A DNA stretch of 48,413 bases from Hahella ganghwensis DSM 17046 (lineage in GTDB: Bacteria; Pseudomonadota; Gammaproteobacteria; Pseudomonadales; Oleiphilaceae). The notes under the pieces were generated by a model that saw nothing but the letters and a program-made list of their open reading frames with translations, had not been told where the DNA came from and did not search any database. Where the stretch lies: the NCBI RefSeq assembly GCF_000376785.1, contig NZ_AQXX01000095.1:1-48413 (forward strand), read 5' to 3'. Shown piece by piece: positions 1-48,413 of the stretch. Each line of letters starts with the position of its first letter. Positions within the stretch are counted from its first letter, which is position 1. The translations under genes and the position numbers were made by a program.

Positions 1-51
1 AGCGAATAAATTGACTCGGGCAGCTTGGCGAATCCTACAAGGAGAAGAAAA

Positions 52-867
52 CTATGATGTTCGCAAAATAGCAGCATAAAAAGAGCGGGACTTATACGCA
101 CGCCAAACCAGGTTGCAAAGTATGATGACATAACCGGTTTCCGGCCCTCTGCAGAGCCTGAAGGGACAAAGGTCAAACACCGAGTGGGTGAAAAGGCGTA
201 GAGGGGCGGATCTCATCATGGTCAGGCGCAAAATTGCGCCATACAAAGACCGGATGTATGTACGCGACCGGCAATCGTCATTGTCCTTGAAATCGGGGAG
301 GCATCCATATATGTCCACAGTTTTAACGCTCAGGCTGAGATTCTGGGCAATGTCTCTAGTCGACTTCCCCCTGCCGGTCATTGTAAACACTTCTAATTCC
401 CGATCTGACAGTACCGTCTCGGGAACACCCTCCAGGTCGGTGGTACCGAGCACATGCTTTTTAGCTATGTGGCGGGATAAACGAGGGCTAATGTAGTAGC
501 CTGCCGTCAGGATTTCATAGATTGCTTTTACCAGTGAGCCAAGTGCATCGTCTTTGCAGAGATAGCCGTCTGCCCCGGCGCGCATCGTTCTTTCAGCATA
601 CAACAGTTCATTATGCATGGAGGCTACCAATATCTTTGTCAGCCTGGAGCTGGTCCGAAAGCGTCTGATCAGATCAAGGCCACTACCGTCCCCCAGGTTA
701 AGATCCAGAATGATGAAGTCTGGTCTTTCTTTTCTAAACAACTCAAGTGCATCTGCTACAGTTCCTGCTTCCCAGCATACTTCCAGTTTATCTTCCAGGT
801 TGAGAATGTTTTTAAGTCCGGCACGAAAAATGGGATGGTCATCGACGACAAGAATTCTTGTTTTCAC
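52..867 (-). CDS. NarL/FixJ-family response regulator, C-terminal half of HTH frameshifted
   Basis: DNA-binding response regulator, expected to be phosphorylated by the neighbouring histidine kinase. The receiver domain (residues 1-120) is intact: acidic pair Asp9-Asp10, phospho-acceptor Asp55 in FIILDLNLGDGSG, and Lys105. A LuxR-type HTH begins at LSDRELEVF (about 153) and is normal up to SVKTVDIY (188). After that the family pattern is lost and the frame runs on to 271 residues, while this family usually ends near 210-215. Another frame reaches a stop at 222-224, giving about 215 residues, so a one-base indel around 280-310 is likely. The start is GTG with AAGGGAA about nine bases upstream. 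It lies downstream of the kinase on the same strand, after a 424-bp gap. Either the gene is a pseudogene or the sequence has an error here. Confidence 0.82.
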   Translation of the reverse strand: MKTRILVVDDHPIFRAGLKNILNLEDKLEVCWEAGTVADALELFRKERPDFIILDLNLGDGSGLDLIRRFRTSSRLTKILVASMHNELLYAERTMRAGADGYLCKDDALGSLVKAIYEILTAGYYISPRLSRHIAKKHVLGTTDLEGVPETVLSDRELEVFTMTGRGKSTRDIAQNLSLSVKTVDIYGCLPDFKDNDDCRSRTYIRSLYGAILRLTMMRSAPLRLFTHSVFDLCPFRLCRGPETGYVIILCNLVWRAYKSRSFYAAILRTS

Positions 868-1291
868 TTTGAGGTTCCCTTACTGCAAGGGGGGTGATGC
901 ACTGAATTTTTTCAAACCTTACTTTAGTGTAAGTGTAGCCTTCTTTTTGAAAAAGATAATTAACTCAGATCAAATCCTCAAGCAGCCAGCGATTCATTCC
1001 GCTACTAAAAACTATCTGTTCATGAACTGGTGCGTCCTCTGATAGCGCCTGTAGCTCCATTGAGCAGATATATTTCCTTCTTACTTTCAATTGGTTAGCT
1101 AACTACTGATTCTGATGGTAAATAATGATCAACGGGTCATAGATATGCTCACAGACCGGCTTGAGAAAGAAGAAAAGAAAAACAGCTCTGTACATACTGA
1201 AAGAAGCTGCGGCTCATTTCTTCGTCACCTGCCTTTGCCTAACGATGTTAACCAGGGAGATAGTACACAGAGAGGTTCTTTATCATAACTT
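868..1291. other. Intergenic region between kinase and regulator
   Basis: This 424-base stretch separates the kinase stop from the regulator start. Short open frames occur, but none resembles a known protein. I see no convincing terminator or RNA gene. A promoter for the regulator could lie here, but none is strong enough to name. Confidence 0.4.
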
Positions 1292-2479
1292 TCAAGGCTG
1301 TGTAGGTAATATACAATCGATCCGGGTTCCTGATCCCGCCACTGAGGTGATTTCCAAAGTGGCGCCAATAATGTTGGCCCGATATTTCATGTTATCCAAT
1401 CCCTTGCCAGAGAGCTTGAAGATTGGGTGAGTATCAGTCTGGATTGAGTTGCTCCCTACCCCGTTATCTATAACCGACAATCGGATGTCAGTCTTTGATT
1501 GTCGCAATTCTATGCGTGTATCAGAACCATTGGCATGTTTAATCGCGTTGTGCAGAGCTTCCTGCGCAATACGAAACAATTGGGTCACTACCCGTGCATC
1601 ATTTAGGATAACTTTTTCAGGCAAATCCAAAGAGATGTCCGAGGCAGTATAAGTCTGGCAGGTATCAACCAGCCCGGTCAGGGCGTCGATCAAATCAGCC
1701 TTGTCCAGATCCAGTGAGGAGAGATTGGCAACAATGGTACGGATCTCACGTCCCAAAGCCTCAAGCTCCGTACTCATACGTCCCATGGCTCCAGACACAT
1801 GGTCCAGTTCCTCCGGATCAGTATATTTATTTTTCATCAAATTAAGACTCAGCGCTTTCAGTCGCATTCCGATACCGATGATGACCTGGGCGACGGAGTC
1901 ATGCAGTTCCCGACTTATCCTGCTTCGCTCTTCCTCAACGCGCTGAAGGAGTTCCTTTTCCAGTTCGACACGGTCTGACATATCCCGGACTATTCCGGTA
2001 AATCGATCTTCATTGTCTACTTTGTTGACACTAAAGCTAACTGGAAAAAACATTCCGTCTTTGCGTTTGGCGAACAGGTCGGTGGCTTTTCCGACAATGT
2101 GCGATTTGTCATTTTCGCTTTTTTCAAGATAGCTGTTAACGTTGTCAGCGTGAGCCATGACGTGATGGTTGGGTATGATCAGTGAGATAGACTTCCCGAG
2201 AAGGTCTTTGTCCGGGTAACCGAACATGACTTCAGTAGCGGGATTGACGCTTTCAATAATACCTTCTCCGTTAATGACAATAATGGCATCAGTCGCAGCG
2301 TTGAGAACGGCTTTATAACGGGCAAGATTGTCCTTTATTTGGGCGGTCCGTTCTTCTATCTGACGTTCGAGGTTTTGATTGAGAGTTATAAGGCTATTTT
2401 CCGCCCTTTTTTGCAGAGTAATATCGATCAACACCACCCAGCACTGGATATCTGTCTCATCGTCTGATGGGGTAACCAC
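1292..2479 (-). CDS. Sensor histidine kinase, C-terminal part (PAS - HisKA_3 - HATPase), separated by a frameshift
   Basis: Distal two-thirds of a NarX/DegS-type sensor kinase that should phosphorylate the adjacent NarL-type regulator. After a coiled-coil linker there is a PAS domain (about residues 50-180; AILNAATDAIIVINGEG-like start). The dimerisation box follows, with phospho-accepting His in RISRELHDSVAQ near residue 191. The ATPase domain is complete, with N box QEALHNAIKHAN, G1 box DNGVGS and G2 box GKGLDNM. The first Met of this frame is internal: the same protein begins upstream in another frame (2565-2960). Removing one base from the GGG at 2595-2597 joins the two frames as CPESQDTWYLHKQAAF. 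No membrane segment is visible, so the sensor is probably cytoplasmic. Confidence 0.85.
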   Translation of the reverse strand: MVTPSDDETDIQCWVVLIDITLQKRAENSLITLNQNLERQIEERTAQIKDNLARYKAVLNAATDAIIVINGEGIIESVNPATEVMFGYPDKDLLGKSISLIIPNHHVMAHADNVNSYLEKSENDKSHIVGKATDLFAKRKDGMFFPVSFSVNKVDNEDRFTGIVRDMSDRVELEKELLQRVEEERSRISRELHDSVAQVIIGIGMRLKALSLNLMKNKYTDPEELDHVSGAMGRMSTELEALGREIRTIVANLSSLDLDKADLIDALTGLVDTCQTYTASDISLDLPEKVILNDARVVTQLFRIAQEALHNAIKHANGSDTRIELRQSKTDIRLSVIDNGVGSNSIQTDTHPIFKLSGKGLDNMKYRANIIGATLEITSVAGSGTRIDCILPTQP

Positions 2480-2564
2480 GCTTTCTGCGCGAACAGTCGT
2501 GGGCGGTTCCGTCTTGAGGTTCAGCTCGGAGAGCTGTTTGGTCAGTTTTGAAAAGGCAGCCTGC

Positions 2565-2960
2565 TTATGTAGATACCATGTATCCTGGGATTCCGGGACA
2601 GATATAATCTGTTAGAGGCATACCAATCAGATCGTTTCGATTAACCTGCAGCAATTCCGTCGCCTTTAGGTTAGCTTCCAATATCACTCCGGATTGATTG
2701 AGCGTCAGATAGGCAACGGGAGCACAATCATAAAGGCGCTGGTATTGATCCCTGGTATCAGATAACTCAGTCTGATTAATTCTGAGTTCTTCATTTTGGA
2801 CTTTCAGCTCAATCTGGTGAGTTTGCAACTCTTGAATCAGCGCCTGCATATGCTGCAAGCTGTCCTCATTCTCTTCGTCCTGAAGAAGCTGATGAAGTAG
2901 CTTTTCCACTTTGGACAGCAATACCTCCGCCGTCGACTTAAATACCAGTTTTATGGCCAT
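2565..2960 (-). CDS. Sensor histidine kinase, N-terminal PAS fragment, frameshifted
   Basis: First 131 residues of the same kinase. They comprise a helical segment rich in Glu, Gln and Leu (about 15-65, coiled-coil-like) and the start of a PAS domain (YDCAPVAYLTLNQSG, then EANLKATELLQVNR). The frame ends in an unrelated tail (PGIPGYMVST) right after a C-P pair, where a single-base change in the GGG at 2595-2597 puts it out of phase with the continuation at 2479. The ATG at 2960 has GGGAGAG about a dozen bases upstream. Intact, the protein would be about 545 residues. As read, no kinase domain would be made from this start. Confidence 0.75.
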   Translation of the reverse strand: MAIKLVFKSTAEVLLSKVEKLLHQLLQDEENEDSLQHMQALIQELQTHQIELKVQNEELRINQTELSDTRDQYQRLYDCAPVAYLTLNQSGVILEANLKATELLQVNRNDLIGMPLTDYICPGIPGYMVST

Positions 2961-3702
2961 GGTATTGGCTCTCTCCCTTAAATTGTCGCTATTTCAAGCT
3001 CATTGTGAGCAAGAATAACGGTGCATAGCGCTCTCCTTGTACAACAGAACCCTTTAAACGACAATGCTTCCCTCCTTGAGCCACTTGTACGGAAAGCTAT
3101 TTTCAAGCCTAAAAACTTGTCTCTGTGTAGTTAAATTAACCAACGGATTCCTGAGGAAAATGATTGCTTTACAACCGTTTCGCCAAGAGTGATTAAACGA
3201 TCTTTGAACGCACCAGTGATAGATCGGATGAGTGGATTCCCGTCTACAACCACCAGAGGAGTGGGTGTTGCCCAGATACACCTTTTGATTTTTTGCTGCT
3301 TTGAATTTGTTGATATCCACAAACATGCAGACAAGTTCATTGATGACATTTTCCGTGGTTCTTTAGGGCAATAGCCGCGTCGGGTGTCAGCGCTCATTCC
3401 TGGTTGCCACCTCAAATCATTGTCTAGAGAACGCTATGCCTATTCTCTTCATTTGATAATAGTCAAGGATGGTGACCAGCTCAACGACAGGGCGTTGAAT
3501 GACGCTTTGTCTGGCAATCAGCCTGTTTAGCTGTTCTGTAAAACGTTTAACACAAAATTAATTATCAAGAAAGATTGTGGCGATACTGTATCGGGAATAA
3601 GTGGATTTAAGAGAAACCGCTGAAGGCATGCCTCTACACTACGCGGAGAAAAGGTCTAAAGCTGCCGGGAGCATCTCGAAACCTTGTTCATGTTTTTAGT
3701 AC
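2961..3702. other. 742-base stretch with degraded short reading frames, no recognised gene
   Basis: Two overlapping minus-strand frames (3131-3415 and 3054-3326) look like pieces of one decayed gene. Three frames in turn give plausible protein (AIALKNHG, then NVINELVCMFVDINKFK, then RLITLGETVVKQSF). I could not assign a family. No start with a good ribosome binding site was seen. The rest of the stretch holds nothing I can identify. Confidence 0.35.
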
Positions 3703-4014
3703 TTAGTGTCTCATTACCACGTCGGGATCAAAGGTCAGCCCTTTTGCCACAACATTTTTGACGCCTCGTATGCCTTTGGCAATGTAAACGGCCGCAGCAT
3801 GCTCGGCTGAGTTATGCAGATGACCGCGCAAGGTTACTACCCGGTCGCTGGTGGATACTCTGACGCTAAGTCCAGCCACCTTTCTGGACCAAAGCAAGGC
3901 GTATTTGACCTTGATGGTGATCCAACTGTCGCTCATGCCGGTGTCAGCTTCCTTGGTGCTATTTTCGGGATTTGCTGTGGCTTCGGGTATGGTTTCTTCA
4001 ACTTTATTGTCCAT
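3703..4014 (-). CDS. BON-domain protein
   Basis: Small protein of 103 residues with a single BON domain, an alpha/beta fold found in OsmY-like proteins and thought to bind phospholipid or other surface ligands. The N-terminal 25 residues are Glu/Thr/Asn-rich and probably disordered. The domain runs from about residue 30 (DSWITIKVKYALL) through the conserved strand VSTSDRVVTLRGHL and the helix HAAAVYIAKGIRGV to NVVAKGL. I chose the ATG at 4014 because AGAAGGA lies nine bases upstream. There is no signal peptide, unlike periplasmic OsmY, so it may be cytoplasmic. It is the last gene of the group that also holds the enzyme I-like and two transglutaminase-like genes, 109 bases after the enzyme I-like gene. 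Confidence 0.8.
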   Translation of the reverse strand: MDNKVEETIPEATANPENSTKEADTGMSDSWITIKVKYALLWSRKVAGLSVRVSTSDRVVTLRGHLHNSAEHAAAVYIAKGIRGVKNVVAKGLTFDPDVVMRH

Positions 4015-4123
4015 GGCATTATTTCCTTCTAAAAAATTCTTAGTGGAAAAATGAGCATACAATATTGACCAACCATCGTCGGTGCGTTGCCGCACCCAAC
4101 TGCCGTGATTTGGAACTTGTGCA

Positions 4124-5764
4124 CTACCCCGTTAAGTCAACACTCCTGATTTTTTCTTTGATCACCGCGACTAAAGGGGCTGCAACACTGAGCGAGTTTA
4201 TGCCACATTGCAGAAGTCTCGCTGTATGTTCTGGATGTCCGGCCAACTCGCCACAAACAGATAACGGCATCATCGGTAGTTCATCGCGAACCATTGCAAT
4301 TAACCGAAATATCACGTCCGATGCATCATTAAAATAGCCCTCAACCGTCGCATTTTCTCGGTCGGCTGCAAACGTATATTGAGTCAGATCATTCGTGCCA
4401 AAGCTCATGAAATCGACGTAAGGAGCAAGCTTGCCTGCAGACAAGGCAGCCGCCGGAGTTTCGATCATGGCACCTAGTTGAGGTGAAGAAATATCGAGTT
4501 TATTGCACAGTGTATCCAAAATATTTCTCACAAACTGTATATCCTCAGGCAGGGTCACCATAGGCACAAGAAGCTGGATTTCAAACTCCTCGCGCAAAGC
4601 AAGCACAGCCTTCAGTTGTGTATGGAGCAACTCTGGATATTCGCGCATCAAACGAATTCCCCTGCGTCCTAAAGCTGGATTGGATTCAGCCAAAAAGCCT
4701 ATAAATGGAAGAGGTTTGTCTGAGCCGACATCCAAAAGCCGGATGCACACAGGCTTTCCTTTAAATGGCGCCATTGTATGACGTAATTCTGTAATAAGCT
4801 CATCAAGGCTCGGGGGGTGCAATCGGCCAATATAGAATTGTTCCAATCGGTAGAGGCCAATACCATCAGCGCCAAGTTTGATAGCTTTGCAGGAGTCGTC
4901 ATTACAACCAACATTCGCTTTTACCAGAATGATGGTGCCATCTTTGGTAACTGCAAGCTTCGAGGCATTTGTCTGAGAGGTACGAAGAATCTGCGCGTAG
5001 TTATTTTCTTGTTTCTGAAAGGCAGCCCGCATTTCTTGACTTGGGTTTACCGTCACCTTGCCGCTCTGTGCATTGACAAGCGCGTAAGCATTTTCTGGTA
5101 GTGCGTTTAATATGTCAGGAATACCAGAAAGGCAGGGCACGCCCATCTGTCGTGTAAATAGTGCAGCGTGAGACCCTGTCGTTCCGTACTCCAGCAACAC
5201 AGCTTTTGTTGATCTACTGGTTAAAAAAATGGTCTCTGATGGCAGTAAACGTTGTGCAACCAGTATGCAGCCAGATGGAATGCTTTCAAAAGGGTGTGCG
5301 GTTATCCCAGCCAGGGCATTTCGTAAACGAATAGAAATATCCCGAAAGTCATCGCCTTTTTCCCGGGCAATTGCCGATTCCATTAGCAAAAAACGGTTTT
5401 CCCACCTCAAAAAGACACTCTTAACCGCACTGCTCGCTGATACGAGGTTGTCAACAATCTCCTTTCTTAGCTCATCTCTCAATAGCTTGTCGTTAATAAT
5501 ATGGCTGTGGACACCAAATACTTCGGCCAATTTAGAGTCAATTTCCCTTTCAACTCTCCCCGCAAGATATAAAAGGTCATCAGTAATTTTTGCAGTCGCT
5601 TGGTCAAGACGACTCAACTCATATTCGGTGCTGTAATCTTGAAGATTGCCGGGAACATCAATAGGCCCAGTCAGACCTCGTTGCAAATGGAGTACGCCTT
5701 CTGCAAACCCAGGTGAAATTGTCGAACCATAGAAAAACAAAGTGTTTGAATTATTGTCTTTCAT
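4124..5764 (-). CDS. PtsI-like phosphoenolpyruvate-protein phosphotransferase (enzyme I family)
   Basis: Enzyme I takes phosphate from phosphoenolpyruvate onto a histidine and passes it to HPr. At 546 residues the protein is near the usual length. The N-terminal helical HPr-binding region is present (about 45-150). The phosphohistidine lies in TTGSHAALF at about residue 197. The PEP-binding barrel has GLYRLEQFYIGR, RLLDVGSDKPLPF, ESNPALGRRGIRL, FGTNDLTQYTFAADR and the active-site Cys in SVCGELAGHP (about 505). All key residues are kept, so it should be active. The ATG at 5764 has AAAGGG six bases upstream; a GTG one codon earlier is less likely. No HPr or EII gene is near, so its partner is encoded elsewhere. 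It sits 56 bases after a transglutaminase-like gene. Confidence 0.9.
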   Translation of the reverse strand: MKDNNSNTLFFYGSTISPGFAEGVLHLQRGLTGPIDVPGNLQDYSTEYELSRLDQATAKITDDLLYLAGRVEREIDSKLAEVFGVHSHIINDKLLRDELRKEIVDNLVSASSAVKSVFLRWENRFLLMESAIAREKGDDFRDISIRLRNALAGITAHPFESIPSGCILVAQRLLPSETIFLTSRSTKAVLLEYGTTGSHAALFTRQMGVPCLSGIPDILNALPENAYALVNAQSGKVTVNPSQEMRAAFQKQENNYAQILRTSQTNASKLAVTKDGTIILVKANVGCNDDSCKAIKLGADGIGLYRLEQFYIGRLHPPSLDELITELRHTMAPFKGKPVCIRLLDVGSDKPLPFIGFLAESNPALGRRGIRLMREYPELLHTQLKAVLALREEFEIQLLVPMVTLPEDIQFVRNILDTLCNKLDISSPQLGAMIETPAAALSAGKLAPYVDFMSFGTNDLTQYTFAADRENATVEGYFNDASDVIFRLIAMVRDELPMMPLSVCGELAGHPEHTARLLQCGINSLSVAAPLVAVIKEKIRSVDLTG

Positions 5765-5820
5765 CACGAGCCCTTTGAAGATCAGCCGTCCCTTGACTTC
5801 CCTTGCCCAGCTGTATGAAC

Positions 5821-6612
5821 TTATCCAGGTTGGATTTTCTCTACAGACACTTTTTGATCAGTGGGCAAAACCGGCGGACCAAACTGATTATAAATCGCAA
5901 CATCGGCAGCGTCCCGTCCGTATCCGATAGAGACATAACCCGATTGTTTCGACGCTTGTGTTGCATCAAAAATATACCATCGTCCTGCCACAAAAGCTTC
6001 AAACCAGGCATGGAGATCCATCGGTTCCAAATTGTGAAGGTATCCAACCACCATCCGTGCGGGAATGCTCAGACTACGGCAGAGCGCAATGCCCAAATGA
6101 GAAAGATCACGACAGACGCCCACGCCAGCCTGATTTATTTCGACTGCCGATAGCGGTAGCAAACTACTACCGGGAGAAAACTGAATATTCGATCGCAGCC
6201 ATCGCTCTATCTCAGCTACCTGATCATAACCGGGTAACTGGTTAGCCGTAATCTCCTTTGCCATAGTATTAAAACGATCTGATTCACAATATCGACTGGG
6301 AAGCAGATATTTCAATACATTGTCCGGCAGACAGTGTACGTCAACGAAGGCTCCGCCGGGCAGCATATCAACTGTATCCGCTGTCATTATCCTGGCAGAA
6401 GTAGAAATCGTAAAATCTCCAGCAGGAGCGACCAATCGTTGGCAAAGGTTACCGAAGTCGTCGGTAAACTCATACACTGAGATGCTTGGAGAAATCAGAT
6501 ATTCTTCTGACGAAATCCATTGTTGCTCACCGCTCCTGGGCCTAAGCATTAATATGAACGTCGTGGGTATTTCTATCTCAAACTTTAATTCACATTGGGT
6601 TTTCAGCCACAT
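5821..6612 (-). CDS. Transglutaminase-like cysteine hydrolase/ligase A
   Basis: Bacterial transglutaminase-like (papain-fold) protein of 263 residues. The triad is visible: Cys in GVCRDLSHL (about 165), His in LHAWFEAF (about 201) and Asp in FDATQ (about 216). The N-terminal half is the beta-rich domain normally found in front of this core. No signal peptide or membrane helix is seen, so a cytosolic role such as a peptidase or amide-bond enzyme is likely; the substrate is unknown. The start ATG has AAGGGAG eight bases upstream. It lies 23 bases after the related gene at 6636-7490 and 56 bases before the enzyme I-like gene. The two transglutaminase-like proteins are clearly diverged paralogues. 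Confidence 0.85.
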   Translation of the reverse strand: MWLKTQCELKFEIEIPTTFILMLRPRSGEQQWISSEEYLISPSISVYEFTDDFGNLCQRLVAPAGDFTISTSARIMTADTVDMLPGGAFVDVHCLPDNVLKYLLPSRYCESDRFNTMAKEITANQLPGYDQVAEIERWLRSNIQFSPGSSLLPLSAVEINQAGVGVCRDLSHLGIALCRSLSIPARMVVGYLHNLEPMDLHAWFEAFVAGRWYIFDATQASKQSGYVSIGYGRDAADVAIYNQFGPPVLPTDQKVSVEKIQPG

Positions 6613-6635
6613 ATCTTTACTCCCTTAACAAGGAT

Positions 6636-7490
6636 CTAAGTAACTTCTGTTACCGAAACGCAAACCGTCATGGAGGATCCTGGCGCACCGTAAAAATCTC
6701 CTGCTATCGGTGGTACCAATTCTGGCCGCCTCGCCACTGCAACGGAAATATGCTCCGCACCGACAAGAGCGCCGAAAGTTGGGTCGAAGCCTTTCCAGCC
6801 AGCTCCTGGAATGAACACTTCAGCCCAGGCATGTGTTGATCCCGATCTGGCAGGTATATAGTCTGAATATACATATCCGCTAACGAATCTGGCGGCGAGT
6901 TTGAGACGTTGAGCGGCCTCCATAAACAGATAGGCGAAATCCCTGCATGAACCTGAACCACTGGCAAGTGTGAGTTCAGGGCTTTGAACTCCCTCTTCCT
7001 CACGCTTGAGATAGGTCAGGTTCTGAAAAATATCTTGGTTTATGCGAAGAAGAAGAGAAATGGTTTGGATATTTTCATCACGTGCCCACAAGCTTTTAAC
7101 CCAGTCGTTTATCGGATCATTAGTCTCTGTAGGTTCGGACTTCATATAAGGTGAAAGTGAAATATTGTCGTCATCCAGATAAGAAAATGGATACTCAATG
7201 GCATAACCTGAAACAAGAAAATCAAAGGGAAATAAATCGTACTTTTCGATAATTATTTCGCTCTCGATATTCAAAGTGTTTGCCCTGTCTTGAAAAGAAG
7301 CTATGGCCACAGAATTCCCTTCTACATCCCGATGCCATTTGAGAGTAGCCCGAGGAAATATATTTAGTTTTGAAGATGCAATTCGGAGTTCATGACCTTC
7401 TCGCGGTCGCAATCGCAACGTGTGCGGAAGCAGCTGCACGAATGAAGCGTAGTTATAGGTTGTCTGGTGTAGAATTTTAAATTGTTTCAT
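6636..7490 (-). CDS. Transglutaminase-like cysteine hydrolase/ligase B
   Basis: First gene of the four-gene minus-strand group; 284 residues from the ATG at 7490. It has the N-terminal domain of bacterial transglutaminase-like proteins (MKQFKILHQTTYNY at the start, HTLRLRPREGHEL following). The catalytic core has Cys in GSCRDFAYL (about 181), His in HAWAEVF (about 219) and Asp in FDPTFG (about 235). Translation could begin eleven codons further upstream, but MKQFKILHQTTY is the usual beginning of this family. No secretion signal is visible. In many bacteria such genes travel with ATP-grasp and alpha-E domain proteins; here the companions are instead an enzyme I-like protein and a BON protein. 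Confidence 0.87.
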   Translation of the reverse strand: MKQFKILHQTTYNYASFVQLLPHTLRLRPREGHELRIASSKLNIFPRATLKWHRDVEGNSVAIASFQDRANTLNIESEIIIEKYDLFPFDFLVSGYAIEYPFSYLDDDNISLSPYMKSEPTETNDPINDWVKSLWARDENIQTISLLLRINQDIFQNLTYLKREEEGVQSPELTLASGSGSCRDFAYLFMEAAQRLKLAARFVSGYVYSDYIPARSGSTHAWAEVFIPGAGWKGFDPTFGALVGAEHISVAVARRPELVPPIAGDFYGAPGSSMTVCVSVTEVT

Positions 7491-8083
7491 ACGCGCCACA
7501 TGCAACAATTGGCTTACTGCCAATTGCGCCCCTTAAGATAACCATTGTTGTAGCCAACCATTCGTTCGTTAACCGTTCTTTTTGGCGCGGCCCAAATAGG
7601 GTCGCAGGGAATGAACACGTAAGAAGAATTAAACGCTCTGGAAGAAATTTCGGGAGGGAAGATTTTCTTAAAAAGACCCATTTCTTGCTGGACGTTGTCG
7701 AGACCGGGAGGTGATTTGTTTCCACCTCCCCGTAAACAGGGCAGTTTCTATCATGTTGCGGCATAGCATTAGCGCCTTAGTCGAAGGCAAAAAGTGTTTC
7801 GCCCCTCAATCTTCAATTGGGACGATAAAGAATAAATCAAGTGTGGAGGTTCAAACGGGTTGTAAGCCCTAGCATAATTGCCTGAGCCTACCCTCCTAAC
7901 GTCTGAGCGATCCGTCCCAGTCAGATATGTCAATTGAATTTTGTGCTCCTCTGACGGAGAATGTCAACGGAGTAGCAACTTCTACACGGGGCCAGGTCAT
8001 TATTCATTTAGTTAAAGTTTTGGCCTATTTCTTCTCTTTTCCCAACCCACTCTACCTGTACTCTTAACAAAGCCGCTGGATGT
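7491..8083. other. Divergent intergenic region, no recognised gene
   Basis: 593 bases between the divergently transcribed transglutaminase-like gene and the Imm49-like gene. It should hold promoters for both. I found no conserved protein, no clear terminator and no RNA gene. Confidence 0.4.
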
Positions 8084-10738
8084 TTGTGCAGTAATATGGA
8101 TGACACAATGTTTGATTTCGCCCCCTTGAATGCCGAGGAACTTGGTAGCCACATCCTCAGATTTAAGGAGGAAACCTGTATTCTGGAAAAAAGTCTTTCG
8201 CAGGGGATTATCAGCGACAGTCACGAAGTTTACCTTCAATTCGGCACACAACTTTTTCAGCACCTGCAGCATCAAACGGCAACTGAATTTTGGGCAAAAG
8301 ACTGCCTGAGATTAGTTACTGAAAGTGCCCTTGTGGGCTTTAAATACTTTTCCAGTCCGGGAGATAGAATCTGCCTTCAATTCAAACAGCAGACCTATAT
8401 TACGCAGGGGCAGACTCGATTTCAGCATGGATACGGGTATGAAGATTGGTTAGCGTACCTCCAGAACGCGATCGTGCTCAGAGATCCAAAACTAATTCGA
8501 GAATTTTCGCTACTCGACCCACGGTTTTTCTGTCAATGGGAAAGTAATCTTGCAGATCCTTTTTTACTTGGTCTGATTGATCTATACAAAGCGGCATTTT
8601 CCAGTCGACAAAATCTTGGATCAGTTTTGCAAAGGCCGGAACTCAATTTTGATCTCAATATCTATAGCGATGACAATGACTTAGACAGAGCGTATTTCCT
8701 TCTATACCCGCAGGTCAAAATACTCCGAAGTTTAGTTCAACGCTCACTGTCCAGCTACCAGCAGGCGATGACGGAGGCTCTAAAGCGTCACCGGGTATAC
8801 TATGAAGGAAAATCATCAAACGATCATCCAGTCTCGATTCCCTTAACAGCGTTATCAACATTAGCTTTGGACGGATGGGGCTATCCCCCTCCCCTGGACA
8901 CTGCCATATGGACTCAAAACGTCGAAGACAATACGATTCCCCCTCTGGCAGTCCCATCTAAAACGATGAATATAGGTTATTCAAGATTTCCGGATACCCA
9001 GTCCAGTGAGGCGGTGCTTTCAGTTTTTCAGCGTATGTCATTTGAAGAGCAGCTATGCACTGCAGAAGGCTTTCTTGACAGCGTGCTGTACCTAAATGAC
9101 CCATTCTACGAGGTATTGAAAGAGTATCCGTGGACGACCCACACCTATGCGTTGATTACCCAGGCTCGAATCAACAGCAACCCCCATTCGCTCATGGCAT
9201 TTTTCAAGCTGCACTCATTAGAGCTCACGAAAGAGTTCCAGGCGATACAAGAAACAGTGGCTAGTAATGAAAACAAGCCACCTAGACAGCTGGATATGGA
9301 TCTCGACATCCATCACTGGGACCAGGCAAAAATTGAAACGTTCAAGAAAGAGCTGGAAGACCCTTTGTACTTCATGACCACAGCCTTCAACTATAGAAAT
9401 GCCATTTTGGTCAATAAACTGCCGACATCATCCACACCAAGCCTGAATTTCTGCTTGAGTAGCCTGGGCCCCGATATGGCACAAGATATCCGGGATCGCT
9501 TGAACATCGGATTGCATCAAAAATTGCCGATGAAAGTCAGTCTCCGGCAAACCGTAAACACCAAGCGCCCCAGACTACAAGGGATTAACGCCATACATTT
9601 TGGTAATGGCGCCCTACGCTGGACACCAAGACAAGAAGAAGGCGTTCATAGTCGGGAGCTAGAGGCCCAGAAATTTATCCAACAGATTGTTGAGTCATCG
9701 CCAGAATTCGATTTTGAACCCTTTGCTGTCGGTTTGCTGGCCCTGCCCGAGAGCCATATCTCGCCTGCTAAAGGTTTCCCTTTGACTCCTGCTACACAAA
9801 AGTACTTGTTACTGATCGACAAGCTGGCTAAGGAGCATCCTATAGACGCTCTAAAATTAATCACCATATTGTACTGCAATCAGCAGACCTCAATACTGGG
9901 GGCTTATCCTGAAGCCTTATTTGAAGAATTCCAGACGCGTTTTACGAACTGGTTTTGTCATTTGGAGTCCCCCCGGAAATCAAGAATTGAATGGGGCTTA
10001 TATTGTCGTTCCAATTGGCCCAACAAATACATGAGCAACGTCACGTGGGACATTATTATTCCTTCCATGATAAATCTCTTTGTTGAAGAAGCCAGCGCAG
10101 ATCCTGTGTACATCCTTTCCAAGTTTGACGAGCTAACCGCCAGTCAAAGAGACCCTTCCCACATATTTAACCAATTTAAAGAGGATCCAAAAGATTTCTT
10201 AAGGTTTGCACGAGCTATCAAGAATCAACGGCCAAATCTGCTTCTGAATTCACTGGCTCGCTGTTTACAAGAAAGCCGCCGGGGTTATGGCAATTTTCAA
10301 ATGGAAGAAGATGAGATAAAAGAATTCGGATCAGAGTTGTTCCAACTTCTATCCTCCGACCTTGAAATTTCCAACCTGCAGGGTCTCTATAGGCATCTCA
10401 TACTATACGCCTATCCGGATCAACCATGGTATGACACTGCGTTAGAACAACTTTGGCAATTGGAATCTGCAAAAGCTGAAATTGACCGCGGAACCCCTGA
10501 AAACTGTTTCTATATCGCCCTCAATACCAAGGACACAGAACTACGGTCAGCGGCGCAAACACGATTTAGTCTTTGGGTTTGCAGTATGAGACAACTGCCG
10601 CACAATCGAAAACACATTGTCGATGTAACCAGCAACCTGATTGATCTAATCAATGGTGCTTGTCATGGAAAGTATGCTCAACACGGAATAAATCATTTCC
10701 CGTTCCAACCGAAAGTCCGATTGTGGAGAGTGCGATAG
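8084..10738 (+). CDS. Large protein with Imm49-like N-terminal region (proximal part, frameshifted)
   Basis: Residues 1 to about 290 resemble the Imm49 immunity family of polymorphic toxin systems. They show the early helix ATEFWAKDCLRLVTESALVGF, the DWLAYLQNAIVLRDP stretch, and the late signature EALKRHRVYYEG followed by VSIPLTALSTLALDGWGY. This assignment is from memory of the family pattern and is tentative. The remaining 600 residues are soluble, mostly helical and unrecognised. No signal peptide or membrane segment is present. The frame ends at 10738 with an unrelated tail, while good coding sequence continues in another frame to 11133, so a one-base frameshift lies between about 10,660 and 10,735. 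There is no strong ribosome binding site; ATGs at 8096 and 8108 are alternative starts. No toxin gene is adjacent. Confidence 0.7.
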   Translation: MCSNMDDTMFDFAPLNAEELGSHILRFKEETCILEKSLSQGIISDSHEVYLQFGTQLFQHLQHQTATEFWAKDCLRLVTESALVGFKYFSSPGDRICLQFKQQTYITQGQTRFQHGYGYEDWLAYLQNAIVLRDPKLIREFSLLDPRFFCQWESNLADPFLLGLIDLYKAAFSSRQNLGSVLQRPELNFDLNIYSDDNDLDRAYFLLYPQVKILRSLVQRSLSSYQQAMTEALKRHRVYYEGKSSNDHPVSIPLTALSTLALDGWGYPPPLDTAIWTQNVEDNTIPPLAVPSKTMNIGYSRFPDTQSSEAVLSVFQRMSFEEQLCTAEGFLDSVLYLNDPFYEVLKEYPWTTHTYALITQARINSNPHSLMAFFKLHSLELTKEFQAIQETVASNENKPPRQLDMDLDIHHWDQAKIETFKKELEDPLYFMTTAFNYRNAILVNKLPTSSTPSLNFCLSSLGPDMAQDIRDRLNIGLHQKLPMKVSLRQTVNTKRPRLQGINAIHFGNGALRWTPRQEEGVHSRELEAQKFIQQIVESSPEFDFEPFAVGLLALPESHISPAKGFPLTPATQKYLLLIDKLAKEHPIDALKLITILYCNQQTSILGAYPEALFEEFQTRFTNWFCHLESPRKSRIEWGLYCRSNWPNKYMSNVTWDIIIPSMINLFVEEASADPVYILSKFDELTASQRDPSHIFNQFKEDPKDFLRFARAIKNQRPNLLLNSLARCLQESRRGYGNFQMEEDEIKEFGSELFQLLSSDLEISNLQGLYRHLILYAYPDQPWYDTALEQLWQLESAKAEIDRGTPENCFYIALNTKDTELRSAAQTRFSLWVCSMRQLPHNRKHIVDVTSNLIDLINGACHGKYAQHGINHFPFQPKVRLWRVR

Positions 10739-11133
10739 AGGCTTACTGGAACTTATTAGAAGACACTCAAACAGAGAATGTTGAGCTATGTCTATGGGGG
10801 CTATATGAGGGTATCAAAATGGATTGCTTCACCGTCCCTCAAACTAAGGTGATTGGCGAAGCTTCGAAAGCTCAATTTGCCAAACGGTTTTTAGATTTAT
10901 CCGAAACTCACGGAGACGTTTGCCAGAGTATCTTGAAGCAACTAATTCAAGATTCCGGCTATTCCGATTTCGACGATCAAATTCATCAAGTTTTGGATGC
11001 TATCTTTGATTCATATAACGCGCTTTACCCTGACAGAGCTAAAACGGCTCTTACTGAAGCTCATCAACAAGATAATGCTAATTATCGTTTGGAATTATGG
11101 GCTCCCAAAAAGTCCTGTCCTTGCCCGAAGTAG
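10660..11133 (+). CDS. Distal part of the frameshifted Imm49-like protein, with a possible broken SEC-C end
   Basis: Continuation of the preceding gene in the next frame; convincing protein begins around SPIVESAIEAYWNLLED (about 10,715). The first codons of this frame (a TTG at 10660) are probably out of phase and not translated independently. The end KKSCPCP resembles the start of a SEC-C zinc motif (PCPCGSGKKYKKC). After it, a further frame gives EVGYRRR, so a second indel near 11,125 may have cut the motif. Joined, the two parts would encode about 1,015 residues or slightly more. The function of the distal part is unknown. Confidence 0.55.
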   Translation: MSWKVCSTRNKSFPVPTESPIVESAIEAYWNLLEDTQTENVELCLWGLYEGIKMDCFTVPQTKVIGEASKAQFAKRFLDLSETHGDVCQSILKQLIQDSGYSDFDDQIHQVLDAIFDSYNALYPDRAKTALTEAHQQDNANYRLELWAPKKSCPCPK

Positions 11134-11349
11134 GCTATCGGAGACGACAGTTAGACAAATCTCAGAGTGGCTCGACAGACGCATTAGGCATACTGGCGGT
11201 CTTCACCTCATAAGCCTCCGGCTCTTGCCCCGTTTCTTTGTACCCAGACTTCTCACGACCGTTTCCAAGGTATCAACGGGACTTTATCGTATTTCCATAT
11301 ACCATCGTCACCGAAAATCTGCGCAGAAAACTCATCATAACAGCCCCGC

Positions 11350-12135
11350 TCACCGGAACAAACGTCTCCAGACACTACACCTCTGGATTGGCAATGCCAG
11401 GCGAATAATGCTGTAGGAGAGTGAATAAATAAGACTTCTTATATATCCGGATTTTTCTCCTAACCTTGGATATCGTTGATACAGCATTTGCAGGATTGAT
11501 GAAGCCAACACCTTGGCACACACACTATCCTTCTGACCCGCAAACTCTGGTCGCATGACATCCAGTATCAACACGTAGCGTCGTCCCTTGGTATGGTTCC
11601 AGGCGGTATGAGATTTTGCATCACAGAACGGGAGCACTTTTCCCTCTTTCCAGGAGTGCTTCTCCATGTCTACTTGCAGTCCGCACTCAGGAAGTGTGCC
11701 AGGAATAGCCAACCCTAGATGGCACCGGATGACAGCATCGGTATCCCCCTGATGAGGATTGATATTTGAGTTGGGCTCAAGGAGACTCAGAGAGCAGGAC
11801 ACCAAGTGAGGAATGGTCTTGAGAATACTCACTGTCTGCGGACAACTTTTGCAGTTGCGATGCATGGTAAACGTCCAGAAGTATAGCCCCATGGTCTGCC
11901 AACTCCGGGGCGGAAATGACATGGATTTATTGATGTAATAGGGTTGTAGTCGCTGGGGTTTTGAGTCCTTTAGTGCAAACATCTCGTCCCTGATGATCAC
12001 CCAGTTGTCCTCAAGTATTTTAACCCAGGGAAGTTTTTCAGGGTCATAAAATGCCGGACGGTCTCCTGAATAGCGCCCTCCAAACTCATTGAACCAGGGA
12101 ATCGGTTTGGACGGCTGCGCTTTGGTATTCAGCAT
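11350..12135 (-). CDS. Aspartyl/asparaginyl beta-hydroxylase-like Fe(II)/2-oxoglutarate oxygenase
   Basis: Member of the aspartyl/asparaginyl beta-hydroxylase family (PF05118 type), which hydroxylates side chains or lipid acyl chains (LpxO is a relative). The jelly-roll core is clear: NPHQGDTDAVIRCHLGLAIP carries the first His and the substrate or 2-oxoglutarate Arg, and SHTAWNHTKGRRYVLILDVM carries the second metal His and the Arg-Arg-Tyr-Val signature. It is 261 residues long, with about 60 residues after the core. There is no membrane anchor. Its ATG lies three bases beyond the megasynthase stop, with GGAGGAA inside the megasynthase's last codons, so the two are translated in tandem. It probably tailors the polyketide/fatty acyl product or a carrier-bound form of it; that is an inference from position. 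It is the last gene of the 29-kb operon. Confidence 0.85.
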   Translation of the reverse strand: MLNTKAQPSKPIPWFNEFGGRYSGDRPAFYDPEKLPWVKILEDNWVIIRDEMFALKDSKPQRLQPYYINKSMSFPPRSWQTMGLYFWTFTMHRNCKSCPQTVSILKTIPHLVSCSLSLLEPNSNINPHQGDTDAVIRCHLGLAIPGTLPECGLQVDMEKHSWKEGKVLPFCDAKSHTAWNHTKGRRYVLILDVMRPEFAGQKDSVCAKVLASSILQMLYQRYPRLGEKSGYIRSLIYSLSYSIIRLALPIQRCSVWRRLFR

Positions 12136-12138
12136 GAT

Positions 12139-15100
12139 TTATTCCTCCACCGATTCAGTCGCTGGTAATGGCTCATTAATCTGCCGGTCCTTCAGAATGA
12201 TATCCGCAAGCTCACGCTGACACTGTTTTACCAGATCATGCCCTCCGGAAAGGCAGACGTAGTCAAATTCTGCATCAGCCAGACTTGCCCATGCCTGAAC
12301 ATCCTCAGGTTTAACCACAGGATCCTGATCTCCTGCAACAACCGTCAGAGGGACGCCTACCCGATCTCCGGGATTATCAAATTGTTCGAACATCTTAATA
12401 TCAGCACGAATAAGTGGCTCAAATGCCCGAATGGTTTCGGGCGGATTAATGCAGTACTTGGCAACTTCTTCCACGAAAGCCTCTGTTGGCAATGTATGAA
12501 GGTCCCCTTGAGTCTTTTCTCCTGGGACCGCAGCTCCAGAAATCACCAACTTGGCAGGAGGTTTCCCACCGACCTTTTTCAAACGTTGATACAAAGCAAA
12601 GGCCATTAACGCGCCAAGACTGTGTCCGAAGAATATGAATTCCCCATTCGGAGGAGGGAAAAACGCCGATTCAAGCGCCTCAGCCAGACTATCCAGGTTT
12701 GTCAATGGTGCCTCATCGCTCCAATCCTCTCTTCCTGGGGGGTTAACAGCGATAATCTCTACATCGTCACCAAATTCTTCACCCCACCTCGCATATACAG
12801 AGGCTCCGGCTCCGGCGTATGGAAAGCAGTAAATCGTGACTGTAGGCTCTGTTACGGAACGTTTAATGATCCGTAGCCACTTATTGGGGGCTGACTCACC
12901 AGTTTCCGATTCCTGTTTTGCTGGGTCTTTCCCCAGATAAACCCGACAATGGAGATAATCGCTGACGGCTTTAATGTGGGGATAGTTATAGGCGAGAGTG
13001 TTTGGCAGTTTGCAACCGAAATACTCTTCCAGCTTTGCGGCGAAAGTAATGGCCATCAGCGAGTCCATCCCAAGGAAGTTGAAGCGCTGCTCGGAGTCCA
13101 CATCGTTAATGGAGTCAATCAACATGACCATTCGTAACTCCATCCTGACCACTTCTTCGATCAATGAGCGTGCCTTTTCCGGAGAGCTCCGCATGATACG
13201 GGCCAGTCCCTGTTCAGAAGCACGTACCATGGAGGGGGCATCCGTCACGACCTTCGCAAACAGCGAAGGCTGCAATGAGAAATTGGTGAATGTCTGGAAG
13301 CGTTCCCAATCCATGTCCGTCACCAGGCTTAATGCAGCACCGTCCATGACCTCAAGGGACATGGCTTTAACTGCCTCGCGAGGCGACATTAATCGGAACC
13401 CAAGCTGCTGTAACACATCAACTTCATTGGGCTTGGCGCTCATTCCAACATCGGCCCAAGGGCCCCAATTGATGCAGGTGGCAGGTAGGCCATAGGCCTT
13501 TCGATATTGACTGAGCATGTCCATAAAATGGTTGGCTGCGGTGTAATGACTAAGCTCTACGGAACCCCATAAAGCAGATACGGAGGAAAAAAGAATAAAG
13601 CAGTCCAGATCACAGCACAGACTCAATCGATGCAGAGCCCAGGTCGATGACGTTTTGATTTTCAGGGTTCTGAGAAACTCGTCCCTGTTGGTATCCATCA
13701 CTTTTGAAAACCAATTTACTCCGGCCGCATGAATGACCCCCCGTATGACATACTGGTTAAACAATTGACTCAGATTATCCTCATGACGGATATCCATAGA
13801 GACAACGTCCACCCTGGCCCCATTGCGCTCTAGCTCAAGTACTTTTTGAATTTTGTCATAATGCTCTTGGGATTCCTTTATGGAGCTCCATTGTTCTCGA
13901 TCCGGCAATGGAGTCCTGCCCACCAGAACAATATGTCTGGCACCGTTCTGCACAACCCACCGGGCTGATTCCAATCCAAGGCCGCCAAGGCCACCGGTAA
14001 TAAGAAATGCACCGTCATCACGGAATCGGAGAGGCTCGCCCTCAGTCACTTTTTTGGGAATAATCTGCTGGATGAACTCCTGTCCACCGCGTAATGCGAC
14101 ACTATGCTCGCCAGAGGGCTTCAGGACTTTCTGCAGTAATCCACTGACTCGATCTTCCAGAAGCTCCTTCCTATCAATGTCGATCAGACCACCACGCCAC
14201 TCAGGATGCTCAAGGAACAACGTTTTGGAAAACCCCCAAAGCGCCGCTAGCGGCAAATTAAGATCAGACCTATCGTTATTGTCACTCTGGTCGGAAAGGA
14301 CGTTTTGAGCGTTTTCGCAAACAATCCATAGTTGCAACATCAAGCCGTTATGCTTCACTGCCTTCAGCATCGGCAGCATAGTGCCTGTTCCAGTAGCCAC
14401 CGAAATGTCAATTTCTCTGGGCGAGAGGGTGTCTGAGGTCGCCTTCCCCTGGGCCAGATAGATCATTTTCCAATCCCGGTGCCCGGCTTTCCGGCGATAG
14501 TTTTCAAATTTGGCAATGATGTAAGACCAGTCCTGAACGCTCGCCTCAGGAGACAGCACAGCATCAGGCTTTCCAGCTTTTATGCCGACCTGCGTGGAAA
14601 GGGCAACCCAAAAGACACATTTCTGAGACTTTCTCAGTCGAGAAACAACTCTTTCTGTTAATTTGCCTGGCTCACCCACTATCAGCCAATTATCGGCGTT
14701 TTGTTTAAGAAGCGCGTCTACATTCAGACTGAGAGAGCTGCTATTTTCCACCCAGGACAGCTTGTAATGTCCCGGCTGCTTGACCGTTTCCCGTTCCGGA
14801 GGACGTTGTACATCTTCAGATTTGGCAAAGGCTGATAGCGCCTCCGCATTAAAACCTTTGATCCAATAGGACTGATGCGTAAACTTCTGACCGGGGATAA
14901 GCTCCGGGCAAAACCTTCCATAAAGTATATTCTCCCAGTGAATATCGATGCCTGCTTGATACAACCTGCCCAGCGAATCAAGGAAGTAAAATAATTCCGT
15001 ACGGTCGCCCTTCTTGATATTCAGAGATCTCAGTAACAGGCCTTTGTAATTTGGGAGGTTTTCCCTGACAGCTGCCAACGTACTGGCTCCAGGGCCTATT

Positions 15101-18100
15101 TCGAGAAATGCCCAATCCTGTTCTTGGTCAAGTTTCTCAACGGCGTCTTCAAACAGCACCGTATGGCGAAGGTGATCACACCAATGATCCGCATTCGGAA
15201 CAGAATTCATAAAATCACCCCGAACGCTGGAAAGCCATTGTTTCGTAGGCCGTTTGAATTCAAATTTTTCAGCCCACTGACGGTAATCCTGCAATATGGG
15301 ATCAATCAAATGGCTATGAAAAGCCTGATCGGTCTTTAATCGATAAACTTCGACCCCTCTGGATTCAAAGTGCCTTATCAGACGCTCCATATCCTCGATT
15401 TCGCCTGAGACAACGGTTTTATGGCGACTGTTAATGGCAGCAATCTGTACCCGATCAGGGTCCATCACCGCCCTTACCTGTTGGTGGTCAGTGAATATCG
15501 TGGCCATGAAACCCTTATTCGTGATCGAATTGGTCAGTTGCGCCCGCCTTTTCAGTAAATGCATACCGACTTCCGGTTCGAAGCAACCAGCCAGACAGGC
15601 CGCTGCATATTCCCCGAGACTATGGCCAAGCAATACATCCGGCCTGACTCCGGCGGTCTGCCACAACATCCCCAGAGCATACTGAACGGCGAACAATATG
15701 GGCTGCATGTAGGTATCATTCCAATGACGCGTATCGTCGTTCTCGAATGCCATTTCGGCAAGAGTAAAGCCCTCATCGGGATTGTTCAGGGCCCGGGCAC
15801 AACGGTCGAACGCCTGACGGAAAATCGGGAAGCGGGAATATAGCTCCCTTCCCATGTGCAGATAATGTTCTCCCTGCCCGGTAAACAGGAAACAAATCTG
15901 ACTCGACTTACCTGTTGCCGGGTATCTATCCGCCTGTACATAGGCGTGAAGCCTTTCTTTCAATGCCGACAGTGAGTCCACCAGGAAATAGGTGCGGTAT
16001 TTCAGATGTGTGCGACCCAGGGCCTGGCTGTAGCAAAGGTCTCGAATCGCGATATCCGGTGCCCCATCCAGCCACTCCTCCCAATATGCAGCCTGACGTC
16101 CGAGTGCTTCAGGAGATACTGCCGACAGCACGAGCGGGTGTTGATGATAAAAGAACGCATCCGGCGGTTGCGGTTGTCGCCGCTCCACCACTTTATCCGC
16201 CTGCTTTAAAATCGCGTGAGCCAGAGAGCCTCCAAACCCGAAGGAGCTGATAGCCAGATACCGTTGGCCAGAAGCAGGCAGCCACTCATGTGGCTCGGTA
16301 GGTATGCTCAGTCTTGAGCCCTGAAGACGAATCTTCGGGTTCAACTGGCGAAGATGAATCTGCGGTGGAATCATCCCCTTCTGCAACATCAGCAGGGACT
16401 TGATGACACTGGCGATCCCCGCTCCCGCCTCCAGATGGCCGATGTTTGCCTTGACGGCTCCCACATAGCATGTGTCTTCGCAGGTATCGGTTGGAGCGTC
16501 GCATGGCATTACCTCCTTACCTGTCTGCTTAAGTTTTTTGTTGCTTTCGTAAAATCTGGTATTGCCGTAGATCTTGCATATCTGATCCATTTCAACCGGG
16601 TCACCAGTGGGGGTACCGGTGCCATGTGCTTCTACATAGCTGATATCGGAACCCGCCAATCCCGCCTGTTTCAGGCAATGACGCAACAAACGATCCTGGG
16701 CACCACCGTTGGGAGAGGTCATTCCGGCGCTGAGGCCGTCCTGACCTACACCTGCGGCGGCAACGATCGCCAGAATCGCATCGCCGTCCCGTATCGCGGC
16801 AGACTGGCGCTTAAGCATGACCAGCCCACACCCTTCAGCTCTGACATAACCGTCTGCAGAAGCATCAAAAGTTTTACATCGACCTTCCGGTGACATCATG
16901 TTGAACTGAGACAGGGTAATGGTCGGACCTGGCGACAATATGGCATTGACGCCTCCCACAATGGCTTGAGAGCAGTCTCCATTCATAATGGCCCTTGTTC
17001 CCAGATAAAATGCCGTCATTGACGAAGAGCAGGCGGTATCCACCGCCATGCTCGGTCCTTTAAGATCGTAAAAAAATGAAATCCGATTGGCCGCGACACT
17101 GTTTGCATTACCCAGTCCGGAATATGCATTAAAGCTGTTCATTCCCGGTGACAACTTTATTTTCATATACAGGTAATCGTTGGTGGAGACACCAATAAAT
17201 ACTCCGGTATCAGACCCTGCCAACTGTTGTTTTTGCCACCCGGCGTTTTCAATCAATCGCCATGAGGTCTCCAGTAGCATTCTCTGTTGTGGATCGATTT
17301 CCGGTGCCTCGGCAGCAGAGACGCCAAATAAGGCGGGATCAAACAGATCAATTCCGTCCACAAAGCCGGCCCACTTGGTACTCACCTTTCCGGGAACAGC
17401 CGGCCGTGCATCATAAAACACCTCATTATCCCAGCGCTCTGGGGGAACCTCAGTAATTGCATCTTTCCCGTTAATCAACAAATCCCAAAACGCCTCGGGG
17501 TCTGTTACATCTCCGGGAAACTTGCAGGCCATTCCGACCACTACGACCGGATCGTCTTCCATGGCTTCCTGAGTTTTGTGAGAGGAAGCTTCTATAGAAC
17601 GCTCTTCCCCAGAATTGCCGCAGTGAAGAACCTTCATCTCGTGTCGCAGATAACGTTCGAGGCAAGCCCTGCGTGCCAGCTTGTAGTTAGCAGTTCTGGG
17701 TAATGTTCCCCTGGGTACGAGCACAATAGTGTCGGCGGTGATACCAAAACCGTCGACCAGGTTGGCGTTAATCTGCTCTATGACCCTGTACTGATCTTTT
17801 GCTGGCAGATGACGTTGAACTTCCTGGAACACAAAGAGCTTTTCGCCGGAGTCTTCGATCTGAGACACGCATACACAATGGTCATTACTCTGCAGCAGCT
17901 CCTGCGTGCGGCAGACTGTATATTCAAGATCCTCGGAGGAGTAGTTAACTCCCCGGACTATGACTGTTTCCTTGGCTCGACCTGTCACATAGAGGAATCC
18001 GTTTTTGATGAACCCCAGGTCGCCGGTATTGATTGCCGGGCTCTCCGGGAAAGACATCTCCGCTGAGAGTTCTTCAAGGTATCCTACTGTCGTCGCCGGA

Positions 18101-19287
18101 CCACTGACCCAGATTTCACCTTCAACCCCTTCTCTTTCAGGCATTCCATTTTCGCGATTGCGAATATCCACCTGAATGCCATCATTCAGGGCATAAGGAA
18201 TCAGTGCCCTTTTTGACTGCAGGCCTCCATCTCCCTTGAAAGACTCCTTCCTTTTAACCACTTTTGAGTCAAGTTCTTCCAGACCATAGCGGCCGCCCGC
18301 CACCAACAATGTTGCTTCTGCCAGGCCGTATACGGGGAGGAAGGCGTTTCGATTGAAGCCTGCAGAGGCGAATGTGTGGCAGAATCGGTCCAATACCGGG
18401 AGCAATACGGTTTCTGACCCCACGCATACCTTGCTCCAACGGGAAAGATCCAACGAAGCATCCGGCTCTACCTTTCGACAGCAGTATTCAAAAGCAAAGG
18501 TGGGAGCTGCCGATAAGTTAGCCTGATATTCGGAGACGGCCTTGAGCCAGAGTTGCGGTGACTGAAGAAAGGTCCGGGGGGACATATACACGCCTGTTCC
18601 CCCCTCAAATAATGGGATGAACAGGTCGCCGACTAGCCCCATATCATGGTGCATTGGCAACCATCCTACGACCCGTGCCCGTTCTTCCAGCGCAAATACT
18701 TGCTGCATTTGCCTCATGTGAGTGATGACGCTTGAGTGTCTCAGCACGACCCCCTTCGGCTCTGACGTAGATCCAGAGGTGTACTGTATGTAGGCAATAT
18801 CGTCTGGATAAGCTCTAGGTAGCGGGATGTTATCGAGCTCGCCGGCTTGAAGCGACTCAATGGACAGAACATTGATCGAGGGTAGGCCCTCAGCCTTCAG
18901 ATGTGCCCTAACTTCATCGGATTTGGATGCTTCAACAATGATACATCCTGCCTTTCCCTGTCGAAGAATTGAAACCAGACGTCCATATCCGACCTTATCC
19001 TTCGCATGACGTAAGGGCGATACGGGGGCAGGAATCAACCCCGCAAGCATAGTGCCGAAAAAACCGACCACAAAGTCAGCCTGGTTTTCCAAAGCCAGTA
19101 AGGTGATAGATCCAGAAATACCCAACCGGTCCAGATTTTCCGCCACAATCAGGCAGTGCCGGCGTAAGCCGGCAAAACTGAATGATGTGGCCTCCTGCCC
19201 CCGACTATCAAGGAAGCGCAAGGCGATTTCGTCAGCCCTGCCCTCGGGCAAATTCAGTACAAGGTCTGCAACAGTATTTTTTCTCAT
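12139..19287 (-). CDS. FAAL-KS-AT-KR-ACP-TE polyketide megasynthase
   Basis: A 2,382-residue one-module type I PKS. Fatty acyl-AMP ligase, about 1-555: YTSGSTSEPKGVV (172), YGLAEATLLV (323), TGDLGF (420), TGRAKE (436). Ketosynthase, 576-1020: Cys in VDTACSSS (752), EAHGTGTPTGDP, NIGHLEAGAG. Acyltransferase, 1132-1450: GHSLGE Ser near 1222 and AFHSHL, suggesting malonyl-CoA. Ketoreductase, about 1500-1950: GGLGGLG (1767) and the Ser/Tyr/Asn set in FSSVSALWG and HYTAANHF. Carrier: Ser in LGMDSL (2076). Type II-like thioesterase, 2140-2370: GHSLGA (2223), GDQDP, GGHD. No dehydratase, enoylreductase or methyltransferase motif is seen. The predicted product is a fatty acid extended by one malonate and reduced to the beta-hydroxy acid, then released. 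No carrier domain lies between ligase and ketosynthase, which is unusual. It is followed three bases later by the hydroxylase gene. Confidence 0.93.
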   Translation of the reverse strand: MRKNTVADLVLNLPEGRADEIALRFLDSRGQEATSFSFAGLRRHCLIVAENLDRLGISGSITLLALENQADFVVGFFGTMLAGLIPAPVSPLRHAKDKVGYGRLVSILRQGKAGCIIVEASKSDEVRAHLKAEGLPSINVLSIESLQAGELDNIPLPRAYPDDIAYIQYTSGSTSEPKGVVLRHSSVITHMRQMQQVFALEERARVVGWLPMHHDMGLVGDLFIPLFEGGTGVYMSPRTFLQSPQLWLKAVSEYQANLSAAPTFAFEYCCRKVEPDASLDLSRWSKVCVGSETVLLPVLDRFCHTFASAGFNRNAFLPVYGLAEATLLVAGGRYGLEELDSKVVKRKESFKGDGGLQSKRALIPYALNDGIQVDIRNRENGMPEREGVEGEIWVSGPATTVGYLEELSAEMSFPESPAINTGDLGFIKNGFLYVTGRAKETVIVRGVNYSSEDLEYTVCRTQELLQSNDHCVCVSQIEDSGEKLFVFQEVQRHLPAKDQYRVIEQINANLVDGFGITADTIVLVPRGTLPRTANYKLARRACLERYLRHEMKVLHCGNSGEERSIEASSHKTQEAMEDDPVVVVGMACKFPGDVTDPEAFWDLLINGKDAITEVPPERWDNEVFYDARPAVPGKVSTKWAGFVDGIDLFDPALFGVSAAEAPEIDPQQRMLLETSWRLIENAGWQKQQLAGSDTGVFIGVSTNDYLYMKIKLSPGMNSFNAYSGLGNANSVAANRISFFYDLKGPSMAVDTACSSSMTAFYLGTRAIMNGDCSQAIVGGVNAILSPGPTITLSQFNMMSPEGRCKTFDASADGYVRAEGCGLVMLKRQSAAIRDGDAILAIVAAAGVGQDGLSAGMTSPNGGAQDRLLRHCLKQAGLAGSDISYVEAHGTGTPTGDPVEMDQICKIYGNTRFYESNKKLKQTGKEVMPCDAPTDTCEDTCYVGAVKANIGHLEAGAGIASVIKSLLMLQKGMIPPQIHLRQLNPKIRLQGSRLSIPTEPHEWLPASGQRYLAISSFGFGGSLAHAILKQADKVVERRQPQPPDAFFYHQHPLVLSAVSPEALGRQAAYWEEWLDGAPDIAIRDLCYSQALGRTHLKYRTYFLVDSLSALKERLHAYVQADRYPATGKSSQICFLFTGQGEHYLHMGRELYSRFPIFRQAFDRCARALNNPDEGFTLAEMAFENDDTRHWNDTYMQPILFAVQYALGMLWQTAGVRPDVLLGHSLGEYAAACLAGCFEPEVGMHLLKRRAQLTNSITNKGFMATIFTDHQQVRAVMDPDRVQIAAINSRHKTVVSGEIEDMERLIRHFESRGVEVYRLKTDQAFHSHLIDPILQDYRQWAEKFEFKRPTKQWLSSVRGDFMNSVPNADHWCDHLRHTVLFEDAVEKLDQEQDWAFLEIGPGASTLAAVRENLPNYKGLLLRSLNIKKGDRTELFYFLDSLGRLYQAGIDIHWENILYGRFCPELIPGQKFTHQSYWIKGFNAEALSAFAKSEDVQRPPERETVKQPGHYKLSWVENSSSLSLNVDALLKQNADNWLIVGEPGKLTERVVSRLRKSQKCVFWVALSTQVGIKAGKPDAVLSPEASVQDWSYIIAKFENYRRKAGHRDWKMIYLAQGKATSDTLSPREIDISVATGTGTMLPMLKAVKHNGLMLQLWIVCENAQNVLSDQSDNNDRSDLNLPLAALWGFSKTLFLEHPEWRGGLIDIDRKELLEDRVSGLLQKVLKPSGEHSVALRGGQEFIQQIIPKKVTEGEPLRFRDDGAFLITGGLGGLGLESARWVVQNGARHIVLVGRTPLPDREQWSSIKESQEHYDKIQKVLELERNGARVDVVSMDIRHEDNLSQLFNQYVIRGVIHAAGVNWFSKVMDTNRDEFLRTLKIKTSSTWALHRLSLCCDLDCFILFSSVSALWGSVELSHYTAANHFMDMLSQYRKAYGLPATCINWGPWADVGMSAKPNEVDVLQQLGFRLMSPREAVKAMSLEVMDGAALSLVTDMDWERFQTFTNFSLQPSLFAKVVTDAPSMVRASEQGLARIMRSSPEKARSLIEEVVRMELRMVMLIDSINDVDSEQRFNFLGMDSLMAITFAAKLEEYFGCKLPNTLAYNYPHIKAVSDYLHCRVYLGKDPAKQESETGESAPNKWLRIIKRSVTEPTVTIYCFPYAGAGASVYARWGEEFGDDVEIIAVNPPGREDWSDEAPLTNLDSLAEALESAFFPPPNGEFIFFGHSLGALMAFALYQRLKKVGGKPPAKLVISGAAVPGEKTQGDLHTLPTEAFVEEVAKYCINPPETIRAFEPLIRADIKMFEQFDNPGDRVGVPLTVVAGDQDPVVKPEDVQAWASLADAEFDYVCLSGGHDLVKQCQRELADIILKDRQINEPLPATESVEE

Positions 19288-19324
19288 AAACCATTTCTTC
19301 TTCTAGTTTTTTAGAGGCTGTTTT

Positions 19325-20761
19325 TCAGGAGCCAGCTTGTACGACCAGCTTGCTGACAATCGACTGACCATTGATCCCAACCCCGCTGAGGGTATATTCA
19401 GCAGTGCTGGTAACTTGCAGGGACTTGCTGCCGGAAGCGACCTCGTCACCGGTAATCTGTATATTGCCCGGTAGCAGGACCATGCCTTTGGACGCATCCA
19501 GATTGGCTGTAACCCAACTGAATTCGAAGATGTTGTCCCCTTTGCTAACAGCGTTGAAGTACTGGATTTGAGGATGCTCTTTATCACCGCTTCCTAAATA
19601 ATACTTTTCCGCTTTACCGCCGGGCTGGTAGAAAGTCAGAATCGCCAGGTCGCTGCTTGGGAATTCAATTTTCTGGGCAGTCCACTGCTCAGGGTCAAGC
19701 GCCGCCTTCACACCAGAAAGCAGGCCTTCGTTATTGGTCGTGTATTTGAAGTAGACCAGCCCTACGGGAGCCAGAGTGAATGACACATCTGCGTAGGCGG
19801 GTTCCTGAAATCCGTTCACAGCCAATGTATAGGTGACGGTTTCAGGCAAATTGCTGTAGTTGTTGAAGAAAGTCTTCAACAACTCCTTCCCGGGGTTTAC
19901 TTCTAACGGGGATTGGGGATTGTTCCGATCAAGCCCGGAATTCGAGCTTAATGTTGTTCCGGCTCCAAACAGGCTGTGCCAGGTCAGGGTTACACTTGAA
20001 TTCACCTTGAGGGGCGACGTTTTATTGCCGGTAAATGACGTGATCAATGGCGAATGCTGGGTTAGTGTCACATTCTGCTGGGCATGACGATTGTCGCCTG
20101 TATAGACTTGTAAGGTATAGGTTCTTTGGGATTCGGTGGTAGAAGGTACGTTCACCTTGGTAGTGCCCGGATAGGGGGGATCTCCACTGACAGGAAAATC
20201 CTTTTCCCCGGTGCCACCGGAGAATCCGAAGATTTTGACACCGATACCTGCCGCTGATTGCCAATTCAGGTTCGCCTGCTCGTACAGGCCCACCACATAT
20301 GGATCCAGCCAGGCAATTACAGCCAGTTCCTGAGCTATTTTTGAAATCGCTACTGAAGTCCGGTTGTTGTTGGGGCCAACGTATTCCTGGATGCCGGTAG
20401 TCGCACTGCCGGTTTTGCCGTTGATGACGGCATTTTCAAAGACCACCACAATTTTGTCGCCCGGTTCAATCGTAGTGCCGACAGCAGATTTGATAGCAAA
20501 ATAGTCACCTGAGCGTACACAACTGAATCCCTGTGGTTGTAACACTTTGGTCTGCACCGGAAGTTGATTCATCAGGTCGCTGATGTCGCTTCCAGCAGGA
20601 AATGTTACATCGATCTCATCTCCATTAGGGCCGCCCTGCCATTGTATTGTCGGGCCGTCTATAGGGTTTGAAATAGTCAGGGTCAGGTCGGTGGTTGTCG
20701 CAACGAATACCTGAGGCGGCGCGAAGCTATATTCGAAAACGGTGCTTGAACTGTTACTCAT
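19325..20761 (-). CDS. Uncharacterised beta-rich protein (about 478 aa)
   Basis: I do not recognise a family. The N-terminal 150 residues are strand-rich (FEYSFAPPQVFVATTTDLTL opening). The middle reads like tandem immunoglobulin-type folds, with TYTLQVYTGDNRHAQQNVTL, SSVTLTWHSLFGAG and TVTYTLAVNGF as alternating strands. The C-terminal 130 residues repeat short strands with many Gly, Ser and Asn. There is no signal peptide, membrane helix or catalytic motif. The ATG at 20761 is preferred because AAGGGAG is eight bases upstream; the ATG at 20767 is too close to it. It lies 37 bases before the megasynthase and 58 bases after the 1,321-residue protein, with a small hairpin (20791-20809) in that gap. 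Confidence 0.75.
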   Translation of the reverse strand: MSNSSSTVFEYSFAPPQVFVATTTDLTLTISNPIDGPTIQWQGGPNGDEIDVTFPAGSDISDLMNQLPVQTKVLQPQGFSCVRSGDYFAIKSAVGTTIEPGDKIVVVFENAVINGKTGSATTGIQEYVGPNNNRTSVAISKIAQELAVIAWLDPYVVGLYEQANLNWQSAAGIGVKIFGFSGGTGEKDFPVSGDPPYPGTTKVNVPSTTESQRTYTLQVYTGDNRHAQQNVTLTQHSPLITSFTGNKTSPLKVNSSVTLTWHSLFGAGTTLSSNSGLDRNNPQSPLEVNPGKELLKTFFNNYSNLPETVTYTLAVNGFQEPAYADVSFTLAPVGLVYFKYTTNNEGLLSGVKAALDPEQWTAQKIEFPSSDLAILTFYQPGGKAEKYYLGSGDKEHPQIQYFNAVSKGDNIFEFSWVTANLDASKGMVLLPGNIQITGDEVASGSKSLQVTSTAEYTLSGVGINGQSIVSKLVVQAGS

Positions 20762-20825
20762 TGGCATGACTCCCTTGCTATTATTTTGTCTGCCGGACGT
20801 CTTCCGGCATTGAGTTCACATGTGG

Positions 20826-23800
20826 TCAGATTTCCTCAGACTCAGCGCCCGACAGTGTCAGCCAGCCTTCTATCAATGTCGGAATTGTACTTTCCAGAGT
20901 CGCGACCGGCGTGTAGTTGGTTACCTGAACATTCGGATTCCATTGGGTCACATCTTTTCGGGCGGTCCATCCCCACTTACCCCTGACCTCCGTCGGCGTA
21001 GGCATCCTGATTTTGTCTGGATCCAGCAATAAAGGTCCGGTACGGAAGGTTGCCGTAAAATTCTTCATGGCGATGGCAACAGGCCCTGTTGGCAACGTCA
21101 GTTCCCGGGTCGGCAACCCGCCTGAAATTACCGGCATATTGCCGGATGGATCGATTAGAACAGTCAATTTGACCGGATCATCTCCCGGTGCGATGGAGAT
21201 CAAGTGGTTCTCTTTCACATAGCCGCTGGTAAAGCCGGCGGGAGTAGTGATCGCCTTCAGCATGGCACTGCTGTCCGCCCGCTTGCCTGCTCCGCTGGTT
21301 AACAGACTCTTCATTGCTGCTGTCTGGTTTTGAATACCGTATACGGCATAAAAAGTGTCGTACTGATCAGCCTGGAAATATCCCATCACCCCGTTTTGCT
21401 GGGACAGGCTGTCACCTACCCTAAAAGGAAATGGCACGGACATATAAGGGGGATTTATAGGCAGATACTCCCCGTTGTTGTCATAGTACCTACCAGTATC
21501 CGTCCAACTCTGGTTGTATATGGGAGTGCCGGCAACAGGCACATTCAACTCAGCCCTCACCACGGCTATAGGCCTGCCCAGCAATATCGAGAGATTCCCA
21601 TCCTGAAGCGGGAAGTTCCCCATGGACCACAATGTTGCGTCTATGGCAGACATCAACTCGTCATAGGCAGACGAGCCTTGTGAAGCAGTCGTCAATAATG
21701 ACAGGATAAAGCTCTGTAAATGCTCATTGGGTAGATTTGGTGGCGCTCCCAAGGGTGTATTGCTACCGGGCACTGCATCCCAGCGAATGGAAAACTCAGC
21801 ACTGGTTTCGCTTCCGGTTAACTGTCGCTGAATTTTGATGATAGCGCCAAGGTTATTTCCTTCAGCGTCAAATACCATCAACGAGTTATCCAGGTGATTG
21901 GCCATTACCCATCCGCATATGGGACTGGTCCGGTCAGATGAATTACTGAATACGGCGTCATTATTCGCCTGCAGAAATCTGGGATTGGCCCTCACCGGTT
22001 GTTCCAGCCTGGGCGGCAACTGACCGTAGGTTTCAGCCTTGTCGATGCTGGAAGGGGTAGTCAGTTCCTCAGACCAGTAGATGTTCAATATGGGCGACTC
22101 TGCACCGAAACTTGGGTCCTTGCCCCGCCAGATCTGACCGAAGGAATCCACCATCCACAGATCAATCACCTGGAAGTGTCCGGATCTTATCGGGAAGAAG
22201 GGGCCGGATTCCGTCTCTGATCCCACCACTGGGCGGAACAGGCTGCTGGTGTTACCCAACAGGTCGGCATACTCCTCAGTGAAAGTGTTCATGGAGGTAA
22301 TTTCTGTCGCCAATTGTTTACCGAGCCCCCCCATGGATTGAGTGACGATATCAATCTCCTTGATATCATTGGCCACCTTGGTCAGGTTCGAAATAATAAA
22401 ATCCGGTAAATCCTGATAGTTCGGGTCACTCTCAAAACTGGCGAATTTCTGCTGGATGTTCTGGGCGGTTTTCGTATTGATCGTCGTACGACCTTCATAA
22501 ATCAGTTTATCGGGCGGTGTCGGGATGCTGGTTTCAGTGTATGAGAAGTCGATATCCCCTAATGTCCAGCCGTTCAGCGCCTCGGCTGAATCCATGGAGG
22601 TCGGGAACCATGAGATTTTCCAATCAAGATAAATGGGCGTCCAGGGCTGCTGAGTTCGATAGGCAACTGACTCTTCTGACGGCAAGACACCGTTTATTCC
22701 GGCCACGACCCCCAGCGCCTGTGGATGAACACCCAATTGATCCGCATTGTTCCAGGGCGCGGTCTGTTGCTTCTGAATCTGGGCGGTCAATGCCGTGAGA
22801 TCGTCATCGGTTGGAGTGATGCCAGCCTTTTGAAAATATAGACTGGCAATCAATCCCGCATTGCTGGTATCCAGCAGCAATAATTCAATCCAGAGATCCA
22901 TCACCTCTTTGGGAATCGCATTCCAGGTGGGCAGAACCACATTGCCGCCAGCTAACAGTTCTGCCGCGCCAACTGTCTCTTTTGGCCCAGCACTACCGCC
23001 TTCCGGAGTATAGGTAATATCGATGCCTGTAACCGTCTGCCCGGTAAAGCGGACAAACAACAGTTGGTCCTCCTTGTACTGACCGGGAGAGTTTAATTTC
23101 GCATCAAGTTTCCCTCCCGCGAGCATAACCACCGGGTCATTGGGCGCAGCATTGGGTGTCAGGTCGACGGGTTTGAGAACGAACTGGTTCCCTAAGGTAT
23201 CCTGAAAGGCCTTGGCATCACTATCCACCTGAGCGGATTTCTGATCATAGGACGACAGGTTTGCGGCCAATACCCCTTTTATGGCGTTTATACTGTTGTT
23301 GACCTTGGTCACAATGTCCGGATCGGAATGGCGATTCAATTGAAGCTTTTTCACTGATAGCAGGAAAAGTTCGCTACGCTGACTGGAAATCAAACTATAG
23401 AGTGTGTTGACTTCGCTTTGCAGCTTGTTTAGGGCAATCAGTGTTTGTGTCTCGTTGGCCTCCAGCGGAATCGTCTGCTGGCCTCCGGTGCTCTGTATGT
23501 CTTCTGTGGTGCTTTCAGGCCGAACCACAACCCATTGCTGGCCACCGTAACTGAGTTCGAATTCGTCGTTATGCAGCCTGGTTTCAACCTTGTTCACTTC
23601 GTTGTTGGCGAGATCGAACAGAAGGTCCTTCTGGAAGGCAGAGAGTGCACGTTCTATTTCGGGTATAAACGAAGGATCCTCCCCCAATTCCTCAACCACT
23701 TTATTGGCCATATACACCGAAATAGCTTCTGTCGAAGTATTGCCGATGGCTACTGAAGGAAAGTCCGCATAGTCGCCTGGCACACCGGTACCATATGCAT

Positions 23801-24791
23801 GTCCGTTACCCTGCCAATTAACGGTAGCAACCATCGAGTGGCACAACAGTTTAGTCGGCAGATCCGGCTGTTCTGCGGTTACGCCATTGGTCTGCTGCCA
23901 GTTATGCCAGGCGATAATCGCGGCTTTCTCCTGCTCAGGCAATTGAATGGAATCCGGATTGAACGTGCCCTGTAACCCGTGCGACTGCTGCCACTTTTTC
24001 CAGGCATCGACGCCATTGTCCACATCCCCCACCGAGGGTCCGGGAGACCAGGCAAACCCCTGTTCAAGTGCCGCTTTCCAATCCGCGCTGTCTGTCACCG
24101 GAAGGGAGCTTAGAACATCATCGTCCGGATTGGCGTACCAGCCGATAATGGAATAAGTATATATGGCGCTGTCAGCGGCTTCCTGACCAAAATCATCATA
24201 CAGGGAAAAGACATTCTTAATATTGTCGTAGGCCACCGACCAGGATAAGGTTCCAGGTCCAACTGCCTGTAGGAACGGCTTATCCGGCCCAGCCACGCCC
24301 TGCCAAGTGGCCAGTTCCTGTGCAACCCCTATCCCACGCAGCGGAAAGCTGGTGTCCTGAGGGTAAGGATATTGGTTATAGTCGGACGGGTTGTTGGAAA
24401 TATCAAAAAGTGTATCGCTTTGCAGAACCGTCGCGGTCACTTCCGGCGGCGCAATGGATCCATTACCACCGGAAGCGTATTTGAAGCGCGTTACCAGCCA
24501 ACGGTTGGGAACCAGCCTGAACCCCACCTGCTCTTCCTGGGCGCTTTGTGATCCGCTGCGCAGGCTGAAAGGCAACGTCCACATGATGTGTGCACCCACC
24601 CCAAGGGTCGAGGTAGTAAAAGGCGAAGGCAACACAGCTCCGGGACTTAAATACAGGTCCAGGTAGCTGTTCTTGGTGCTGGCGTAAGTAGTGTTCTGAT
24701 CCGGTTTGCCCACCAGCAGAATATCCGTTGCCATAGGAACCAGGACACGGGGGCCGGGCCATACCGGCATGAGGTTTGTCTGTGCAGCCAT
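20826..24791 (-). CDS. Uncharacterised 1,321-aa protein
   Basis: Large soluble protein with no recognised domain. Near the N-terminus are aromatic strand segments, IMWTLPFSLRSG and FRLVPNRWLVTRF, and later SIIGWYANPDDDVL, which look like conserved core motifs of an unnamed family. A central part (about 440-540) is helical with coiled-coil character (ALNKLQSEVNTLYSLISSQR), and a second helical stretch lies near 820-880. The rest is strand-rich. There is no signal peptide. The ATG at 24791 has GGAAAG five bases upstream; a GTG four codons earlier is possible. It sits in the middle of the 29-kb operon, 51 bases after the 310-aa gene, and is likely a structural partner of its neighbours (inference). 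Confidence 0.75.
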   Translation of the reverse strand: MAAQTNLMPVWPGPRVLVPMATDILLVGKPDQNTTYASTKNSYLDLYLSPGAVLPSPFTTSTLGVGAHIMWTLPFSLRSGSQSAQEEQVGFRLVPNRWLVTRFKYASGGNGSIAPPEVTATVLQSDTLFDISNNPSDYNQYPYPQDTSFPLRGIGVAQELATWQGVAGPDKPFLQAVGPGTLSWSVAYDNIKNVFSLYDDFGQEAADSAIYTYSIIGWYANPDDDVLSSLPVTDSADWKAALEQGFAWSPGPSVGDVDNGVDAWKKWQQSHGLQGTFNPDSIQLPEQEKAAIIAWHNWQQTNGVTAEQPDLPTKLLCHSMVATVNWQGNGHAYGTGVPGDYADFPSVAIGNTSTEAISVYMANKVVEELGEDPSFIPEIERALSAFQKDLLFDLANNEVNKVETRLHNDEFELSYGGQQWVVVRPESTTEDIQSTGGQQTIPLEANETQTLIALNKLQSEVNTLYSLISSQRSELFLLSVKKLQLNRHSDPDIVTKVNNSINAIKGVLAANLSSYDQKSAQVDSDAKAFQDTLGNQFVLKPVDLTPNAAPNDPVVMLAGGKLDAKLNSPGQYKEDQLLFVRFTGQTVTGIDITYTPEGGSAGPKETVGAAELLAGGNVVLPTWNAIPKEVMDLWIELLLLDTSNAGLIASLYFQKAGITPTDDDLTALTAQIQKQQTAPWNNADQLGVHPQALGVVAGINGVLPSEESVAYRTQQPWTPIYLDWKISWFPTSMDSAEALNGWTLGDIDFSYTETSIPTPPDKLIYEGRTTINTKTAQNIQQKFASFESDPNYQDLPDFIISNLTKVANDIKEIDIVTQSMGGLGKQLATEITSMNTFTEEYADLLGNTSSLFRPVVGSETESGPFFPIRSGHFQVIDLWMVDSFGQIWRGKDPSFGAESPILNIYWSEELTTPSSIDKAETYGQLPPRLEQPVRANPRFLQANNDAVFSNSSDRTSPICGWVMANHLDNSLMVFDAEGNNLGAIIKIQRQLTGSETSAEFSIRWDAVPGSNTPLGAPPNLPNEHLQSFILSLLTTASQGSSAYDELMSAIDATLWSMGNFPLQDGNLSILLGRPIAVVRAELNVPVAGTPIYNQSWTDTGRYYDNNGEYLPINPPYMSVPFPFRVGDSLSQQNGVMGYFQADQYDTFYAVYGIQNQTAAMKSLLTSGAGKRADSSAMLKAITTPAGFTSGYVKENHLISIAPGDDPVKLTVLIDPSGNMPVISGGLPTRELTLPTGPVAIAMKNFTATFRTGPLLLDPDKIRMPTPTEVRGKWGWTARKDVTQWNPNVQVTNYTPVATLESTIPTLIEGWLTLSGAESEEI

Positions 24792-24842
24792 GTTTCTTTC
24801 CACTCTTAGTCGTTAATAGGTTGGCTCATTTGTAGTCCACGG

Positions 24843-25775
24843 CTAGTTCCCGCTATAAGCGCATTTGGGATAAGGCGTACCATTACTGATTTTGTAGCTC
24901 TGTTTGCCGGCACCCTGAACCAGCTGAACAGCAAATCCTCCCGGCTCGATTTTTCCTTTATCCAGGGCGCCTTGGGGCATGCTCGTTTCAATCGATGAAA
25001 CCAGCCCTTGAATGTCGACTACGCCGGGTTGAGAGTTATTGGCACGCAGATTTCCCGGGGCTGTCAAAAATGCCCCTGGGGTTTGAGGGTCAGGAATCTG
25101 TTTTCCCGGTGGATATTCCTCCACCGTGGGAAGCCCAAGCCCGCGTAGACTGACCTTAAAGTCAGAGGCACCCTTTTCCCTTGTAATACCGAAGTGAAGT
25201 GCTTCGCTCGGCTCAACGAAGTCCACATCATCCGGCACCCCGTCGAAGAGACAAAGCAGCACACTCGGCGCCAGACGGTCCATTCGCAACATGGGCAAGG
25301 CGGCCCCCTGCGCTGAGGCGTATACTTCCAATCCGGGCCAACCTGAGACGACCTGGGAGCGAAATAAAAGACCGGTAATAGGTCCACCGACATTGCCACT
25401 GCTATTCGGCTCCTGGTTTTTCAACTGGGCTCGAAGCTTTTGCTGAGCCAGATCGATCTGTTGATAGATATCCTCAAAGAACACTTCGTTGAAAAGGCTC
25501 GTTTGGGTGGAAAGCACGCCGACACTCAGAGCTCCGTCTACCAGGCGGTCAAGCCAGTTACGGTCCAGGAAGAAGAACCTCATGGACTCGTTCGGCAGCA
25601 TGCGGACATCCGGTGTCAGGTAGGAGGTCGGAACTCCGTAGAGCAATGTCAGCTGTGCCAGCCACTGGGCAATACTATCTGTCAGTACCGGTTTTTTATC
25701 CGGCGTTTGGGAGGCAGCCACCATTTTATTGACAATGGATTCATGCAGAGAGCTACGATTCATCCAGGATTTCAT
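24843..25775 (-). CDS. Uncharacterised 310-aa protein, translationally coupled
   Basis: No family recognised. The first third is helical, with the striking aromatic run SMRFFFLDRNWLDRLVDGAL around residue 65-85, preceded by LLYGVPTSYLTPDVRML. The middle has strand segments (GLLFRSQVVSGWPGLEVYA, then VLLCLFDGVPDDVDF). The C-terminal third is Pro/Gly-rich and then KQSYKISNGTPYPKCAYSGN at the end. There is no signal peptide or enzyme motif. Its ATG overlaps the stop of the upstream gene (ATGA at 25772-25775) and has AAGGAG seven bases upstream, so the two are made in a fixed ratio. That points to subunits of one complex. Confidence 0.75.
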   Translation of the reverse strand: MKSWMNRSSLHESIVNKMVAASQTPDKKPVLTDSIAQWLAQLTLLYGVPTSYLTPDVRMLPNESMRFFFLDRNWLDRLVDGALSVGVLSTQTSLFNEVFFEDIYQQIDLAQQKLRAQLKNQEPNSSGNVGGPITGLLFRSQVVSGWPGLEVYASAQGAALPMLRMDRLAPSVLLCLFDGVPDDVDFVEPSEALHFGITREKGASDFKVSLRGLGLPTVEEYPPGKQIPDPQTPGAFLTAPGNLRANNSQPGVVDIQGLVSSIETSMPQGALDKGKIEPGGFAVQLVQGAGKQSYKISNGTPYPKCAYSGN

Positions 25776-27310
25776 GCTTTCGCTCCTTTAACTTTTCCGC
25801 TGCCGCCTTTCAGTTTTCTGGTAAGTTCGATCAGAGGATCCTCACCGCTCTGGTGAATGGCGGAAACTTCATCGCTCTTCATGATGCCGGGAAGATGATC
25901 TCCCAAAGTCGTCTGGCTACGCGGAGTGACTTTCGGCCACTTCACTTTGGAAAGCTTGGTCGCCATCAGGCTCTGGGTGGCACTGACCATGTTGACGGCG
26001 GCTCCGTTAGCTTCCGGTGCCATCATCGCTGAAGCTTTCAACTGAATTTCTTCATTTTTGGCGTCGTTGTTAATCTCGGCGATATAGTCCATACGCCATT
26101 GGAATAATTGCTGGGCAAAGGTGGCATCCGACAGCGCCAGGAGCCTGCCGATCTGCCAGGCCGCACTGTAGGCATGATTGAAAATTCCCGTCCCTGGATC
26201 GTATTGCATCGCGTGATCACTGAAGATATAGGGACCATAGCTGAAGTCTCTCTTGGTCGGCGCCGGAACCAAGGGGCCACGATACCAGGAAGTGGCATTT
26301 TCCCCGATGCGCATATCGGTCTGCAGAGCCACATAGCCGATGTCCAACGCCTCATCCACAGTTTCATTCGGAGTAACAGGGAGATTGGTTTGCTGCTTCG
26401 GCATTTGAAACAGCTTGACGCCACCACGGCCCTTGTCGCAAAGATCTTCCATCAGCTGTATGAAACTGCCCCTGGCCGCGGCGGCACTGAATTCCCAGGA
26501 ACCCAGTAATACCAGTCGAATCTGATTGTAGTCACCGGTAATGGTACTTCCGTGCAAATGGTCCTGGTGACCTTCGTAGGACACCAGATAGATCGTGTTT
26601 TTGGTAATCCCTTCATCCGTGGCCATTGGTAGACGGTTGCCGACCAAGAGAGAAAAACATCCGTCTGCGTCCATGCCGAGCATGACTTTTCCGTCCGTAT
26701 TCACCTGTCTGCCATGGGCAAGATAAGGCAACTCATCCAGTGACGGAGCAATGGCCTGGAAAAACGCCAGATTTACATCTACGACCGTTACCTTGGTGCT
26801 GTCAGGTTCGTAGATGGTATCTCCCAGCGTTGGGGGCAGAACTTTTGCGTTGGATGGATGAATCAATTCGGAGACGGTAATAGTCTGAGGAGGCGAAACG
26901 TTCGGATTAACGTTAGTCATCGACGGCATGTCATCCGGGTATAGTGTCAGCAGGCCCATCCATGGAATTTGATTAATGTCCTGAGATAGTGGGTTGATTT
27001 CACGGGACCAGGGCAAGGCAAAATTGTTAAATACGATATGTGGTAAATCGTTATCGAAATTACCCAATTGATTGGCTGGAGGAAACACCGAGCTGATCTG
27101 TGATGGGTCCAGGGTAAAACGTGGTCCGTCCACCCTTAACTGCTGACATGCCACATAGGTTGGATCGTCTTTCTGCCCGGGCAGATTTTGAATGGTTTGA
27201 GTGGCCTGCAGGGTATAAGACCCGGCGGTAAGCGGCGGTTGAATCGAATCGTAGAATTTGATTTCACCGGCGCCGATCGCACCACTTCCGACAGTGACTT
27301 TTGTGCTCAT
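25772..27310 (-). CDS. Uncharacterised 512-aa protein, coupled to the 310-aa gene
   Basis: No family recognised. It opens with a strand-rich domain (GEIKFYDSIQPPLTAGSYTL). The central region shows LGMDADGCFSLLVGNRLP, TIYLVSYEGHQDHLHG and IRLVLLGSWEF, consistent with a mixed alpha/beta core. Then come ENATSWYRGPLVPAP and YDPGTGIFNHAYSAAWQIGR followed by a helical LALSDATFAQQLFQWRMDY, which look like conserved family signatures. The C-terminus is basic (LKGGSGKVKGAKA). The ATG at 27310 has AAAGGGAT upstream, which overlaps the stop region of the DUF6603 gene four bases away. It is tightly coupled to both neighbours. The role is unknown; it is a likely subunit of the same assembly. Confidence 0.75.
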   Translation of the reverse strand: MSTKVTVGSGAIGAGEIKFYDSIQPPLTAGSYTLQATQTIQNLPGQKDDPTYVACQQLRVDGPRFTLDPSQISSVFPPANQLGNFDNDLPHIVFNNFALPWSREINPLSQDINQIPWMGLLTLYPDDMPSMTNVNPNVSPPQTITVSELIHPSNAKVLPPTLGDTIYEPDSTKVTVVDVNLAFFQAIAPSLDELPYLAHGRQVNTDGKVMLGMDADGCFSLLVGNRLPMATDEGITKNTIYLVSYEGHQDHLHGSTITGDYNQIRLVLLGSWEFSAAAARGSFIQLMEDLCDKGRGGVKLFQMPKQQTNLPVTPNETVDEALDIGYVALQTDMRIGENATSWYRGPLVPAPTKRDFSYGPYIFSDHAMQYDPGTGIFNHAYSAAWQIGRLLALSDATFAQQLFQWRMDYIAEINNDAKNEEIQLKASAMMAPEANGAAVNMVSATQSLMATKLSKVKWPKVTPRSQTTLGDHLPGIMKSDEVSAIHQSGEDPLIELTRKLKGGSGKVKGAKA

Positions 27311-27314
27311 TGGC

Positions 27315-30300
27315 TTATCCCTTTGTCTGAACTTTAACCTGTACTGACGCCTGCTCCGGTTGATCCAGATCCAATGCCTGGTAGTCCAGGCTCAGGCGCT
27401 TCCATAGTGTGGTTTTAGCCATCGCACCGACATTGCTCAGGCCGTAGATTCCAAGCACGGAAGTGCTGTCGTCCTCCATTGTTAACAGGCTTCCGATGTA
27501 ATCGGTATCAGTTCCGTCAGGTACCTGATACAACAGCAAGGTACTGTCATTGTATTGCTCCCTGTTCGAAACAATGGCCTGATCTTGTTTGGTCGGTATC
27601 CGGCCTCTTGCGAGGGTCATCGAGATGGCGTCTTCGGAAACATCCTTACCGGACAGTAACACCCCAATCATACTTGAGCCTGCTGGGAACAGCGTTTGAA
27701 TCCAGCCGTCGTACTGCCGCTGATTAGCTCCAGTGATGCGGTTGCGCTGAAGCAGTTTGTCTGCTGCCAGCACGCCTATTTCGGCACCTCCGATCGCATC
27801 GATACGCTGACTGTTCTGTACCCGAATCAGGCACGCATCTGCTGCGGTCCAACATGAACTCACTTTGGACAATACCGTGTCACGCTGCCAGCCGATGGTA
27901 TTACCGGCCTCACCACCGAAGACCTGGACAGCAACGCTGGCGGTTCCTTCAGGCAAGGTGTAGGTGCCGTAGTCCGCTGCCAGTGTTGTCAAAAACAGCA
28001 ATGCCCCGCTACGGTTGAATGTCGCCACAACCACCGGTAGCTTGCCGGACACATCAATCGTGGTACCAACTTGGGTGTCAACCTTCCAGACAGCGATGCC
28101 TCCGTTATACAGGGTGCGAAATTCCGGTTCCGGAATGCTACTGAGGCTCGTGGCTGCCGCTGAACGTTTCACGACGCCACTGGTGACAGTCCAGCGCCCT
28201 TTTGCCTGACCACGGTAGGTAGGTAATGGGGTCAATGTTTGGGCCGCCGGTGCTGTTGAGCGATAGCGTCTGAATAATCCGAGTAACTCGGGAGCTTTAA
28301 CCTGCGTCTGTTTTGGTGCTGCCGCCACTTTTGATGCTGCCGTCAATACCGGAGCAGATCCGGGTTCGACGACACCTCCATTCTGATACACACCAATTCG
28401 AGCGATCACCGGAGGTGCCTGGAGCACCAGATCCGCCGATGAGGCTGTCACTGATAGATCAGGATTGGCGGGCGCCAGAATGTTATAGGCTTCCAGCGTG
28501 GCATAGATGGCGTTGCGCACCGGAATCACATCGCTGGACATGATGGAGGTCATCAGCTGTGTATAGGCATTCAACTGAGAGTATGTCTGCGCAGCTGGAT
28601 AGTCCGGTACGGAGGAGAACGGCAGGTCTTTAGTGTCTCCCAAGGTATACTTCAGGTTCTCTATCGGAAACGCAGGGACATCTCCGGTATAGAGATAGGC
28701 ATCCGCCGCCAGTGACAAACCGAAGAATGCGCCGGGAATCAGCAGATCATCAGCCGCAGGAGCCTGTTGCCGGTTTAAGGGGTCCTGGGACCACAAAGCA
28801 CTGGGAGCACCATTCTTGCCTAGCGTCAGGGTTAGTCCGCGGGCGACCAGATCCACACGACCTCCACCTTGGTCTATCACCTCAACATTCATTGGAGAGT
28901 CGAGGTGATCGTTATACCCCATTGGACGCACACCAAGGGGAGCGCTGCTGTCCTGCTGATGAACCACTTTTTTATCGCCGCCCTCATCTGCCGTCACGGT
29001 GACTGCCCGGCAGGGAATTGCTGAAGCGCTGGAGACAGCGAAAGGAACCGGTTGTACCAGCCATATATCACTTCCCGTATTCTGGTTTAGCAAGCCAGAC
29101 AGAGCATTCCATTTCACCACTTGTTGGACACTGGCGTCTGATTCGGCCAACAATTGCGCCTGGCTGCTTCCCCCGCTTCCGGATTGCACTGGTGCTGGCA
29201 GGAAACTCTGTTCAAAGGCGGACCAATCCAGATTATTGTCTTCAGTCGCATTAGAGCCCGAGCCAACTGGGATGGAGAAGGAAATGACGTACCAGTCCAC
29301 TTCCACTTTGCCGTGGGTCGGTGGGCCTTCCAACTGAAGCTGAGCACCCAGTTCGGCTTTGATGGTGATGGAAACACCCGCTATGGTGGTGCCGAAAGAG
29401 GCGCCAACGGTGACCCCGATACCAACATTAAAGTAGAACGGCTGCCACTCGATCAGGAAGTTGGCGTATGCGTTCAGCCAGGCCTTGAGCGGCCCGAGTT
29501 CGAAGGTTACGTCCAGATAACCACCGGCCATTACCGCTGTCGGACACAGCGCAAAATAAGCGCCTCCGTCTATGCTGATCTTGCCGACGCTGATGTCCAT
29601 TTTCCAGACCATACCCAAACGGGGAACCGTCGGATAATAGGACGGTTTCTGGAAGGCCGGGTGATATCCGCCCAGGGTAATGACGAACTGTCCCGCCGGA
29701 ATGGTTCCACCGTCTGCTGCAGGTATTGTTTTGTACCAGAGATAAAAGGCGAAACCTCCGGTCACTTTGCAATCTGTAGACAGCACAAAGGAGTTAGGGG
29801 TCAGCTGGGCCTCTGCTGATACCACACCATCTGACGGCCTGAACGACACCTTCAATGCCAACTCAAAATAGGCCAACGCCATGTTCTGTTTGACCTCAGG
29901 CGGCAGTGACGCATAACTGAGCCCGAGCAGGTTGATCTCGAACTCTCGCCCAAAACTGATAAACAGCAGCGCCGTCGAGTTCAACAACTTGTATGTGGTG
30001 AACTTCAGGCCCGCTGCCAGCCAGTACTGCCCTATTTCCGGTTCTACACTATTGCCCAGTTTCACCAGAGCTGACTTTGGATCCTCTCCGCTGCTAAAAG
30101 AACCTTTCACCACACCTTCCACTAACGGGAAAGTCTGGACTTCATCAATCGAGGGAATCTTTAACGACCTGTTGTAACTAAACCCGGCGGCGACCCCTGT
30201 GACAAAGAACTCAGGTATTCCACCAAGAGGAATATCCAACGCACCGAAGACAAACAATGAAGGCACATCGCCGTCGTGCGGCGTTGGGATTTCTGCATAG

Positions 30301-33300
30301 GACCCCAGGGCTCCCAGAGTAAAATCTCCGGCACTGACGATAGCCACGCCGGTGTACTCAATGGGATTATCTGACTTTAACAGGCCTGCGTTGACCGACA
30401 CGCTGCCGCCCTGGTAGGTAATATTCAGTCCTTGCAGATCGATAGAATATTTATCGAACTCGGTCGGAGTTTTCGTCGGCACGCCAACCGTCAGGCCAAT
30501 CAAGCTGGCCGTCAACCCTGCCAACTCGACACTGCCTGAAAACAGAAAGTCCAAATACTTGGTGGCCTGTTCCCAACCCAACCCCAGGTTTTCTACATAC
30601 AATGGCCCGAACGAGCGCTGGATGGGAAGAATAACCTCCTCGCCGTTTCCGGTATTACTCTTCAGGTTAACGTAGATATTGGAGACATATCCGGCTGATG
30701 CAGAAAATGTCGGGTTGGTGGGCGGGTTCTGCTCAGTACTATTCCCACCTGAGCCGAGCAGGTTACTGGCGATGGCATTACCACCAGCCCCCGATGCCAG
30801 GCTATTCGGTGATAGCGAGATGGCAATATCCTTCAGAGTGATACCTGCACCGAAGTCCAGCGTTGGTGACCCCTTGTCAAAACTCAGGCTGAACAAAGCC
30901 CGAGGTTGAACTTCATCCATGGTAAAGCGGCTTAGATTCACCAGAGGTTTGCCGTTAGTTCCGATATAGTCGAAACCAACGTTATAGAGCGCCATGTTCA
31001 ACGACGTGAAATCAACTTCAATATTGCCACCGCTGTCAGTGACCGGCACATAGAAGCCGATACCCGGATCTCCGGACGGCCCTCCGCTGCCGCTTATCCA
31101 AGCGGTATCCGAAGCCCCCAGTTGAATCACCAGGCTCGGTATTGATGCAAGGGTGAGATCCGGCGCGGCCACTTGGATACCATAGTGATCCTGGGTTCCG
31201 GTCTGAGGCCCGATAGTGATCTTGCCTTGCTTGTTTGCCCCGAAGGTCAGCAATGTCAGAGAATTCTCCATCAGCGTCTTGATGAAGTTTCCAAAGAAAC
31301 TCTTGGGGGTGATCGCTGTCAGGGCATCAAAGCTATTGAGCAGATAGACTTTGGGATTGGTATCCGGCGCTACGATGATCAGAGACGTTGCCTCAAAAAT
31401 CAGCACTGGCGTGGGTGCTTTATCATCATTGATGATCGGTGTTTCAAGCCACTGATGAACCGAGCTCTGATTCAATACCAGCAGAGAGATATACCGGGGT
31501 AGCACGTCCTTGATCACATCCAGTAGCCAGGCTTCCAGCCGTTTGGAAAGACTCCCTTCACCGGGGAACAATACCGGCAGCAACTCCCTGCTTAGGGACG
31601 ATGCCTGTGACGGATTCGACGGGTCTGCCAGAGGGTCAAATGCCAGAACGAATCCACTGCCTTGAATATAATTCAGACTCAAGGCCGGGCCGTTCAGACT
31701 CTCTACCGGAATTAATGTACGTACACCGAAGCTGACCTGGATATCACCGCTGTCGATTTTCACGCCGACACCGGTCTCAGCAACATCCACCTGTACAATT
31801 TTCAATTCCGGTACATTGAGGTCGCTCCACAATCCCAGATAACCATCAGTGTTCAAGCCAGCTTTTATCTGAATGGGAATGTCCTCGCCGGGGTTGAACA
31901 CAACACGGCCGCCTTCGGTTGTGATCTGAGTCGGCAGCACATCGGATAACAGCGTCTTGACCGCGTCGGCAGTTTGAGGAGCAGTCGTCGTGGAAAAGCG
32001 TTCCTTGAGCCAGTCAAATGCCTGCAACAACAACATTTGCAGTAATTGGTCTGCACTGTATTTACTGAAATTTTCCGGGGTTAATGTGGCCAGGATTTCG
32101 TTAACAAGAGACTCCAGATCCACACTGGTTGCAAAGGTCCGCATCCTTGATACAAAGGCCTGGGCACCTGAATTTTCCAGAGCATCCAGAAGTTTCGGGG
32201 TAATTTGCTGAATGACCGTTGCAGCGGCAAGGCTGGCAGCTTCTCCCGCGACAGTTCCCCATCCCAGGAATGGGAACAGCTGTACTCCTAAACCAGTCGG
32301 CGCGGAAGCTGTTCCCTGGGACAATTTCAGCAAGAAACCCCGATCGTATCCTACCGTGGTAAAGAACGGTGCCGGCAACTCGGGCGCTGAAATTTCCATC
32401 TGTCCTGAAAACGCAGGCTGATACGTGGGTCCGATACCGATACTCAATTTCAACATGTCGACTTTGCCAAGTTTATTGGCAATGGAGATATCCTTAGTGG
32501 TAAAGCCCAGACTGGCCATACCATCTGCCCCGGTCAGGTTGATACCGAAGTTATATGGCAAGCCTGTGATATCCAGACCCTGCCCCGGCGTTGGAGTCAA
32601 TGTGATTCCGGAAGACGATGCAACCTGTGGCAGATTCCCCAGTAATTCTACGAATTTGGACACGTCAAATCGCCCGTTAGTACCCAATACCGCCTCTGAA
32701 AGCAGCCAGCCAAGGGGATCCCGGAGAATCCCCAGAATAGCAGCCATCTGATATCCGTTTTGTCCTTCAGCGGTCACTGCCAAACCGAATCCGACAAAGA
32801 GTTTCTGTATCAGCGGATAAGGCTTCAGAAGCCTGTCTTCAATGCCTGCATTTAGGAGAATATTAAGACTGTAGACCGGGGCCAGGTCCGCCATCTGATT
32901 CAGGAATGAGTCACTGTTGAACGGCAATAACGTCAGCGGTTGTGCGGCGGGCTTCGAGCCGTTACCCCAGACAATTTCACTGCCCACCGATACTTCAACT
33001 GCGCCTGTCGCAAGATCAAGCGTCAGACTGTCTACCAGCGACAGTTGCAAGGTCGGGTTATAGGCGGATATGTCACCGGTGAGCTTACGGTTGGCCAAAT
33101 CCAGCTGGATCCCCCCGCTCACCTGAAGGAAACTCCCCAGCTCGAACGCATCGGCGGGTAGAACCTGCACAGAAATAACGCTGTTGGTATTGGATGAAAA
33201 CGAGACTCTGCCGTATTTGGTTTCAGGTATATTTCGTGTCAGTTCCCCGGTCAGGGTTGCCAGTGTTTGTGCATTGGAGAAAAGACTTTCAAAACGGGTT

Positions 33301-36300
33301 TGCAGTCCATTAACCGGGTCAGACAGTATCTGCAGAACAGCCAGAGGCTGCAGTGGATATCCCTGATCGGCGGGGCCACATATTTCCAGCGCCGTCATGA
33401 GTTCCAGTAAGGACGATGGGAAGCTGGGTATGGTGATATGGAATACCTGCTGAAGGAAATTGAAAAACTCTGTGCGGGATTCCTGATTTTCCAGCAAGGA
33501 TACCAACTGGTTGCGAATATAGCTGTCCGGATCGGAAAGCAGCCCCTGCCAACCGGCGCTGTTGATGCCATAGGGATCGCTGTCCGCTTTTCGGGTTAAG
33601 GTCAGGCCTAGAATCGAGAGTAGATCGTAAGCCGTCGTAAAGCCGGCGACATCTTTCACCTGCACTACTGCAGTCTGGACCGCTGCATTCAATAATGTCT
33701 GGAAACTGGATTGCAGCGCCGAGGTAAAGCTATCGCTTTGGTACGTTTCCAGAGAGATGTCCTGCTTTGCCTGTCCGGGCAGTGTCGCGCCAGATAGTGT
33801 GACCACGGGTTCGAAGGTAATTTCTCCAGCAGTACTTACTGACAAATTACATCCCAGAATCACTTTTTCTACACTGCCGAGATTATCCGGAAGGTCAACT
33901 AATGGGTTTCCATCAGGGTTGGACAGAGTCCCCAGGAAATTAAAGGCCGGCAGATTATTCAGGTTATCCAGGGCCCCCTTGGCGAGCGAGTATTCAATCA
34001 GACTTAGCCGACTTTGCAGATCAAACTGAAATTTGACGTCGGTACCACTGACAGTAGTCTGATATTGAAAGTTATCCTCTCGTCCTACCCCAAGTCCCAG
34101 CACCTGATCCTTTTTCGTGAACCAGCTGTATATGTCAAAGCCGAAGGGGATCGGCATGGGATAAGGGTCGTTATAGGTTCCGGTTCCTCCAATGTTGGGA
34201 GCTTTCGTTAGAGAAGTATCAATGGTCCAGGCAAGCAGGGACAACATGCTCTGCGCTTTGGCCTGGGTGGCATAGTCGCTGGCCACCTGTTTGCGGAGAT
34301 CCGGAAACGGATTACTGAAGCTGGTGATTGTCAGTTGATCAAAGCCGCTCCAGGCCAATCCCTGAGGGAAAATCGGTGAATTGGTGATATCCGGCACCAA
34401 CCCCATAGCACCTGTAAAAAACAGACCCGGCCGTGTTTCTGTCCGCATGAGAAAAGTTCCCAAGGCGGCTACCAGGAATGGCGCAAAGGTCGCTTGACCG
34501 GTGGTGACCAGATCCTGGAGGGAACTTTGATCATCAAAATTCAAGCTCTGCCCGAGAGTAATTCTATCTCCGTTGACTACCAACGCGGGCTCATCGACAA
34601 ACATCGACCAGGACCAACCACTGAAGCGACTCCAAGCCGCGGACAGCTGTGAAGGTCCGATGCTGACTGACAGCCCCCCAACCTCAGGCGTTTGTATGGG
34701 ATTGGGCAGACTCAGAGCAGCAGAGGCAACCGGTAGCCAGGTAGCAGACAGGTTGCCGGATGAAGGAAAGTCGATGCTCGCAACCGCCAAATTCAGGGAA
34801 GGCTTCACCGTGACATCGCTGACGACGATTTCAGGTATCATCGACAGCCCAAGATTCAGTCTGCTTCCACCACCGTCAATGGGTTCCTGGAAAAACTGGA
34901 CGTAGGCAGGCAGTGCCGCATTACTGATCGAAATTCCTGCCAGCCAGGGGGATTGCGGAGTCCCGTCACCTGTAACAGTGATACTGGTGGAGCCGGTATC
35001 TTTCTCTAACAACAGAGCAAAGCTCTCCACCATATAGTAGAAAGCTGATTGATCCGCGACCTTGCCGGAGTATTCCAGAATACTCAGATAATAATCCGCC
35101 AATGCCTTGATAGGGTTGAGAATGGAATTCTCCATCCCATTGGCGGAGAACGGTGGAACCAATTCCGCCGGCCAGTTGTCCCCTGCGCTTCCCGGTGCTA
35201 TCAGGCCCAATACTGCGGCAATATTATTTGAAAGCGCATTCGGGTTGTCAGTACTGACACCCAGTAGCGTCTTCAGTCCATCACTTAATAGCGCTGCCCC
35301 GGCATCCGCAAGCTGCGTCGGCGACAGTAGGTCCAATGCCTGGAAACTGCTTGAAGGTATATCCACATTGTTTAGGTAGAAATGTGGAACCGGCTTGCCG
35401 CTAAGATCCAGAGTCAGGCCCCCTTCAAGCGATCCGACACTGTAGTTGTCACCAGACTCCTTAAAAGTTGCCAACGGGTCTCCGTTGGTTTTATTCTGCA
35501 AAGCAAACTTGAACAGGAAGTTCAGTTCCGGTGACGCGGATACTCCCTGTTGACTGAGGGCGAATGCCCCGAGTTCGAGATTGGCGCTCGGAATAAAGAC
35601 AGCATCCGACGTGCCTAGAGCAATGGATTTGCCGGCAAAGGCCAACCCGGGATAGAAAAACCGGCCATGGTTCTTTTCAACCACCGAGGCGGTAGTTACC
35701 TGCAAAGTGCCAATAGATTCAAAGGAGAGAATAGCTACGGCAAAAGGCGTATTGCGATCTCCGGTTCCCGTTACAGACACAGATTTATCGCCAATAAAGC
35801 CTCCCAGGCAAGACAGCCAGGTGCTCAGGAGTTGGGGGTCTGACCCGATAGTGGTAAACCAGCTCTGGAATGGCTCCGCTGGATTGCTGGAATTGGCGAA
35901 CAGGTCGTACCAGGCCAGTATCGGCAGGCTGACGCTAGAACCCGGCACCATGGAGGAAAGGCCAAATAAAGGTGCGAAGAACCGTATCCTGTCTTCCTGT
36001 TCCGGGAAGGTTTTGGTCAATGCGCCAACAAATAACGCGCTGGCGGTATTGGTTAGCTGTACTCCAGATATAGCTCCGAGGTCAGCAATGGAGCGATTGG
36101 AAGGCTGGGCATCACCGGGCAATTGCAATGCCAGTACTTCAAGTGACACGCCGAACGGGTTACTGGCCGCAAAATCTATGGATACGCTGGCTTTTACCCC
36201 GTTGAACTGGACACCGTTAATATCCACTAGTGGAGTAGTGGCATCACCGTCTACCGCCGCCCCCATCAAAATGGGATAGCCGACTGAGTCGAACGTCAGG

Positions 36301-36797
36301 TCGAAGTTGCCATTACCCACTTTTACGAAGGGCACCAGGACAAAAGCACTGACCTGAAGTAGTGGTTCCGATGGCGCCTGGGGCACTTTCCATTCGTGTA
36401 AGGCACCGAACCCCAGGACAGTGTCCCCCGCCTTGTTGTAGCTGACGAGATAGAGACCGGTTTCCACGTCCCCGTTTTTTATCGGATACCAGGTTCCAAG
36501 AATCGTGGGATCCCTGACCGGAGCCCCTAACGCATTCCCTTCCACATCGCCCAATATCTGGGAGAGCAGTGCCTGAAACTGCTCAGGATTTCGGCTGAAC
36601 CCCTCTTTCATGCTGGTGATGGGGTCAGTAAACCAATCGTTATTCAATGTGTAGGTATCCTGTCCTTCAGATACCAACAAATTGCCTAACACCCCTAAAC
36701 TGCCCAGGATGGGATCCAGCCCTGAAAACGTGATACCACTACTACCAGGAACGCTCTCTTCTGCCCTTGCAGGAACAGTTTTTTCGATAATAGTCAT
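27315..36797 (-). CDS. DUF6603-domain giant protein (3,160 aa)
   Basis: The largest gene of the window. A DUF6603 domain lies at about residues 2080-2510, recognised from VFGALDIPLGGIPEFFVTGV, the SYYPTVPRLGMVWKM strand, GGAYFALCPTAVMAGG, NAYANFLIEWQPFYFNVGI and the closing WYVISFSIPVG. The function of this family is unknown. The preceding 2,000 residues are many degenerate repeats of long amphipathic strands joined by short helices (examples: SLTLDLATGAVEVSVGSEIV, LDFGAGITLKDIAISLS). Such a pattern can form an elongated beta groove. The last 650 residues form separate beta-rich domains. No signal peptide or membrane helix is visible. The start ATG has only a weak ribosome binding site. It follows the lipase-like gene by 61 bases and precedes the 512-aa gene by four. 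Confidence 0.85.
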   Translation of the reverse strand: MTIIEKTVPARAEESVPGSSGITFSGLDPILGSLGVLGNLLVSEGQDTYTLNNDWFTDPITSMKEGFSRNPEQFQALLSQILGDVEGNALGAPVRDPTILGTWYPIKNGDVETGLYLVSYNKAGDTVLGFGALHEWKVPQAPSEPLLQVSAFVLVPFVKVGNGNFDLTFDSVGYPILMGAAVDGDATTPLVDINGVQFNGVKASVSIDFAASNPFGVSLEVLALQLPGDAQPSNRSIADLGAISGVQLTNTASALFVGALTKTFPEQEDRIRFFAPLFGLSSMVPGSSVSLPILAWYDLFANSSNPAEPFQSWFTTIGSDPQLLSTWLSCLGGFIGDKSVSVTGTGDRNTPFAVAILSFESIGTLQVTTASVVEKNHGRFFYPGLAFAGKSIALGTSDAVFIPSANLELGAFALSQQGVSASPELNFLFKFALQNKTNGDPLATFKESGDNYSVGSLEGGLTLDLSGKPVPHFYLNNVDIPSSSFQALDLLSPTQLADAGAALLSDGLKTLLGVSTDNPNALSNNIAAVLGLIAPGSAGDNWPAELVPPFSANGMENSILNPIKALADYYLSILEYSGKVADQSAFYYMVESFALLLEKDTGSTSITVTGDGTPQSPWLAGISISNAALPAYVQFFQEPIDGGGSRLNLGLSMIPEIVVSDVTVKPSLNLAVASIDFPSSGNLSATWLPVASAALSLPNPIQTPEVGGLSVSIGPSQLSAAWSRFSGWSWSMFVDEPALVVNGDRITLGQSLNFDDQSSLQDLVTTGQATFAPFLVAALGTFLMRTETRPGLFFTGAMGLVPDITNSPIFPQGLAWSGFDQLTITSFSNPFPDLRKQVASDYATQAKAQSMLSLLAWTIDTSLTKAPNIGGTGTYNDPYPMPIPFGFDIYSWFTKKDQVLGLGVGREDNFQYQTTVSGTDVKFQFDLQSRLSLIEYSLAKGALDNLNNLPAFNFLGTLSNPDGNPLVDLPDNLGSVEKVILGCNLSVSTAGEITFEPVVTLSGATLPGQAKQDISLETYQSDSFTSALQSSFQTLLNAAVQTAVVQVKDVAGFTTAYDLLSILGLTLTRKADSDPYGINSAGWQGLLSDPDSYIRNQLVSLLENQESRTEFFNFLQQVFHITIPSFPSSLLELMTALEICGPADQGYPLQPLAVLQILSDPVNGLQTRFESLFSNAQTLATLTGELTRNIPETKYGRVSFSSNTNSVISVQVLPADAFELGSFLQVSGGIQLDLANRKLTGDISAYNPTLQLSLVDSLTLDLATGAVEVSVGSEIVWGNGSKPAAQPLTLLPFNSDSFLNQMADLAPVYSLNILLNAGIEDRLLKPYPLIQKLFVGFGLAVTAEGQNGYQMAAILGILRDPLGWLLSEAVLGTNGRFDVSKFVELLGNLPQVASSSGITLTPTPGQGLDITGLPYNFGINLTGADGMASLGFTTKDISIANKLGKVDMLKLSIGIGPTYQPAFSGQMEISAPELPAPFFTTVGYDRGFLLKLSQGTASAPTGLGVQLFPFLGWGTVAGEAASLAAATVIQQITPKLLDALENSGAQAFVSRMRTFATSVDLESLVNEILATLTPENFSKYSADQLLQMLLLQAFDWLKERFSTTTAPQTADAVKTLLSDVLPTQITTEGGRVVFNPGEDIPIQIKAGLNTDGYLGLWSDLNVPELKIVQVDVAETGVGVKIDSGDIQVSFGVRTLIPVESLNGPALSLNYIQGSGFVLAFDPLADPSNPSQASSLSRELLPVLFPGEGSLSKRLEAWLLDVIKDVLPRYISLLVLNQSSVHQWLETPIINDDKAPTPVLIFEATSLIIVAPDTNPKVYLLNSFDALTAITPKSFFGNFIKTLMENSLTLLTFGANKQGKITIGPQTGTQDHYGIQVAAPDLTLASIPSLVIQLGASDTAWISGSGGPSGDPGIGFYVPVTDSGGNIEVDFTSLNMALYNVGFDYIGTNGKPLVNLSRFTMDEVQPRALFSLSFDKGSPTLDFGAGITLKDIAISLSPNSLASGAGGNAIASNLLGSGGNSTEQNPPTNPTFSASAGYVSNIYVNLKSNTGNGEEVILPIQRSFGPLYVENLGLGWEQATKYLDFLFSGSVELAGLTASLIGLTVGVPTKTPTEFDKYSIDLQGLNITYQGGSVSVNAGLLKSDNPIEYTGVAIVSAGDFTLGALGSYAEIPTPHDGDVPSLFVFGALDIPLGGIPEFFVTGVAAGFSYNRSLKIPSIDEVQTFPLVEGVVKGSFSSGEDPKSALVKLGNSVEPEIGQYWLAAGLKFTTYKLLNSTALLFISFGREFEINLLGLSYASLPPEVKQNMALAYFELALKVSFRPSDGVVSAEAQLTPNSFVLSTDCKVTGGFAFYLWYKTIPAADGGTIPAGQFVITLGGYHPAFQKPSYYPTVPRLGMVWKMDISVGKISIDGGAYFALCPTAVMAGGYLDVTFELGPLKAWLNAYANFLIEWQPFYFNVGIGVTVGASFGTTIAGVSITIKAELGAQLQLEGPPTHGKVEVDWYVISFSIPVGSGSNATEDNNLDWSAFEQSFLPAPVQSGSGGSSQAQLLAESDASVQQVVKWNALSGLLNQNTGSDIWLVQPVPFAVSSASAIPCRAVTVTADEGGDKKVVHQQDSSAPLGVRPMGYNDHLDSPMNVEVIDQGGGRVDLVARGLTLTLGKNGAPSALWSQDPLNRQQAPAADDLLIPGAFFGLSLAADAYLYTGDVPAFPIENLKYTLGDTKDLPFSSVPDYPAAQTYSQLNAYTQLMTSIMSSDVIPVRNAIYATLEAYNILAPANPDLSVTASSADLVLQAPPVIARIGVYQNGGVVEPGSAPVLTAASKVAAAPKQTQVKAPELLGLFRRYRSTAPAAQTLTPLPTYRGQAKGRWTVTSGVVKRSAAATSLSSIPEPEFRTLYNGGIAVWKVDTQVGTTIDVSGKLPVVVATFNRSGALLFLTTLAADYGTYTLPEGTASVAVQVFGGEAGNTIGWQRDTVLSKVSSCWTAADACLIRVQNSQRIDAIGGAEIGVLAADKLLQRNRITGANQRQYDGWIQTLFPAGSSMIGVLLSGKDVSEDAISMTLARGRIPTKQDQAIVSNREQYNDSTLLLYQVPDGTDTDYIGSLLTMEDDSTSVLGIYGLSNVGAMAKTTLWKRLSLDYQALDLDQPEQASVQVKVQTKG

Positions 36798-36858
36798 GGG
36801 AATGTTCCACTATGATGTTGGTTGCTAATGTGGTTCGGTGCTGCGTCCCGGCAGTACG

Positions 36859-38400
36859 CTAGGGAGCGGTTAACCGTATATAGCCGTCCAATGAATGATA
36901 GGTAGACTCATCCACCGCCAACTGTCCGTTCAAAACCAGTTGATCACCGACCACAAACAGCGTTCCAAACACACCGATCGACTTGGGAATCCTGTCTTTC
37001 AGCCTCAGTATCTGGAAACTTTTTCCGCTCAGTGCCTGGTCGAAGTCACTCTTGAAGATGCCGTTGGCAACCGCGTTGGAACCGAAGGTGTATACGCCAC
37101 TGACCTCAAGCCCTTTGCTGGGATTCATGGCATAGTCAGCCGCCGCGATATTGGCTATGGCGCCTCCGAAACCGTGTCCGGTCAACCACAGTTTTTTACC
37201 ACTCATCATTGAGCTGACTGTGGACAGAAGCTTGTCAGAAAATGAGGTGGTATCGGTTGAGGAAACCGGTCCGGTATAGACCAAATAGGCTCCCTTGTGT
37301 ACCTGAGCCTGGTTGTTAGGGTTAAACTCTGTGGCAACCAGACTGGAATTGGCCTCCATGGACAGGAACTCCAACCCGGTGGTCGTGCCGCGAACGGCAA
37401 CCACCACGTCAGTAACGCTGGCAAATATGTAGGCAAATGGCGCCCCATTACTCTCAATGATTGCTTCCAGGTTGTATGGAGACGTGCTCACCACACTACC
37501 GGGATGTTGTGCCAGAGCGTAGGCAGCAGCAACAAGCTGAGAAAAGCCATAGGACCTTGTCAATGAAAAGCCGGAAGGTGGGGTTGAAATAGACCCTGGT
37601 TGTGGTGGCTGCTGCTGTACCGGTGTGCCACCCAATGCCTCCAGATAAAAAACGTCACTGCGTTCGAGCCAGGGAACATCATATTCTGGAATGGAAGTAT
37701 TGAGCTGAACCACTTCTCCAGCCGCTGCATACAGTGAGTCGGAGGGTTCTGTCGGAAAGAGATCTACCGCTTCCGTGGATTTGTAGGCTTTGAAGTTGAA
37801 CTGATCGGAAACGTTATTATTAAAGTAACTGGCGAACTCTGTATTACCGAAGTTAGCTGTCGAAAATACGTAGCCGGCAGGCTGTGTGTCAGGCGATTTC
37901 TGCCCTTTACTTGGACCGCTGTTGCCTGGACGCAAGTCCAGAGCCGCAATTTGAGCGATAGGTCCACCAAGACTCATGCCGCAAATATACAAGGGAAGAT
38001 CATTTAAATAATCCGTCACGACTTCCCAAATATTATCGCGTACATTGTTATAGGCATTGGCAAACAGGTTGAGCACTTTGCCAACGTTCCCGGTTCCTGT
38101 CACCTGAGAAGGCAGCTCAGCTTGCGCGGTAGGATCAAATGGTGTGATGCTGGTACCTAGAAAATCTTCCCAAGTGATACCCAATGAAAGTGCCGCTGCA
38201 ATATCGCCGCTGGAATCTATGGGGCCTTTGGCGATAAAACCCTGCACAGTAACTGAAGGTGGGCTGAAACGCGCGCTGAAGGTCTTTAACAGTACCCATC
38301 CTGGTGGAAGACTCGGACTGTTCTCTATCATATCCGGAAGGATTGCCTGGGAGGCGAGTTGCTCCAGGACAATCCTTGTTGCATTAGAATCTTCTAACAT
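36859..38400 (-). CDS. Tandem class-3 lipase-like protein with split active sites
   Basis: Alpha/beta hydrolase of 513 residues built from two lipase-class-3-like lobes. Lobe 1 (about 30-260) has a nucleophile elbow GMSLGG (Ser near 142) and an acid residue in STEAVDLFP (near 212), but no histidine anywhere in roughly its first 300 residues. Lobe 2 (about 300-513) has VVVAVRGTTTGLEFL, an elbow reading GHGFGG (Gly near 408 in place of Ser, one base from AGT), an acid in LRLKDRIPK (467) and a His in TYHSLDGY (503). The lobes may therefore share one site, or the protein may be a non-catalytic lipid binder. The ATG at 38400 has GGGAGAGAAAG upstream; an in-frame codon 18 residues earlier is less likely. 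There is no secretion signal. It precedes the DUF6603 gene by 61 bases. Confidence 0.85.
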   Translation of the reverse strand: MLEDSNATRIVLEQLASQAILPDMIENSPSLPPGWVLLKTFSARFSPPSVTVQGFIAKGPIDSSGDIAAALSLGITWEDFLGTSITPFDPTAQAELPSQVTGTGNVGKVLNLFANAYNNVRDNIWEVVTDYLNDLPLYICGMSLGGPIAQIAALDLRPGNSGPSKGQKSPDTQPAGYVFSTANFGNTEFASYFNNNVSDQFNFKAYKSTEAVDLFPTEPSDSLYAAAGEVVQLNTSIPEYDVPWLERSDVFYLEALGGTPVQQQPPQPGSISTPPSGFSLTRSYGFSQLVAAAYALAQHPGSVVSTSPYNLEAIIESNGAPFAYIFASVTDVVVAVRGTTTGLEFLSMEANSSLVATEFNPNNQAQVHKGAYLVYTGPVSSTDTTSFSDKLLSTVSSMMSGKKLWLTGHGFGGAIANIAAADYAMNPSKGLEVSGVYTFGSNAVANGIFKSDFDQALSGKSFQILRLKDRIPKSIGVFGTLFVVGDQLVLNGQLAVDESTYHSLDGYIRLTAP

Positions 38401-38561
38401 CTTTCTCTCCCTGAAAAGTAGTATGCTGTGCTGGGTGTCTATATCGCCTGCCACCCCTCTCTTCTATTGCCCACTCACCTTAAATTCACTGACTCATCTC
38501 ACTCATCAGTAGCTAACCTAAACGCGATCCACTGAACGACTTTTTTACTGGCCCGATCAGA

Positions 38562-38599
38562 GTCTTATCTGCAATCCAGTCACCCAGAGCAGATAAGAC
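38562..38599 (-). other. Intercistronic hairpin with 11-bp perfect stem
   Basis: The arms GTCTTATCTGC (38562-38572) and GCAGATAAGAC (38589-38599) are perfectly complementary around a 16-base loop. It lies in the 260-base gap between the Gly-rich gene and the lipase-like gene, the only long gap inside the operon. On the transcribed strand it is followed by an A-rich, not a T-rich, stretch, so it is not a standard intrinsic terminator. It may be an mRNA stability or processing element, or mark a partial transcription boundary. Confidence 0.6.
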
Positions 38600-38660
38600 A
38601 TTATCAGACCCAGTTAGGTTTGAACGTTTGCCTTCCCTGGCTATTGGCTCCCTTTTGGTC

Positions 38661-39401
38661 TTACTGGTCTTTTGGAATAAATTTAGTATGACCGGGCTGA
38701 CCGTTGGTCCCGGCTCTGCCACTACCCGGATTTATTCCGGAGTTACCAGGGAAGGCATTGGAAGGTTCTCCTCCCGGTGGCGTTTCATTCTTTCCGCCAG
38801 CCCCTCCTGCTCCACCGTTTCCACCTGGTCCTGACGCTCCTCCTTTTCCAGGTGAGCTCAGACTGGAAATCTGACCAATGTATTTTTCATCAACGTAATA
38901 AACGGTGATATCTCCACCATTGCCGCCAGTACCACCGTCACCACCTCTACCTCCGTCAGTACCATTGCCACCCTGTCCACCTTTGGCAGGATCACACTTT
39001 CCATCACTGACACAGCTACCGGCGTTAGATCCGGCGTCACCTCCTGGAGCTCCTTTACCCCCGGCACCACCAGCTCCGCCATTACCGCCGGTGCCGCCCT
39101 GACTGACAATTCTCAGCATTTGGGTCGGCTCGCTAAAAGTGAATTGTCCAACGGTGAGAATGAACATGGGGCAGTTCCCGCCGCTGCTTCCATTCCCCCC
39201 GTTTCCTCCGGCACTAACGGCGTCTGCCCCCTTGGTTCCATTCTTGGCACAGGTACAACCGCAGTGTGATTTGCCGTTCGCGCCATCCTGACCGGTTCCG
39301 GCGGCTGCACTGTTTTTTCCATCAATCCCCGCCAATCCGGCAGAACCGTTGCTGCCGTCAATTGCGGTGATCCTGATGGTAGGTAATGTAGTTTCCGTCA
39401 T
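38661..39401 (-). CDS. (Gly-Gly-X)-rich structural protein 1
   Basis: 246 residues, largely runs of Gly-Gly-X (for example GGNGGAGGAGGKGAPGGDAG). Two short strand segments interrupt them: MFILTVGQFTFSEPTQMLRI and DITVYYVDEKYIGQISSL. Cys pairs occur in CGCTC and CVSDGKC. The repeat is mainly Gly-Gly-X and poor in Pro, so a polyglycine II helix bundle is a better model than a collagen triple helix. A cousin of the next gene: both begin with MT, share a VYY strand and the same block order. The ATG has AGGAGG about ten bases upstream. There is no signal peptide. It probably forms a rigid stalk or surface layer in the operon's assembly (inference). Confidence 0.75.
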   Translation of the reverse strand: MTETTLPTIRITAIDGSNGSAGLAGIDGKNSAAAGTGQDGANGKSHCGCTCAKNGTKGADAVSAGGNGGNGSSGGNCPMFILTVGQFTFSEPTQMLRIVSQGGTGGNGGAGGAGGKGAPGGDAGSNAGSCVSDGKCDPAKGGQGGNGTDGGRGGDGGTGGNGGDITVYYVDEKYIGQISSLSSPGKGGASGPGGNGGAGGAGGKNETPPGGEPSNAFPGNSGINPGSGRAGTNGQPGHTKFIPKDQ

Positions 39402-39415
39402 AGTTCACCTGCCTC

Positions 39416-40057
39416 CTATCCGATTTGTTGAACGGTGATGGTAGGCGCGGTGCCCGGGTTACCTGTTCTTCCGTTGCTTCCACCCATGCCAGCAGGACTG
39501 CCTGGACCTCCAGCGCCGCCCTGACCGGGTTGTCCAGGTTTGCCGGTGCTCGGGCTCTGGGTGATATCACCGGATACGTGCTGGTAGTAAACAGTCACAT
39601 TGGGGCCGGAGCCACCGTCACCGGCATTGCCACCGTCGCCGCCTCTGCCACCGGGCCCCTGAGGTCCACTTGAAGCACCCGTACAGGGAGAAGCGTTGTT
39701 ACCGGGGCTTCCACCCGGACCTCCTGGTCCGCCAGTGCCGCCTTTTCCGCCGTCCTGTCCGTCTCCACCGGAGACTTCAATCGAAAGGTTTCCTTCAATG
39801 GTCATCAAATTAAATATGCTGACAGGACCTGATCTTCCCTTTGCGCCATTGGAGCCGGACCGACCTTCGCCACCGACACCTCCCTGGCCACCATTGGTTG
39901 GATTGGTATCACATACTGTTTTGCAATCACCTGAATCATAGTGGGTCTCTGCGGGGTTCCCTTGGGGCCCCTGACTGCCGGTTCCACCATCCTGCCCCGG
40001 TGTGGCTGGGGTGTCGTAATCAGCAACAACTACCTGAATTACTTTTGTATCAGTCAT
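39416..40057 (-). CDS. (Gly-Gly-X)-rich structural protein 2
   Basis: 213 residues, paralogous to the preceding Gly-rich protein. The order is: short N-terminal strand (VIQVVVADYD), Gly-rich run, a Cys pair (CKTVC), the strand pair VSIFNLMTIEGNLSIEVS, a long Gly-Gly-X run, VTVYYQHVSGDIT, then a Gly/Pro-rich tail ending TITVQQIG. Some Gly-Pro-Gly and Gly-Pro-Ala triplets occur, so this member is more collagen-like than its cousin. There is no signal peptide or enzyme motif. The start ATG has GGAG seven bases upstream, overlapping the last codons of the 202-aa gene (gap of three bases), and the gene ends 14 bases before its paralogue starts. All three are clearly cotranscribed. Confidence 0.75.
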   Translation of the reverse strand: MTDTKVIQVVVADYDTPATPGQDGGTGSQGPQGNPAETHYDSGDCKTVCDTNPTNGGQGGVGGEGRSGSNGAKGRSGPVSIFNLMTIEGNLSIEVSGGDGQDGGKGGTGGPGGPGGSPGNNASPCTGASSGPQGPGGRGGDGGNAGDGGSGPNVTVYYQHVSGDITQSPSTGKPGQPGQGGAGGPGSPAGMGGSNGRTGNPGTAPTITVQQIG

Positions 40058-40060
40058 AGC

Positions 40061-40669
40061 CTACTCCATAATGAATTGCTGACAATTGATGGTGGCGTTT
40101 TCGGATACCTGGATATAACCGCCAGGCTTGACGGTAATCGTTCCGTAATTGTGAACCTGAGGGTCTCCCGGCTTGATGATCAGTGGGTTTTCGGCAGTGA
40201 CGACAATATCTTCTGCGACAAAAGCCGCTACTTTGCCTGGGAACATACGAGCATTAATCAACGGCTCATAGTCTTTAACCTTGCTTGAATTACCGAGCAC
40301 ATAGGCGGTGGCTGCCTTTCTGATATTCTCATGCATTTCAGGTGTGACCGAACGATGAAACTCATCTGTAGAATTGGCAGACTTCAGCAGGTTTAGGTGT
40401 GCCTGCTGAGCCGGCTCGGGATATTCAACGTGGGAGTCATCGTTTGTATCAGGAATTCCCACCAGTTTGTTCATATCCGCAATGGAGGCCACCGGTATGA
40501 TTTTGGGGGGGATGTGAGAGGCTAGAGGATCGGAACACATATGCACAGGACCACTGCCTTTTGACAGGATATGGTCCTGACAGAAGGTGGTTTCATTGGC
40601 CCCCATGCCCAGCCGCTGGTTAATATCCGAAAATGCTTTTGCTTCGGTGTCACTTAACTTGTCGCTCAT
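40061..40669 (-). CDS. Uncharacterised 202-aa protein, first gene of the operon
   Basis: No family recognised. The N-terminal 60 residues are mixed, with Cys and His in TFCQDHILSKG and HMCSDPLASH. A helical middle (about 85-140) includes AQQAHLNLLKSANSTDEFH. The last 60 residues are a run of short strands with Gly/Pro/Asn turns (VVTAENPLIIKPGD, NYGTITVKPGGYIQV), resembling a beta-helix rung array or capping domain. There is no signal peptide. The ATG at 40669 has AGGAGC seven bases upstream. As the promoter-proximal gene it should be the most abundantly made of the set. The function is unknown; a surface or nucleating subunit for the Gly-rich proteins is a guess. Confidence 0.7.
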   Translation of the reverse strand: MSDKLSDTEAKAFSDINQRLGMGANETTFCQDHILSKGSGPVHMCSDPLASHIPPKIIPVASIADMNKLVGIPDTNDDSHVEYPEPAQQAHLNLLKSANSTDEFHRSVTPEMHENIRKAATAYVLGNSSKVKDYEPLINARMFPGKVAAFVAEDIVVTAENPLIIKPGDPQVHNYGTITVKPGGYIQVSENATINCQQFIME

Positions 40670-41898
40670 ATATAAGCTCCTGATTGTTATGGCTAATTTA
40701 TTTTTACTTCCTTATTACCTTCCAGACTGCCAACAGGAAACATAATTTCTTTTTATTTAATTAGGACAAAAAACACCCTCTACCCAATATATTAATAAAG
40801 GGTATATTGACGATAATATTATTGACACTCTCCTATCAATCTATCGATACATATTTAAAGATCTATTGATAAACCTCTTTTGAAAAAGAGATGTGAGAGA
40901 ATATAAACAATCCTCGTAACCTTAATAAGATAAGTTAACTTCATTATTTAACTATATTGTTATAATTACTATTCTCCTTCCTGCACCAAGCCTGAATCAG
41001 GTATTGTGCATAGATAGTCAGATTTCATGCTTGGAAAGCACAGCGGTATTCATGGTCGCACGATTGTAACTTTCCCCTGCATCACCGCTGGTTCCAGAAG
41101 AATCTAAAGCCTCTCTAGTGCGCGAGATTCGCAGGTGACAAGCTATAAGGCGAGAGGATTGATAAGTGTATGTCTTGGGATAGGGATGCCTGACTTTAAA
41201 CGCCGACATTGCCAAGAAACAAAAAGCTGATTGCTTGTATTTATAGGGGGTGCAACTTTTCGAACCAAGTTCACTTATGGAAGAATACAGCCCGCAAGCA
41301 ATATCCCAGATTACAATCAAACCTGCGAGCGGAGATATCCTAAGTGTTTTTCTTGTAATAAAAAGCTGAACACCGCCTTCCATGCGGATTCCACCCTGGT
41401 CAGATTATTTTACTTCCGTTGATACGATTATATTCATAGACTAAGTGGTGGAAGTTAGCAAGAAATAGTTGTTGGACCAATAATACTTTTTAAAGGTGAT
41501 TTTGAGCCAGAGGCGATACTTTATAATCGTCTTGTTCTACTGGACATACAATTTCGGCAGCAACATTTGATACAACGCCGCTTACAGGTATCTTAATAAA
41601 AGAATGATAACTTGCATATCTGAACGGCAACGCGACCCATGATACTGCTGTGGGTTGCAGCTTACCCAACCCCTGGTGCAGGTCTCGAATCAAGCAGGGG
41701 GATAAAAAATGAGCTAATCAGCCTTTCTAGTGCTCCGAGAGGAATTAAATCACTAGTCGCCACATTAACTGATATGTCCACACATTATCAGTTGTGTGTA
41801 TATCCCGGCTCAGGATCTCCCTTCTGTCGTCGTGACATTTCAAGGGGCAATTGAAATCTTGTTTGACGCTCGTTAGCGAGCATCGATCTTGACTATTT
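40670..41898. other. AT-rich leader and 1.2-kb stretch without a recognised gene
   Basis: Upstream of the operon the first 320 bases are very AT-rich and must hold its promoter. Several weak -35/-10 pairs occur and I do not favour one. There is a small hairpin at 40875-40890 and a direct repeat of TATTGAC near 40805 and 40820. The remaining 900 bases contain short frames only (a minus-strand frame at 41018-41383 is the longest) with no known protein, no rRNA or tRNA. The region is probably decayed sequence. Confidence 0.4.
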
Positions 41899-42017
41899 CC
41901 TCCCCTAGGTAACGTCAACAATCGAAAATGTCGTTACCCTGGATAACATTTAAATTTTGCAGTTAACGTTATCTTGGGTAACATCTATAATCGTAATGAA
42001 GCGTTGACAAGGATAAT
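41899..42017. promoter_or_regulatory. Four palindromic boxes at 34-35 bp spacing (putative operator/centromere-like array)
   Basis: Two strong 15-bp palindromes, GTTACCCTGGATAAC (41933-41947) and GTTATCTTGGGTAAC (41968-41982), fit the consensus GTTAYCnnGGRTAAC; the second is nearly the reverse complement of the first. Two degenerate copies flank them at 41899-41913 and 42003-42017 (10 of 15 matches each). Centres lie at 41906, 41940, 41975 and 42010, so three helical turns apart on one face. The block also reads as a tandem duplication of about 70 bp (GGTAACRTC... at 41908 and 41977). It immediately precedes the MatP-like gene and is probably its binding array (inference). Confidence 0.75.
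41963..41991 (+). promoter_or_regulatory. Predicted sigma70 promoter of the MatP-like gene
   Basis: The -10 is a perfect TATAAT at 41986-41991. Seventeen bases upstream is TTAACG (41963-41968), a 4-of-6 match to the -35. Transcription should start near 41998, about 24 bases before the ATG. The strong palindrome at 41968-41982 fills the spacer between the two boxes, so a protein bound there would block RNA polymerase. Confidence 0.65.
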
Positions 42018-42021
42018 GTAA

Positions 42022-42423
42022 ATGGCAAGACGACAGGAATCTATCAAAGCCCAGGACTATGAATATGCCGCCATCTGGATAAAAAACAAAATGGCCGATG
42101 CGCAGTTCATTGAACAGAATGACCAGATGGACTTTGACCTACACACAGCGGCATCGATTCAACTGGAGAAAGCCATCGATATCGATCTGCTAAATAAATG
42201 GTGTCAGACGCACCTGGATCAGGACCGGATGAAACAACTTAAAAATGCCATCCGCGCGGCGAGACACCGGGCAAGCAAAGGCAAATTCGGAACCAAGAAA
42301 GTCGATCTAAGTACGGAAGCCTGGTTAACATTGAAGACGATCGGTGAGGCGGAAGGCCTCACCCTGTCGGAAGTGATTGAAAAGCATTTGGCGAGCAGGT
42401 TTCTGAAGCATTACCAAGGGTAA
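42022..42423 (+). CDS. MatP-like ribbon-helix-helix DNA-binding protein
   Basis: 133-residue protein resembling MatP, which organises the replication terminus macrodomain in Enterobacterales and Vibrionales by binding matS sites. Shared features are the helix WCQTHLDQDRMKQLKNAIRA (compare the MatP [20 protein letters not shown]), the following basic segment RHRASKGKFGTKKVDL, and the C-terminal ribbon-helix-helix LSTEAWLTLKTIGEAEGLTL with SEVIEKHL. The N-terminal 45 residues are unlike MatP, and the C-terminal coiled coil of Escherichia coli MatP (about 150 residues) is missing. AAGGA lies about ten bases before the ATG, inside the fourth upstream box. Autoregulation through the palindromes is likely. 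It may be a MatP paralogue or a partition-type protein; a second, canonical MatP may exist elsewhere. Confidence 0.75.
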   Translation: MARRQESIKAQDYEYAAIWIKNKMADAQFIEQNDQMDFDLHTAASIQLEKAIDIDLLNKWCQTHLDQDRMKQLKNAIRAARHRASKGKFGTKKVDLSTEAWLTLKTIGEAEGLTLSEVIEKHLASRFLKHYQG

Positions 42424-42507
42424 TGGTTATAACTTCAACTTCCCGCCTACGTCAGTTCCCCTGTCATGCCTCTATAATAGAAATCTGGCAATATTTTTTA
42501 GAAAAAG

Positions 42508-42530
42508 ACCGGGCGTTTATGAAGCCCGGT
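42508..42530 (-). terminator. Rho-independent terminator behind the fadL remnant
   Basis: The stem ACCGGGC / GCCCGGT (42508-42514 and 42524-42530) has a 9-base loop. Read on the minus strand it is followed by CTTTTTCTAAAAAAT, a usable T tract. It lies 18 bases beyond the stop of the FadL remnant, so it is the original fadL terminator. It may also stop readthrough from the MatP-like gene. Confidence 0.75.
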
Positions 42531-42548
42531 TAAGTTACGGCCACAAAT

Positions 42549-42788
42549 CTACAATTGCCTGTTGAATTGCAGAGATGTTACTTGCGCCCTTCCCTGCGTG
42601 TTTCCTTCGTACTGAGTCCCCAGCAACGATGTTTCATTGACATGAGCCTTGCTACTATCGATGTAGGTATAAGCGGCATCAATGGCCATGCTGTCATTGA
42701 GTGCATAGGTGAAACCTGTGCTGTACCAGCGGCGATTCCAGTGGTCCTGCCAACCCTGCCAGTGACTGCCGTTGGCAAGCTGTATAAA
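42549..42788 (-). pseudogene. fadL: 3' remnant of a FadL-type outer-membrane fatty acid/hydrocarbon porin
   Basis: The last 79 codons of an OmpP1/FadL family beta-barrel, ending at a stop at 42549. Recognisable strands are RRWYSTGFTYALNDSMAIDA, AYTYIDSSKAHVNE, then the last strand QVTSLQFNRQL with the family ending. Upstream, an in-frame stop appears two codons before the first shown residue and no FadL sequence follows, so the 5' part was lost, probably by insertion or deletion at about 42,790. A terminator follows directly. Intact FadL takes up long-chain fatty acids across the outer membrane. Confidence 0.7.
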
Positions 42789-43271
42789 CCAGCATTACGA
42801 CTGTTGGCCGTCCGCAGGGTACTGGACCAAAGCTTTAGTGAGCGAAAGTTGGAGGTTGATTAGGATATCGTTGACGACAAAGAAGTCGGCCAGTTGGTGG
42901 TGATCAGGAACGCTTCTGACACGCCGGAGACCATTGCGGCAATAGAGCAGTTTGCTATCAATTTTCAATTTTCCAGCGAGCAGAAGGCTTCATCATAGCG
43001 ACCGTTGCATCAAGAATCGTTCATCTATTCTTGATGCACGCCCTCCTCATTTAAATCATCAGCGTAAACTGACCACCAGGGTGAGGATGCGAATCAGCTC
43101 ATATCTTTCCTATTGGTCAGGCCACCAAACATGGAAGACTTCTAGATCCATCATTTTTTTCGATGTCTTTGCATTGTTTTTTGAGCTCCCAACGATGCTC
43201 TAGAAAAGCTCCGAAATTTACCCACTGCCTATAATTGATCAAAACCCAACATGGAAAAACTTTGGCCGCGC
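42789..43271. other. Stretch without an intact gene, with one fragment frame and an inverted repeat
   Basis: On the plus strand a fragment ending at 42999 (ERKLEVD, stop, DIVDDKEVGQLVVIRNASD, then PETIAAIEQFAINFQFSS) looks like the C-terminal end of a real protein with one in-frame stop, but I cannot name it. It ends seven bases before a 12-bp inverted repeat (43006-43038). The remaining 230 bases up to the Hsp70 gene hold nothing recognised. Confidence 0.35.
43006..43038. repeat. 12-bp perfect inverted repeat
   Basis: TGCATCAAGAAT (43006-43017) pairs with ATTCTTGATGCA (43027-43038) across a 9-base loop. It lies just behind a plus-strand gene fragment and may be its terminator, although there is no T tract after it. 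It could also be the end of a lost mobile element. Confidence 0.55.
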
Positions 43272-44537
43272 TCAAGCGAAAACGATGTCCGCCTTGAGTG
43301 CCAACCCCTTGGCCACAGAATGGAAGGTATCGTGCTGAACGATCTTTTCCGCGCCAAAAAGCTCTTCAAGATGATTTTTTATCGCAGGTATTTTGCTGGA
43401 CCCACCTGTACACACGACAAAATCCACTGCGCCAAGATCTACATGACAGCTTTCAAGCAAGTCGTGAATGGATTGAGTGATTTTTTCCAAATATTCTCGA
43501 AGAGCACTTTTCAAATCATGCTGATAAATTTGAGGACTGCACTCGGAATCAACAAAAGACAGGTCGATTTGGGCTGAGTCTGCATCGGACAATACAATTT
43601 TCGCTTCTTCAACACTGGAAAGAATGCGATGTCCAGACCGATCCCGGATGACCTTTAACATCCGTTGCAGGCCAGTTTTATCGATGACTTGTGATGACAG
43701 ATCCTGGATTGTGGACATTGAATCACGCGTGTAGAGATTGTGAATACTATTCCACTGGCTCATATCAAAGAAATAGTGTGTCGGAATGGAAAGCGTAGGT
43801 TTATGCCGGAAATAGCTCCCCAACCCCAGCAGAGTCATGACTGAACGCATGCTGATTTCTTTATCAAAGTCATCTCCGCCTAGATGAATCCCCGTCGTAT
43901 TGCTGACTTTGGCTCGTTCGCCATCTTCGCCATAAGCGCTATCGGGAGTAATAACGGATAAATCAGTGGTCCCGCCGCCGATATCAACAGTCAAGATGAC
44001 ATTAGATCCCTGTTCTTTTTGAGCCACGTATGACATTGAAGCTGCGACCGGTTCAAATTCGAATTCAATATTCTCAAATCCGCATTTTCGGAAGACTTTC
44101 TCCAGATCTGACTGAGCCTTGCTATCAGCCTCTGGGTCATCGTCGACAAATTGAACCGGACGTCCAATAACGACAGAACTAAGTTCATTTCCGAGGCGGT
44201 TCTCCATCTGTTGCTTTACATGGCTAACGTAAGTCACCAGAACAGTCTCGTATGCGGTCATTTTTCCTTGAATCATGGTGCCGGAATCGTAAGTGCTACT
44301 GCCAAGTAACGACTTAAATGACTTCATGAGTCGACCAGGAATCAAATCAAGGTATGATTTAATCGCATTCTGGCCGAAATCGATCCCGCCTTCTTCATGG
44401 TTATAAAATACGGCACTGGGAAAAGTTAAGCAGGTGAATTCCCGGTCACCGGCTATTTCGGTTTTATTATTAATCACCGCCACACTGGTACTACTGGTTC
44501 CGAAATCGAAACCGCATTTGGCTTTTGAATCATTCAT
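43272..44537 (-). CDS. Hsp70-family protein of the YegD type, ATPase domain only
   Basis: 421-residue protein containing the actin/Hsp70 nucleotide-binding domain without the substrate-binding domain of DnaK, as in YegD. Motifs in order: phosphate 1 loop GFDFGTSSTSVAV (residues 9-21), FEPVAASMSYV, phosphate 2 loop VDIGGGTTDLSVI, LGGDDFDKEI and adenosine loop CTGGSSKIPAI. All ATP-contact motifs are kept, so it should hydrolyse ATP. It is probably a cytosolic chaperone-like switch; no client is evident. The ATG at 44537 has only a weak ribosome binding site, AAGAAG being well upstream. The gene stands alone: neighbours on both sides are unrelated. Confidence 0.9.
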   Translation of the reverse strand: MNDSKAKCGFDFGTSSTSVAVINNKTEIAGDREFTCLTFPSAVFYNHEEGGIDFGQNAIKSYLDLIPGRLMKSFKSLLGSSTYDSGTMIQGKMTAYETVLVTYVSHVKQQMENRLGNELSSVVIGRPVQFVDDDPEADSKAQSDLEKVFRKCGFENIEFEFEPVAASMSYVAQKEQGSNVILTVDIGGGTTDLSVITPDSAYGEDGERAKVSNTTGIHLGGDDFDKEISMRSVMTLLGLGSYFRHKPTLSIPTHYFFDMSQWNSIHNLYTRDSMSTIQDLSSQVIDKTGLQRMLKVIRDRSGHRILSSVEEAKIVLSDADSAQIDLSFVDSECSPQIYQHDLKSALREYLEKITQSIHDLLESCHVDLGAVDFVVCTGGSSKIPAIKNHLEELFGAEKIVQHDTFHSVAKGLALKADIVFA

Positions 44538-44882
44538 TAATTACTACTTACATTACTTCTTGGAGATATCGACTGTTTTCTACTCAACCTATTGAGGGAG
44601 CATAGACCTGAACCATTAACCATCCAGTACGGATTTACCATAAGCTGGAAGGATTGAGTTGAGGTGCTAGTATACATAGCGCTCTGGCATGCACCAATTT
44701 GGAAAGAGGCTCCCTAAGCTTATTTTGGCTAATGGTGAACTTGGCTAATTGTCGGGAGAAAATTGAAGTGCGGGAAATATCCCAGGACTATCCGACGAAG
44801 ACCATGTCGAGAAATGCGGACACGCGGAGTCTGACTGCATGCTCCACGGCCCTTCATCCTGAGATTATCTCCCCATGAGGGT
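44538..44882. other. Intergenic region with no recognised gene
   Basis: 345 bases between the Hsp70 gene and the small membrane protein gene, both on the minus strand. It may hold the Hsp70 promoter. I saw no convincing coding region, hairpin or RNA. Confidence 0.4.
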
Positions 44883-45089
44883 TTAACTTCTGCCGAACTT
44901 TGCTCCAACAAAAGATCCTGAGGCGACAAAGAAGGTATAACCTGCGACTAACACTACAAACCGGCCAGCCATTTGGTCTTCGCCCGTCGTAACTGGAAAG
45001 CCTACAGTTGACTCAACCCCCAGCACTACCCCCCCAAACAAAAGCCCAAAAATTGCCGCACCAATTAATGCAAAGATGTAACTCTTCAA
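44883..45089 (-). CDS. Small two-helix membrane protein (68 aa)
   Basis: Short hydrophobic protein with two predicted membrane helices (about residues 4-25, YIFALIGAAIFGLLFGGVVL, and 42-62, GRFVVLVAGYTFFVASGSFV) joined by a Glu/Asp-containing loop. It ends with a basic tail, AKFGRS. Translation starts with TTG at 45089, supported by TAAGGAG eight bases upstream; no ATG in the frame gives a sensible alternative. No family is recognised. It is monocistronic as far as can be seen. Confidence 0.65.
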   Translation of the reverse strand: MKSYIFALIGAAIFGLLFGGVVLGVESTVGFPVTTGEDQMAGRFVVLVAGYTFFVASGSFVGAKFGRS

Positions 45090-45515
45090 AACTTTCTCCT
45101 TAACTGTGGTGCAAAAGATAGAAACGATTACTCTTAGCGATTCACGTCAGTTTGTTAATGGATTCGCATCTTTTCAACTAAATCCTGCATTCCAGCCTAT
45201 CCCCCTTCAATGTCGTTTGCTTTCTATGGACAAGGATCGACTCAAGCACCTAAAACCAAAGCAAATCTCACCTTTGACGAATTTTCTGAACTGAGTTAAA
45301 CCTAAATTGATAATCAGTCGTAGTTAGATTGTGATTAAAGGACAACCTTCAGTTGTCCTTTAATCTTTAAGAATGGAAGTGTTTGAACATCAAGGCTTTT
45401 TTATCAGGGGTATGCAGTCTAAGCCTCTGCCTGTTGTTCATTCCTCATGGGGTGACCAAAAAAAGGTATGGCACCCTCCCTCCCAAAAAAACCTCAAGGA
45501 AAGGGGATTTTTTAA
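45090..45515. other. Intergenic region between divergent genes
   Basis: 426 bases. It contains a hairpin at 45337-45361 (listed separately) and presumably the protease promoter between that hairpin and 45500. No coding sequence is convincing. Confidence 0.4.
45337..45361. terminator. 10-bp perfect hairpin, possible terminator
   Basis: AAAGGACAAC (45337-45346) pairs with GTTGTCCTTT (45352-45361) over a 5-base loop. The A/T ends of the stem make it terminator-like in either direction, with AATCTTT following on the plus strand. No gene ends directly before it, so it may belong to a lost gene or insulate the protease gene. Confidence 0.5.
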
Positions 45516-46955
45516 ATGAAACAGTACAAACGCAATATCTTACTCGGAACATTGGCTGGAATTTTCAGCGTCAGTCTCGTTCAGGCAGGTTCCGGTGAGC
45601 CGGAGGCTATCAGTAGTTCGCGCAGTATTCTTCACAAAATTGTAGGTGGAGAAGAAGCGACTCCGGGAGAGTTTCCTTTTATGGCATCAATGCAATACCG
45701 TGGCTATGGACACTATTGTGGTGCGTCGGTGGTTGCCGATTATTACGCCCTCACCGCTTCACACTGTACTGAGGGGGAATCACCTGATGACCTTAAGGTC
45801 GTTGTTGGAATGCATAATCAGAATGATACCAGCGGCACTCAGTCCATTCAGGTCACTGAGATCATCAATCATCCCAGTTATGACATTGCTTTGCTGAAAC
45901 TAGTAGAGAAAATAGATGATCGGTATACCCGTATTTCACTGGGGGACGACAATGACGTTTACGACGGCATGACAACCACGGTGATTGGCTGGGGAGCTTT
46001 AAGTGAAGGGGGAAGCGGATCAAGCACTTTGCAGAAGGTCGATGTGCCGGTTGTGTCGTTGGAAGAGTGTCAAGCAGCTTATGGTAGTGCCGTCAGCGAA
46101 TACGATATTTGTGCAGGATTGACCGAAGGTGGAAAGGACTCCTGTCAGGGAGACTCGGGAGGACCTCTGTTCTTCAATCAGGCGGGGGAATTCCGTCAAC
46201 TGGGGGTGGTTAGCTGGGGAGAAGGTTGTGCCCGACCGCGTAAATACGGCGTTTATACGTCCGTACCTAAGCTCAAACAATGGGTTTTGTCCTACACAGG
46301 TGGTACGGATCCCGACCCAGATACTACCACTCCATTGAGCAACGGCGTTCCGGTAACTGGATTGGCTGGTTCTGCAGGCGATATGACGTACTATGTGCTT
46401 GAAGTGCCTGCAGGCGCAACTGACCTGGCCTTTGAAATCTCCGGGGGTTCCGGCGATGCGGATATGTACGTGAAAGCCGGTGGCAAGCCAAGTAAATCGG
46501 ACTACGACTGCCGTCCCTATAAAAATGGTAACAACGAAACCTGTGCAGATATGGCTGTGACACCCGGAAAATATTACGTCATGTTGCACGGGTATAGTAG
46601 TTACACAGGAGTCAGCCTGATTGGTTCATATGTCGGAGGTGATGATGGGAAAGAAGGTAATGGTACCGAGACCGATCTTTCCGCTGAACGGGGAGAATGG
46701 CTGCATTTCAGCGATCAGATACCTGAAGGGACAAGAACATTAACGGTTAAAATCTCTGGCGACGGCCGCGGAGATGCGGACCTGTATGTGCTTCATGGCA
46801 GTCAACCAACGGATACTGAGTTTAAGTGCCGCCCCTTCGAAGATGGCAGCAACGAAACCTGTGTGATCGACAATCCAGATGCAGGAGAGTGGTTTATGAG
46901 CCTCCAAGCTTATAGCCAGTTCAGTGATGTGACTCTGGAGTGGACTTCCGAGTAA
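45516..46955 (+). CDS. Secreted trypsin-like serine protease with two PPC domains
   Basis: S1-family protease of 479 residues. A signal peptide (residues 1-24, LLGTLAGIFSVSLVQAG) directs Sec export; a type II secretion system probably takes it outside. A short propeptide ends at KIVGGEEA, where cleavage gives the new N-terminus. The triad is His in TASHC (about 81), Asp in YDIALLKL (about 123) and Ser in GDSGGP (about 213). The Asp in KDSCQGDSGG, six residues before the Ser, predicts cleavage after Lys/Arg. Two PPC domains follow (about 280-370 and 385-479), marked by GDADMYV and GDADLYV with Cys pairs; such domains are often removed after secretion. AAGGGG lies about a dozen bases before the ATG. 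No inhibitor or secretion gene is adjacent. Confidence 0.93.
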   Translation: MKQYKRNILLGTLAGIFSVSLVQAGSGEPEAISSSRSILHKIVGGEEATPGEFPFMASMQYRGYGHYCGASVVADYYALTASHCTEGESPDDLKVVVGMHNQNDTSGTQSIQVTEIINHPSYDIALLKLVEKIDDRYTRISLGDDNDVYDGMTTTVIGWGALSEGGSGSSTLQKVDVPVVSLEECQAAYGSAVSEYDICAGLTEGGKDSCQGDSGGPLFFNQAGEFRQLGVVSWGEGCARPRKYGVYTSVPKLKQWVLSYTGGTDPDPDTTTPLSNGVPVTGLAGSAGDMTYYVLEVPAGATDLAFEISGGSGDADMYVKAGGKPSKSDYDCRPYKNGNNETCADMAVTPGKYYVMLHGYSSYTGVSLIGSYVGGDDGKEGNGTETDLSAERGEWLHFSDQIPEGTRTLTVKISGDGRGDADLYVLHGSQPTDTEFKCRPFEDGSNETCVIDNPDAGEWFMSLQAYSQFSDVTLEWTSE

Positions 46956-46981
46956 TATCGCTTAGTCGGGTTTCTCCACAT

Positions 46982-47009
46982 CGGCGGCCTTCGCACCCCG
47001 GGGCCGTCG
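46982..47009 (+). terminator. GC-rich hairpin after the protease gene
   Basis: CGGCGGCC (46982-46989) and GGCCGTCG (47002-47009) pair with one mismatch around a 12-base loop, 27 bases after the protease stop. No T tract follows, so it is only a weak terminator candidate. Confidence 0.3.
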
Positions 47010-47125
47010 ATGACATTGAGTCTGTTATCCCTCCCCCTTTACCTGGCAAATTTTAGCAATCTCCCTACTCTTACGCGGTTTCTGCCATAACAAAATCTCC
47101 ACACCGGAAGATAATTTTATTTTCT

Positions 47126-47152
47126 GGTCACAATCCTTATTCACCAATCGTC
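47126..47152 (+). promoter_or_regulatory. ECF41-type promoter in front of the sigma factor gene
   Basis: GGTCACA (47126-47132), then 16 bases, then CGTC (47149-47152). The ECF41 consensus as I recall it is TGTCACA-N16-CGTC, so the match is 10 of 11 bases with exact spacing. It lies 63 bases upstream of the chosen start codon, so the sigma factor probably activates its own gene. Confidence 0.65.
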
Positions 47153-47214
47153 ATTGTTATATAGACTAAAAAATAGTGGCGACAAAACAAGCGATAAAGA
47201 GGAATAAGTGGTAC

Positions 47215-48096
47215 ATGGATAAACAGGATTGGCTAGCAGGAAGTTTTAAAGAGACTCGCTCCCACCTAAATGCAGTAGCCTTTCGTATGCTGGGGTCGGC
47301 TACTGAAGCGGAAGACGCAGTTCAGGAGGCCTGGATAAGGCTAACGAGATCTGACTCAGAAACCATCGAAAACCTTGCGGGATGGCTCACAACGGTCGTG
47401 GCACGAGTTTGCCTGGATAAACTTCGCTCCAGAGAACAGAAAGGAGAAGAGCCGCTTGAGGAAATACATTATGAACATGATGAAGAGGTGATAAGTCCGG
47501 AAAAGGATGCCCTGCTTGCGGACTCCGTTGGCGCTGCATTGCTTGTCGTCCTTGATATTCTATCGCCGGCGGAGCGAATCGCTTATGTATTACATGACTT
47601 GTTCGATTTGTCGTTTGACGAAATTGCACCGATTATTGATCGCTCTGAAGCTGCCACGAGGAAACTCGCCAGCCGTGCACGTCAGCGAGTCGCCGGAATG
47701 AGTCACCCTCAGCAAGAGGTGGAACGTCCCAGGGACGTAATTTCCGCTTTTTTAAAAGCCTCAAGAGAAGGTGATTTTGAGGCTCTCATCAGGGTTCTTC
47801 ACCCTGACGTTATGCTCCGGGCTGATGAAACAGCAGTCAAAGTGGCAGAAGCCAACAAATCCAGAGGAGCCCCCCCCTTCAAACCAGAGATTCAAGGCGC
47901 CGAGAGTGTGGCCAACACCTTTAAAGGCAAAGCATCCGCGGCTCAGCTCGCTCTGGTTGACGGCCATATCGGTGCCACCTGGGCCCCGGGAGGAAAACCC
48001 GTGGTCGCATTCTGCTTTTCCATTGCAGGCGGAAAAATTTCGTCCATCGATATTGTGATGAACCCTAAAAGTAAGCGTCCGGTAACCCCATCTTGA
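47215..48096 (+). CDS. ECF41-type RNA polymerase sigma factor with SnoaL-like C-terminal domain
   Basis: ECF sigma factor of 293 residues. Sigma region 2 (about 10-80) includes AFRMLGSATEAEDAVQEAWI and a VCLDKLRSREQK end. Sigma region 4 (about 110-170) has LSPAERIAYVLHDLFDLSFD and the HTH EIAPIIDRSEAATRKLASRAR. A fused SnoaL-like domain (about 185-290; VISAFLKASREGDFEALIRV, closing IDIVMNPKSKRPV) regulates activity in this group in place of an anti-sigma factor. The WLPEP motif often found between the two sigma regions is absent. The ATG at 47215 has AGAGG about a dozen bases upstream; a GTG at 47176 is the alternative. Usual ECF41 partners (carboxymuconolactone decarboxylase, oxidoreductase or epimerase genes) are not here; an IS element follows instead, which may have displaced the target. 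Confidence 0.88.
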   Translation: MDKQDWLAGSFKETRSHLNAVAFRMLGSATEAEDAVQEAWIRLTRSDSETIENLAGWLTTVVARVCLDKLRSREQKGEEPLEEIHYEHDEEVISPEKDALLADSVGAALLVVLDILSPAERIAYVLHDLFDLSFDEIAPIIDRSEAATRKLASRARQRVAGMSHPQQEVERPRDVISAFLKASREGDFEALIRVLHPDVMLRADETAVKVAEANKSRGAPPFKPEIQGAESVANTFKGKASAAQLALVDGHIGATWAPGGKPVVAFCFSIAGGKISSIDIVMNPKSKRPVTPS

Positions 48097-48120
48097 GCGC
48101 GCTACCAACTGACCTGGATA

Positions 48121-48146
48121 GTGTCCACTTATTTTTTAGTGGACAC
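48121..48146. repeat. 9-bp inverted repeat between the sigma factor gene and the IS gene
   Basis: GTGTCCACT (48121-48129) and AGTGGACAC (48138-48146) form a perfect stem with TATTTTTT in the loop. It lies 24 bases after the sigma factor stop and six bases before the transposase ATG. It could be a terminator or part of the insertion sequence end; the window stops too soon to find a matching right end. Confidence 0.5.
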
Positions 48147-48151
48147 TTGTT

Positions 48152-48413
48152 ATGATTGTCATAAGCGCACCTCGCTCCTCCAGAAAACGTCGCCAATATT
48201 CCGCAGAATTTAAAGCTAAGATTATTGCTGCCTGCCAACAGCCGGGGGTCTCTGTTTCTGCCATCGCTCTGGATAACGGGCTCAATGCCAATCTGGTTCG
48301 ACGCTGGATCAGCGACGCGAAGAAACTCGGCTCTACCACGTCGGCATTTGTCCCCATAAACCTGCCGGCGCCCCCTGCAACTATTGCTCATCAGTCAACC
48401 AACGAGATCATTC
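48152..48413 (+). mobile_element. tnpA: IS66-family insertion sequence, TnpA-type accessory gene, cut by window edge
   Basis: First 87 codons of the small HTH protein (OrfA/TnpA) of IS66-type elements. The family signature is RRQYSAEFKAKIIAACQQPG followed by VSVSAIALDNGLNANLVRRW, then a Pro-rich linker (FVPINLPAPPAT). The frame is open to the last base, so the gene and the rest of the element (TnpB, transposase) lie beyond the window. The ATG at 48152 follows directly after the inverted repeat. The HTH protein binds DNA and is needed for transposition in this family. Confidence 0.75.

What the first reader, a model, noticed from the sequence alone, without database searches (positions are those of the whole stretch)
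11350..40669. A 29-kb single-strand operon joining a one-module lipid PKS to giant DUF6603, Gly-rich and lipase-like proteins
Eleven genes lie on one strand with gaps of -4 to 61 bases apart from one 260-base gap. They encode a complete fatty acyl-AMP ligase/PKS with its own thioesterase, an oxygenase, a lipase-like protein, a 3,160-aa DUF6603 protein, four unrecognised large proteins, and Gly-Gly-X proteins. None carries an evident signal peptide, and no transporter or regulator is included. My reading is a lipid-containing protein assembly (surface layer, intracellular particle or injectable tube) whose acyl component is made in place. This is inference; I know of no described system with this content.
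Basis: partly seen in the sequence, partly recalled or inferred. Interest (0 to 1): 0.85.

Follow-up and report, generated by a model that had tools for sequence, protein, structure and literature searches.

The report
Giant-protein operon with built-in lipid synthesis
Eleven linked genes in a marine bacterium combine a widespread but unstudied set of very large proteins with enzymes that probably make a special fatty acid, and the same combination recurs in a distant bacterium, so it looks like a real working unit whose job is unknown.

Summary
Eleven same-strand genes (40669 to 11350) encode K, two Gly-rich proteins, H, a 3,160-aa DUF6603 protein (G), F, E, D, C, a FAAL-KS-AT-KR-ACP-TE synthase (B) and a lipid-hydroxylase-like enzyme (A). 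The host is a Hahella close to CCB-MM4. This is not a chance neighbourhood: all eleven genes are under purifying selection, and the whole set recurs, reordered, in a bacterium of another order.

New findings: (1) G-F-E-D is an undescribed core, together in 28 of 32 mapped DUF6603 loci, in Pseudomonadota, Actinomycetota and Bacillota; F and E are one frame in 9. (2) The gene after D is swapped between lineages, some versions carrying lectin, chitin-binding, F5/8C or PLAT domains; window C is a probable remote relative of one such family. (3) Acyl synthesis joined the core at least twice: a type I PKS here, FabA/KS/FabG/ACP in a Pseudomonas-order pair. (4) DUF6603 is greasy, with hydropathy alternating more than in 118 host proteins. 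(5) H lacks a complete lipase triad.

Best reading: a protein assembly with a surface-binding tip and a hydrophobic part holding a dedicated acyl molecule. Assembly, cargo and export are inference; structure prediction failed. The searched library has no paper naming DUF6603.

The parts
40061..40669 (-). K, 202 aa: small protein whose end reads like beta-helix rungs (by eye); in G077 one of two K relatives is fused to a Gly-Gly-X domain
   Evidence: found only in G000 and G077 of 258 class genomes
39416..40057 (-). J, 213 aa, 29% Gly, Gly-Gly-X protein
   Evidence: composition; dN/dS 0.041
38661..39401 (-). I, 246 aa, 30% Gly, Gly-Gly-X protein
   Evidence: dN/dS 0.082
36859..38454 (-). H, 531 aa: two lipase-3-like halves; neither half has Ser, Asp and His together in Hahella (the G077 copy has all three in its C-terminal half)
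   Evidence: Pfam PF01764 E 5.8e-31, two stretches; residues
27315..36797 (-). G, 3,160 aa DUF6603 protein; domain at aa 2059-2558 (about 29124-30623), net hydrophobic with strongly alternating hydropathy
25772..27310 (-). F, 512 aa core protein, no known family; one frame with E in 9 other loci
24843..25775 (-). E, 310 aa core protein, no known family
20826..24803 (-). D, 1,325 aa core protein, no known family; one of 14 relatives scanned carries an F5/8 type C domain
19325..20767 (-). C, 480 aa; probable remote relative of a family encoded after D in other loci
   Evidence: hhalign 59-64% with one of four profiles, 0 of 60 controls at 50% or more
12139..19287 (-). B, 2,382 aa FAAL-KS-AT-KR-ACP-TE; no loading ACP between FAAL and KS
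11350..12135 (-). A, 261 aa Asp/Arg-hydroxylase family, nearest NCBIfam models OlsC and LpxO (below their cut-offs)
40670..41396 (-). leader region upstream of K, 80% identical in CCB-MM4
   Evidence: 735-base match

Best explanation
The operon is one lineage's version of an undescribed multi-protein system whose core is G (DUF6603), F, E and D, with a distal, lineage-specific recognition protein (C here). Shown: the gene set is conserved and selected, the core is co-linear and co-occurring, and acyl-synthesis genes are attached to it in two unrelated ways. Inferred: the core proteins form one complex made in the cytoplasm; C, K, J and I form its exposed, surface-binding end; the amphipathic beta structure of DUF6603 shields acyl chains; B makes a 3-hydroxy fatty acid (a FAAL-activated acid extended by one malonyl unit, reduced once, released by the thioesterase) that A may hydroxylate again; this acid, free or attached, is the cargo or a structural ligand of the complex. 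H is probably a binding rather than a hydrolytic component in Hahella. How the assembly leaves the cell, if it does, is unknown (lysis or an unlinked route).
For: Full set in G077 of another order with changed gene order; the D tree puts the window with G077 (100/100), not with loci of its own family. G, F, E, D together in 28 of 32 loci, order G-F-E-D in 27; F-E one frame in 9. E found in 4 of 258 class genomes, each with DUF6603. FabA-KS-SDR-ACP set on the same strand upstream of the core in G451 and, at 97-99% identity, in G521, on a separate branch of the D tree. Distal proteins with PLAT, F5/8C, LamG and CBM5/12. DUF6603 alternation 0.297, above all 118 host proteins and 1000 shuffles (max 0.228); mean 0.261 over 31 loci, GRAVY +0.20. 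PKS and hydroxylase residues checked are kept in three orthologs. No clear signal peptide or TM helix by hydropathy in the window proteins.
Against: No structure: AlphaFold gave mean pLDDT 33 (E) and 27 (DUF6603), useless. No sequence relative of D, E, F or G in the PDB at E 1. No same-strand KS gene in 27 of 32 loci, so a lipid is not a general part, and G451 and G521 are near-copies that count once. A LamG protein also scores 0.219 on alternation, so the measure is not specific for lipid binding. 12 of 32 G, 1 of 32 F, 1 of 28 E and 1 of 29 D relatives pass the TM-like threshold somewhere, and 5 D (the window's own among them, at 2.02), 1 G and 1 E pass the N-terminal one. Four of 32 loci have G with only a remote F-like protein and no E or D, and one Paenibacillus plasmid has F-E and a split D without G in the stretch fetched. 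C matched only one of four post-D profiles. Secretion and assembly are pure inference.
Confidence: 0.36

Rival explanations
1. An antagonistic or injection-type device: the core is a released killing or delivery particle, tip proteins choose the target, and the PKS product is the toxic cargo.
For: Swappable recognition domains after D, Gly-Gly-X proteins resembling a phage tip adhesin in make-up, enzymes of varied kinds beside other cores (M64-peptidase-like, metallo-beta-lactamase-like just under the Pfam cut-off, PLD-like); phage baseplate V genes 9-14 kb away on one Paenibacillus plasmid.
Against: No tail, sheath, tube or baseplate family in the operon; no match of F or of the C-terminal third of G in phage records or of E and D profiles in viral contigs; no immunity family recognised inside the operon (the Imm49-domain protein outside it has no relative in the other 31 loci).
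Confidence: 0.2
2. A cell-surface or matrix layer exported by an unknown route, modified with the acyl product.
For: Large proteins, Gly-Gly-X proteins, sugar-binding-type domains in relatives.
Against: No clear signal peptides, no S-layer homology domain or anchor family over its cut-off.
Confidence: 0.14
3. A small-molecule biosynthesis cluster in which C-K are scaffolds, carriers or self-protection for the PKS product.
For: Complete FAAL-PKS with a hydroxylase; an APH-family kinase gene between the Gly-rich gene after H and B in G077.
Against: The core exists without a detected KS gene in 27 of 32 loci and is much larger than the pathway; no exporter recognised.
Confidence: 0.15
4. An intracellular storage or lipid compartment.
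For: No clear signal peptides, a hydrophobic amphipathic giant protein, in-place acyl synthesis.
Against: Sugar-binding-type distal proteins make little sense inside the cell.
Confidence: 0.1
5. Two unrelated neighbouring units (PKS-hydroxylase and DUF6603 set) that happen to adjoin.
For: Most mapped DUF6603 loci lack the PKS.
Against: The pairing is kept in G077 despite deep divergence and gene reordering; the three loci found with A and B all have the core.
Confidence: 0.04

Closest known systems
Cyanobacterial olefin synthase (OLS) FAAL-PKS
   Same: FAAL, then KS-AT-KR-ACP and a thioesterase: one extension with ketoreduction of an activated fatty acid (architecture as described in PMC11837247, passages seen).
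   Different: No loading ACP after the FAAL and no sulfotransferase, so a 3-hydroxy acid rather than an alkene is expected; embedded with DUF6603 genes.
LpxO / OlsC lipid 2-hydroxylases
   Same: A's only two NCBIfam matches are these models; it is in the Asp/Arg hydroxylase Pfam family and keeps the presumed iron-binding His residues (the motif is recalled).
   Different: Scores far below both equivalog cut-offs (111 of 450, 84 of 500); substrate unknown.
AsmA / TamB-type bridge-like lipid transfer proteins
   Same: Long protein with a presumed hydrophobic beta face; a works-like comparison only (PMC11014939, passages).
   Different: No AsmA or TamB Pfam hit, no N-terminal membrane helix in G.
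Phage S16 gp38 polyglycine-II adhesin tip
   Same: Gly-rich motifs between short variable segments; a K domain joined to a Gly-Gly-X domain in G077.
   Different: No sequence relation shown; lower Gly content (about 30% over the whole of I or J, against over 50% in the gp38 domain); no phage genes.
Extracellular contractile injection systems / Tc-like toxins
   Same: Large co-encoded proteins with swappable receptor-binding ends (recalled comparison).
   Different: None of their families is hit.

Membership tests
DUF6603 (PF20248) protein | match over the curated cut-off | tested here: met
   451.7 bits against 27
G-F-E-D core (defined here) | all four genes, same strand, order G-F-E-D | tested here: met
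   27 of 32 loci share the order, the window included
Olefin synthase | FAAL plus KS-AT-KR-ACP and thioesterase | tested here: met
Olefin synthase | loading ACP after FAAL | tested here: not met
   one PP-binding match only, at 2061-2112; the FAAL match ends at 554 and KS begins at 579
Olefin synthase | sulfotransferase domain | tested here: not met
   no such family hit
LpxO or OlsC equivalog | score over equivalog cut-off | tested here: not met
Lipase class 3 (active) | Ser-Asp-His triad in one domain | tested here: not met
   C-half Ser replaced by Gly; no His in the N-half after its Asp before residue 317
Contractile injection system / phage tail | sheath, tube, baseplate, AAA ATPase genes | tested here: not met
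   no Pfam or PHROGs match of these kinds; PHROGs was not run on B
S-layer / secreted surface protein | signal peptide or SLH-type anchor | tested here: not met
   hydropathy scan only, D borderline; no anchor family (J has a collagen-like adhesin hit at 15.4 of 325 bits)
AsmA/TamB bridge-like lipid transfer | AsmA/TamB domain and N-terminal TM helix | tested here: not met
AsmA/TamB bridge-like lipid transfer | hydrophobic groove of beta strands | tested here: inconclusive
   alternating hydropathy fits; model failed
Polyglycine-II adhesin | lattice of PGII helices | not testable with these tools
   sequence motif only
Anti-phage defence system | match to PADLOC models | tested here: not met
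   0 hits for the 7 window proteins scanned (C, D, E, F, H, K, DUF6603 domain; A, B, I, J not scanned); metallo-beta-lactamase-type hits in neighbours of other loci, best 6.9e-20 to LmuA

The most novel reading that the evidence does not exclude
DUF6603-F-E-D is a previously undescribed class of bacterial macromolecular machine found across phyla: a giant amphipathic beta-protein scaffold that carries acyl molecules and is aimed by exchangeable lectin-like tips, with some lineages encoding a dedicated fatty-acid or polyketide synthase to load it. It would be a protein-based lipid delivery or lipid-armed particle.
Probability: 0.25. Interest if true: 0.9.

Novelty: categorically new. Interest (0 to 1): 0.66.

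Why it matters
A four-gene core of large proteins with no known family recurs in Pseudomonadota, Actinomycetota and Bacillota, with a divergent subtype in a haloarchaeon, and in many loci stands beside exchangeable binding-type proteins. The window supplies its strongest functional clue: a complete, dedicated acyl pathway whose product can be identified by ordinary lipid chemistry, which makes the role of DUF6603 directly testable. If the acyl product is found on or in the complex, this is a kind of protein-lipid assembly for which I know of no described example.

Tried and rejected
Two unrelated units: rejected because the pairing is kept in G077. Viral origin of the core: no match of F or of the C-terminal third of G in 50,697 phage records, none for the E or D profiles in viral contigs. 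A GC-anomalous island: rejected, operon GC 0.519 against 53 sampled 5-kb windows of the genome at mean 0.497 (sd 0.024), 22 of 53 at 0.50 or more; it is the flanks that are low. Defence system: no PADLOC hit for the 7 window proteins scanned. Active lipase: weakened by the residues. C, H and K in other loci: 137 neighbours against these three profiles, the best at 21.2% (only the best 25 rows were printed, and that script's printed heading also names I and J, which were not profiled). Only when post-D proteins were grouped into profiles did C match, with one of four (Embleya-seeded, 59% local and 64% global; the other three under 5%); 60 control profiles gave 3.1% at best. The grouping was suggested by reading the sequences, so it is a test after the fact; the C alignment has three rows, two after filtering. 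The four post-D profiles match each other at 93-100% in four of six pairs, and at 0.5% and 5.8% in the other two. No Rfam family at the gathering threshold and no tRNA in the window; promoter and terminator scans near their shuffles. Literature: DUF6603 gives 0 papers; the Hahella natural-product survey (PMC9030710, passages only) includes CCB-MM4, with no mention of DUF, lipase or acyl-AMP ligase in its main text. None of the nine library searches listed a paper that, by its title and the start of its abstract, describes this system.

Counts and drops: 32 loci were mapped. DUF6603 places found but not fetched: G876 (contig end) and plasmid hits H2, H4, H5, H9. One search looked for KS with B as query, so a very distant KS could be missed, and two loci are short (G194 5.6 kb, G265 15.2 kb). 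The D tree has 28 rows, 6 of them in no label group; G506 stood among those 6 although it does have the long post-D protein. G451 and G521, and the window and CCB-MM4, are near relatives counted apart. Sets sampled by the genome search overlap between calls and include the window's own genome.
Full report
WHERE IT IS. The window is contig C95 of a 6.56-Mb genome. Of the six other genomes of the genus listed, one, G690, has DUF6603.

THE OBSERVATION. The eleven ORFs lie as described. I name them in transcription order K, J, I, H, G, F, E, D, C, B, A. Nine of ten gaps are -4 to 61 bases; the tenth, I to H, is 206 with the GTG start of H or 260 with the ATG. The eleven genes of the window and of CCB-MM4 differ with dN/dS of 0.03 to 0.08 at dS 0.48 to 0.91, so every one, the Gly-rich pair included, looks like a maintained protein-coding gene. 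A 735-base leader upstream of K is 80% identical; the ORF read there is only 50% identical as protein, so it is probably not a gene. No other match was found between the window's flanks and the 30.7 kb of CCB-MM4 DNA fetched outside the operon (26.6 kb upstream, 4.1 kb downstream), so the surroundings differ, at least on the upstream side.

THE ENZYMES. B has FAAL, KS, AT, KR, one ACP and TE, with KS Cys-His-His, AT Ser, KR Tyr, ACP Ser and TE Ser and His in place in three orthologs. There is no ACP between the FAAL (to 554) and the KS (from 579), unlike olefin synthase, which has FAAL-ACP and a sulfotransferase (PMC11837247, passages). The AT carries a QAFHSH motif, which I recall as malonyl-type. 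By domain logic B would extend a fatty acid by two carbons and leave a 3-hydroxy acid. A is in the Asp/Arg hydroxylase family; its only NCBIfam matches are OlsC and LpxO, both far below cut-off. H has two lipase-3-like halves. In both Hahella copies the C-terminal half has Gly for the nucleophile Ser while its Asp and His remain, and the N-terminal half has Ser and Asp but no His before residue 317. The G077 copy has Ser, Asp and His in its C-terminal half. H is therefore probably not a working lipase in Hahella.

THE SET RECURS. In G077, which shares only the class with the window's genome (its order holds four genomes in the collection, one of them with DUF6603), a single-strand run carries G, F, E, D, C, a K-Gly-rich fusion, K, two Gly-rich proteins, H, a further Gly-rich protein, an APH-family kinase, B and A. 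Identities are 61% (A), 41% over the full length (B), 40% (F), 37% (K), 35% (D, E, G), 30% (H) and 28% (C). Of 274 class genomes, 35 have some relative of A; outside the window's own genome the best is G077 at 61% and the others listed are at 38% or less. In 23 chosen genomes the only full-length relatives of B besides the own one are those of CCB-MM4 and G077. K is found in G077 alone, besides the own genome, of 258.

THE CORE. DUF6603 is rare: 6 of 274 class genomes, 9 of 398 phylum, 8 of 101 family, 11 of 390 order, each count including the window's own. I mapped 32 loci: the window, 26 places in genomes given without names, and five plasmid records of Streptomyces (2), Embleya, Paenibacillus and Halalkalicoccus. 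G, F, E and D occur together in 28 of 32, in the order G-F-E-D in 27; in G990 D lies ahead of G. In 9 of the 28, F and E are one open frame. The other four (G680, G265, G194, Halalkalicoccus) have G with only a remote F-like protein and share further families with each other: a second subtype. E was found in 4 of 258 class genomes, all four with DUF6603. A counter-example is a Paenibacillus sonchi plasmid with F-E and a split D but no DUF6603 in the 28.7 kb fetched. Profiles of E, F and D, and G itself, find nothing in the PDB by sequence at E 1.

THE DISTAL GENE. After D the loci differ. In one clade of 11 of the D tree, 10 have a relative (30-85% identical) of a protein of 1,274 aa; two of them scanned have no Pfam hit, and the sequence reads to me like a beta-propeller. 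G012 has none detected. In Embleya, Streptomyces, G451/G521, G812, G990 and G353 there is another family, held together by profile matches, some of whose genes carry F5/8C (Embleya), PLAT (S. clavuligerus) or LamG (three places in G812, one below cut-off; one with CBM5/12). G990 has a separate LamG gene beside it. C of the window aligns with the Embleya-seeded profile at 59-64% probability (E 9e-5 or better for one comparison); none of 60 control profiles reached 50%, the best being 3.1%. The C alignment is thin, and three of four post-D profiles matched C at under 5%, so this is probable, not proven. One of 14 relatives of D itself carries an F5/8C domain.

ACYL SYNTHESIS TWICE. In G451, upstream of the core and on its strand, lie a FabA-like protein (3.7e-20), a ketosynthase (3.9e-28), a short-chain reductase (6.6e-54), an ACP (5.5e-6) and a metallo-beta-lactamase-like protein just under the Pfam cut-off. 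G521, of the same genus, has the same four acyl genes at 97-99% identity, so the pair is one case. In the tree of D (28 rows) the PKS-bearing loci form one clade (100/100) and G451/G521 another on a different part of the tree: two independent gains are the simplest reading. The window's nearest relative by D is G077, not the other loci of its own family, which suggests that the operon has moved between lineages. The tree has long branches and uneven composition, as the tool warned. Of 32 loci, 5 have a same-strand KS gene in the stretch fetched; the link is an optional, repeated addition to the core.

THE GIANT PROTEIN. Over the DUF6603 domain of G, 0.297 of 9-residue windows alternate strongly in hydropathy, against a mean of 0.133 (sd 0.036) in 118 other ORFs of the genome sample, none higher; 1000 shuffles reached 0.228 at most; 31 loci average 0.261 with mean GRAVY +0.20. 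Two outer-membrane-type proteins that I picked by eye (FadL-like, TonB-receptor-like) scored 0.234 and 0.202, propeller-like proteins about 0.10, but a LamG protein 0.219. The measure fits a large beta structure with one greasy face and cannot by itself show lipid binding. The window proteins show no clear signal peptide or TM helix by hydropathy, D being borderline; 12 of 32 G relatives do pass a TM-like threshold somewhere.

MECHANISM. Shown: a conserved, selected operon; a co-inherited core; exchangeable distal proteins, several with binding domains; two unrelated couplings to acyl synthesis. Inferred, in falling order of confidence: F and E bind each other (fusion); the core forms a complex; C, K, J, I are its surface-binding part; DUF6603 holds acyl chains; the B-A product is that acyl molecule; the complex acts outside the cell. 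I put 0.36 on the joint reading. An antagonistic device, a surface layer, a metabolite cluster and a storage body remain open.

COMPARISON. No library scanned gives C, D, E or F a family over its cut-off, nor do the scans of 14 D and 17 F relatives, apart from the F5/8C domain in one D. The PKS resembles olefin synthase without being one; A resembles LpxO and OlsC without meeting their cut-offs; G may work like a lipid-transfer protein but no family feature of AsmA/TamB that I could test was met; the Gly-rich proteins recall the polyglycine tip of phage S16 (PMC6851490, passages) without shown homology. DUF6603 appears in none of the 5.39 million papers searched.

Noticed in passing
window 8084-10738 (+): 884-aa protein with an Imm49 immunity domain (E 9.5e-9) just beyond the 3' end of the operon on the other strand; no relative of it in the other 31 mapped loci.
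   Followed up: partly
window 40670-41396: About 730 bases upstream of K are 80% identical in CCB-MM4, while the ORF there (41018-41383) is only 50% identical as protein: perhaps a conserved leader or control region.
   Followed up: partly
L025:8936-16637: A Pseudomonas-order locus with M64-peptidase-like, FabA, KS, SDR, ACP and metallo-beta-lactamase-like genes ahead of the DUF6603 core; the last matches PADLOC LmuA (6.9e-20) and RTasMBL (2.1e-13) models.
   Followed up: partly
L093-L098 (G812, three places): One genome carries three separate DUF6603 cores, each followed by a different LamG-type protein (one just below the Pfam cut-off), one with a chitin-binding CBM5/12: looks like diversification of the binding part.
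   Followed up: partly
window 36859-38454 and L015:4230-5786: Tandem lipase-like protein in which different halves keep the nucleophile elbow in Hahella (N-half) and G077 (C-half).
   Followed up: yes
L057 2206-9990: Two baseplate-V proteins, DUF4280 and pentapeptide-repeat genes 9-14 kb upstream of the DUF6603 core on a Paenibacillus polymyxa plasmid.
   Followed up: no
L099:15506-16669: An APH-like kinase (E 0.0042, below cut-off) lies between D and G in G990; G077 also has an APH-family gene in its operon.
   Followed up: partly
window 43272-44537 and 45516-46955: An HSP70/MreB-like protein and a trypsin-PPC protease upstream of the operon.
   Followed up: no
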